Shown: positions 1 through 40,778 of the stretch, in pieces | How the letters are laid out: the number at the start of each line of letters is the position of its first letter | How positions within the stretch are numbered: position 1 is the stretch's first letter | Source of the DNA: Roseburia sp. | GTDB taxonomy: Bacteria; Bacillota; Clostridia; Lachnospirales; Lachnospiraceae | DNA length: 40,778 nucleotides | Direction of reading: 5' to 3' | NCBI GenBank assembly: GCA_023662875.1 | Contig: JAMPIG010000025.1 | Location: forward strand, 1-40,778 | Translations under genes and position numbers: made by a program | Notes under the pieces: generated by a model | The model's database searches: none | The model's input: only the letters and a program-made list of their open reading frames with translations | What the model was told of the DNA's origin: nothing

Positions 1-1279
1 CCAGATGCTGAAAGGAAAAACGGTTCGGCTGCTTTGCCAGAGCGGCAGGCATATAGCTGAACTGCAGAAAAGGCTTCAGACGGATGTCTCTTAAAAAATC
101 CAGCACCAGATCAATATAGACAAAATTATAGCGCGGAACATTTTCCTCGTTCATCGTAAAAACAAACAGTTGATCCGAAAAAATCCCATTGAAGAACAGA
201 TATTTATAACCGATATCCCGCTGCAGGCGGCGCAGCATGGTCTGAACCTCGCCCAGCAGAATATCCGCGGCCTGCCCGATGGCGGCCACGGTTTTCCAGG
301 TATGTCTTAAAGGCGTTGCGGGAGTCTGCGTGGAGAAAGCGCCCTTTGCGGAAACCGGCGGAATGACGAGGGGTTGAGCGGTATCCTGCTGTAAATGCTT
401 TTTCAGCCCTGCCATGTAATTGTGTTGTTCCAGGGGCATGAAAGAGCTTGCGGAGGCTTGCTTTTGCTTCCGGCGGTAGGCGCTGGGAAGCATACCGTAT
501 TCCTTCTTGAAAATCTGGGTAAAAGCGTGATTGTTTGGGAAACCGCTGTCCGCTGAAATTTCCTCCATGTTCTTTTCCGTATTTATGAGGTCGTGGACGG
601 CATGATTGAGCCGCAGCTGCGTCAGGTAGGTCAGATAATTGACTCCGAACTGCTCCACGAAAAATTTTGACAGATAGGGGGCGGACAGATGAATTTTGTC
701 CGCCAGCTGCGACAGGGAGAGATCTTCCGTATAGTGTTCCTGGATGATCTGAACAATCTCGTCCACTCTGGAGGCATAGCGGTGATTGCGCTGGTCGATG
801 GCGGCGGAACGCTCCACGCGGAAATGGGTAAACAGAATTTCCATCAGCTGATAGATATAGATCCAGTTCCGCAGCTCGTACCCGGTGCGCTGATCCGCGT
901 TATTTTTCACGATCAGGGCGATGATGCGGCGCATTTGCCGGAAGGCTTCCTCGTTGCCGGACATCCGGCTGTTGCACTCAAATTTCGGATGAAGCGGGAC
1001 GGCAAAGTTCTTTTCCAGAGAAGTCTGATCCATCTGAATCGATACATAGACGCAGTCGGAGGATCGCAATTCGTGGACTGTGTGTTTTTCTATCGTGAGA
1101 ATATCGTCTGTCTGCAGCCGGTAGAGCTGGTCTTCCACGGAAATATTACAGCTGCCGCTTAAAATAAAAATAATTTCAAAGTAATCGTGCATATGCGCGC
1201 TGATATGTCCGATCTGATGCAGGGTGCATTTAAAAGGAGTATGTGATTCAAAGGTTGAAATTTCATAGGTTTTTGCCAT
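1..1279 (-). CDS. AraC-family regulator fused to a GH39-like domain (3' end cut by window)
   Basis: I translated this gene by hand because it is open at the left edge; 426 codons are visible from the ATG at 1279. Residues 1-100 look like a cupin-type AraC sensor (HMHDYFEIIFILSG). A two-helix AraC DNA-binding domain follows around residues 175-275 (LSLSQLADKIHLSAPYLSKF, then SGFPNNHAFTQIFKKEYG). The remaining C-terminal part matches the start of GH39 xylosidase-type domains: HTWKTVAAIGQA, then RDIGYKYLFFNGIFSDQL, then FVYIDLVLDFL and KPFLQFSYMP. It is transcribed away from the Rbs-type importer at 1791, so control of that operon is the likely role. AraC-GH39 fusions are known in Firmicutes; whether the GH39 part senses or hydrolyses sugar is not shown here, and its catalytic glutamates would lie beyond the edge. 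Confidence 0.85.
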   Translation of the reverse strand, partial: MAKTYEISTFESHTPFKCTLHQIGHISAHMHDYFEIIFILSGSCNISVEDQLYRLQTDDILTIEKHTVHELRSSDCVYVSIQMDQTSLEKNFAVPLHPKFECNSRMSGNEEAFRQMRRIIALIVKNNADQRTGYELRNWIYIYQLMEILFTHFRVERSAAIDQRNHRYASRVDEIVQIIQEHYTEDLSLSQLADKIHLSAPYLSKFFVEQFGVNYLTYLTQLRLNHAVHDLINTEKNMEEISADSGFPNNHAFTQIFKKEYGMLPSAYRRKQKQASASSFMPLEQHNYMAGLKKHLQQDTAQPLVIPPVSAKGAFSTQTPATPLRHTWKTVAAIGQAADILLGEVQTMLRRLQRDIGYKYLFFNGIFSDQLFVFTMNEENVPRYNFVYIDLVLDFLRDIRLKPFLQFSYMPAALAKQPNRFSFQHL

Positions 1280-1335
1280 GGCTTTAGTCTCCTGCCTTAG
1301 AAATTCTCCGCGAGACAACCTTTGCGGCGAACGAA

Positions 1336-1416
1336 AATTGTCAACGACAATTAGAACCTCTTTTCACCGGGTGAAGTCTCTTTTCACTCTAGTATACCAG
1401 ATAATCCCGTGAAAAG
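1336..1416. promoter_or_regulatory. Operator-like repeats between the divergent AraC gene and the importer
   Basis: Three nested signals lie here. A perfect inverted repeat AATTGTC-aac-GACAATT spans 1336-1352. The decamer CTCTTTTCAC occurs at 1358-1367 and 1378-1387, exactly 20 bp apart (about two helical turns), and an inverted copy GTGAAAAG lies at 1409-1416. The first decamer overlaps a perfect palindrome TTCACC-g-GGTGAA at 1363-1375. Spaced half-sites like this are typical of AraC-family operators. Binding by the adjacent AraC-GH39 protein is inferred from position. Confidence 0.5.
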
Positions 1417-1790
1417 CATCCGAAAAGATTAAAAATATCAGGAAAAATCCCGGAAATCAAAAAATAGACAAAATAGAAAAGTAAAATTTGTGACAAAAAT
1501 ATAAAAACCTTAAAAATTTAATCTATTTTTTGAAAGAGAAAGATAGATGCCGACGGCATTTGAGGAAATCCGTTTTCAAAAGCTTAAAAAAAGATGGAAA
1601 AGGGAAAAAGAATCGAATGGGTTTTACGGCCGGGAAATCTTATACTGTAAGCTGTCAGGTACAGGAAACAAAAAGAGATTGTCTGTGCCGCCGCCGATAC
1701 GCGGGAAGCGTACAGGGATGCGAGGATGGCATGACAGGAGCCTTGGCGCAGGAGAGAAAGCGCACTGCGCGTAAAGATGAGGGAGCAAGC
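1417..1790 (+). other. AT-rich leader of the importer operon
   Basis: This is non-coding DNA between the operator region and the ATPase gene. The stretch 1420-1540 is very AT-rich and probably holds the operon promoter, but I cannot pick a convincing -35/-10 pair. A perfect palindrome ATGCCG-a-CGGCAT lies at 1547-1559. The ATPase reading frame stays open upstream to 1530, but that extension has no family similarity and I treat it as untranslated. Confidence 0.4.
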
Positions 1791-3293
1791 ATGGAGAAAC
1801 CAATTCTGCAGTTGAAAAATATTTCCAAGAGGTTCGGGAGCGTGACGGCTCTGAACCGTGTGTCCCTGGACGTGTACCCGGGGGAAATACGGGGACTGAT
1901 CGGGGAGAACGGCTCCGGTAAATCTACGATTTCATCCATTGCGGCGGGAATGCAGAAGGCAAACGAAGGGGAAATGACTTTTCAGGGGCGGCCCTGGAAT
2001 CCGGGCAGTATGATAGAAGCTCTGCAGCACGGGATCGGAATGATTGTGCAGGAGAGCGGAACCATCGAAGGGGTTACCGTAGCCGAGAATATTTTCCTGG
2101 GCGAGCTGGATTTGTTCCGAAATAAGCTGGGACTCATCGACCGGAAGCGGATGAACCGGATGGCTGACGAGGCGATGGCGGCAATCGGGGTGGATTCCAT
2201 AAAGGGCGGTATGCCGATGGCCGCGTTGGATTTTCAGACCAGAAAGCTGGTTGAGATTGCGAAGGTGGTTCGGAAGGAGTCGGATATTCTGGTGATCGAC
2301 GAGACCAGCACGGCGCTCTCCCATGACGGCAGAGAGATTATGTACCGGCTGATCAAGAGGTTCCGGGATGACGGGAAGGCGGTTATCTTTATTTCCCATG
2401 ACCTGGAGGAAATCATGGAGGTGTGCGATACTCTGACGGTTCTCAGGGACGGGAACCTGATCCGTACCTTCCGGAAGGAAGAGTTTGATGCGGATGCGAT
2501 CCGCACCAGTATGATCGGCAGAGAGCTTCAGGGGGACTATTACCGAAGCGACTATAACGCTTCCCGGCGGGATGAGGTTTCCTTGAAGGCGGAGGGGCTG
2601 AGGCTGGGAGAAGAGTTAAAGGATGTCAGCATCACGCTCTATAAGGGAGAAATCGTAGGAGTCGGCGGTCTGTCCTCCTGCGGAATGCATACTCTGGGCA
2701 AGGCGCTGTTCGGGGCTGCCCCGTTAGAGAGGGGAAGCGTCACGACCGCGGACGGGAAAGAAATAAAGGATCCGGCGGGAGCGATGAAGGAGGGCTTCGG
2801 GTATGTCTCCAAGGATCGGGATGTGGAGTCTCTCTGTCTGACTGCAAGTATCCGGGACAATATCGCGATCGCCGGTATGGAGAAATATGCAATCGGAGGC
2901 TTCCTCATCACGAATCGGAAAGAAAAGGAGTATGTCAGCCGACAAATTCGCGAGTTATCGATTAAATGCTATGATTCGGAGCAGCTGACCGGGCAGCTTT
3001 CGGGAGGCAACAAGCAGAAGGTGGTTTTCGGGAAATGGATCGGGTGCGGCAGCGAAATCCTGATTCTGGACTGTCCCACCAGAGGCGTCGATATCGGCGT
3101 GAAGCAGGCGATGTATCAGCTGATGACGCAGCTTAAGAAAGAGGGTAAGACCATTCTCATGATCAGCGAAGAGCTGCCGGAGCTGATCGGAATGAGCGAC
3201 CGCATCCTGATTATGAAAGACGGGAAGATTACAAAGGAATTTGAGCGCAGCGCAGAGCTGTCGGACGCGGATATTATAGAGTATATGATCTAA
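1791..3293 (+). CDS. CUT2/Rbs-type sugar ABC transporter, double ATP-binding protein
   Basis: This 500-residue protein has the normal RbsA/MglA length with two fused nucleotide-binding domains and powers sugar import. Domain 1 has a perfect Walker A (GENGSGKST, residues 38-46), a degenerate signature (LDFQTRKLVEIAK) and Walker B ending IDETSTALS. Domain 2 has the usual degenerate P-loop (GGLSSCGMHT), a good LSGGNKQKV signature, and a Walker B reading LILDCPTRGVDIG, in which the usual catalytic glutamate is a cysteine (checked in the DNA). The start at 1791 follows GAGGGAGC and gives the standard N-terminus MEKPILQLKNISKRFG. It heads the operon with the permeases at 3349 and 5919 and the binding protein at 4528. 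Confidence 0.93.
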   Translation: MEKPILQLKNISKRFGSVTALNRVSLDVYPGEIRGLIGENGSGKSTISSIAAGMQKANEGEMTFQGRPWNPGSMIEALQHGIGMIVQESGTIEGVTVAENIFLGELDLFRNKLGLIDRKRMNRMADEAMAAIGVDSIKGGMPMAALDFQTRKLVEIAKVVRKESDILVIDETSTALSHDGREIMYRLIKRFRDDGKAVIFISHDLEEIMEVCDTLTVLRDGNLIRTFRKEEFDADAIRTSMIGRELQGDYYRSDYNASRRDEVSLKAEGLRLGEELKDVSITLYKGEIVGVGGLSSCGMHTLGKALFGAAPLERGSVTTADGKEIKDPAGAMKEGFGYVSKDRDVESLCLTASIRDNIAIAGMEKYAIGGFLITNRKEKEYVSRQIRELSIKCYDSEQLTGQLSGGNKQKVVFGKWIGCGSEILILDCPTRGVDIGVKQAMYQLMTQLKKEGKTILMISEELPELIGMSDRILIMKDGKITKEFERSAELSDADIIEYMI

Positions 3294-3348
3294 TGAGCGC
3301 AGAGGGAAAACAATCGTCTGCGAAGCAGGACAAGAACAGGAGGCGCTT

Positions 3349-4350
3349 ATGGAAAGCAGGAAAGAAAAAAAGAACGGTTCGGACACCTATAAAATACGGC
3401 AGATTATGATCGCGCTGCTTCCCCTTGCGGCGCTGGCGGTTCTGTTCGTCGTCTTCTGCGGCGTGGTCGGGGCGAAGGGGTATCGCCTGGATATGTATTT
3501 GAAGATTGTCTTTAACGAAGGCGTTGTTCTGGCGGTAGTCGCGACAGGGGCAATCTTTATCTATACCCTTGGAACCTTTGATATCAGTCTGGGGGCGGCT
3601 ACGCTGTTTGCGGCGACCATGGGAGTTACGGTATATAACGCGACGGAAAGTCTCCCGCTTATGATACTGGTGATTTTCGGAACGGGTATTCTCTGTTCCC
3701 TTTTGAACTCGGTGCTGGCGTCGGTCTTCCATATACCGGCCTTTGTGACGACGGTGGCAATGATGTCCGTATTGTCCGCGGTGGCGGCGCAGATTATTAC
3801 CACGAACGGCGGCGCGATTGGAGGAATCAGTATTCCCCGAACAGTGCTGAAGCCTTTTGACACCATGAGCTTTAAAATCCTGCTGCTGGCGCTGTTTTTC
3901 CTGTTCTGCTTCTTTGTGTTTCAGCTGACGAAAACAGGCCGCAGGCAGAAATTTATCGGCGGGAATCCGATCTGCGCGGCACTGACCGGTATCCGCTATA
4001 ACAAGTACGCCGTCATAGCCTTTACTATGACGGGGATCGGCGTGGGGCTGGGAGCGTTTCTGACGCTGGTTTATACGCCCTCCGTTACCACGACGACGGC
4101 GTCCAGTATCGGAATGCACATTTTTATCGCTATCGTCTTTGGGGGTATGCCGATTTCGGGAGGCGCGAGATCCCGGATTTATGCGGCGGTTGTGGGAGGA
4201 TTCTCCTTTATGCTGCTGAACGATATTCTGGAGATTCTGATCGAGAGCAGCGCCGCTTACGGGATTACGCAGGTAATCAGCGCCGTGTTCTTTCTGGCGG
4301 TGGTCTACATAACCGGTATGAACTACAGAACCAGCCTGCTTCCAAGATAA
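3349..4350 (+). CDS. CUT2/Rbs-type ABC transporter permease 1
   Basis: This 333-residue, very hydrophobic protein has about eight to ten membrane segments and belongs to the RbsC/BPD_transp_2 family. The family core is visible in GTFDISLGAATLFAATMGV and in the late loop IVFGGMPISGGARS, which corresponds to the GG-x-S-x-x-GG-x-G region of RbsC proteins. The ATG at 3349 follows AGGAGG at a good distance. It lies 55 bp downstream of the ATPase gene and is only distantly similar to the second permease at 5919, so the membrane channel is probably a heterodimer. Confidence 0.9.
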   Translation: MESRKEKKNGSDTYKIRQIMIALLPLAALAVLFVVFCGVVGAKGYRLDMYLKIVFNEGVVLAVVATGAIFIYTLGTFDISLGAATLFAATMGVTVYNATESLPLMILVIFGTGILCSLLNSVLASVFHIPAFVTTVAMMSVLSAVAAQIITTNGGAIGGISIPRTVLKPFDTMSFKILLLALFFLFCFFVFQLTKTGRRQKFIGGNPICAALTGIRYNKYAVIAFTMTGIGVGLGAFLTLVYTPSVTTTTASSIGMHIFIAIVFGGMPISGGARSRIYAAVVGGFSFMLLNDILEILIESSAAYGITQVISAVFFLAVVYITGMNYRTSLLPR

Positions 4351-4373
4351 GTCTGCAAAGAACAGGCATTTTC

Positions 4374-4450
4374 CGGAATCGCCAGATTCCGTGGGATCGC
4401 CAGATTCCGTAGCATCGGTTTATGCCGCCGTTGGCGGTATGGCGGAATTT
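4374..4450 (+). promoter_or_regulatory. Intergenic stem-loops and an 18-bp tandem repeat before the binding-protein gene
   Basis: A hairpin with arms CGGAATC/GATTCCG and loop GCCA lies at 4374-4391. The 15-mer ATCGCCAGATTCCGT occurs at 4378-4392 and again at 4396-4410, an 18-bp period. A second hairpin, ATGCCGCC-gtt-GGCGGTAT, spans 4432-4450 with one G-U pair. None is followed by a T-run, so they look like transcript-processing or stabilising elements that could raise binding-protein output relative to the upstream permease. Confidence 0.5.
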
Positions 4451-4527
4451 AGCGCATGGTGCGTTAAAGATAAATGCGTCCGGCACAAAGCTGCTGGACG
4501 CCACTCAGACAAGGAGGAAAAATTTAT

Positions 4528-5772
4528 ATGAAAAAAGGATTCAAGAAGTTATTGTGTTTCGCTTTGACCGGTATTCTGGCAGTCGGTATGCTGGCAGGGT
4601 GCGGTTCGGACGACGGCGGAAGCAGTTCTGCGCCGAGCTCCGATAACAGCTCCGTCAGCAGCCCCAGCGAGGCGGGCGGCAGCTCCGCCGCAGGCACGGA
4701 GGAGCCTGCGGGCAGCGGTTTTTCGACGGAAGGCGTTAAGATCGGCGTTCTGGTTGCGGACGTAAGCGGCGAGGAGGCTCAGGGCTTCCGCTCCTATTAT
4801 GAGAATTATCTTGCGGAGCAGTACGGCGTTACCTTTACCTATACGGACGCCCTGGCAAGCGCGGAGGACGAAAAGACGGCGATCGAGAAGTTTGTCTCCC
4901 AGGGCTATCAGGCGATTATTTCCCTGTCGAGCAGCGACCGGGCGATGCAGATTGAGACCTGCGAGGAATACGGAGTTTACTACGCGATTGCTTCCGGCGT
5001 ATTGGATTCCGAGCAGTACGAGACCTACAAGGGTTATGAGTATTTCGCGGGGCAGATCGGACCCAGCAACGAGACAGAGTTCGAGGCCGGAAAGGCTATG
5101 GGAGAGTATTACAAGGGACAGGGCGTATCCGCTGTAGCGATCTACGGCGCGTTTATCCCCAACCCGATGCATGTTTACCGCGCGGCGGGCGTGCTGGCAG
5201 GGCTTGGCGACAGCTACGGCGGAACGACGGAGATGGACGCTATCGCGGGACAGATCTTCCAGGATCAGGGCGTGAAGCTGGATAAGGTTTCCGGCGATGT
5301 AGAGGTAGCGGCCTATCTTCAGGGGTACGGCGATACGACGACGGATGAGCTGAACGCGGCGATCCAAAAAAGTCCGGATGCGTTCCTCTCGGTAGGCATG
5401 GCGACCACCTTCTTTACCCAGTCCCTAAATGAGGCGGGAATCTCCTTCGCGGATATCGATTCCTTTACGCAGGCGAACGGAATCGCGATCAAGGATGGCA
5501 AGCTGACTTATCTTGCCGGGAAATATTCTTCCTCCATCGGTCCGGTGTTCGCTCTGATTATCAACGCGGTAAACGGAAATGTCATCCGCGATAACGGCAA
5601 TGCGGTATCAATCAGCCAGGGATACCTGGTGGCTACGGACGGAGCGTCCTTTGACGAATATTATGTATCGGACAACGGCGACGCGCCGATTTACGATAAG
5701 GCAGCGCTGGATAGTATTATCGGCGCAAACGTAACCTTTGAGGATGTGAAGAAGCTGGTAGAGTCCAAGTAG
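4528..5772 (+). CDS. Sugar ABC transporter substrate-binding lipoprotein (Peripla_BP_4-like)
   Basis: This 414-residue protein starts at the ATG after AAGGAGG. It has a lipoprotein signal peptide (MKKGFKKLLC, hydrophobic stretch, LAGC with Cys25 as the lipidation site) followed by a Ser/Gly/Ala-rich linker to about residue 70. The rest has the periplasmic-binding-protein type I fold expected of CUT2 transporters (VKIGVLVADVSGEEAQG, then a repeated alpha/beta pattern). It would capture a sugar outside the cell and deliver it to the flanking permeases. The ligand cannot be read from sequence; the neighbouring GH78 and GH3 enzymes suggest a plant-type oligosaccharide or monosaccharide. Confidence 0.88.
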   Translation: MKKGFKKLLCFALTGILAVGMLAGCGSDDGGSSSAPSSDNSSVSSPSEAGGSSAAGTEEPAGSGFSTEGVKIGVLVADVSGEEAQGFRSYYENYLAEQYGVTFTYTDALASAEDEKTAIEKFVSQGYQAIISLSSSDRAMQIETCEEYGVYYAIASGVLDSEQYETYKGYEYFAGQIGPSNETEFEAGKAMGEYYKGQGVSAVAIYGAFIPNPMHVYRAAGVLAGLGDSYGGTTEMDAIAGQIFQDQGVKLDKVSGDVEVAAYLQGYGDTTTDELNAAIQKSPDAFLSVGMATTFFTQSLNEAGISFADIDSFTQANGIAIKDGKLTYLAGKYSSSIGPVFALIINAVNGNVIRDNGNAVSISQGYLVATDGASFDEYYVSDNGDAPIYDKAALDSIIGANVTFEDVKKLVESK

Positions 5773-5781
5773 CGAAAAGAA

Positions 5782-5815
5782 TATCCGGCTGAATCGCTGT
5801 CGATTCGGCCGGATA
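5782..5815 (+). promoter_or_regulatory. Strong 3' stem-loop after the binding-protein gene
   Basis: The arms ATCCGGCTGAATCG and CGATTCGGCCGGAT (5783-5796 and 5801-5814) pair over 14 bp with one G-U pair around a CTGT loop. There is no T-run after it, so it is more likely a 3' stabiliser or processing barrier that protects the abundant binding-protein message than a full terminator. Confidence 0.55.
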
Positions 5816-5918
5816 ATATGGCACATTACGCATCGCATAGAGGGAAGTGCGTAAGAATACAGGCATGACAACAGCAGTAAAGGTAGTTCTCGGACTGCGG
5901 AAAGGCAGGGGCATTAAT

Positions 5919-6908
5919 ATGAGTACGTCGAAGAGAATAGCGGGAACTCTGGCAATTCCGATCATTTCAGCCGTCCTTTTGGAGGCAGTCTGTCTCGGGA
6001 ACGGCCAGCATATCATCACCAATATGAGAAGCTTTCATAATTTTGTGGTATATACGGCTATTGTAATGGTTACCACGATGGCGCTGTCGATCAATTTAAA
6101 CAGCGGAAGATTTGACTTTTCCCTGGGATCTATGGCGGCGCTGTCCGCGGTAATCGGGGCGAAGGCTGCGTACGCGGTATTGGGCGGAGGAGCCGGAAGC
6201 GCCGCGCTTATGCTGCTGGTAACCGTTCTTGCGGGGGCGGTTCTGGGATTGGCTTCGGGAACATTATACGTCGTTCTCAGGATACCGCCGATCATCACGT
6301 CTCTGGGAGTCACTTTGATCTATGAGGGGCTTCTTTATACGGTTACCGGCGGAAAATACCTGATGGCGGAGGTGCAGAATTCTTCGATGTCCGGGTTTGT
6401 GGGAACCTGGGTTTACGCGGCGGTGATAATCGCGATCGTTCTCGGGATTATGATACTTATTTTCGATCATACAAAATTCGGATACGATTACAACGCGCTG
6501 AAAAACGGACAGAAGGTAGCGGTAAACACCGGAATCCGAGAGGTTCGGAATGCGCTGGGGTGTTATATCATCAGCGGAGCGCTGATGGGAATCGTGGGCT
6601 TTTTAAACGCGGCGCGCAATACGAATATCAACGGGGGACAGCTGAATTTCGGCTCGATTGCCATCATGTTTACGGCGTTCCTGCCTATGTTTATCGGATC
6701 CTATATCGGCAGGTTCAGCAATGAAAAGCTGGGATTTTTACTGGCGGCGGTCTGCATGTCCCTGCTGAACTCTGCCTTTGCGGCATTGTCGAACGTTGTG
6801 ACGGCGTCGATGCAGTCCATCATCAACGCGGTATTGTTGATGGTATTCCTGATCTACCTGAATAATGAAAAGCTGCTCGTCAAAATTTTTTCCATGAAGA
6901 AATTCTAA
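5919..6908 (+). CDS. CUT2/Rbs-type ABC transporter permease 2
   Basis: This is a second RbsC-family permease of 329 residues. The family core is visible in MALSINLNSGRFDFSLGSMA, in the long hydrophobic segments, and in the late loop FTAFLPMFIGSYIG. I chose the ATG at 5919 because it is preceded by GCAGGGGC and gives a typical N-terminus (MSTSKRIAGTLAIPI). In-frame GTG (5847) and ATG (5865) codons upstream have poor ribosome binding sites. Known systems with two different CUT2 permeases include LsrCD and the galactofuranose transporter YtfT/YjfF, so a heterodimer is plausible here too. Confidence 0.87.
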   Translation: MSTSKRIAGTLAIPIISAVLLEAVCLGNGQHIITNMRSFHNFVVYTAIVMVTTMALSINLNSGRFDFSLGSMAALSAVIGAKAAYAVLGGGAGSAALMLLVTVLAGAVLGLASGTLYVVLRIPPIITSLGVTLIYEGLLYTVTGGKYLMAEVQNSSMSGFVGTWVYAAVIIAIVLGIMILIFDHTKFGYDYNALKNGQKVAVNTGIREVRNALGCYIISGALMGIVGFLNAARNTNINGGQLNFGSIAIMFTAFLPMFIGSYIGRFSNEKLGFLLAAVCMSLLNSAFAALSNVVTASMQSIINAVLLMVFLIYLNNEKLLVKIFSMKKF

Positions 6909-6919
6909 GAATTGTTTGT

Positions 6920-6954
6920 GCCATCGAAGATGGTGCCGATGCCGTCAGCGGCAT
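6920..6954 (+). promoter_or_regulatory. Two intergenic stem-loops before the GH78-like gene
   Basis: GCCATC-gaa-GATGGT (6920-6934) is followed by ATGCCG-tcag-CGGCAT (6939-6954). The second shares its core with the palindrome at 1547 and the hairpin at 4432. No T-run follows, so transcription probably continues into the glycosidase gene. Confidence 0.45.
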
Positions 6955-6978
6955 GACGGGAAGCAGGGGGAGGCCGGA

Positions 6979-8520
6979 ATGTATAAAAACCGGGAATTAT
7001 TGGATAAAGCGGCAGCCTTGCTGCCCAAGCTGAGGGAAACGAGGGTGGAAGCCGTCCGGACGGTAGAGGTTTCCAGAGACAGAGAAGGAAAAGTGTCGGT
7101 TCAAAGCGCGGAGGATTACACTGCCCGGATTTTGAAAAAAGGCGACAGGGTATGTCTGGACTTCGGAGATCATCAGGTAGGATATTTTACGGCGGAGCTT
7201 GGCAGTGTGGGAAGCCATGCGGACGCGCCCGTATTGCTGCGCGTGCATTTCGCGGAAAATCCGGCGGAGCTTCTGGAGAACGCGCAGGAGTATCAGGGAT
7301 GGGTCTGCGCCTCCTGGATTGAGGAAGAGAGGCTGCATATCGACGTAATTCCTTCTACCCTGCGGCTGGAGCGGCGCTACGCCTTTCGGTATGTGGAGCT
7401 GGAGGTTCTGGAAATCAGCTCAAAATTTGCGCTTACCCTGAAAAACGCTTCCTGCAGAGCCGTTTCCTCGGCAAGAGAGGAGACGCTAAAAGAATATCCT
7501 GCTTCGGATGCCCTGAAAAAGAAATTGGATCGGATCGCCTGCCGTACCCTGCATAACTGTATGCAGACCGTTTTTGAGGATGGGCCGAAGAGGGATCGGC
7601 GGCTTTGGATGGGGGATCTGCGGCTGCAGGCTTTGGCAAACTACGAGACCTACGGGAATAACGAGATGGTAAAGGCGTGCCTCTACCTGTTTGCGGCGCT
7701 TCCTCTGGAAAACGGTCAGGTCGGAGCCTGCCTGTTCCTGGAGCCGGAGCCGGAAGCGGACGATACCGTTATGTTCGATTATTCCCTCTTCTTTATCTGC
7801 GCCCTGCTGGATTATTTTGAGGCGACGAAGGATGCGGAAACCCTGCGGGAGCTTTGGCCTACGGCTCTGAGCCAGATTTATATTGCAGAGGCGAGACTGG
7901 GAGAAGACGATATCGTTATGGACTCGGATGTGCTGGGCTGGTGCTTTATCGACTGGAATCTGGCCCTGAATAAGCAGGCGGGCGCCCAGGGGATTTTTTT
8001 GTATGCCCTGAAGGCTGCGATTCGGATTGCGGCAATCTTGCAGGATCAAAAGGAAGAGGAGAAGCTGTCGGAGCTTTACGCGGTCTGCAGGGATGCGGCG
8101 GTTCGGGCGCTCTGGGACGAGGAAAAGGAATGCTTTGTCAGCGGCAGTAAGCGGCAGGTATCGATTGCCTCGCAGGTCTGGATGATTTTGGGCGGCGCGA
8201 TCGATGGAGCGGCGGGCCGGCGGCTGTTGGAGGAAGTGGAGGGTCGGGAAGAGACCGTCGAGATGGTCACCCCCTATATGTATCATAATTACATTGACGC
8301 GCTGCTTTTGCTGGGAGAAAAGGAGAAGGCCCTTCAAAAGCTGGAGGAATATTGGGGCGGCATGGCCGAACAGGGGGCGGATACCTTCTGGGAGCTGTAT
8401 AATCCGAAAAACCCCGCGGAGTCTCCCTACGGAGGCGCGATTGTAAACAGCTATTGTCATGCATGGAGCTGCGCCCCTGCATATTTTCTGCGGAAATATT
8501 ATCAGGATGAGAGGAAATAG
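6979..8520 (+). CDS. Compact GH78-like alpha-L-rhamnosidase
   Basis: This 513-residue protein resembles the (alpha/alpha)6 catalytic barrel of GH78 rhamnosidases. The diagnostic stretch DGPKRDRRLWMGDLRLQA (about residues 204-221) corresponds to the conserved acid-containing loop D-x-x-x-R-x-x-R-x-W-x-G-D. WELYNP and SPYGGAIVNSYCHAWS near the C-terminus are also family-like. It is much shorter than classical GH78 enzymes (800-1000 residues) and has only a short beta-rich N-terminus and no signal peptide, so it would act on small rhamnosides after import. The start follows GGGAGGCC; the open frame upstream to 6916 is not supported. Sugar specificity beyond this subfamily is uncertain. Confidence 0.8.
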   Translation: MYKNRELLDKAAALLPKLRETRVEAVRTVEVSRDREGKVSVQSAEDYTARILKKGDRVCLDFGDHQVGYFTAELGSVGSHADAPVLLRVHFAENPAELLENAQEYQGWVCASWIEEERLHIDVIPSTLRLERRYAFRYVELEVLEISSKFALTLKNASCRAVSSAREETLKEYPASDALKKKLDRIACRTLHNCMQTVFEDGPKRDRRLWMGDLRLQALANYETYGNNEMVKACLYLFAALPLENGQVGACLFLEPEPEADDTVMFDYSLFFICALLDYFEATKDAETLRELWPTALSQIYIAEARLGEDDIVMDSDVLGWCFIDWNLALNKQAGAQGIFLYALKAAIRIAAILQDQKEEEKLSELYAVCRDAAVRALWDEEKECFVSGSKRQVSIASQVWMILGGAIDGAAGRRLLEEVEGREETVEMVTPYMYHNYIDALLLLGEKEKALQKLEEYWGGMAEQGADTFWELYNPKNPAESPYGGAIVNSYCHAWSCAPAYFLRKYYQDERK

Positions 8521-8525
8521 CGCGC

Positions 8526-8591
8526 GCCGCCGCAAGCGGCATGGTAACAAACAGGAAAGTAAACTTTCAGTGACAGACCAGTCGGTCTGTC
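8526..8591 (+). promoter_or_regulatory. Stem-loop cluster before the GH3 gene
   Basis: Three consecutive hairpins fill this gap: GCCGC-cgcaa-GCGGC (8526-8540), GAAAG-taaa-CTTTC (about 8554-8567), and the perfect 8-bp stem GACAGACC-agtc-GGTCTGTC (8572-8591). None has a following T-run. They continue the pattern of structured gaps in this operon. Confidence 0.45.
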
Positions 8592-8627
8592 GTCAAAAGG
8601 CAAACATTGATTGGTAGGCATAAAGAG

Positions 8628-10385
8628 ATGATAAATATTGATTTCAGGGCAAAGCCCTTTTATTTGGATGAAGAAGGAATCGAGTGGGTAAAAAATACCT
8701 TTGACCATATGACACTGGATGAAAAATGCGGACAGGTTTTCTGCCCCATGGGGTTCAGTGCGGAGGAAGAGACCTTAAAAGCGTTGGTTCAGAAGGCGGG
8801 CGTTGGCGGCATGATGTATCGCGCGGACTGGGCGAAGAATATCCAGGACACGCATCGAAGGATTCAGGAGCTGGCGAAAATTCCCCTTCTGCTTGCGGCT
8901 AACACGGAAGCGGGCGGGGACGGCCTTGCGTTTGAGGGGACGTCCTTCGGAAAACCTATGGCGGTAGCCGCCACAAACGACCCGGAGAACGGTTACCGTA
9001 TGGGGCTGACCGCCTGCCGGGAGGGTGCCGCATTAGGGCTGAATTGGTCTTTTGCGCCGATTGTCGATATCAATTATGATTTTCACAATCCGATTACAAA
9101 TGTGCGAACCTTTGGAGATAATCCGGAAAAGGTGATTGCCTTTGCGGAGAGATATCTGGACGGCGCGGACGAGTGCGATGTAGCGGCGGCGATCAAGCAT
9201 TTTCCGGGGGACGGCGTAGATGAACGGGATCAGCATATTCTGACCAGTGTGAACTCCCTGACGACGAAGGAGTGGGACGAAAGCTATGGGCGCGTCTATC
9301 AGACCCTGATCGACAAAGGGGTGAAGACGGTTATGGCAGGGCACATCTCGCAGCCGTCCTATGTAAAAGCGCTGAATCCGGAGGCGACGAGGGAAGAGAC
9401 ACTGCGTCCCGCGTCTTTGTCAAAAGAGCTTCTGACCGGTCTGCTGCGCGGCCGGTTAAAATTCAACGGTCTGATCAGTACAGATGCCACGCCGATGGTA
9501 GGCTTTACCTCCGCAATGCCGAGGGAGCGGGCAATTCCTACGGCGATCGCCTGCGGATGCGATATGATTCTTTTTAATAAAAGCCTGGAGGAAGATCTGG
9601 AATATTTAAAAAGGGGTCTGAAAAACGGTCTGCTGACGCAGGAACGTCTGGATGAGGCAGTGCTGCGCATTTTGGCCACAAAGGCGTCCCTTCATCTGCA
9701 TGAAAAGCAAAGAAAGGGAACATTAGTACCCGGCGAGGACGCGCTGAGCGTTGTGGGCTGCGCCGAGCACAGGGACTGGGCGCGGGAAGCGGCGGAAAAG
9801 TCCGTGACGCTGGTACGGGATGAGAAGAAGCTTCTGCCGCTCTCTCCGAAGAGGTTTCCGAGAGTTTACCTCAATGTGATCCAGAGGGAGATGAATCAGG
9901 AGGACTCTTATGTACGGCAATGGAAGGAAAGGTTTGAGGCGGAGGGCTTTGAGGTCACGGTGCGGGATCGCCGCGTGGCGATAACGGTGCAGGATTTTAT
10001 CGACCCGTCGGGGATGACGCCGGAAAAGGGGCGGTTGATGCATGAAATGTATCGCGGCGTAGAGGAGATGAAACGGGATTATGACCTGTATGTCTATATC
10101 TGCAACATGGAGAATGCCTCGAACAATACGACTCTTCGCCTGAACTGGAATGTGTGCTTCGGCCTGGGAGACGACGCGCCCTGGATGACGTCCGAGATTC
10201 CGGTTATGATGATCTCGACGGCTTATCCTTATCATCTGTTTGACGCGCCGATGATCGGAACCTATATTAACAGCTACAGCGGACGGCCGGAGTTTTGCCG
10301 GGCGGTCATGGATAAGCTTATGGGGCGGGCTCCGTTTTTGGGAGTCAGCCCGGCGGATCCTCTCTGCGGAAAAGATTATATATGA
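8628..10385 (+). CDS. Cytosolic GH3-family glycosidase
   Basis: This 585-residue protein has the GH3 N-terminal barrel followed by the alpha/beta sandwich domain. Visible motifs are KHFPGDGVDERDQH (residues 190-203), matching the NagZ/GH3 KHFPG-x-G motif, and NGLISTDATPMVGF with the expected nucleophile Asp286. The linker and second domain begin near EDALSVVG and SVTLVRDEKKLLPL. There is no signal peptide. I prefer the ATG at 8628, since MINIDFRAKPFYL resembles family N-termini; a TTG at 8607 with a weak AAAGG site is an alternative. Its stop overlaps a possible upstream start of the next gene (ATGA). The substrate could be a beta-glucoside, beta-xyloside or N-acetylhexosaminide. Confidence 0.87.
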   Translation: MINIDFRAKPFYLDEEGIEWVKNTFDHMTLDEKCGQVFCPMGFSAEEETLKALVQKAGVGGMMYRADWAKNIQDTHRRIQELAKIPLLLAANTEAGGDGLAFEGTSFGKPMAVAATNDPENGYRMGLTACREGAALGLNWSFAPIVDINYDFHNPITNVRTFGDNPEKVIAFAERYLDGADECDVAAAIKHFPGDGVDERDQHILTSVNSLTTKEWDESYGRVYQTLIDKGVKTVMAGHISQPSYVKALNPEATREETLRPASLSKELLTGLLRGRLKFNGLISTDATPMVGFTSAMPRERAIPTAIACGCDMILFNKSLEEDLEYLKRGLKNGLLTQERLDEAVLRILATKASLHLHEKQRKGTLVPGEDALSVVGCAEHRDWAREAAEKSVTLVRDEKKLLPLSPKRFPRVYLNVIQREMNQEDSYVRQWKERFEAEGFEVTVRDRRVAITVQDFIDPSGMTPEKGRLMHEMYRGVEEMKRDYDLYVYICNMENASNNTTLRLNWNVCFGLGDDAPWMTSEIPVMMISTAYPYHLFDAPMIGTYINSYSGRPEFCRAVMDKLMGRAPFLGVSPADPLCGKDYI

Positions 10386-10396
10386 GGGAGGGGAAC

Positions 10397-11029
10397 ATGA
10401 AAGCATTTTTGTTTGATCTGGATGGAGTCATTGTTTTTACGGATCGTTTCCACTATCTGGCGTGGAAAGAAATTGCGGATCGGCTGGGGATTTACTTTGA
10501 CGAAGAAATCAATAACCGCCTGCGGGGGGTGAGCCGGATGGATTCCCTGGAGATTATTCTGGAGAGATACGAGGGAGAACCTTTATCTCAGGAAAGAAAA
10601 GATCAGCTGGCGGGGGAGAAGAATAAAATCTATCGTTCCCTTCTGGAAAATATGACGCCGACCGACGTGGAACAGGAGGTGCGGGATACCCTGAGCGAGC
10701 TGCGTCGCCGCGGCCATAAGCTGGCTCTTGGCTCTTCCAGCAAAAACGCGAAATTCATTTTGGAAAAGATAGGGTTGTCGACTGCTTTTGACGCGATTTC
10801 CGACGGAACGAATATCACAAAGTCAAAACCGGATCCCGAAGTATTTCTAAAAGGAGCGGCCTTTTTAGGAGTGGAACCGGCTGACTGTGTCGTCGTGGAG
10901 GACGCCCTTGCCGGTATTGACGCGGCAAAGGCCGGAAACATGCTGGCGGCCGGTATCGGCGATGCCCGGGACTATGATAAGACCGACTATCGGCTGAATA
11001 CCCTTTCGGACTTGCTGCAAATCTTATAA
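10397..11029 (+). CDS. pgmB: Beta-phosphoglucomutase-like HAD hydrolase
   Basis: This 210-residue HAD-superfamily protein has all core motifs: FDLDGVI with the nucleophile and acid/base aspartates (motif I, residues 5-11), LGSSSKN (motif II), and SKPDPEVFLKG followed by VVEDALAGIDAAKA (motifs III-IV). The cap sequence RLRGVSRMDSLEIIL is typical of beta-phosphoglucomutases, which interconvert beta-glucose 1-phosphate and glucose 6-phosphate. Start 10397 has a strong GGGAGGGG site. Its place after a glycosidase suggests it handles a beta-sugar 1-phosphate, but no phosphorylase is in the window, so phosphatase activity on another phosphosugar remains possible. Confidence 0.87.
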   Translation: MKAFLFDLDGVIVFTDRFHYLAWKEIADRLGIYFDEEINNRLRGVSRMDSLEIILERYEGEPLSQERKDQLAGEKNKIYRSLLENMTPTDVEQEVRDTLSELRRRGHKLALGSSSKNAKFILEKIGLSTAFDAISDGTNITKSKPDPEVFLKGAAFLGVEPADCVVVEDALAGIDAAKAGNMLAAGIGDARDYDKTDYRLNTLSDLLQIL

Positions 11030-11095
11030 GATATTTTTATTTTATATGGACTTTCCGCCATTCCACGAGTAAAATAAAAGAAGGCGAAAAAATAC

Positions 11096-11124
11096 TTGAC
11101 ATAGAAAGTAAAGCGTACTATACT
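11096..11124 (+). promoter_or_regulatory. Sigma-A promoter of the Xre regulator cassette
   Basis: TTGACA (11096-11101) is separated by 17 bp from TATACT (11119-11124), close to the housekeeping consensus. A transcript would start near 11131, inside the operator described in the next entry. This separates the following cassette from the sugar operon upstream. Confidence 0.85.
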
Positions 11125-11152
11125 TCAAAAAGTAAAGCTCGCTTTACTTTTT
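11107..11152. promoter_or_regulatory. Operator with three AGTAAAGC half-sites
   Basis: AGTAAAGC occurs at 11107-11114, inside the promoter spacer, and again at 11131-11138. The second copy is one arm of a perfect 12-bp inverted repeat AAAAAGTAAAGC-tc-GCTTTACTTTTT (11127-11152). The sites cover the promoter spacer and the predicted transcription start, so a bound protein would block initiation. The Xre-type regulator encoded 30 bp downstream is the obvious candidate, giving negative autoregulation. Confidence 0.65.
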
Positions 11153-11182
11153 GGCGTGAATTGTTTAGATGCGGGAGGAAGC

Positions 11183-11386
11183 ATGAAAAACCGTATTCAG
11201 GAAATGCGAAAAGCCAAAAAGGTGACACAAAACGAGCTGGCGGATGCGGTCAACGTAAGCCGTCAGACCATTATTTCCCTGGAGAACGGAAGGTATAACG
11301 CTTCGCTGGCGTTGGCGCATAAGATTGCAAGGTTTTTTGGATTAACGATCGAGGAGATTTTTCTGTTCGAGGAAGAGGATGCGTAG
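11183..11386 (+). CDS. Small Xre-family helix-turn-helix regulator
   Basis: This 67-residue protein is essentially a single Cro/C1-type DNA-binding domain (MRKAKKVTQNELADAVNVSR, then QTIISLENGRYNASLALAHK). It ends in an acidic tail. Its length and sequence fit the YgzD/YozG group of Firmicute regulators that commonly sit next to small membrane proteins and ABC exporters. The start follows GGGAGG. It probably represses its own promoter through the AGTAAAGC repeats directly upstream, and so controls the membrane protein and exporter genes after it. Confidence 0.88.
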   Translation: MKNRIQEMRKAKKVTQNELADAVNVSRQTIISLENGRYNASLALAHKIARFFGLTIEEIFLFEEEDA

Positions 11387-11424
11387 GCGCGTGAGCTGTT
11401 ATTTTGACTTGTTGGAAGCTTTGA

Positions 11425-11441
11425 GGCGCTTTTTAAGCGCC
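11425..11441 (+). other. Short intergenic stem-loop
   Basis: GGCGCTT-ttt-AAGCGCC forms a perfect 7-bp stem between the regulator and the membrane protein gene. It lacks a downstream T-run and is more likely a processing or attenuation element than a terminator. Confidence 0.4.
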
Positions 11442-11503
11442 GTTCAGGCTCCGTGGGATTGGAAGGTATCGATTGCATCGATGCGGCGGGAAGGAGAGAA
11501 GGG

Positions 11504-11989
11504 ATGAACAGTTTATTTAGCTTTACCTGTAAGGCCAGGAATAACGAGGAATATCGGGCTGTGCTGAAAAAGAGGCAAAGAGTGATGTGCTTCTGTATTC
11601 TGGCGGGCTTTGTGACGGAGGCGGTTGTTCTGTTCGTCTATTTCTGCGATTTTGTCGAGCTGTCGGATTACCGGCTGGGCTTCCTGCTGGGGCTGGGAGG
11701 AGGGCTGGCCCTCGGAGGCGTCGTGGGACTGCTCAGGATACGCGGAAAGCTGGCGGATGAAGAAAAGCTGAAGGAGGCCCGGCTGAAGGAGACGGACGAG
11801 CGGGAAATCGAGGTAAACAGCCGGGCGCTTCAGGGGGCCGCAAGGATCCTGCTGGCGGCGCTGTATATCCTGCTGATTCTGGGCGGAGTACTCCGCGACG
11901 ATAAGACGATGGGGATTGTCTGGATCCTGCTGGCGGTATTTCTGATCGGCGATGTCGCGCTGAAGAAGTATTATGAGGCGAAGCTCTGA
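11504..11989 (+). CDS. Four-helix membrane protein of unknown function
   Basis: This 161-residue protein has two hydrophobic hairpins. The first pair is around residues 26-80 (CFCILAGFVTEAVVLFVYF and FLLGLGGGLALGGVVGLL). The second pair lies near the C-terminus (ARILLAALYILLILGG and GIVWILLAVFLIGDVAL). Between them is a charged segment (DEEKLKEARLKETDEREIEV) likely to be cytosolic. It resembles membrane proteins encoded beside small Xre regulators in Firmicutes (DUF2178-like), but I assign no activity. The start at 11504 follows AAGGAGAG. Confidence 0.75.
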   Translation: MNSLFSFTCKARNNEEYRAVLKKRQRVMCFCILAGFVTEAVVLFVYFCDFVELSDYRLGFLLGLGGGLALGGVVGLLRIRGKLADEEKLKEARLKETDEREIEVNSRALQGAARILLAALYILLILGGVLRDDKTMGIVWILLAVFLIGDVALKKYYEAKL

Positions 11990-12155
11990 CCGCTGAGAGA
12001 TGGCGGTTTCGGAAAGAATGACGACGCAGAAGGGAAATGAATCCGAGGTCGGGGAAGTCCGACAGCAGAGGAATATCAGGCTGGCGTTGGAGAAGGAAAT
12101 CCGCGGGAAGGAAAATAAACCGCGCCGGGCAGGAATCCGGCGGAAAGGAAATAAC

Positions 12156-12932
12156 ATGGAAAAAATTTTGGAGGCGCAGGGGCTGAAAAAGACCTTTAAG
12201 CTCTCTGCGAAGCAGCAGAAAATCGAAAAGACCGATGAGAAGGTCAAGGTTGCCGTGGACGATTTATCCTTTACCGCGTACCGGGGCGAGGTATTCGGCC
12301 TTTTAGGACCCAACGGGGCGGGAAAGACGACGACCCTGCGTATGCTGGCGACGCTGATTCGGCCGGACGAGGGAGACGCCCTGTTAGACGGCTCCAGCGT
12401 GGTAAAGGAGCCGGAGGCGGTGCGCGGCAAGATCGGATTTCTCACAAGCGAGCTGAAGCTGGAGGAGTTCTTTACGCCCAATTATCTCTTCGGCTTTTTT
12501 TCCGATCTGCACGGCGTGCCGGAGGAGGAGAAGAAGCGGCGCAAGGCGGAGCTTTTCGAGCGCTTCGGTATCGATCGGTTCGCGGAGGTAAAGGTGGGAA
12601 ATCTTTCTACGGGCATGAAGCAGAAGGTATCTCTGGTGATTTCGCTGGTACATAACCCGGACGTCATTATTTTCGACGAGCCGACGAACGGGCTGGACGT
12701 CCTGACGGCGAAGGTGGTGACGGATTTCCTGCTGGACTTAAAGGCGCAGGGGAAAACTATTATCGTATCCACGCATATTTTCAGCCTGATCGAGAAGATC
12801 TGCGACAGGGTGGGCATTATCATCGACGGACGCATGGCGATGTGCGATTCCCTGGAGGCGGTCTGCGGAGGAAAGAGCCTGGAGGAGAGATTCTTTGAGC
12901 TTTATGAGGAAAAGGTGGGGGAGATCGCATGA
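12156..12932 (+). CDS. natA: ABC exporter ATP-binding protein (NatA-like)
   Basis: This 258-residue single nucleotide-binding domain has Walker A (GPNGAGKTTT), signature LSTGMKQKV, Walker B VIIFDEPTNGLD and the switch histidine STHIF. The D-loop and length fit the CcmA/NatA branch of ABC-2 exporters, and NatA of Bacillus exports sodium. I use the ATG at 12156 after GGAAAGGAA; an open frame runs upstream to 12000 but looks non-coding. Its stop overlaps the permease start by 4 bp, indicating translational coupling. The exported compound here is unknown. Confidence 0.9.
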   Translation: MEKILEAQGLKKTFKLSAKQQKIEKTDEKVKVAVDDLSFTAYRGEVFGLLGPNGAGKTTTLRMLATLIRPDEGDALLDGSSVVKEPEAVRGKIGFLTSELKLEEFFTPNYLFGFFSDLHGVPEEEKKRRKAELFERFGIDRFAEVKVGNLSTGMKQKVSLVISLVHNPDVIIFDEPTNGLDVLTAKVVTDFLLDLKAQGKTIIVSTHIFSLIEKICDRVGIIIDGRMAMCDSLEAVCGGKSLEERFFELYEEKVGEIA

Positions 12933-14107
12933 AAAAGGATATGCTGACAATCATAAAAAAGGAATTCGCCCGGTTCTTCGGGGACAAAAGAATGGTGTTT
13001 ACCACGATTCTCATGCCGGGACTGATGATTTATATACTTTACACCTTTATGGGCAAGGGCCTGATGGGGCAGTTTACTACGGACGACGCCTATATCGCCT
13101 CGGCCTATGTACAGAATCCGCCGCAGGAGCTGTCAGCCGTCCTTCAGGGTCTTCCTGTAAACTGGACGGAGCTTTCGGAGGGCGAGGCGGAGCGGGCCCG
13201 AGAGGCGGTCGAAGCCAAGGACGCGGATCTGCTGCTGGTCTTTCCCGCGGATTTTTCCTCGGCGGTGGCGGAGTACCAGGTCTCGGACGGCCCCGCTCCC
13301 AATGTGGAGATCTATTATAATTCCACGGCGGTGGAATCCGCGAATTTGTACAGCGTTATAAGGGGATTGCTGGATAGCTACGAGGAGGCCATGGCGAATA
13401 AATTTGACGTGAACGCGGGCGGAGCGGCTTACGATCTCGCCTCCCAGAGGGACGCTACGGGACAGCTTTTCTCGATGCTGCTGCCTATGCTGATGGTGAC
13501 CTTCCTGTTCAGCGGCTGCGTCTCCATAGCGCCGGAGGCTATCGCGGGAGAGAAGGAGCGGGGAACGATCGCCACCCTGCTGGTGACGCCCATGAAGCGC
13601 AGCTCCCTGGCTCTGGGAAAGATCATCAGCCTCAGCGCTATCGCTCTTCTGGCGGGGCTTTCCAGCTTTCTGGGAACCATGCTTTCCCTGCCGAACCTGA
13701 TGGCCGGGTCGGGCGCGGAGCTGGACGCCTCGGTCTACGGGGTGACGGATTATTTATTGCTGCTCGGCATCATCTTCAGTACGGTTCTGGTTCTGGTGTC
13801 CCTGATTTCCGTGATCTCCGCCTTTGCCAAGAGCATCAAGGAAGCCAGCGCCGCGAATTCGCCGCTGATGATCCTGTCGATGGGCGTCAGCCTGACGACT
13901 ATGTTCGGCAGCTCTGAGCAGAAGAGTCTGGGACTTTTCTGCATCCCGATCTATAACAGCGTTCATTGTATGTACGGTATTTTTTCCTTCCAGTATTCGG
14001 CGGCCCAGATGGCGGTGACGATGGCGAGCAATCTTGTCTATGCCATCCTGCTGGCCGGGGTGTTGACCAGGCTGTTTAACAGCGAGAAGGTGATGTTTTC
14101 GAAGTAG
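12929..14107 (+). CDS. natB: ABC-2 type exporter permease (NatB-like)
   Basis: This 392-residue protein has one N-terminal membrane segment (TTILMPGLMIYILYTFMG), a large external domain from about 45 to 175, and a cluster of five hydrophobic helices in the second half. The sequence IAGEKERGTIATLLVTPMKR is the hallmark coupling segment of ABC-2 permeases. It overlaps the ATPase gene in ATGA and forms its membrane partner. The architecture matches NatB and related sodium, drug or peptide exporters; the substrate is not predictable. Confidence 0.9.
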   Translation: MKKDMLTIIKKEFARFFGDKRMVFTTILMPGLMIYILYTFMGKGLMGQFTTDDAYIASAYVQNPPQELSAVLQGLPVNWTELSEGEAERAREAVEAKDADLLLVFPADFSSAVAEYQVSDGPAPNVEIYYNSTAVESANLYSVIRGLLDSYEEAMANKFDVNAGGAAYDLASQRDATGQLFSMLLPMLMVTFLFSGCVSIAPEAIAGEKERGTIATLLVTPMKRSSLALGKIISLSAIALLAGLSSFLGTMLSLPNLMAGSGAELDASVYGVTDYLLLLGIIFSTVLVLVSLISVISAFAKSIKEASAANSPLMILSMGVSLTTMFGSSEQKSLGLFCIPIYNSVHCMYGIFSFQYSAAQMAVTMASNLVYAILLAGVLTRLFNSEKVMFSK

Positions 14108-14202
14108 GGGAAGACGGTCGGACGGAAAACGATAAAACGGAAGAAGATACAGCGTATGGGAAGAAGGTATGAAAAGGACAGGGGAACGGAGGCGCGTGAA
14201 GC

Positions 14203-14679
14203 ATGGCGGATATCATAAGCGGAAAAGAAGATATGCTGCTGATTTCCCTGGCGGGGGCGGCCTTCTGCCTGATTCTGGCGGCGGTTCTCCTGAGACGCTG
14301 CAGGCGACGGCGGATTCCGTCGGACATCGACCTGATGGAGGGGCACGACTTTGAGTATTACTGCGCGGCGCTGCTGCAGCGGCACGGCTTCCAGGAGGTA
14401 GAGGTAACCCGGGGGAGCGGGGACTACGGGATCGATATCCTGGCGGAGAAGGACGGGGTGACCTACGCTATCCAATGTAAGTGCTACGCCTCCCCGGTAG
14501 GGGTAAAAGCGGTTCAGGAGGCCTACGCCGGGCGCGACTATTACGACAGGATGGTGGGAGCGGTGCTGACCAATCAGTATTTTACCCAGCCCGCGGTCGA
14601 GGCGGCGAAGAAGCTGAAAATCCTGCTGTGGGACAGAGGGTATCTGGAGAGTATGGCGGAGGAGAGCGAGACAGGATAA
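14203..14679 (+). CDS. Membrane-anchored Mrr-type PD-(D/E)xK nuclease-like protein
   Basis: This 158-residue protein starts with one transmembrane segment (LLISLAGAAFCLILAAVLL, about residues 12-30) and a basic stop-transfer stretch. A compact Mrr catalytic domain follows: an early Glu (EGHDFEYYCAALLQRHGF), GSGDYGIDILAEKDG with Asp78, then AIQCKCY with the Q-x-K motif at 91-93. These are the expected active-site residues for DNA cleavage. Membrane-tethered Mrr proteins of this kind occur in Firmicutes and have been linked to defence or DNA uptake, without proof here. It is the last gene before a terminator and probably shares the exporter transcript. Confidence 0.85.
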   Translation: MADIISGKEDMLLISLAGAAFCLILAAVLLRRCRRRRIPSDIDLMEGHDFEYYCAALLQRHGFQEVEVTRGSGDYGIDILAEKDGVTYAIQCKCYASPVGVKAVQEAYAGRDYYDRMVGAVLTNQYFTQPAVEAAKKLKILLWDRGYLESMAEESETG

Positions 14680-14713
14680 GCGCTGGGAAAAAAATAGAAT
14701 CAATGAAATGAGG

Positions 14714-14746
14714 GTCTCGTCGGTGTTTTTCCGGCGAGGCCTTTTG
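14714..14746 (+). terminator. Intrinsic terminator after the Mrr gene
   Basis: GGTCTCGTCGG and CCGGCGAGGCC pair over 11 bp, with two G-U pairs and a T-rich 7-nt loop, followed by TTTTGTTGT. It closes the regulator/exporter/nuclease transcript. Confidence 0.85.
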
Positions 14747-14805
14747 TTGTCTTGGCGTTTTTGTACAAAGCAAATGTATGGTTGTCTTGTTTTGCCCGGG
14801 TTCCA

Positions 14806-14918
14806 TTGAAAAGGGAGCGGGCCTCCGACTATAATACATACTGTACACTACCTGAACTTGCAGCGAGATACGACTGCAGGCCGCCAGTCGGATCCTTTTA
14901 CAGATTGCATGGCTGTAA
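14806..14918 (+). promoter_or_regulatory. Promoter and structured leader of the GH105 gene
   Basis: TTGAAA (14806-14811) and a perfect TATAAT (14830-14835) are 18 bp apart. The transcribed leader contains CGACTG/CAGTCG (14871-14890) and TTACAG/CTGTAA (14898-14918) stem-loops before the GH105 start at 14979. No known riboswitch class is recognisable to me. The arrangement indicates that the pectin module starts its own transcript after the terminator at 14746. Confidence 0.6.
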
Positions 14919-14978
14919 ATTCAGGCGGCTCACAGTATTATAAAAAGCTGTTGCAGAGGGAAATTGCGGAGGAACAGG

Positions 14979-16064
14979 ATGGGGAGAATGACAATAAACA
15001 GGCAGACAGACGGGCGCGCGGACAAGGCCTACGCCGATATTTCCGGCCTCACAGAAATGCTCGCGGAGGGGATTATGTATCCGGGTGCGGCTTTCCGGAA
15101 TTATATGGAGGATTGGGACTGGTATCAGGGCGTTGCTCTTTTTGGTCTGTATCAGTTGTATCAGGAGACAGGCCGGACACAGATCAGGGAGTATCTGGAG
15201 GGATGGTTCAGGGAGCATATAAAAAAGGGACTTCCTGCGATGAATATCAATACGGTTTCCCCGCTTCTGACATTGAGTTATCTCTATGAGGAAAGCGGTA
15301 ATCCGGAATATTTTGAGATCTGCCGCGGCTGGGCGGAGCAGATTATGAGAGATATGCCGCGCACGGAGGAAGGCGGTTTTCAGCATATCACCCGGGACAG
15401 TGAGAACAGGGGACAGCTTTGGGATGATACGCTTTATATGACAGTGCTTTTTATCGGGCGGATGGGGATGCTTCTTCATGATGATACGCTGGTGCAGGAG
15501 AGCATACGTCAATTCCTGGTGCATTTAAAGTATCTTACGGATGTGGAGAGCGGACTTTTTTACCACGGATGGACCTTTGAAGGGCGGCATCACTTTGCCG
15601 GAGCGCTGTGGGGACGCGGGAATGCATGGTATACGGCAGGACTCGTGGATTACCTGGATATGGTGGAGACGCCGGAGGGAGTGCGGCGTTTTCTGCTGAC
15701 GTCCCTGGAGCGGCAGGCGGAGGCGCTTGCACGTTTTCAGGATGCCGATGGAATGTGGCATACGCTGATCGATCATCCGGAATCCTCCTACGCGGAGGCT
15801 TCCGCCACAGCGGGCTTTTCCTACGGGATCTTAAAGGCGGTGCGGAAAAAATGGCTTGACGGACGCTTCCTGGAGATGGGACAGCGGGGTATGAATGCAG
15901 TGATCCGACGAATCGGGCCGGACGGTATTCTGGGGGAGGTTTCGGACGGAACCTGCGTCGGGGACACGTTGGACTATTACCGTACAATTCCCAGGAAACC
16001 TCAGCCTTACGGGCAGAGCATGGCGCTTTTGCTGTTGATCGAAGGCAGCAGAGAATGCGGATGA
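14979..16064 (+). CDS. GH105 unsaturated rhamnogalacturonyl/glucuronyl hydrolase
   Basis: This 361-residue (alpha/alpha)6-barrel protein matches the YteR/YesR group, which removes the unsaturated uronic acid left at the non-reducing end by pectin or glucuronan lyases. Recognisable pieces are YMEDWDWYQGVALFGLYQLY, RGQLWDDTLYMTVLFIGRMG (containing the catalytic aspartate region) and GALWGRGNAWYTAGL. The length is normal and there is no signal peptide, so it works on imported products. GGAGG lies six bases before the ATG at 14979. The next gene is a beta-propeller protein that may supply or bind its substrate. Confidence 0.9.
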   Translation: MGRMTINRQTDGRADKAYADISGLTEMLAEGIMYPGAAFRNYMEDWDWYQGVALFGLYQLYQETGRTQIREYLEGWFREHIKKGLPAMNINTVSPLLTLSYLYEESGNPEYFEICRGWAEQIMRDMPRTEEGGFQHITRDSENRGQLWDDTLYMTVLFIGRMGMLLHDDTLVQESIRQFLVHLKYLTDVESGLFYHGWTFEGRHHFAGALWGRGNAWYTAGLVDYLDMVETPEGVRRFLLTSLERQAEALARFQDADGMWHTLIDHPESSYAEASATAGFSYGILKAVRKKWLDGRFLEMGQRGMNAVIRRIGPDGILGEVSDGTCVGDTLDYYRTIPRKPQPYGQSMALLLLIEGSRECG

Positions 16065-16193
16065 AGGGAGGGAAGCGAAAGGCCCGGGAGAGGCTGTCGG
16101 AAAGAACGGCACAGGGGAAAACAATCTGTCGAAACGGAACGAAAACAGGTTATAATTCAAACAAAACAGAAATGAAGAACAGGAGATTTTGGT

Positions 16194-17570
16194 ATGAAAA
16201 TGGAATGTATGAAGTCCTTTGATCTCGGGGTGGTTCCCGGCTGGGTTTGCTCTGCGAATGTCCGCCTGAAAGGGCGCGACGCCATGCTTTTCCTCTATTC
16301 AGAGGGCCCGGCGACGGATCCCGGGGAAGAGCTGCTGCGCTTTGAAGGGCTTAAGCCGGTTCATCTGGCGGTTTTTGAGATGGACGGCAGAAGGCTGTGG
16401 GACAGGGAGCTGCCTTCCGGCGTGCTTCCGGGCCCCTGGTTTGTGCCGGTAATCCCGCTGGATATGGATGAGGACGGACAGGATGAAATTTATTTTGTGA
16501 ATAATACGGGAGCGCCTTTTTCCTTTAAGCACCGGAAGCTGGAACGGGCGGACGCGCTTACGGGAGAGACCACGGGTACATGGAAGTGGCCGGACTATAC
16601 CTTTCGCGAAAGGCTTTCCCACTGTTATCGGTTTTATCTCATAGGCGGCTATGTTCATGGGAAGCCGATTCTTGTCACGTCCCAGGGAACCTACGGAAAT
16701 ATGTATCTGCAGGGCAGGGGAGCCGACATGTCGCCGATCTGGGAAAAGGTGATCCTGGAGACGGAGCCGGGGCCGAGAGCCAGCCATGTGACGCCGGTTC
16801 TCGATATCAATGGGGACGGCGTGGATGAGCTGCTCTGGGGAGAACGGGCGCTGTCTCTGGAGGACGGGCGGGAAGTCCTGAATTACGCGCCGGAATATAA
16901 CGGACATTCTGACGGTCTCATCCCGTTCCGGGATTATGAAACCGGCGACTGGTATGTTTATACCTGCAGGGAAGGGGACGAGAATCCGGGGGTGAAGCGG
17001 ATCGTAACCTTTCGGGGGAACGGCGGCGTCGCCTGGTGGGAATTTGAAGGCCAGGGGCATATGCATGAGGCATGGCTTGCCAATGTTCACGGCCCTCACC
17101 GGAAGATATCCATGACGCTGCGGAATACTAATTTCACGATGACGGAGAACGGCGTCGAATATCTGCACGACGGCATTTTCTATCACGACGCTTTCACCGG
17201 AGAGCGGATCGAATTTCCTATGCCCTGCGAGGGGACAGAGATGCTGCCCCAGGATTTTGATGGAGACGGCTATCATGAATTTTACGTCTTCCAGGGGCCT
17301 CTTTCCGGCGCGATATTAAACGACAGCGGAGAAGAGGTCGGTAGGATTCCTTCGGATGCGCATTGCCTGCGCGGAGGCAGGATTCTGGACAGACCCGGCG
17401 AGCAGATCATGGTGAAAAGGGAGGGCAGCTCCAGGATTGAGATTTACGGGGACAGCGAGGCAGAGGACGGAGAGGTCATGCGTTACCGCTATTCCGTGCC
17501 ATATCTGACCTTTATGCAGAAGATGACGGCCAGCGGCTATAACGCGCTTCATTTTTCCTGCGCAATCTGA
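16194..17570 (+). CDS. Cytosolic beta-propeller protein with calcium-type loops, possible lyase
   Basis: This 458-residue protein lacks a signal peptide and is built of repeated beta-strand blades. Three acidic loops of the FG-GAP/EF-hand-like type are visible: LDMDEDGQDE (89-98), LDINGDGVDE (203-212) and DFDGDGYHE (354-362). Such loops bind calcium in rhamnogalacturonan lyases of family PL11 and in VCBS-type propellers. The histidine-rich segments GHMHEAWLANVHGPHRK and YLHDGIFYHDAF could form an active site. Its position after a GH105 gene, which needs a lyase partner, supports a lyase role, but I cannot match a known family with certainty. AGGAG precedes the start, and a TATAAT at 16151-16156 may give extra transcription. 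Confidence 0.65.
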   Translation: MKMECMKSFDLGVVPGWVCSANVRLKGRDAMLFLYSEGPATDPGEELLRFEGLKPVHLAVFEMDGRRLWDRELPSGVLPGPWFVPVIPLDMDEDGQDEIYFVNNTGAPFSFKHRKLERADALTGETTGTWKWPDYTFRERLSHCYRFYLIGGYVHGKPILVTSQGTYGNMYLQGRGADMSPIWEKVILETEPGPRASHVTPVLDINGDGVDELLWGERALSLEDGREVLNYAPEYNGHSDGLIPFRDYETGDWYVYTCREGDENPGVKRIVTFRGNGGVAWWEFEGQGHMHEAWLANVHGPHRKISMTLRNTNFTMTENGVEYLHDGIFYHDAFTGERIEFPMPCEGTEMLPQDFDGDGYHEFYVFQGPLSGAILNDSGEEVGRIPSDAHCLRGGRILDRPGEQIMVKREGSSRIEIYGDSEAEDGEVMRYRYSVPYLTFMQKMTASGYNALHFSCAI

Positions 17571-17579
17571 ATGAAAACT

Positions 17580-17770
17580 CTACTCCCCAGCTATGCCGGG
17601 GAAAATAAAATAAGCGGAAGCGGCGAGTATTTCGGGCAAGGGGTATTACGGCGCAACAATTAGGCAATGTGACAGAAGAAGTAATCAAGAAGTATATAAC
17701 AAAATAGTTGGAAGAATCTAAAAAAGATAGTGGGGGCCTTTAGCGCCCCCGCTTGAAGTGGGGGTGATGA
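17580..17770 (+). mobile_element. Relic of an IS200/IS605-type element
   Basis: Near 17641-17707 two overlapping frames read RGYYGATI (shifted) and then GNVTEEVIKKYITK followed by a stop. Together these resemble the C-terminus of an IS200-type Y1 transposase interrupted by a frameshift. On both sides are palindromes of the kind that mark IS200/IS605 ends: CCCCAGC-tat-GCCGGGG with one mismatch (17584-17600), and GGGGGC-ctttagc-GCCCCC (17732-17750) followed by GCTTGAAGTGGGGG. The transposase body is gone, so this is a decayed, immobile remnant. It could alternatively be a palindrome-associated mini-element. Confidence 0.5.
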
Positions 17771-17771
17771 C

Positions 17772-18203
17772 TTATTCTTCATTTTCATTTGTTAGGATTC
17801 GGTCTGATTCAAGCGGTAATTGGGCTTTGAACTGCTCAATGCTGTCCGCTCTGGCGGCAATCTTAAGCCATTGATTCAGCAGTTCCGGATTTCGTTCTGC
17901 CATGATTTTTTCGGACAGTTCCGGAGGCACATCTCCGTATTCCTTTAGCAGGAGCAGGATGTCCTCGGCCTTCCCTTCGGCCCGTCCCTCATTCCGCACA
18001 TACTGATCCTCTGCCCATCGGTCCCTTCTGGCTTTCAAGCGCTCTTCATAAAGATACCGAACCGTCTTGCTAAGACTCATTGTCCTCAGCTCATCTATCG
18101 CTTCCCGGATGCCATCGTTTTTAATCCTGATCATCTCCAAATCCTCCTCTCTGGTGGCGTTGAACAATTGAATCGCTCTGCAAATGAATGTGGGTAAAAG
18201 CAT
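17772..18203 (-). pseudogene. Truncated Rpn-type recombination-promoting nuclease/transposase
   Basis: The 143 visible codons correspond to the C-terminal half of the PD-(D/E)xK transposases common in Lachnospiraceae: ATREEDLEMIRIKNDGIREA, then RTMSLSKTVRYLYEERLKAR and AEDQYVRNEGRAEGKAEDIL. The N-terminal nuclease domain with its catalytic residues is absent, and the first ten codons (MLLPTFICRA) look like chance read-in. I therefore call a 5'-truncated remnant. It lies directly beside the IS200-like relic, pointing to a worn insertion zone between the pectin and mannoside modules. Confidence 0.7.
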
Positions 18204-18535
18204 AGATTTTCTGATTTTAGATGATCTGACAGAAAGTGTATCAGCAATGATATTAGAAAGTGTTATGCTTTGACTCTATTCTATCATGTTCCGGGAGTTT
18301 GTCAACCTGTTATGAAGTGACTTTTGTCGAGACCTAAATAAGGCCTAAATAAGTTTTATAAAAACTCCATAGAAGAATGAAGGCTGAAAATGATAAATCA
18401 AAATTGTGTAGATTAGACAAACAGAGCAGTATATTTGCATTGTTTTCAAGGGGGATTATTGTATAGTTTACTTCAAATGTTAAAATGAGTCTGTCGGGAG
18501 AAGAAAGGCGCGATCTGAAAAAGGAGTGTATGAGC
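18204..18535 (+). other. AT-rich spacer with a possible promoter for the phosphoesterase-GH92 gene
   Basis: There is no gene here. TTGTTT (18440-18445) and TATAGT (18462-18467), 16 bp apart, form a plausible weak promoter. AAGGAG at 18521-18526 serves the following gene. The left part (18204-18330) is AT-rich and may be the residue of the truncated insertion next to it. No repeat or strong hairpin was seen. Confidence 0.35.
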
Positions 18536-21500
18536 ATGTTTTCAGAAAAAGAGTATCTTGCTGTAAAGCACACGCTGCGCTTTCGGGAGAACGGGAAGCT
18601 CCGTATTCTCTTTATCACGGATATCCACGGCGGTGTCGGGATGCATCCCCAGACAAAGCCCTGTGTGGACGCTGTGATAGACTATGCGGATCCGGATCTG
18701 ATTCTGGTGGGCGGCGATACCTTCGGGTGCGGCATCGGCGTTTCCAGGCCGGAAGAGGTCAGGGAGTATCTGGATTTGATTATGGAACGGGCTGAGAAAA
18801 AGCGAATCCCTTGGGCTCATGTTTATGGGAACCACGACGATAACCTGGGCGTTTCGAAGGAAGTACAGCAGAAGATTTATGAGAGCTATCCTTTCTGCGT
18901 CTCCAAAGCGGGGGAAGAGGCGATTGCGGGCGTGGGCAACTATGTGCTGCCCGTCCTGCGATCCGACAGCCAGGAGCCTGCGCTGAACATATGGGCGCTG
19001 GACTCTCACCGTTCCATGCCGCGTCCCAGTCAGGTCAACTGGTATTATGAGACGTCAAAGGCGTTGGAGGCGTTCTACGGGAGAAAGATTCCGGCTATCC
19101 TGTACCAGCATATTGAGCTGCCGGAGTATCGGTACATGCTGGAGCAGCCGGAGGAATGCGGGGTGACAGAGACGCAGGGCGAGACGATCAATTTTCCGGG
19201 AGAGAACACAGGTCTCTTTTCGGCCTGTCTGGAGAGGGGGGATGTCCGCGCGATCTTCTGCGGCCATGAGCATTTAGTGGATGTCAGCGGCGTCTATAAG
19301 GGGATTCGGCTCTCCTTCGGCGCTTCCTGCAGTTATGACGCCGGAAGCGCGAATCATCTGCGCGGCGGCAGAATAATTGAGATTTCAGAGGATCATCCGG
19401 AGGAAATCAATACCCGGATGATTCACCTGCAGGATATCATGGGATTAAAGTCCTATTCCTGTGAATCCCGGTCGGTTCCCGATTTAGAACATGCGCCGGA
19501 GAAGGAGTATGCCTGTTATGCCAATATCTTTCACGGATGGGGGAAAGCCGATCTGCCGGCTTGTGAGGGAATCGCGGCGACCTGGCATTTTAGCAGGGCA
19601 ATCTGCGGAAATACCAGCCCTGCCGCCGTACTGCCCTTCGGGAAGCTTTCCGTGGGATGCTACGGAGGCGGGTATCCTGCCGGATACGGCAATATCTGCG
19701 CCAACACGGATGCTCAGGGCTATCGGACGAAGGGAAAGAAGAATCTGTGCCGGGGATTTTCCCATATGCATCAGAGCGGCGCGGGAGCCATCGGCGGGTA
19801 TTACAATTTTGCGGTGGTCAGGCCCTGTTACGGAGAGATCGCGGAGAGCAGGGAGCCTGCAGAAATGATATGGGAGTCGGGAAGACCGGGACATTTCGGA
19901 ACGGATTTACGGATGAAAGGGACGAGGGTTTTGTGTAACGTGGCGGTTTCTCCCCGGGCGGCGATTCATCTGTATGAGTTTAAGGAGGAAGGCGGCTCTC
20001 TTGTCATCGATCTCTCCAATGAAGGTATGGCGGAGGATATCAGCCCCAGGCAGGCTTTTCACGCCAGGTCCACGGACACCCGGATCCGACTTTGCGGAAA
20101 AGACGCCTTTGAGGCGGAGCTTACGATGAGAGGGGTAAAGCTGTACTTTTACGGGCGCTGCGAACAGGCGCAGGAGACGGAGATCTGGCGGCGTCTGGAG
20201 GCGCTGCCGGGGGCGGAGGAGCTTGTTTTGGGCGAGGTCTCGGATACCTTCGGCGTCCGGTTTCGGATGGTGGGAGCAGGGACGGCAAAGCTTGTTCTTT
20301 CGATTTCCACGAGGAGTATCGAGAAAGCGCGTCAGGATGTGCTTGCCCAGACAGAGGATCCGCAGGAGATTTACATCGCGGCTTACCGGCTGTGGGATGC
20401 GTACCTCGGGAAAATAGAGACGGAGGCGTCCACGGAGCGGGATAAGCGGATATTTTATTCCAACTTGTATCATTCGCTGGTAAAGCCCTCCGACTGGAGC
20501 GGCGAGAGCTATGTATACAGAGGAGACGGCCCCTTTGTGACGGATATCGCGACAATATGGCATATGTACAGGACACAGCTGCCGCTGCTCTTTACACTGT
20601 ATCCGGATATCTCGGAAAAGCTGCTGGCGACCTTTATCGAGTTTTGCCGGGTGGAAGGGACGATGCCCGGCAGCCTCATCGTCACAGATCAGTACAAAAA
20701 CCCCTCCGCCCAGGGCAGGATGCTGGCGGAGTACGCCATATATGGCGCTTTTGTCCGCGGCGTGCGGGCGGATTATAAAGCGGCCCTGCATATGGCGGAG
20801 GTCGATCTGATGTCCCTGCATTCCCAGCCGTTTTTCCAGGGTACATGCCAACGGGCGGCCTATGTAGCGGATATGGCGGAGGCCTGTGGCTGTATGGCAG
20901 AGCTGGCGCATACCCTGGGGGAAGACGCTTCGCTGTTTGAGCGCTGGCAGGGCGAGTGGAAGCGCGCGTTTGACCGAGAGACCGGGCTGATGAAGGCGGA
21001 TTCGGCTTATTATGAGGGAAGCCGGTGGAATTTTTCTTTCCGGCCCATGCGGGATATGGAGGCTCGGATGGAAATCGCAGGCGGACGGGAGAATTTTGTC
21101 CGGCTTCTGGATCGGTTTTTCGGCTATACGGATCCGGAGGATACTTCCGCCAGATTTGAGGGCTTTCACAGCGTGTTGGATATGGACGCGCCCCTTGCCT
21201 ATTATTATGCGGGGCGTCATGACAGAATGTGCGAGGTGATGGACGCCGCCATGACTTACCTGTATACCGAAGGCCCGGGCGGACTGCCGGGGAACAACGG
21301 ATCGGGCGGGCTTTCTTCCCTGTATGTCTGGTACGCCATGGGAATGATTCCGGTGTCGGGACAGGATCGGATGATTGTGGGAACGCCCCGTATGCTCCGC
21401 ACGGTACTGCATCTGGCAAACGGGAACGATTTTGAAATCCGCCGGGAGGGAGAAGGAATTTATGTGGAGGAGGCTCTGCTGAACGGAAACCGGCTGGAGA

Positions 21501-21574
21501 CGCTTTCTTTCCCCGCCGGAGAGATGATGAAAGGAGGGACGCTGCTCGTCAGGATGCGCAGGACGGCTGTGTGA
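18536..21574 (+). CDS. Calcineurin-like metallophosphoesterase fused to a GH92 domain
   Basis: This 1012-residue protein has two enzymes in one chain and no signal peptide. Residues 1-310 carry every metallophosphoesterase motif: TDIHGG (Asp29, His31), GGDTFG (Asp61), YGNHDDN (Asn99-Asp101), QHIELP (His192) and CGHEH (243-246). From about residue 325 it is GH92-like (AVLPFGKLSVG, then GFSHMHQSGAGA), ending with LPGNNGSGGLSSLYVWYAMG. GH92 enzymes are calcium-dependent exo-alpha-mannosidases whose signature normally reads G-N-(D/E)-D-x-G; here the acidic pair is Asn-Gly, checked in the DNA, so activity may be altered. The ATG at 18536 has AAGGAG nine bases upstream; the ATG at 18530 is an alternative. 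A phosphate-bearing mannoside is the natural substrate guess. Confidence 0.88.
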   Translation: MFSEKEYLAVKHTLRFRENGKLRILFITDIHGGVGMHPQTKPCVDAVIDYADPDLILVGGDTFGCGIGVSRPEEVREYLDLIMERAEKKRIPWAHVYGNHDDNLGVSKEVQQKIYESYPFCVSKAGEEAIAGVGNYVLPVLRSDSQEPALNIWALDSHRSMPRPSQVNWYYETSKALEAFYGRKIPAILYQHIELPEYRYMLEQPEECGVTETQGETINFPGENTGLFSACLERGDVRAIFCGHEHLVDVSGVYKGIRLSFGASCSYDAGSANHLRGGRIIEISEDHPEEINTRMIHLQDIMGLKSYSCESRSVPDLEHAPEKEYACYANIFHGWGKADLPACEGIAATWHFSRAICGNTSPAAVLPFGKLSVGCYGGGYPAGYGNICANTDAQGYRTKGKKNLCRGFSHMHQSGAGAIGGYYNFAVVRPCYGEIAESREPAEMIWESGRPGHFGTDLRMKGTRVLCNVAVSPRAAIHLYEFKEEGGSLVIDLSNEGMAEDISPRQAFHARSTDTRIRLCGKDAFEAELTMRGVKLYFYGRCEQAQETEIWRRLEALPGAEELVLGEVSDTFGVRFRMVGAGTAKLVLSISTRSIEKARQDVLAQTEDPQEIYIAAYRLWDAYLGKIETEASTERDKRIFYSNLYHSLVKPSDWSGESYVYRGDGPFVTDIATIWHMYRTQLPLLFTLYPDISEKLLATFIEFCRVEGTMPGSLIVTDQYKNPSAQGRMLAEYAIYGAFVRGVRADYKAALHMAEVDLMSLHSQPFFQGTCQRAAYVADMAEACGCMAELAHTLGEDASLFERWQGEWKRAFDRETGLMKADSAYYEGSRWNFSFRPMRDMEARMEIAGGRENFVRLLDRFFGYTDPEDTSARFEGFHSVLDMDAPLAYYYAGRHDRMCEVMDAAMTYLYTEGPGGLPGNNGSGGLSSLYVWYAMGMIPVSGQDRMIVGTPRMLRTVLHLANGNDFEIRREGEGIYVEEALLNGNRLETLSFPAGEMMKGGTLLVRMRRTAV

Positions 21575-21587
21575 AGCAGGATAGGAA

Positions 21588-22916
21588 ATGCAGAAAAAAA
21601 TTACGGATAAAAGAATCAGCTTTTTGTTGTTTATGCTGTGCTGGGGGGCCTACTTTACTTCCTACATCGGGAGGCTGAATTATTCTTCGGCAATATCGTC
21701 CATGAACGCCGAAGGAATTGTCAGCCGCTCTCAGGCTGGTGCGGTCAGTATGATATACTTTTTTGCCTACGCGGCGGGGCAGCTGATCAACGGGATGCTG
21801 GCGGATCGGATAAATCCGAAGTGGATGTTGTTTGCGGGCCTTAGCTTATCCGGTATCGCCAACGGACTGATGGGAACGGTTCCGGTATATCCCTGGGTGC
21901 TGCTTTTCTGGGGGATGAACGGCTATACGCAGGCGATGATCTGGCCGCCGGTCATTCGGATTATCGCGGAAAGATTTACCGAGGAAAAAAGAAAGAAATA
22001 TATTTTTGACTTCGCTTCCAGCATGACGATGGGAACCTTCGCCTCCTATCTGCTGTCGGCGGGGGCGCTGCGCTTCCTGGGATGGAGGTTTGTATTCCGG
22101 CTTCCCGCGCTTCTGCTGTTTGCGGCGGCCGTTTCCTGGATTCTGGGGTACGGGTACATTGAGCGGTTCGTGAGAAAGACGGATGATACGGGGAATTCAG
22201 ACGACAGGGGAAGCGCCGATGAAATCGCGGATATGCGGACAGAGGAAGGGAGAGCGGCGGGAAAGCAGCCGTCGTTTGGTGAAATTCTTTTGGGAAGCGG
22301 AATACTGGCGGCGCTCTTGCCAGTGATTATCCATGGCATGATTAAGGACGGGGTGGTGCAGTGGGTTCCTACTTACCTTCATGAGCAATTCGGCGTGACA
22401 GCCGCCTTTTCAGCTGTTTTGACCATGGCTCTGCCGCTGCTGAACCTGTCCGGGGCGTATCTGGCGAAGTGGGCGGATCGGAAGAACCCCGGGCGGGAGC
22501 TGCGCTCCGCGAGTATCTTTTTTATGCTGGCTACGGCGGCCCTGGCGCTTCTGGCGACTGTGGGGAAATTCGGCGCATTGCTGACAGCTCTGCTGTTTGC
22601 GGTGGTTACGGCGCTGATCATGGCTGCAAACGTGCTGTTTGTCAACGTGATACCGGTACATTTTGAAAAACAGGGAAAGGTAGCGACGGTTTCCGGTTTC
22701 CTGAATGCCAGCGCGTATGTGGGAAGCGCGATTTCCACTTACGTTATCAGCCTTCTTGCGGAGCGGTTCGGCTGGGGCGTTACGGTCGGTACCTGGATCG
22801 GCGTCATGACGCTGGGGGTTGTCTGTCTTTTGATATACAGGGATCGTTATATCGCAATGCCGGAGGGACAGCAGGAGACAGAGCGGCCGCAAAAAGGAAC
22901 GGGCAAAAAGCATTAA
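21588..22916 (+). CDS. MFS transporter of the organophosphate:phosphate antiporter (GlpT/UhpT-like) type
   Basis: This 442-residue, 12-helix carrier begins 13 bp after the phosphoesterase-GH92 gene. Several stretches resemble GlpT/UhpT. YIGRLNYSSA aligns with the GlpT segment holding the phosphate-binding Arg45. LADRINPKWMLFAGL resembles the family loop, and MNGYTQAMIWPP matches the NG-x-x-Q-x-x-x-W-P-P motif. IKDGVVQWVPTYL aligns with the Arg269 region of GlpT, with Lys at the basic position. Two basic residues facing the pore are what a phosphate-ester carrier needs. A charged loop of about 45 residues (around 190-235) joins the halves. The C-terminus KGTGKKH lies inside a tandem duplication. 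Substrate is inferred only. Confidence 0.8.
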   Translation: MQKKITDKRISFLLFMLCWGAYFTSYIGRLNYSSAISSMNAEGIVSRSQAGAVSMIYFFAYAAGQLINGMLADRINPKWMLFAGLSLSGIANGLMGTVPVYPWVLLFWGMNGYTQAMIWPPVIRIIAERFTEEKRKKYIFDFASSMTMGTFASYLLSAGALRFLGWRFVFRLPALLLFAAAVSWILGYGYIERFVRKTDDTGNSDDRGSADEIADMRTEEGRAAGKQPSFGEILLGSGILAALLPVIIHGMIKDGVVQWVPTYLHEQFGVTAAFSAVLTMALPLLNLSGAYLAKWADRKNPGRELRSASIFFMLATAALALLATVGKFGALLTALLFAVVTALIMAANVLFVNVIPVHFEKQGKVATVSGFLNASAYVGSAISTYVISLLAERFGWGVTVGTWIGVMTLGVVCLLIYRDRYIAMPEGQQETERPQKGTGKKH

Positions 22917-22972
22917 ACCAAAAAGCGGCGGCAAAAAGGAACGGGCAAAAAGTATTAATCCAAAAAGCAGCG
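22889..22972 (+). repeat. 42-bp tandem duplication over the MFS stop codon
   Basis: Two copies, 22889-22930 and 22931-22972, differ at three positions. The first copy contains the last codons and stop of the transporter; the second is non-coding and ends just before the GH38 ribosome binding site. It looks like a recent slippage or unequal-exchange duplication. Confidence 0.85.
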
Positions 22973-23002
22973 GCGGAAAGCCGCAGACAGGAAAGGAGAA
23001 AT

Positions 23003-25855
23003 ATGAGCACAATCACAGAAAAGTACGCGAAATTGAAGACAGCGATCGGAGGGAATCGGGAGAAACAGCAGTTTGAATTTACCTATGGGTTACCCGCTGA
23101 AGAAGCGGCCCATATTACGCCGCCCTCCCGGGAGAATGTCCGGATCGTCAGCGAGCTGGGATTTTCGCTGAAAGCCTTCTGGGAAGAGGATGAAAAATAC
23201 GGGAAGGAGCTGGAGGAGGCGCTGGATTTCCTGCTGGGGAAAATGGAAGAGCAGGGAGTGATTACCAGGCAGGACTGTGAGCGGGCGGAAGAAATTCTGC
23301 TGCCCCTGCAGGCCGCGGCGAAAGAGTATCAGCTGATTCTGGCGGCCCATTCCCATATTGACATGAACTGGATGTGGAGCTTTCATGAGACGGTGGCCGT
23401 GACGCTTGCCACTTTTCGATCCATCCTGAACATCATGGATCAATACCCGGATTTCTGTTTTTCCCAGTCCCAGGGTGCAATCTACAAAATAGTAGAAGAG
23501 TATGACCCGGAGCTGATGGAGGAAATCAAACGGCGGATCCGGGAAGGCCGCTGGGAGGTGACCGCATCGTCCTGGGTGGAGACGGATAAAAACATGCCGG
23601 ATGGGGAATCGCTGTTACGTTCTATCCGGTATACGAGGGAGTACCTTTCCGACGTATGGGGGGTGAAGGACTTCGATCTGGACTTTTCTCCGGATACCTT
23701 CGGACACAGCGGAAACATACCGGAGATCGACCGCTTTGGGGAGGTAAAATACTTTTATCACTGCCGCGGAAACGCGAGAAAAGAGATACTTTACCGCTTT
23801 CAGGCGCCCTCCGGAAAGGAGCTGCTTACCTACCGGGAGCCGAACTGGTACAACGGGGCTATTACCACGCAGATGTGCGAGGGGTTTCCGGAGATCGTCC
23901 GGCGCAGCAGCGGCTTAAAGACCGGGCTGGTGGTGTATGGGGTGGGAGATCATGGCGGCGGCCCCACAAGGCGCGACGTGGAGAGGGCGCTGGATATGAT
24001 GACCTGGAAGATTTATCCGTCGATTCGCTTCGGCACGATCCGGGAATATTTCCGGGAGGCGGAAAAAATCCGCGACAGGCTCCCGGTGGTGAAGACGGAG
24101 CTGAACTTCTTCTCGACCGGATGCTATACGACCCAGAGCCGTATCAAGCGGGGAAACAGAAGGCTGGAGGCGGCGCTGCTGGACGCGGAGGCAATGTGTG
24201 CGCTGGCCGGGAGAAAGGCAGGATTTCCTTATGCAAAGGAGAAAATGGAAAAGGCCTGGCAGAATGTGCTCTTTACCCATTTCCACGATATTCTGCCGGG
24301 GTCCTGCGTACAGGATACCAGGGAACACGCCATGGGGCTGTACCAGACTTCTATGGCCACGGCGAACACGCAGATTCAGAACGCCATCCGCGCCATCGGG
24401 GAAAAGATCGACACCTCGTCCATTCCGGTGGATATCGACGGCTACAACAGTCAGTCCGAGGGCGCAGGGGCAGGCTACGGGATAGAGAATTTCATCGGCG
24501 TGCCCAGCACGGAGCGGGGCAGCGGCAGAACGAGGATCTTTCATATTTTCAACAGCCTTTCCTGCGCCCGCTCGGAGGCGGCGGAGCTGACAGTCTGGGA
24601 CTGGACGGGAGATATGCGCAGGCTGCAGCTAAAGGACTCTGCGGGGCGGGAGATCCCCTTCCAGCTTCTGGATCAGGAGCAGCAGAAATACTGGGATCAC
24701 CGATATTTCCGCATTCTGGCGGATGTGACGGCACCTGCTCTCGGTTATACCACGATAGTGCTTTCCCAGAAAGAGGCTGAGAGCTATCCGGTCTATCTGC
24801 AGGATAAAGAGCGGGAATATATCGCGGTGGTCTTTGACGATTATGAGCTGTCCAATGACCGGATCTGCGCAACCATCGATAAGAAATCCGGGAGAATAAG
24901 TTCTCTGAAGAACCGGGAGACCGGAGAAGAAATGATATCGGCGGGGAAATCCGCGGGAATCACTTATCTGGAGACGGAAAGCAGCACCTCCGACGCCTGG
25001 AAGATCGGCAGACATATCCGGGAAATTCCCGCGGACAGATGTATTAAGCTGGAAAGGATATGCGACGGGCCCCTGCGGACAAGTGTGAGAGCGGAGTATG
25101 CGCTGGAGGGAGGTTCCGTCGCAGAGGTGGTCTATTCTCTGGGGAAATACGATACCGCGGTAGAGCTTGCCATGCGGATCGACTGGCAGGGCGTCGGCGG
25201 GGAAACCGTTCCGGTGCTGGATTATCGGGTTCCGCTGTCCTATGAGACAACAAAATTCCGCTACGATATTCCCGCAGGCTCCGTTGTCAGAAAGCCGATG
25301 ACCAACGATGTACCCGGATTAAAGTACGGATGCGCGCTGCAGGAGAGCGGCAGCAGTCTCGTACTGATCTCTGACAGCAAGTACGGCTACAGGGGATATG
25401 GGGATGCTTTGGGCCTGACCCTGATCAACAGCGCCACCCGCCCGGATCCTTACCCGGAGCGGGGCATCCATCGGATCTGCCTGTGGGTGGGGATCGGCAG
25501 CGGCGATCCGAAGGAGACGGAGGATATGGCCTGCAGATATAACCATAAACTGTTTTACCAGCCCTCCAACTGCCATCCGGGAGTGCTGCCCTTAGAGGAC
25601 AGCCTTTTGGAGGCGGTATCCGACAGCGTCGTTATTTCAAGCGTGCAGCCGGGGACGGACGGCGCGGTGCTTGTGCGCGGCTATGAGGTAAGGGGGGAGG
25701 ATGCGGAGACTGTGATCCGGGTAAAGGACGGAGTCCGCAGCGCCCGCTCCACCAATCTGTTCGGAAAGGAAAACGGGATGCCGTGCAGGACGGAAAGCGG
25801 CGGCGTAAGGGTAAAGGCAGCCCCCTACAGTCTGTTTGAGGCCGAAATTATCTAG
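23003..25855 (+). CDS. GH38 alpha-mannosidase
   Basis: This 950-residue protein is a full-length bacterial GH38 enzyme. It has the zinc and active-site motifs AAHSHIDMNWMW (His118, Asp120), FSPDTFGHSGNIP with the expected nucleophile Asp231, and FTHFHDILPGSCVQDTRE. It also has the characteristic helical domain and a long beta-sandwich C-terminus (GYTTIVLSQKE onward). GH38 enzymes hydrolyse alpha-linked mannose with retention. There is no signal peptide, so it acts on imported or phosphorylated manno-oligosaccharides. AAGGAG lies just before the ATG at 23003. It sits between the organophosphate-type carrier and the AlkP-superfamily phosphodiesterase, and exact linkage specificity is unknown. 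Confidence 0.93.
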   Translation: MSTITEKYAKLKTAIGGNREKQQFEFTYGLPAEEAAHITPPSRENVRIVSELGFSLKAFWEEDEKYGKELEEALDFLLGKMEEQGVITRQDCERAEEILLPLQAAAKEYQLILAAHSHIDMNWMWSFHETVAVTLATFRSILNIMDQYPDFCFSQSQGAIYKIVEEYDPELMEEIKRRIREGRWEVTASSWVETDKNMPDGESLLRSIRYTREYLSDVWGVKDFDLDFSPDTFGHSGNIPEIDRFGEVKYFYHCRGNARKEILYRFQAPSGKELLTYREPNWYNGAITTQMCEGFPEIVRRSSGLKTGLVVYGVGDHGGGPTRRDVERALDMMTWKIYPSIRFGTIREYFREAEKIRDRLPVVKTELNFFSTGCYTTQSRIKRGNRRLEAALLDAEAMCALAGRKAGFPYAKEKMEKAWQNVLFTHFHDILPGSCVQDTREHAMGLYQTSMATANTQIQNAIRAIGEKIDTSSIPVDIDGYNSQSEGAGAGYGIENFIGVPSTERGSGRTRIFHIFNSLSCARSEAAELTVWDWTGDMRRLQLKDSAGREIPFQLLDQEQQKYWDHRYFRILADVTAPALGYTTIVLSQKEAESYPVYLQDKEREYIAVVFDDYELSNDRICATIDKKSGRISSLKNRETGEEMISAGKSAGITYLETESSTSDAWKIGRHIREIPADRCIKLERICDGPLRTSVRAEYALEGGSVAEVVYSLGKYDTAVELAMRIDWQGVGGETVPVLDYRVPLSYETTKFRYDIPAGSVVRKPMTNDVPGLKYGCALQESGSSLVLISDSKYGYRGYGDALGLTLINSATRPDPYPERGIHRICLWVGIGSGDPKETEDMACRYNHKLFYQPSNCHPGVLPLEDSLLEAVSDSVVISSVQPGTDGAVLVRGYEVRGEDAETVIRVKDGVRSARSTNLFGKENGMPCRTESGGVRVKAAPYSLFEAEII

Positions 25856-25990
25856 TATGAAAGTAAATGGCATGGCAACAAGTTTGCGGCGTATGGAAAG
25901 AACGGTGCAAAACGGCGCGGAAAATGGGGACAGGGAACGGCACTAAGCGGCACGGAAAACAGGGAACGGAGGAGAGAGGAGAAGAGAAAA

Positions 25991-27556
25991 ATGCAGAAAG
26001 CCAGGAGAGTGATTTTGTTTGGAATCGACGGCGGGGGCACGTTTTTTGAACAGGCGGACACGCCCAATATAGACAGGATTTTTAAGCAGGGAGCAGTTTC
26101 CCGGCGTACCCTGACGGAGCTGCCCTCCATCAGCGCCCAGTGCTGGGGCTCTATGCTTCACGGCGTGGAATGCGGGCGGCACAGGCTGACCAATGCCGTC
26201 ACGGGAGAGAAGCCCTATCCGCCGGATTCGCCGTACCCTTCCGTATTCCGCGTAATCCGGGAGGCTATGCCGGAGGCGAAGCTTGCCGCCTTCAGCGACT
26301 GGAGCAATATCAACAGGGGAATCATAGAGGAAGGAATCGGCGTGTACAAATGCTCCGCGAAGGATTACGACCTGGTGGAGCCGGCCATTCGGTATATCCG
26401 GGAAAATGATTTTACGTTTCTGTTTTTTCAGTTTGACAGCGTGGATCACATGGGACATAAGCACGGGTACGGTTCCCCGGAGCACCTGGAGATGATTACC
26501 AAAAACGACGGGTATATCGGCCGGATTGTGGAGGCGGTTATGGAATCGGGCCGGATGGAGGACGCCCTGCTGATGCTGGAGGCGGATCATGGGGGAACCC
26601 CCGACTATGGCACGGGAGGCAGCCACGGGGGAGCCACAGACGCGGAGAGATATGTATCCTTTTTTGCCGTAGGAGGAGGGGTGCGGCATACGGAGCTGTC
26701 GGATATGTATGTGCGGGATACCGCTCCCGCGATCCTGTACGCCCTGGGAATCGAGCAGCCGGCGGGCTGGACCGGGCGGGTGCCGGGGGGCATGTTCCCG
26801 GAACGCATGGAGAATCTTCCAAGACCAAAGGGCTTCCCTTCCCAAAAGTCCGCGGAGGACAGGGCGCCGTTGGAGGAACGGGGGCTGTTTTGCAAGGTGT
26901 TTGCCGATTTTGAGCCGCTGCTGTATCTGCCCTTTGAGGCGGAAAGCGCAAGTCCCGAGGGTCTGCGCGTTCACGGCAAGCTTTACCGGGTGAAGGGAGT
27001 GGCGGGGGACGGTCTGCGCTTTGAGGACGGATATCTGTCCCTGCCCTGCCCCTCGCTGAAGGAAGGGTTTTCCCTGCTGGGATGGGTTCGGGCGGAAGCA
27101 AGGAATGATTTGGATCATCAGATCATTGCGGCTGTGGGCGATTCCTGTCAGAACGAGGAGGACGAAGGCGCAAAGGGCTTCAGCCTGCAGGCGGCGGCCA
27201 GGTATATCAGACTGCGCTGTAAGGGAATGTCCGTTCTTGCCCCCACGCCTGTGGATGTGACGAAGCCGGCGGAGGTATCGGAGAGGTGGGTTCATTTTGC
27301 GTTGGTGGCGGATATGGAGAAAAGGCAGTATAGTCTTTCCGTGAATTTTGCACCCATGGAGATGGGGAAGCTGCCGCCGGATATGAGCTTTCCGGAAGGA
27401 GAAACGCTGTACCTGGGACAGGACGAAAAGGAGGATGGAGACTGGCGTCTGCGGGGAGTGCTGGACGACTTCTGTATCTGCCGCAGGGCGCTGGGGGATG
27501 CCGACCTGGAGAGGCTGCGGGAATATTATCAATGTCCGCGGGAAGCACAGGACTGA
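25991..27556 (+). CDS. Alkaline-phosphatase-superfamily phosphodiesterase with C-terminal LamG-like domain
   Basis: This 521-residue protein has residues 1-290 of the nucleotide pyrophosphatase/phosphodiesterase type. Visible residues are FGIDGGG (Asp13), LPSISAQCW (likely nucleophile Ser48), FQFDSVDHMGH (Asp149-His156 metal ligands), EADHGG (Asp199, His200) and GSHGG (His212). From about residue 308 a concanavalin-like LamG domain follows: DGLRFEDGYLSLP, then FSLLGWVRAE, RWVHFALVADM and GVLDDFCICRRAL. LamG domains usually bind sugars outside the cell, yet there is no signal peptide, so this appears to be a cytosolic glycan phosphoesterase or, less likely, a sulfatase or phosphonate hydrolase. 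GAGAGGAG precedes the start. Confidence 0.85.
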   Translation: MQKARRVILFGIDGGGTFFEQADTPNIDRIFKQGAVSRRTLTELPSISAQCWGSMLHGVECGRHRLTNAVTGEKPYPPDSPYPSVFRVIREAMPEAKLAAFSDWSNINRGIIEEGIGVYKCSAKDYDLVEPAIRYIRENDFTFLFFQFDSVDHMGHKHGYGSPEHLEMITKNDGYIGRIVEAVMESGRMEDALLMLEADHGGTPDYGTGGSHGGATDAERYVSFFAVGGGVRHTELSDMYVRDTAPAILYALGIEQPAGWTGRVPGGMFPERMENLPRPKGFPSQKSAEDRAPLEERGLFCKVFADFEPLLYLPFEAESASPEGLRVHGKLYRVKGVAGDGLRFEDGYLSLPCPSLKEGFSLLGWVRAEARNDLDHQIIAAVGDSCQNEEDEGAKGFSLQAAARYIRLRCKGMSVLAPTPVDVTKPAEVSERWVHFALVADMEKRQYSLSVNFAPMEMGKLPPDMSFPEGETLYLGQDEKEDGDWRLRGVLDDFCICRRALGDADLERLREYYQCPREAQD

Positions 27557-27697
27557 GTTTACGGCGTATAGTGCAAAATAGACAAATCAACGTCGCAAAT
27601 GTTATGTTTTCCCTGAAAAAGTCCCTGTTTAAAAAGGGATATGTTACAATTTTACTGTCAAAAGAAGTTATATTTCAACCATCAGAAGGGAGTAAGA
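27557..27697 (+). promoter_or_regulatory. Promoter region of the Lpl-type importer
   Basis: An extended -10 element TG-t-TACAAT lies at 27642-27650 with no good -35, so a transcript would start near 27657. Open frame continues from here into the binding protein, but AAGGGAG and the lipoprotein signal place the true start at 27698. No copy of the GntR-region TTATTAT/ATAATAA palindrome is visible here. Confidence 0.45.
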
Positions 27698-29545
27698 ATG
27701 AAAAGAAAGAAATTTATGGCACTATTATTGACTGCAGTAATGAGCGTCGGACTGCTGGCCGGCTGCGGGGACAGCGGAAAAGACACGGAGGGCAGCCAGT
27801 CGGGCGGCGGGACGGAGCAAAAGGAAGGGAGTAAGGATTCCTCCGAAGCGGGCGGAGGCTCGTCACAGGGGGAAGGTACTTATTCCACGGACGAGTACGG
27901 CAACAACATCTACACGGATCCCAGCGGCCAGGAATATTATGTGGACAAGGACGGCAACAAGTACAAGAGGTTTGACAACGTGGAGCTGAGCCTTCTGTAT
28001 AACTGGAACGGCGGAAAGAATGTGCCGGACGATCAGACCAGCACGGAGTTTGCGGAGATTATGCGCCAGCGTCTGGGCATTACCGTGGTGGTGGAGGAGG
28101 TATACATCGATGAGACGGAGAAGCTGAACATGGTAATCGCCGGCGGCGATTACCCGGACATCATAGAAGCCGCTTACTGGGGCGGCTATGCTGAGACGAC
28201 GCGGGTGATCCGGGATGCGGCGGAGGATGGGATCCTGATCGACGTGGCCCCCTATCTGGACGATTACCCGAACGTAAAGAAAGGATTCGAGATCGGGGTT
28301 ATCACATCCGCTTACTGGCAGAATGAAATAAATATCTGGGATGGCGCGCTGTATTATATCCCTAACAGCTTAAAAGGCGGCGAGGCCGAGTATACTGTGG
28401 ATGATTATACGCTGGCAGTCCGCGGGGACGTGGCGGAAGCGCTGAATGTGGATTTATCCACGATCACGACGCCGGAGGCGCTGTATGATTTTATGAAGCA
28501 GGCGGACGAGTACGGGTTCAAGGATATCAACGGCAACGACACCATCACATTCGGGACGAACGCGAACGGCGGCTATTACTATTATCTGCACAATATGTTC
28601 ACAGGTAAGAACTGGACGCCGTTCCGCATGGACGAGAACGGGAACATAACCCATGAATATCTGACCCAGGAGTGGGTGGATTACAATATGTATATGTGGA
28701 GGCTGGTTCATGACGGCCTTATGGATGTGGAATGCTTTACCCAGTCTTCGGATCTCGCGGAAGAGAAAATCGGGAACGGAAGCGTCCTGTTTGTAGCCGC
28801 AAAATATGACTCCACGACGAATGCAACGATTAGAAGCGGTCTGTACAGCGCGCATCCGGAGATGCAGTATGTCCCGGTGGGACCGCTGCATTACAAGACC
28901 GGCGAGGAATTGAGGGATCTTCGGGAGATGGGCGTTTACGGCAGCAGCGTCATTTTCTTCCCGGAGACCTGCAAAAATGTCGAGGCCGCGCTGACTTGGT
29001 ATGAGTATTTTGACAGCCCGGAGGGAGCTGCCTTTGCCGCTTACGGCCCCGTTGGGGAGAATTATAACTTTGACGAAGAGGGACGGGTTATTTTCACGGA
29101 TGCCTACAAGGAATGGTACAACAGCACTGACGACGACGCCCGGAGGGAGTATTGGCGCCAGCGCGGGTATAGCACTGTGACGAAGTATATTACAAAAAAT
29201 GTGAAGACATGGGGATGGGATATTGACGGGCAGCTCACAAACGTAGAGCCCAATGTGTGGAAATGGGAGAATGAGATTATGTCCATCGAGTTTGCGCCTA
29301 AGGAAAAGAATTCCATCCTGCTGCTGGCCGGCACTTATCCGGATTACAACAAGCTTGTCGTTGCGCTGGATGAGGGCGAGATGATACGGGAGACGACCCG
29401 CGCTTACTTTGCGGCGACAGAGGAAGAGGCCAGAGCGATCATCGAGGCTTACCAGAAGAAGTTCTCGTCGGGTGAAAGCGTACAGGATTTCCTGGACTTT
29501 TTGACGAACGCTTACAAGGAAAATTCGGATCTGCTTTATTATTAA
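27698..29545 (+). CDS. Extracellular solute-binding lipoprotein of an LplA-type sugar importer
   Basis: This 615-residue protein has a lipoprotein signal (MKRKKFMALLL, then GLLAGC with Cys23) and a Gly/Ser/Glu-rich spacer to about residue 65. It also has a repeat-like segment containing EYGNNIYTDPSGQEYYVDKD before the main fold. The core GITVVVEEVYIDETEKLNM, then VIAGGDYPDI, is typical of LplA/CUT1 family binding proteins, which bind oligosaccharides. The two permeases follow directly. No ATP-binding gene is present in this cluster, so a shared MsmK-type ATPase encoded elsewhere is expected. The ligand is inferred to be the glycan fragment processed by the neighbouring mannosidases. Confidence 0.88.
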   Translation: MKRKKFMALLLTAVMSVGLLAGCGDSGKDTEGSQSGGGTEQKEGSKDSSEAGGGSSQGEGTYSTDEYGNNIYTDPSGQEYYVDKDGNKYKRFDNVELSLLYNWNGGKNVPDDQTSTEFAEIMRQRLGITVVVEEVYIDETEKLNMVIAGGDYPDIIEAAYWGGYAETTRVIRDAAEDGILIDVAPYLDDYPNVKKGFEIGVITSAYWQNEINIWDGALYYIPNSLKGGEAEYTVDDYTLAVRGDVAEALNVDLSTITTPEALYDFMKQADEYGFKDINGNDTITFGTNANGGYYYYLHNMFTGKNWTPFRMDENGNITHEYLTQEWVDYNMYMWRLVHDGLMDVECFTQSSDLAEEKIGNGSVLFVAAKYDSTTNATIRSGLYSAHPEMQYVPVGPLHYKTGEELRDLREMGVYGSSVIFFPETCKNVEAALTWYEYFDSPEGAAFAAYGPVGENYNFDEEGRVIFTDAYKEWYNSTDDDARREYWRQRGYSTVTKYITKNVKTWGWDIDGQLTNVEPNVWKWENEIMSIEFAPKEKNSILLLAGTYPDYNKLVVALDEGEMIRETTRAYFAATEEEARAIIEAYQKKFSSGESVQDFLDFLTNAYKENSDLLYY

Positions 29546-29552
29546 CGTCTGT

Positions 29553-29588
29553 GCAGACCGGGAGAAAAGGCTTTTCCTCCCGGTCTGC
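29553..29588 (+). promoter_or_regulatory. Strong stem-loop between binding protein and permease genes
   Basis: GCAGACCGGGAG and CTCCCGGTCTGC form a perfect 12-bp stem around a 12-nt loop, seven bases after the binding-protein stop. There is no T-run, so it probably stabilises the upstream message and lowers permease expression, as known in other binding-protein operons. Confidence 0.65.
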
Positions 29589-29642
29589 ATATCCGGCATT
29601 GATGTGGATTGATACGAAATGAAATAGAAAGAGAGGATGCTT

Positions 29643-30590
29643 ATGAATAAAAACAGGGAGACAACGGTTCGGGCAAAGCGTTCCTGGGAGAAGACGCGAA
29701 AGCTGATCTGGAAAAACCGCGTACTGTATCTGATGCTTTTGCCGGCGGTGGTGAGCCTGATTATTTTCTGCTATGTACCCATGCCGGGGGTCATGATCGC
29801 CTGGAAGGACTACAGCGTAAAGAAAGGGGTTTTCGGAAGTCCTTGGGTCGGTTGGGGTAATTTTGTTGAGTTCCTCCATTCCCACGACTTCTGGAGCGCG
29901 ACGAAAAATACGCTGGTGATTTCCCTGCTGAAGCTGGCTTTCTGCTTTCCGGCACCGATTCTTTTTGCGCTTCTTCTGAATGAGCTGGAGTCGCCGCTCT
30001 ATAAAAAGGTCATACAGTTTTTCACCTTTCTGCCGAATTTCATTTCCTGGGTCATCATCATCTATATCCTGCGCGCGATTTTTACCCCCTACGGCGGACT
30101 GTTCAACAGCATCCGAAACGCCCTGGGTATGAAGAGTATTTTCGTCATGGGGCTGAAGGAGAGCTTTTACCCCCTTGTGGTCGGTTCCGATATCTGGAAG
30201 AGCGTCGGATGGAGCTCCATCATCTATATCGCCGCCCTGGCCGGCGTGGATCAGGAGCTGTACGAGGCTGCCACAGTGGACGGGGCGAATCGCTTACAGC
30301 GGGCCTGGCATATTTCGATTCCGGGGATTCTGCCCACGATCATTCTGCTCTTTATCATGAACATGGGCGATCTGTTGTCCGTCAGCTATGAGCAGATTCT
30401 GCTCCTGCAGCAGCCGGCGAATCTGGAGCTTTCTGTGACGCTCCAGACTTATACTCTGGAGACAGGACTGAAGTACGGGAGATTTGAGTATGCCACCGCC
30501 ATCGGAATTGTCACGGCGCTGTTCGGCCTGATCTGTACGGTGGTGACGAATAAGATTTCAAAGACGGTCAGCGAGATCAGCTTGTGGTAA
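29643..30590 (+). CDS. lplB: Sugar ABC transporter permease, LplB type
   Basis: This 315-residue CUT1-type permease has six membrane segments. The ATPase-docking EAA loop reads AALAGVDQELYEAATVDGAN, very close to the family consensus. The start of the membrane region LYLMLLPAVVSLIIFCYVPM and the phrase MPGVMIAWKDY are typical of LplB proteins. GAGAGG lies six bases before the ATG at 29643; the ATG at 29637 would be too close. It pairs with the permease at 30601. Confidence 0.92.
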   Translation: MNKNRETTVRAKRSWEKTRKLIWKNRVLYLMLLPAVVSLIIFCYVPMPGVMIAWKDYSVKKGVFGSPWVGWGNFVEFLHSHDFWSATKNTLVISLLKLAFCFPAPILFALLLNELESPLYKKVIQFFTFLPNFISWVIIIYILRAIFTPYGGLFNSIRNALGMKSIFVMGLKESFYPLVVGSDIWKSVGWSSIIYIAALAGVDQELYEAATVDGANRLQRAWHISIPGILPTIILLFIMNMGDLLSVSYEQILLLQQPANLELSVTLQTYTLETGLKYGRFEYATAIGIVTALFGLICTVVTNKISKTVSEISLW

Positions 30591-30600
30591 AGGAGGAAGA

Positions 30601-31545
30601 ATGGCAAAGAGAGAAAAAGAAAGAGAAGTAAGAAAGAAAAATTTTTTAAAGCAATCCGCCAGCCGTAAGATATTCAACCTGTGCAACGTCGCCTTTCTGG
30701 GAGTGTTTGCGTTTGCTACGCTGTATCCCTTCTGGTATCTGCTTATCGTCAGCTTCAACACGGGACGGGACACTCTGAAGGGCGGGATGTGGTTCCTGCC
30801 CAGAACCTTCACCCTTGAAAATTTCAAGCTGGCCCTGACGGATGACCGGATGTTCCGCTCCCTGGGGATTTCCGTCTTTATCACGTTTATGGGTGTGCTG
30901 CTGGGACTGGTTCTGCTGTCGCTGGTGGCCTACGCCATGTCCGTGAGGGAGTTTCCGGGAAAGACGGCCTTTGCCTTTTTCTGGTATTTTACGACGATCT
31001 GCAGCGGCGGCATGATTCCCTATTATCTGGTCCTGCGCAATCTGAAGCTGACCAGCAGTATCTGGCTTTACATTATCCCGGGCATTTACGGATTCAGCCG
31101 GTTCGTCATGATCCGGACTTATTTCCAGGGCATTCCCTATGAGCTGCGGGAGTCTGCGGAGCTGGACGGGGCGGGACATCTCGCTATCATGTGGAAGATC
31201 TATATGCCGCTGGCAAAGCCCATGCTGGCTACCCAGGGACTGATGATCGGCGTGGGAAAGTGGAACGATTGGTTCACCGGGGCTTACTATCAGACCAAGG
31301 CGAAGCTCTACCCGGCGGCCACGGTGCTGCGGGTGATCATGAACGAGAGTCTGGCGAAATCGGCAAATCAGCTCGGGAACGACACCGGGACACTGATGCT
31401 GGATTCGACGGGACTGACTACTTATACCAGCACCTCCATACAGTACGCCTTCGTGGTGCTGCTGACGATCCCGATCCTGATCGCCTATCCCTTCGTGCAG
31501 AAGTACTTTGTGAAAGGAATGCTGGTGGGAAGCGTAAAGGGATGA
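30601..31545 (+). CDS. lplC: Sugar ABC transporter permease, LplC/YtcP type
   Basis: This 314-residue permease begins 10 bp after the first one, behind AAGGAGG. It has the EAA-type loop YELRESAELDGAGHLAIMWK and the family C-terminus YPFVQKYFVKGMLVGSVKG, which is nearly invariant among LplC/YtcP proteins. Together with the lipoprotein and LplB partner it forms an importer for oligosaccharides and depends on an ATPase encoded elsewhere. Confidence 0.93.
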   Translation: MAKREKEREVRKKNFLKQSASRKIFNLCNVAFLGVFAFATLYPFWYLLIVSFNTGRDTLKGGMWFLPRTFTLENFKLALTDDRMFRSLGISVFITFMGVLLGLVLLSLVAYAMSVREFPGKTAFAFFWYFTTICSGGMIPYYLVLRNLKLTSSIWLYIIPGIYGFSRFVMIRTYFQGIPYELRESAELDGAGHLAIMWKIYMPLAKPMLATQGLMIGVGKWNDWFTGAYYQTKAKLYPAATVLRVIMNESLAKSANQLGNDTGTLMLDSTGLTTYTSTSIQYAFVVLLTIPILIAYPFVQKYFVKGMLVGSVKG

Positions 31546-31553
31546 TTCGGTAA

Positions 31554-31574
31554 GCCCGCCGGTTCCGGCCGGGC
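31554..31574. terminator. Possible stem-loop between convergent genes
   Basis: GCCCG-CCGG-tt-CCGG-c-CGGGC forms a GC-rich stem with one bulge between the converging lplC-like and GntR genes. There is no clear T-run on either strand, so termination is only suggested by position. Confidence 0.35.
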
Positions 31575-31580
31575 CCAAAG

Positions 31581-32726
31581 TCAGAGGATCGGCCCGGTGG
31601 AATGGTTTATGATCAGCTGCGGCGGTATGGTTTTCTCGTAATCGGCGCTGTCGGCGTGTTCTATTTTCCGGCGCAGGATAGTGCCGGCCTCCTTCCCGAC
31701 CAGAAATTCGGACTGCTTGATATAAGTAAAATAGTTCATACCGTTTATGCTGATCTGCGGGTTATCGAAGGAGATGAGGGAAACGTCGTTCGGAATGCTT
31801 AATCCCATAGTGTCGAAGACACTGTAGAGATAACGGCAGACCCCGGTATCCGCCGCGATAAAGGCGGTGACCTTATGCTCAGAAATTAGTTTCCTGAAAT
31901 ACTCCGCATAGGAGGTCGGTCTTCTGTGGATGTCAAAGCGCTCTATCACATGGAGACCGGGGCGTGCCATATTCAGCTGTTCCACACGTTTTTTGGCACC
32001 TGCGATACGAAGGCCGACAGCGACGACATCCCGGCTGGAGGTGGTCAGAAAAGCGATACGGTTGTGTCCCAGCTCGTACAGATGATCCACGCACAGGGCA
32101 CCGCCTGCCTCATGGCCGCTTGCCACATAACTGCAGGGAAACCTTGTCACGGGATGATCTACCACAACCAGCGGATAATTTTTCTGCCGGAGAGCCAACA
32201 GCTCTGCGCTGATCAGATCCACGTCATGAGGAAACAGCGCGATGCCTGAGATATTTCCTGTCAGGCAGTAATGCAGCAGCTGATTCATCCCGGCGAAATC
32301 TCTGCTCTGGAAGGTATGGCACAGATAACGGTCACCGGGAAAGGCAGACTGGATCCCGTTGCAGAGGGAGAGGGCGAACATGTCGGTGATATTCGGGAAA
32401 ATACAGGCGATTTCCGTCAGCCCAGGCGAAATTGGGGGGGGTGCCTCCGAGTCGGGCGTACCGCCGGAAAGCGGCCCTGCATCCGTCGGCTTTTTCGTAT
32501 TGGCGGCCTGGACAAAGGTGCCTTTTCCCGGACGGCTGACAAGGATTCCTTCCTCCTTCAGCTCAGAAAGAGCCTTGGAGATGGTGATTCGGCTGACATA
32601 ATAATGATTGGAGAGCTCCTGCTCCGTGGGAAGCTTATCTCCCGGATAGAATACGGAGTTTTCAATCTGGCGTATGATATCGTTTTTGATTTGCCGGTAT
32701 AAAGGGATATTTGATTCTTTTGCCAT
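31581..32726 (-). CDS. GntR-type repressor with LacI-like sugar sensor domain
   Basis: This 381-residue protein has an N-terminal winged helix of the GntR family (PLYRQIKNDIIRQIENSV, then LPTEQELSNHYYVSRITISK and GKGTFVQA, residues 8-72). A proline-rich linker at about 75-95 leads to a periplasmic-binding-type effector domain (EIACIFPNITDMFAL, then AFIAADTGVCRYLY and DVSLISFDNPQ). This architecture is the AraR type, usually a repressor released by a sugar. I place the start at 32726; the frame upstream to 32846 is made of the 39-bp repeats and is probably not translated. It lies between the importer and the ROK operon and likely controls both. An eight-C tract falls inside the linker codons. 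Confidence 0.9.
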   Translation of the reverse strand: MAKESNIPLYRQIKNDIIRQIENSVFYPGDKLPTEQELSNHYYVSRITISKALSELKEEGILVSRPGKGTFVQAANTKKPTDAGPLSGGTPDSEAPPPISPGLTEIACIFPNITDMFALSLCNGIQSAFPGDRYLCHTFQSRDFAGMNQLLHYCLTGNISGIALFPHDVDLISAELLALRQKNYPLVVVDHPVTRFPCSYVASGHEAGGALCVDHLYELGHNRIAFLTTSSRDVVAVGLRIAGAKKRVEQLNMARPGLHVIERFDIHRRPTSYAEYFRKLISEHKVTAFIAADTGVCRYLYSVFDTMGLSIPNDVSLISFDNPQISINGMNYFTYIKQSEFLVGKEAGTILRRKIEHADSADYEKTIPPQLIINHSTGPIL

Positions 32727-32780
32727 GGTGTTGCCTCGTAAAATATTGCTGTATGCCTGTACTTCTGTTTCGCATACTTT

Positions 32781-32869
32781 ATTATAGTACCTGGATAATA
32801 ACATCATCTTTTTGATTTTATTATAGTACCTGGATAATAAAATCATCTTTTTGATTTTATTATAACACC
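32781..32869. repeat. 39-bp tandem repeats with embedded palindromes (operator candidate)
   Basis: Copies at 32781-32819 and 32820-32858 differ by one base, and a third partial copy (ATTATAACACC) starts at 32859. The palindrome TTATTAT-agtacctgg-ATAATAA begins just upstream of copy 1 and recurs at the same register in copy 2, and each copy ends in an AAAATCA/TGATTTT type inverted repeat. On the minus strand, TATAAT sequences suitable as -10 boxes lie within the palindromes. The array sits between the repressor and the divergent ROK gene, an ideal place for repressor binding. Confidence 0.7.
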
Positions 32870-32996
32870 GAAAAAAAAGGAATACAAGCGAAAACGGGCG
32901 GGAGGCTTGCCGGAGGAAGGCCGGTAAAGCGTCGGAAGATCAGGAGAAGGCGAGGAAAGGCGAGCGGTAAGCCCGAAACCGGAAGGAGCGGAGAAG

Positions 32997-34016
32997 ATGA
33001 AAAAATACTCGATAGGCGTTGACATTGGGGGAACAAAATGCGCTGTCGTACTGGGGAAGGGCCGCCTGCCGGAGAAGGAGTCGGATTCTTTTATCCTGGA
33101 TAAGATAAAATTTCCCACAGAGGCGGAAAAGGGGCCGGAGCAGACAATCCGGCGTATCTGTGAGGCGGTAAGTTCGCTTTTGAAAAGAAATCAGGTCAAA
33201 GCGGAGGAGGCGGTAGGAATCGGCGTCAGCTGCGGGGGACCTCTGGATCACAGAAAAGGAATCGTCCTGAATCCGCCGAATCTGTACGGCTGGGATCACA
33301 TTCCGATTGCGGATATCCTGGAAAAAAAATTCGGTATCAGGACTTTTCTCGAAAACGACGCCAATGCCTGCGGGCTGGCGGAGTGGAGGTTCGGCGCGGC
33401 GAGAGGGTATCGGAATATTGTCTTCCTGACCTGCGGGACAGGTCTGGGGGCGGGGCTGATCCTGGACGGCAGACTCTATCACGGGAGCTGCGGCATGGCC
33501 GGGGAGGCGGGACATGTGCGGCTTTCGCCGGAAGGCCCCGTAGGTTACGGCAAGGCGGGATCCTTTGAGGGCTTCTGCAGCGGGGGCGGAATCGCGCAGA
33601 TTGCCAGGACAAAGGTGCTGGAAAAGCTGCAGATGGGCGAGAGGCCGCCCTTGTGTCCCGATGTGGAAGGACTGCAGGCGCTGTCCGCGAAGACGGTGGC
33701 GGAAGCGGCGAAAGCGGGGGATGCGCTGGCCGGGGAGATTTATCGGATAAGCGGCCGATATCTCGGAAGAGGACTGGCGATTCTGATCGACATCCTGAAT
33801 CCGGAGGTGATCGTCCTGGGCAGCATTTACGAGAGAGCGGAGGAGCTGCTGCTGCCGGGCGTCAGCGAGATTCTGGAGAAAGAGGCGCTGGAAATCTCCA
33901 GAAGATCCTGCAGGATCGTCCCCGCAGGGCTGGGGGAGCAGATCGGAGATTACGCGGCGCTCTCGGTGGCTTTTGGGGAGGATTGGGGAGAAGCGGGTGA
34001 CAATGAAGAAGAATAG
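32997..34016 (+). CDS. ROK-family sugar kinase lacking the cysteine zinc motif
   Basis: This 339-residue protein has the actin-like kinase fold of the ROK family: ATP-binding VDIGGTK (residues 8-14), catalytic FLENDANACG with Asp121, CGTGLGAG, and the sugar-binding GEAGHV (Glu170, His173). The C-x-C-G-x-x-G-C zinc motif usual in ROK kinases is replaced by GYGKAGSFEGFCSG (183-196), a variant seen in some Firmicute ROK proteins. It should phosphorylate a hexose, perhaps mannose or a derived keto-sugar. GGAG precedes the ATG. The gene overlaps the SIS gene by 14 bp, so the two are likely made together. Confidence 0.9.
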   Translation: MKKYSIGVDIGGTKCAVVLGKGRLPEKESDSFILDKIKFPTEAEKGPEQTIRRICEAVSSLLKRNQVKAEEAVGIGVSCGGPLDHRKGIVLNPPNLYGWDHIPIADILEKKFGIRTFLENDANACGLAEWRFGAARGYRNIVFLTCGTGLGAGLILDGRLYHGSCGMAGEAGHVRLSPEGPVGYGKAGSFEGFCSGGGIAQIARTKVLEKLQMGERPPLCPDVEGLQALSAKTVAEAAKAGDALAGEIYRISGRYLGRGLAILIDILNPEVIVLGSIYERAEELLLPGVSEILEKEALEISRRSCRIVPAGLGEQIGDYAALSVAFGEDWGEAGDNEEE

Positions 34017-34647
34017 CGATAAGGAAAGAGAAATATTGGAATCCCTCTGCGCAAGGCATCCGGAGCTTCCGGGGGATAAAATCCGGGAAGCGGCGGAGCT
34101 GTTATATCAGACCTATCAGAGCGGCGGCAAGCTTCTTTTATGCGGAAACGGCGGGAACGCGTCGGATGCGGAGCATATTGTGGGAGAGCTGATGAAGGGA
34201 TTCCGGTTGAAGAGGGAGCTCAAGGAGACGGAAAAAGCGCGTTTTCGGGGAATCGACGGGGGAGAAGAGCTGGCAGGGCGGCTGCAGAGGGCAATCCCCG
34301 CCATCTCCTTAAACAGCCAGACCTCCCTGATTACGGCAATCGGAAACGATACCTCCTACGAGATGATTTTTGCCCAGCAGGTTTATGCCTACGGCCGGCC
34401 GGAGGACTGTCTGATTGCCATGAGTACCTCCGGAAATTCCGCCAATGTGGCAGCGGCGGTAAAGACTGCCCGGGCGTTGGGGATGAAGACGCTGGGGATT
34501 ACGGGGAGCAGGCCCTGCGCGCTGTCAAAGCTTTGCAGCCTCTGCATTTTGCTTCCCGCCCATGAGACATGGCAGATACAGGAATACACCCTGCCGGTCT
34601 ATCACGCGCTCTGCGCCATGCTGGAAGAGAGAATGTTTGGAGAGTAA
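34003..34647 (+). CDS. SIS-domain phosphosugar isomerase-like protein (GmhA-related)
   Basis: This 214-residue protein is a single SIS domain closest in pattern to GmhA phosphoheptose isomerase: CGNGGNASDAEHIVGELMKG, SLITAIGNDTSYEMIFAQQV and STSGNSANVAAAVKTARALG. The N-terminal-loop glutamate (VGEL) is kept. In the C-terminal helix, GmhA reads I-Q-E-x-H, but here it is IQEYTLPVYH, so the usual catalytic histidine appears to be threonine. It may isomerise another aldose/ketose phosphate. The start at 34003 lies inside the end of the ROK gene; ROK and SIS neighbours fit a kinase-isomerase pair. Confidence 0.85.
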   Translation: MKKNSDKEREILESLCARHPELPGDKIREAAELLYQTYQSGGKLLLCGNGGNASDAEHIVGELMKGFRLKRELKETEKARFRGIDGGEELAGRLQRAIPAISLNSQTSLITAIGNDTSYEMIFAQQVYAYGRPEDCLIAMSTSGNSANVAAAVKTARALGMKTLGITGSRPCALSKLCSLCILLPAHETWQIQEYTLPVYHALCAMLEERMFGE

Positions 34648-34672
34648 ATTTCAGAGAAGAGAGGAGTTTGTT

Positions 34673-36328
34673 ATGTATCGGTTGTTTCAAACACATGAGA
34701 TTCGGAAAAGCAGGGAAATTGAGGGACTTTGGAATCTGGAGGCGGGAGATTACAGAGGCGTTATCACGGTTCCCTCCTGTTGGGAAACGCTGCCGTCCCT
34801 GGCGAACTGGCAGGGAAAGGGAATCTACACCAGAGAGCTTACCTTTGGCGGGAATGCGCGTCTGATTTTCAAGGGCGTCAGCCATACGGCGGACGTCTAT
34901 GTGGATGATCGGCATATTGCGCACCATTACAACGCCTATACGCCCTTTGACGCGGTGGTCTGTGTGCCTCAGGGAAAGCATGTGATCCGGGTGGAGGTAG
35001 ATAATTCCTTTTCGGAGGATTCCGTTCTGCATATCCCCAACGATTATTATACCTATGGCGGAATCATCCGCCCCGTGGTGCTGGAAGAGCTGGGGGACTG
35101 TTATGTCTCCACGGTTCATTTCACGCCCTTTTATCGGGACGGGGAATGGCACGCGACGGTAGAGACTACGGTGGTTTCCCTGACGGAGCAGGAGACGACT
35201 CTGGAGCTTGGCCTGTATCTGGACGACGAAAGATTTTCCGCCGGGGAGATCCGGCTTTCCGGAAAAGGGGAAAGGGTGTTCCGGCAGGAATATACCTTTG
35301 GGGATGTACTGCCTTATTCGCCCGGCGAACCGAAGCTCTATGCCCTGAAGGCGGTTCTGTCAAAGGACGACAGGCCGGTGGACGATCTGATTGACAGGGT
35401 GGGATTTCGGGAGATTCGGACGGAAGGGAAGAAGCTGCTCCTGAACGGTAGTCCGCTGCGGCTGCGTGGCTTTAACCGTCACGAGGATTACAATGTATTT
35501 GGCAATGCAGTGCCCGTTCAGGCTTTGATGCGGGATCTTGCCCTGATACGGGACACAGGGGCGAACGCCATCCGAACCAGCCATTATCCCAACGACGAGC
35601 TGTTTCTGGATCTGTGCGATTTCTTCGGGCTGATGGTCTGGGAAGAGGCTCATGCCAGAGGGCTGAACGCCGTTCATATGGCAAATCCCAACTTCCTGCC
35701 CCAGAGCCTTAGCTGCATCGATGAAATGATCGGGAACCATTATAATCATCCCTGCATCTTCTGCTGGGGGATTCTGAATGAGTGCGTCAGCGAGACAGAG
35801 TTTGGAAGGGAATGTTACGGCGCGTTGTTTGAGCGGATTCGCAGCCTTGACCGGAGCCGTCCCGTAACGTCCGCCACCTGCCGGGAGGGCAGGGATATCA
35901 CCCTGGATCTCCAGGATATTGTCTCCGTAAATACCTATCCCGTGTGGGGGAGCAGATATGCGCCTGCGGACGAAAAAATGAAAGATTTAAAGAAATGGAT
36001 CGGGGAGACGGGAAACGGGGAAAAGCCGTTCATCATCAGCGAGATTGGCGCAGGCGCCGTATACGGCTTCCGCTCCGACACGCAGTGTCACTGGAGCGAG
36101 GAATATCAGGCCTTCTGTCTTGAGAAGCAGCTGGAGGCCACGCTTTCGGATCCGGATATCTCCGCGGTGTTTATCTGGCAGTTCTGCGATATCCGGGTGG
36201 ATGATGAGTCCCATTGGAAGCAGCGGCCCAAGTCGCAGAATAATAAGGGGGTTGTGGACGAATTCCGCAGAAAGAAGCTGGGCTACCGGGTGGTGAAGGA
36301 GATGTTTGCAAAGTATTCGGAGACGTAG
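34673..36328 (+). CDS. GH2 family enzyme, probable intracellular beta-glucuronidase
   Basis: This 551-residue protein has the GH2 jelly-roll, immunoglobulin-like and TIM-barrel order. The acid/base is in WGILNECVSE (Glu370) and the nucleophile in IISEIGAGAVYG (Glu457). NRHEDYNVFGNAV and RTSHYPNDELFLDLCD are classic GH2 pieces. Near the C-terminus SQNNKGVVDEFRRKK contains N-x-K-G (Asn523, Lys525), the carboxylate-recognition signature that separates beta-glucuronidases from beta-galactosidases. It has no signal peptide and is short for the family, resembling compact gut GUS enzymes. GAGAGGAG precedes the start. Glucuronate in the imported glycan is implied. Confidence 0.87.
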   Translation: MYRLFQTHEIRKSREIEGLWNLEAGDYRGVITVPSCWETLPSLANWQGKGIYTRELTFGGNARLIFKGVSHTADVYVDDRHIAHHYNAYTPFDAVVCVPQGKHVIRVEVDNSFSEDSVLHIPNDYYTYGGIIRPVVLEELGDCYVSTVHFTPFYRDGEWHATVETTVVSLTEQETTLELGLYLDDERFSAGEIRLSGKGERVFRQEYTFGDVLPYSPGEPKLYALKAVLSKDDRPVDDLIDRVGFREIRTEGKKLLLNGSPLRLRGFNRHEDYNVFGNAVPVQALMRDLALIRDTGANAIRTSHYPNDELFLDLCDFFGLMVWEEAHARGLNAVHMANPNFLPQSLSCIDEMIGNHYNHPCIFCWGILNECVSETEFGRECYGALFERIRSLDRSRPVTSATCREGRDITLDLQDIVSVNTYPVWGSRYAPADEKMKDLKKWIGETGNGEKPFIISEIGAGAVYGFRSDTQCHWSEEYQAFCLEKQLEATLSDPDISAVFIWQFCDIRVDDESHWKQRPKSQNNKGVVDEFRRKKLGYRVVKEMFAKYSET

Positions 36329-36425
36329 AGCGGCGGATTTTCTGCCCGGGGGCTCAGACAGGACGGGTTTTTAAGACGCAGGAAAGCCATTATGAGCGGA
36401 TGGAGGATAGGGGAAAGGAAGGGGA

Positions 36426-38849
36426 ATGGGAAGAAAAGGGCAAAACGGGATGGAAAATACGGTGAAAAAAGAGGGGAAGGACGCGGTCTGGCTGGAGGAC
36501 GCGCTGCGGACGAAATGTCCGCTGCGCTTTGGCGAAGACGGGAAATTCCGGATTCTGATGGTATCGGATATCCATGGCGGACAGGGATATGCCGGAGAGG
36601 AGACGGTGCGGGCCATGCAGGCGCTGGTGGACGTGTCTAAGCCTGACCTTGTCCTTCTGGGAGGGGATATCGCGGGTCCGGGATTCATCCATGTCGAGAC
36701 AGAGGAGCAGCTTCGTTCCCTGCTGGACGATATTACGGCACCTATGGAAAACGCCGGTATCCCCTGGGCCCATGTCTATGGGAACCATGATGACAATTAT
36801 GGCGTGATGCGGGAGCAGCAGCAGCCGGTTTATGAATCCTACCCTCACTGTGTCAGCAAAGCCGGCCCGGAGGAGATATCCGGGATGGGAAACTATGTGT
36901 TGCCGATCTGGGATGCGGAAGGGAAGGAGATTCTGTTTAACGTGTTCGGGATGGATACCCACAGCGGCGGAATGCGGAGGTTTGCAAAGGACTACGGGCT
37001 TCCTGAGGATACGAAGTTCTTTCCCCAGACGCCGACAACGGATTGCGTGCGTTTCGACCAGATTCTTTGGTACTGGAGGATCTCGGAGCTGCTGGAGCAG
37101 TACGCGGGGAAAAAGATTCCGGCGATGATGTATTTGCATATCCCGCTGCCGGAGTTTGAGACGGCGGCGCTGTGGCGCGAGAACTGCGGCCTGAAGGGGC
37201 TGCAGGGGGAGGGTGTGTACTGTCCTCCGCTGAACACGGGGCTGTTTGCGGCCTGTCTCCAGAGAGGGGATGTGAAGGGGATTTTCTGCGGTCACGATCA
37301 CGCAAATAATTTCTGTGCCACTTACGCCGGAATCCGGCTGGGATATGACGGGTATATGAGCTATCATGCCGCGCACGACGAGAAGCTGTGCGGCGGGCGC
37401 GTGTTTGAAATCTCGGCGGACGCGCCGGAGGATTTTGAGACCCGGATCCTTCTTGTGCGGGATGCGCTGCGGGAAGCGGCGAAGGGCGCGAAAAAAGAGG
37501 GGAAGGACGCGGCCCGGACGGGGGAGAAGGCTCCCTGGGGTGTGCGCTTTGACGGCACGGGGCTGGTCGATCTGGCCTATGAAGGCGGGCGGATGGCCAT
37601 GGGCTTTTATGACGCCGGCCCCATGCTTGCGGACGACCGGGACGGCCCCTCGGACGAGGACTGCCCCATGATGATCGTGAAGGACACGAACGAGGAGGAA
37701 TATGAGGCGTACCTGAAAAAGCTGCGCCGGATGGGCTATGAGACTGTTTTTGAGAACCATACGCCCGCCCTGGACTGCTGCCAGCTGGAGAGATGGGGCA
37801 GGCTGATTTATGTATATTTCACCCGCGCCGTAAACGAGGTGCGTATCATTGAGGACAGGGCAGGCGTCTCCCTACGGGATTTCTGTCAGGGAAGCGGAGA
37901 GGGGGCGTCCGCGGAGATCTATCAGTACGCCCTGCATTACAGCGGCCATTCGCCTGTGACGACAGACTGCGGAATGTTCTATGTCATCCGGCTTTCGGAC
38001 AACCGGCTGATTATGGTGGACGGCGGACATTATCTGCAGTGCTCCGAAGAGATGCTGACAGGGCTGTACCGTTTCCTGCGGCGGATTACAAAAACGGGGG
38101 AGGATGAGCCGATCCGGGTGGCCGCCTGGTTTATCACCCACGGTCACGACGATCATATGGCCGCCTGTGTGAGACTGCTGCGGACTTATCCGGAGAGCAT
38201 AAAGATAGAGCGGCTCATGTTTAATTTCCCGTCCTGGACGGTACGCCCCGGGGACAAGGATGTGCTGATTTTGAAAGAGACGCTGCGGGAGTTCTGCCCG
38301 GATGCGAAATGCCTTAAGCTCCACAACGGACAGATAATCAACCTTGACAACGTCCGCTTTGAGATTTTGTACACCCATGAGGACGCGGTATTCTGGAAGT
38401 ATCCCTTTGCCTATCCGCTTCGGGATTTCAACTGTACTTCCGTGGTCGCAAAGATGACGACGGGGGGAGGGAGCGTAATGTGGCTGGGAGACACCAATGT
38501 CGAAGCGGAAAAAATCATGCTGGAGCGCATTCCCCGGGAGTGCCTGAAGGCCGATGTGGTACAGATCGCCCATCACTGTTATAATTTCCTTTCCGATCTC
38601 TACCCGGTCATCGATGCGGATTACGCCATGCTGCCCAACAACCGCCACAATGGGACCAACAGCCATAATCAGGCCAAGCTGCAGGATGTGATAAACGGTC
38701 TGGCTTCTCCGGAATATATATGGTTTGCGGATGAGACCGTGGGCTTCCGGTTTGAGGACAATGAGTACAAGGTCGTTTCCCGGGAGCCGATCATCGGCGG
38801 CGAGCATGACGGTATCGATTTGTATAATGTGATGCATAAGGTGAGCTGA
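36426..38849 (+). CDS. Metallophosphoesterase fused to a metallo-beta-lactamase-fold hydrolase
   Basis: This 807-residue cytosolic protein joins two binuclear-metal enzymes. Residues 40-345 are a calcineurin-like domain with SDIHGG (Asp48, His50), GGDIAG (Asp81), YGNHDDN (Asn120-Asp122), LHIPLPE (His238) and CGHDH (289-292). This domain is a close paralogue of the N-terminus of the GH92 fusion at 18536, sharing WAHVYGNHDDN and QQ-x-x-YESYP. A lysine-rich linker (350-370) and an unassigned middle segment lead to a metallo-beta-lactamase fold from about 500, with THGHDDHMAA (His572, His574, Asp576, His577), WLGDTN and IAHHCYN. The substrate is unknown; both halves suit phosphate esters. AGGAAGGGGA precedes the start. 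Confidence 0.87.
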   Translation: MGRKGQNGMENTVKKEGKDAVWLEDALRTKCPLRFGEDGKFRILMVSDIHGGQGYAGEETVRAMQALVDVSKPDLVLLGGDIAGPGFIHVETEEQLRSLLDDITAPMENAGIPWAHVYGNHDDNYGVMREQQQPVYESYPHCVSKAGPEEISGMGNYVLPIWDAEGKEILFNVFGMDTHSGGMRRFAKDYGLPEDTKFFPQTPTTDCVRFDQILWYWRISELLEQYAGKKIPAMMYLHIPLPEFETAALWRENCGLKGLQGEGVYCPPLNTGLFAACLQRGDVKGIFCGHDHANNFCATYAGIRLGYDGYMSYHAAHDEKLCGGRVFEISADAPEDFETRILLVRDALREAAKGAKKEGKDAARTGEKAPWGVRFDGTGLVDLAYEGGRMAMGFYDAGPMLADDRDGPSDEDCPMMIVKDTNEEEYEAYLKKLRRMGYETVFENHTPALDCCQLERWGRLIYVYFTRAVNEVRIIEDRAGVSLRDFCQGSGEGASAEIYQYALHYSGHSPVTTDCGMFYVIRLSDNRLIMVDGGHYLQCSEEMLTGLYRFLRRITKTGEDEPIRVAAWFITHGHDDHMAACVRLLRTYPESIKIERLMFNFPSWTVRPGDKDVLILKETLREFCPDAKCLKLHNGQIINLDNVRFEILYTHEDAVFWKYPFAYPLRDFNCTSVVAKMTTGGGSVMWLGDTNVEAEKIMLERIPRECLKADVVQIAHHCYNFLSDLYPVIDADYAMLPNNRHNGTNSHNQAKLQDVINGLASPEYIWFADETVGFRFEDNEYKVVSREPIIGGEHDGIDLYNVMHKVS

Positions 38850-38942
38850 ATAAGCAGTAGGATCCTGTCGCAGACAGTGTAAATCTGCGGGGATTAATTT
38901 GCACGCGAACCGGTAAAAACGGATAAAAGGAGAGCCTTGGGT

Positions 38943-40100
38943 ATGAATGAGATACAGGAAATTCTGGATAGTGCGGTGTGCAGCGGAGAGAGCGCGGGCT
39001 GCAGCGCGATTGTTCTGCGGGATGGGAAGGAGCTGTTTTATGGCGCTTCCGGTTACGCGGACAGGGAGGCGGGAAAAAAGGTGGAAAGGGATACGATTTT
39101 TCGTATTTATTCCATGACAAAGCCCGTCACGGCGGCGGCAGTCATGCTGCTGGTGCAGGAGGGAAAGCTCAACCTTCTGGATCCGGTTTCTTTCTGGCTG
39201 CCCGGCTTCCGGGATCAGAAAGTGGCAAAAAACGGCGAGCTGGTTCCTGTGAGGCGGGAAATGGCGGTGCGTGATCTGATGAACATGACCTCCGGGCTGG
39301 TCTATCCGGGCGGCAGTGAGGCGGGAAAGGCGGTGAGGGATGTGTATGCGGCCGTCTTTGCGGAGGGAGGTATGACGACGGTAGAAGCGGCCAATGCGAT
39401 CGGCCGCTGTTCGCTTGCTTTTCATCCGGGAGAGAGCTGGGAGTACGGTACTTCGGCGGAGGTGCTCGGGGCTTTGGTCGAGGCGGTTTCCGGCATGAAG
39501 TTCGGAGATTTTCTGGCGGAAAGGTTTTTTGTGCCGCTGGGGATGAAGGACACGGCGTTTTATGTCCCGCAGGAAAAGCAGGAGAGGCTGGCGGCGATTT
39601 ACAGGATAACGGAAAACGGGCCGGTCAGGGCGGATGATCGGGATTACAGCCTCGGCCCCTGCGTGACGAAGACCAGCCGGCCTGCTTTTGAGGCGGGAGG
39701 CGGGGGACTGGTATCGACCATCGACGACTACGCGCGCTTTGGGACGATGCTTCTGACAGGCAGGGGGCCGGACGGGCGGGAAATAATAAAACCCCGGACA
39801 TTGCGGGCTCTGACGGGAAGCAGGCTGGAGGAGCGGCAGCAGAAGGTATTTTCCGAAAAGGAGTATCGTTTTCCGGGATATTCCTACGGAAACCTGATGT
39901 GTGTGCTCAAGGAAGAGGAGAAAGCGGGAATCCTCGCCTCCGAAGGGGAATACGGATGGCACGGTATGCTCGGCACTTGGTTCCGCAATTCGCCTGCGGA
40001 GAAGATAACGATGATCTATATGGAACAGCAGCTGGGCGGCAGAACCGTTCCCTTCCACAGGCTGTGTAATGCGGTGATGGTTGGGGAGAAATTCTCTTAA
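38943..40100 (+). CDS. Serine beta-lactamase-like hydrolase/esterase (class C fold)
   Basis: This 385-residue protein belongs to the penicillin-binding/class C beta-lactamase group. It has S-x-x-K as SMTK (Ser57, Lys60), the tyrosine motif as EYGTS (Tyr168), and HGMLGT in place of the K-T-G box. LMNMTSGLVYPG and VSGMKFGDFLAERFFVPLGM are common in the esterase branch (EstB-like). With no signal peptide it is unlikely to be a resistance enzyme. In a glycan cluster it may remove acyl esters such as O-acetyl groups. AAGGAG lies ten bases before the ATG at 38943; a TTG at 38937 is possible. Confidence 0.85.
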   Translation: MNEIQEILDSAVCSGESAGCSAIVLRDGKELFYGASGYADREAGKKVERDTIFRIYSMTKPVTAAAVMLLVQEGKLNLLDPVSFWLPGFRDQKVAKNGELVPVRREMAVRDLMNMTSGLVYPGGSEAGKAVRDVYAAVFAEGGMTTVEAANAIGRCSLAFHPGESWEYGTSAEVLGALVEAVSGMKFGDFLAERFFVPLGMKDTAFYVPQEKQERLAAIYRITENGPVRADDRDYSLGPCVTKTSRPAFEAGGGGLVSTIDDYARFGTMLLTGRGPDGREIIKPRTLRALTGSRLEERQQKVFSEKEYRFPGYSYGNLMCVLKEEEKAGILASEGEYGWHGMLGTWFRNSPAEKITMIYMEQQLGGRTVPFHRLCNAVMVGEKFS

Positions 40101-40102
40101 AC

Positions 40103-40247
40103 GACTGCGTGAGCCGCGATTCGGGGGGCGGAGGGAGCGATTCAGGGATTCGGGGGAATTTCTTTCAGTGACCGCGTGAGCTGCGATTCAGGAAGCGGAG
40201 GGAGCGATTCACGGATTCGGGGGATCCTTCTGTGACTGCGTGAACTG
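40103..40247 (+). repeat. Degenerate tandem repeat of about 65 bp
   Basis: A unit starting GACTGCGTGAG is at 40103-40169 (67 bp), again at 40170-40233 (64 bp), and a third truncated copy begins at 40234. Each full unit contains GCGGAGGGAGCGATTCA and GATTCGGGGGA. No open frame or known repeat class explains it. Confidence 0.75.
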
Positions 40248-40333
40248 AGACCGGGGAGGAGTTCGGAAGGAGGAGCCGGGCGGAGCAGGCCTAAAGGGCG
40301 GCGCTCCGGCGGGCGGAAGGCGGAATCGGAGGA

Positions 40334-40377
40334 AGGGCCTTCCCGGAAACCGCCGCCCGGGGAGGCCCTCTCTTTAA
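40334..40377 (+). terminator. GC-rich terminator candidate closing the mannoside/phosphatase region
   Basis: AGGGCCTTCCC and GGGGAGGCCCT pair over 11 bp with a G-U pair and are followed by CTCTCTTTAAAA. The T-run is modest, but the stem is strong and no gene follows on this strand before the next promoter. Confidence 0.55.
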
Positions 40378-40479
40378 AACGGGCGCGAGCAGTCTCCTCA
40401 TCTCATATCTCTTTTTTCTATAATATACAGTTTTTCCATTGCATTTAGGCATTTAGCAAAAATTTCTTTTTGAATCACA

Positions 40480-40508
40480 TTGACAGAAAAGTATAGTTTC
40501 GGTATAAT
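40480..40508 (+). promoter_or_regulatory. Perfect consensus sigma-A promoter
   Basis: TTGACA (40480-40485), a 17-bp spacer and TATAAT (40503-40508) match the consensus at all twelve positions. Transcription should start near 40515 and produce the structured leader described next. Confidence 0.9.
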
Positions 40509-40570
40509 TAGCATATAAATAAATCAGTGGTATCACTGATTGGGCTGGTCGAAAGCCCCTGGTTCACCGA

Positions 40571-40597
40571 ACAGCGGGGAATTTCCCCGCTGTTTTT
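40571..40597 (+). terminator. Intrinsic terminator 1 of the leader RNA
   Basis: ACAGCGGGGA-att-TCCCCGCTGT is a perfect 10-bp stem followed by TTTTT. It should end most transcripts from the promoter at 40480 unless an alternative fold intervenes. Confidence 0.88.
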
Positions 40598-40649
40598 ACT
40601 CTATAGGAAATTTCGTCGTAGCAAGGGAAGAATGCGAAGCATTCTTCTA

Positions 40650-40672
40650 AGCGTCCGACAGGACGCTTTTTT
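40650..40672 (+). terminator. Intrinsic terminator 2 of the leader RNA
   Basis: AGCGTCC-gaca-GGACGCT is a perfect 7-bp stem running into six T residues. It provides a second block before the gene at 40739. Confidence 0.82.
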
Positions 40673-40738
40673 ATAACAAAAGCCGCGCTGTAATCTGCAG
40701 ACAGATTAGAGCATTACTAACCTAAGGAGGTGTTTTTT

Positions 40739-40778
40739 ATGGCAACTTCAAGTATTACGAAAAATTTTGTCATTTCCG
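40739..40778 (+). CDS. Start of an unidentified gene (cut by window end)
   Basis: Only 13 codons are visible (MATSSITKNFVIS) after a perfect AAGGAGG seven to eight bases upstream. The strong ribosome binding site and the dedicated promoter and leader make it a real gene start. The fragment is too short to assign a family; it resembles the N-terminus of small accessory-element proteins I have seen in Lachnospiraceae, but this is only an impression. Confidence 0.6.
   Translation, partial: MATSSITKNFVIS

Follow-up and report, generated by a model that had tools for sequence, protein, structure and literature searches.

Gene content of the locus

The window, the whole stretch of 40,778 nucleotides that was analysed, is the entire contig C69 of a 3.72-Mb genome that is 92% complete. 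Thirteen genes were counted over 18485-40100, of which 12 lie on the + strand in two runs with short intergenic gaps (Table 1). The first run comprises, in this order, a fusion of a metallophosphoesterase (MPE) with a GH92 domain, an MFS carrier, a GH38 enzyme, an AlkP-type phosphodiesterase with a LamG domain (PDE), a lipoprotein-like binding protein and two permeases. A GntR/LacI-type regulator on the - strand separates it from the second run, formed by ROK, SIS, GH2, an MPE joined to a metallo-beta-lactamase domain (MPE-MBL) and a serine beta-lactamase-fold hydrolase.

Table 1. Genes and features of the locus, in window positions.
Feature	Position	Strand	Evidence
MPE-GH92 fusion, 1029 aa: calcineurin-like MPE at residues 39-263, degenerate GH92 at residues 375-1025	18485..21574	+	Pfam, motifs, structure model
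MFS carrier, organophosphate:phosphate antiporter type	21588..22916	+	NCBIfam PgtP/GlpT/UhpC-like (all below cut-off), PDB
GH38 alpha-mannosidase-type enzyme, 950 aa, catalytic motifs present	23003..25855	+	Pfam, PDB alignment
AlkP-superfamily phosphodiesterase/phosphatase, C-terminal LamG	25991..27556	+	Pfam, alignment
Lipoprotein-like ORF in binding-protein position of importer; likely start is the MKRKK methionine, residue 20	27641..29545	+	Translation, hydropathy
Importer permease, LplB-like	29637..30590	+	Pfam BPD_transp_1
Importer permease, LplC-like	30601..31545	+	Pfam score 24.5 against a cut-off of 26.4
GntR-HTH + LacI-type sensor regulator; likely start ATG at 32726	31581..32846	-	Pfam; counterpart in G019 locus
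39-bp tandem repeat with perfect 12-bp inverted repeat (32834-32845/32852-32863), between regulator and ROK	32778..32869	.	Sequence
ROK sugar kinase	32997..34016	+	Pfam
SIS isomerase, GmhA (phosphoheptose isomerase) type	33973..34647	+	NCBIfam, PDB
GH2, probably beta-galacturonidase; ORF opens at 34562, homology from M38 = 34673	34673..36328	+	PDB 6ncw
MPE + MBL two-domain phosphoesterase, 807 aa	36426..38849	+	Pfam, HxHxDH from residue 572, Foldseek
Serine beta-lactamase-fold hydrolase/esterase	38937..40100	+	Pfam; NCBIfam AcmB-like below cut-off

The original prediction had placed an LplABC importer, a ROK kinase, a SIS isomerase and an esterase within 20 kb. Kinase and isomerase are present according to Pfam, and the latter could be refined to the GmhA type. 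The esterase is recognized by Pfam as a serine hydrolase and lies just beyond the interval proposed at the time (18536-38849). As for the importer, both permeases, probably LplB- and LplC-like, were recovered, the second just below its cut-off, but the ORF in binding-protein position has no Pfam family over cut-off; it shares 22-26% identity with the ORFs that occupy this position in loci L026 and L032. An ATPase gene is absent among the 13 locus genes, and importers of the LplABC type come without an ATPase gene of their own. A simple hydropathy scan, rather than SignalP, identified an export segment in the binding protein and no obvious N-terminal export-like segment in the locus enzymes, in line with the earlier claim that these lack signal peptides. 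The tandem repeat ahead of ROK is operator-like, a putative role; in the chosen intergenic stretches of the window and of G019, a genome of the same genus, there was no shared palindromic operator, and one imperfect palindrome was seen ahead of the binding-protein gene.

A metallophosphoesterase fused to a degenerate GH92 domain

The MPE domain of the fusion scores 57 bits against a Pfam cut-off of 21.5, and the GH92 N and C domains score 52 and 195.5 bits, both over cut-off. According to the excerpted account in PMC12858847, GH92 enzymes require an acid Glu (Glu533 of BT3990) and a base Asp (Asp644, the third residue of a DED/NDD/NED/NSD motif); the base was kept in every member considered in that account, and the Asp mutant was inactive. 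The window domain reads NNG (in GNNGSGG) at this site, with Gly instead of Asp, and the Asp is present in all six unfused homologues aligned (NND, NED or DED). Its acid Glu is kept (E844 in YYEG); changes are also seen in the NEP-type region and in the WD that belongs to the preceding subsite. The G019 fusion has DNH, thus His at the base position, and misses the acid segment. Since the catalytic base is lost, and in G019 the acid as well, the GH92 domain is by its sequence probably no working mannosidase: the mannosidase-type enzyme predicted here holds as a domain and probably not as an activity. We infer a pseudoenzyme domain, which may have been retained for structure or for binding.

A frame or assembly error as origin of the fusion was rejected: it is common to two species at 52% identity, and neither the reading frame nor the codon-position GC departs from normal in either part. 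Inspected by eye, the structure model has a part rich in strands and after it a run of helices, the order expected of GH92; several GH92 loops are of low confidence. No account of an MPE-GH92 fusion was found in openly licensed papers. Inverting phosphorylases lack a base, and loss of the Asp within a Gly/Ser-rich loop while E844 is kept could be read as an active enzyme with a changed mechanism, such as phosphorolysis with phosphate replacing the base; given the missing acid segment and the His in G019, the altered WD and NEP-type residues and the low-confidence loops, we give this hardly any credence.

Phosphoesterase domains and antiporter-like carrier

The two MPE domains of the original prediction are borne out. 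The second, in the MPE-MBL protein, scores 50 bits against the same cut-off, and both keep the DxH, GDx, GNHD, H and GHxH motifs, which form the metal site in this family. The AlkP-superfamily phosphodiesterase is likewise supported by Pfam and by residues D13, D152, H156, D199 and H200, which are invariant in 5/5 aligned rows. The metallo-beta-lactamase fold falls below its Pfam cut-off (21.0 versus 22.7), but HxHxDH is present and structure comparison recovers the fold. The MPE-MBL model (mean pLDDT 74) gives Foldseek TM scores, by target length, of 0.78 with the MBL domain of ComEC (9ic4) and of 0.66 with the pneumococcal phosphorylcholine esterase Pce (1wra), and its N-terminal half matches purple acid phosphatases (TM 0.55-0.59). 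Because HxHxDH is kept and the model matches these three, a pair of diesterase and monoesterase in one chain is plausible. RNase J and an MBL-fold arylsulfatase (8gyg) are likewise among the structures matched by the MBL domain, and the MPE, AlkP and MBL folds all include members that do not act on phosphoesters.

The carrier also agrees with the organophosphate-antiporter-like protein predicted, its best NCBIfam and PDB relatives being PgtP, GlpT and SLC37A4 (GlpT 1pw4, 4.6e-12), with NCBIfam scores all far below cut-off. R29 is invariant and position 253 is K or R in 5/5 aligned relatives; R29 and K253 of the window carrier align with GlpT R45 and R269, the two basic residues of the GlpT substrate site.

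The window genome has 18 MPE matches in its 3.72 Mb, 17 of them over cut-off, and at least two occur within 20 kb on four contigs; two MPE genes at such distance are not rare in this genome. A tree of 30 MPE rows has ten open forks and three flagged long branches, none of them a window row. It places the window MPEs in separate lineages, each paired with its G019 counterpart, with support of 100/99 for one pair and of 94/80, short of the star threshold, for the other, and recent local duplication of the two was therefore rejected.

GH2, GH38 and SIS enzymes

The best solved relative of the GH2 enzyme is 6ncw, annotated 'Beta-galacturonidase', with 592 bits over 546 residues, and the next-best relative, the best glucuronidase, reaches only 167 bits. 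We take 6ncw to be the Eisenbergiella tayi enzyme, as the residue number fits. NxK is the uronate motif and is present in both the window GH2 and 6ncw. R337 of the E. tayi galacturonidase (GalAse) is given as the residue that selects galacturonate in the excerpted text of PMC10535898. Counted along the alignment, R366 of the window GH2 faces R337 of the 6ncw chain. Because of the difference in score and the conserved epimer-selecting Arg, the enzyme is predicted to be a beta-galacturonidase and probably not the 'GUS' that had been proposed, and its uronate is probably galacturonate.

The GH38 assignment stands by Pfam, with catalytic motifs AHSHID at 115, SPDTFGHS at 229 and FHDILPG at 427; these supply the HxD metal site, the nucleophile Asp and the His of FHD that the family uses. 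Full-length relatives occur in G025 (64%) and G053 (50%).

SIS scores 142 bits with NCBIfam gmhA, below the equivalog cut-off of 209, and 6e-36 with PDB GmhA; the aligned residues of the metal site, where GmhA binds its metal, are kept, and there is an insertion at residues 82-106. GmhA-type enzymes use manno-configured aldose phosphates, and both mannose 6-phosphate and a manno-heptose phosphate would therefore suit this one. On contig C85 of the same genome there is a PMI type I match, the canonical mannose-6-phosphate isomerase (the C-terminal PMI model alone gave no match); SIS as the sole mannose-6-phosphate isomerase was therefore rejected, and it may serve another sugar.

Modules in the own and in related genomes

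The locus is a mosaic of separately recurring modules. Contig C63 of the same genome has the row lipoprotein-like ORF, PermB, PermC, ROK, SIS and GH38, in which ROK and SIS are each 61% identical to the window copies; no phosphoesterase lies inside it, and one MPE match (31 bits, C63:22661) is situated about 4.7 kb beyond its GH38. SIS loci were drawn from 250 genomes of the family, taking 40 of the 44 places outside the own genome with at least 149 bits; 11 of these 40 stretches were shorter than 19.5 kb. GH38 is found in three, each also with ROK. G025 has ROK, SIS, a kinase of the four-carbon-acid type by its two Pfam domains, and GH38. Sequence comparison thus shows an importer without ATPase gene of its own, ROK, a GmhA-type isomerase and GH38 as a recurring module.

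The phosphoesterases recur elsewhere. PDE and MFS are adjacent, with a DeoR regulator, in three genomes (G555, G049 and G020). In G019 the MPE-GH92 fusion, an MPE-MBL gene with a broken reading frame, MFS and the regulator lie together, along with a gene whose PHP domain narrowly misses the Pfam cut-off; read in reverse complement, the G019 contig is L035 (JAAWLQ010000087.1), from a Lachnospiraceae MAG. Within 8.6 kb, L036 (Oscillospiraceae SIG603) carries an unfused intact GH92 (L036:5815-7872; base Asp kept, 46% identical to the window GH92 domain), GH38 and an MPE of the fusion-MPE clade; two more ORFs come after GH38, and the MPE, located 2.7 kb from GH38 and on the opposite strand, adjoins an aldose epimerase gene. 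The same MPE-aldose epimerase pair occurs in L037, with GH130 on the contig. More distantly, G026 groups MPE, PHP, importer genes, PfkB, GH4 and GH38, and in G496 a 1240-aa protein that combines LamG and PDE-type domains is encoded 3.3 kb away from a divergent GH38 gene. MBL proteins resembling the C-terminal half of the window protein stand with similar importers in G356 and G524, the latter also with an AlkP-type PDE.

The original prediction would have phosphatases co-conserved with mannosidases, and in related genomes this is largely not so. Window-type MPE or PDE occur in none of the 40 SIS loci, as judged by narrow window-derived models at E up to 1e-10, and MBL in one. Five other genomes of the 61 compared (G006, G019, G020, G026 and G043) have both MPE and GH38 matches at E up to 0.001, and only G026 has them on one locus. 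Relatives of PDE in G049, G053 and G020 are on contigs other than the GH38 matches (G020 and G053 being fragmented), and the closest GH38 relative, on a 6.1-kb contig of G025, adjoins ThuA and Gfo/Idh genes, not phosphatases. GH38 and GH92, sought in all frames of 59 MPE-type loci, appear in two (one a fragment at a stretch end) and, as a separate GH92, in one. The MPE-GH92 fusion itself is present in two of 61 genomes, the window genome included, and in one MPE-type locus of the 59, that of G019; no further fusion was seen among 295 genomes of the order. The phosphoesterase and locus models were built from few sequences, and distant phosphoesterases will be missed. By these comparisons the linkage of phosphatase and mannosidase is not family-wide, and the combination is rare and patchy. 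Where both occur, the fusion together with L036 makes a functional tie of the fusion-MPE clade to mannosidases likely.

Proposed pathway and alternatives

In the window the GH38/importer module is combined with a beta-galacturonidase-type GH2, two MPE fusions, an AlkP-type phosphodiesterase and an organophosphate-type antiporter. The locus probably handles a phosphate-bearing sugar chain, and GH38, importer, ROK and manno-type isomerase argue for an alpha-manno-configured sugar. Our best reading, held tentatively and somewhat short of an even chance, is cytoplasmic breakdown of a short phosphate-substituted oligosaccharide with alpha-manno and beta-galacturonosyl residues as candidate substrate. 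The importer would take in the oligosaccharide and the galacturonidase strip off beta-galacturonate; the phosphodiesterase and MBL domains may cut phosphodiester caps and the MPE domains take off the remaining phosphate, the dead GH92 domain possibly holding the manno-sugar for its fused MPE. GH38 would then free the alpha-linked manno-configured sugar, ROK phosphorylate it and SIS isomerise the product into central metabolism. The antiporter might swap a sugar- or glycerol-type phosphate for Pi, and the GntR/LacI-type protein could sense a product.

This breakdown is supported by the intact motifs of both MPEs, PDE, MBL, GH38, GH2 and SIS; by the core module on C63, with SIS and GH38 together in three of the 40 SIS loci and in G025; by the company of both MPE fusion genes, MFS and regulator in G019; by GH92, GH38 and a same-clade MPE in L036; by the adjoining PDE, MFS and DeoR genes in three genomes and the PDE-type domain near GH38 in G496; and by the short gaps within both + strand runs. 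It is weakened because phosphoesterases are not generally co-conserved with GH38, the closest GH38 relative lies beside ThuA and Gfo/Idh, the MBL domain also matches RNase J and an arylsulfatase, the MPE, AlkP and MBL folds include non-phosphoesterases, a canonical mannose-6-phosphate isomerase exists elsewhere in the genome, and the second MPE gene of G019 is broken. The phosphorylated mannose/glucuronate glycan first proposed is supported in part: the phosphoesterase motifs, antiporter-like carrier, GH38 module and L036 favour the phosphate and the manno sugar, whereas the GH92 activity is probably absent, the uronate is probably galacturonate, and co-conservation of phosphatases with mannosidases is largely missing.

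The main doubt is a mosaic of unrelated modules, an ordinary mannoside/galacturonide locus beside phosphate-scavenging genes with no shared substrate, which we consider a serious possibility, if rather on the doubtful side. The core module of C63 lacks an internal phosphoesterase, PDE, MFS and DeoR stand free in three genomes, Oscillospiraceae MPEs of this type lie beside varied genes (by eye, partly by Pfam), and four contigs of the own genome have MPEs within 20 kb. Against this, GH38 sits between MFS and PDE on the same strand, with only short gaps, two species have an MPE fused to a mannosidase-like domain, and L036 unites MPE, GH92 and GH38 on one contig.

Yeast-type phosphomannan, for which the locus would form the final, intracellular part of a Bacteroides-like pathway for fungal mannan, is unlikely. 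The precedent is that of B. thetaiotaomicron on yeast mannan, where, according to the review PMC10154615, GH38 takes off phosphate-linked mannose and the phosphate is cleared by phosphatases; the combination of GH38 and phosphatases on phosphomannan is thus already known, and the claim that such a density of phosphate-ester chemistry is not expected in a mannan locus was too strong. However, a scan of 28 window ORFs revealed no GH76, GH99 or GH125, and the GH92 domain is degenerate. A beta-galacturonidase is also not known to have a role in yeast mannan.

The inner core of Gram-negative LPS contains heptose, phosphate, phosphoethanolamine and uronate, and on this very improbable reading GH38 would act on alpha-manno-heptosides and the heptose would be converted to sedoheptulose 7-phosphate by ROK and the GmhA-type enzyme; the phosphoesterases would remove core phosphate and phosphoethanolamine, and the galacturonidase core uronate. 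A GmhA-type SIS with its aligned metal-site residues kept, in a genome with a canonical mannose-6-phosphate isomerase, and the match of the MBL domain to Pce would suit it; but GmhA-type enzymes could act on mannose 6-phosphate, and among the window ORFs scanned neither a kinase or epimerase specific for heptose nor an enzyme of Kdo metabolism was recognised. Nothing on point was found for heptose catabolism with ROK in openly licensed literature. That a gut member of the Lachnospiraceae feeds on phosphorylated LPS inner core in this way, with GH38 a manno-heptosidase, heptose entering the pentose-phosphate pathway and the dead GH92 serving as the sugar-holding module of the phosphatase, is more speculative still. 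The glycosyl-inositol-phosphorylceramide of plants, whose core is mannose-glucuronate-inositol-phosphate, was set aside as substrate, the GH2 looking like a beta-galacturonidase.

The locus offers a compact and testable set of enzymes, and breakdown of phosphate-bearing glycans by Gram-positive gut bacteria was not found in openly licensed literature. In the MPE fused to a seemingly dead mannosidase, a glycosidase fold may have been redeployed to direct a phosphatase to its target. If the genes were annotated from domain names only, they would be given the wrong sugar, glucuronate for galacturonate, and a GH92 activity that is probably absent.

Comparison with known systems

By sequence the fusion shares the two-domain GH92 of exo-alpha-mannosidases such as BT3990, AnGH92A and CcMan5 (2xsg), with the acid Glu kept, whereas the window copy lacks the base Asp and is fused behind an MPE. 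CcMan5-type GH92 uncaps Man-P-Man, and its substitution is at the acid, not at the base. The GH2 has the selectivity Arg of beta-galacturonidase 6ncw, its activity being a prediction. GmhA phosphoheptose isomerases are the best PDB relatives of SIS, with metal-site residues aligned; SIS differs by its catabolic context, its insertion and its score below the equivalog cut-off. Among the GlpT/UhpT/SLC37 antiporters, GlpT and SLC37A4 are the PDB relatives of the window carrier; it keeps one substrate-site Arg and has Lys for the second. The MPE-MBL protein has the MBL fold in common with phosphorylcholine esterase Pce/CbpE and with ComEC, and the HxHxDH of Pce-type esterases, but is fused to an MPE domain and has neither an export segment nor a choline-binding repeat by hydropathy scan and Pfam. 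With the yeast alpha-mannan system of B. thetaiotaomicron, where GH38 acts on phosphate-linked mannose according to the excerpt of PMC10154615, the locus shares GH38 and phosphatases; the window lacks GH76 and GH99 among the ORFs scanned, has a degenerate GH92, and adds a galacturonidase, phosphodiesterases and an ABC importer.

Genomic context and related loci

Between the main locus and the upstream genes for a GH88 and an FG-GAP protein lies a minus-strand ORF of lower GC content (0.48), which is a possible insertion boundary. These two genes are found beyond the importer, GH78, GH3 and HAD genes of the second sugar locus; together with a sub-threshold RGL11 match of the FG-GAP protein, they may indicate pectin.

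In G019, the same-genus relative that carries the MPE-GH92 fusion, the split reading frame of the MPE-MBL gene reflects either a pseudogene or an assembly error, and the 540-aa ORF adjoining the fusion gene had no Pfam match. The very large ORF of G524 exceeds 3,200 aa and is truncated by the limits of the L157 stretch; its neighbours encode an importer, an AlkP-type phosphodiesterase and three more MBL-type proteins.

Features in the window, elsewhere in its genome and in related genomes (MPE, metallophosphoesterase; MBL, metallo-beta-lactamase fold)
Feature	Location	Strand	Remark
Second sugar locus	1530-11029		upstream of main locus; encodes an ABC importer (BPD_transp_2 permeases), a GH78-type rhamnosidase, a GH3 and a HAD hydrolase
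ABC-2 type transporter pair, then Mrr-type restriction endonuclease gene	12000-14679		
ORF, weak PD-(D/E)XK transposase-family match	17772-18203	-	match below cut-off
MPE tandem pair	L029 (own C134) 10370-12420		other contig, same genome; additional to window's MPEs
MPE-MBL gene	L024:2948-5350 (G019)		two frames, stops in between
540-aa ORF	L024:9886-11508 (G019)		
Very large ORF	L157:9816-19499 (G524)		MBL domain like window's
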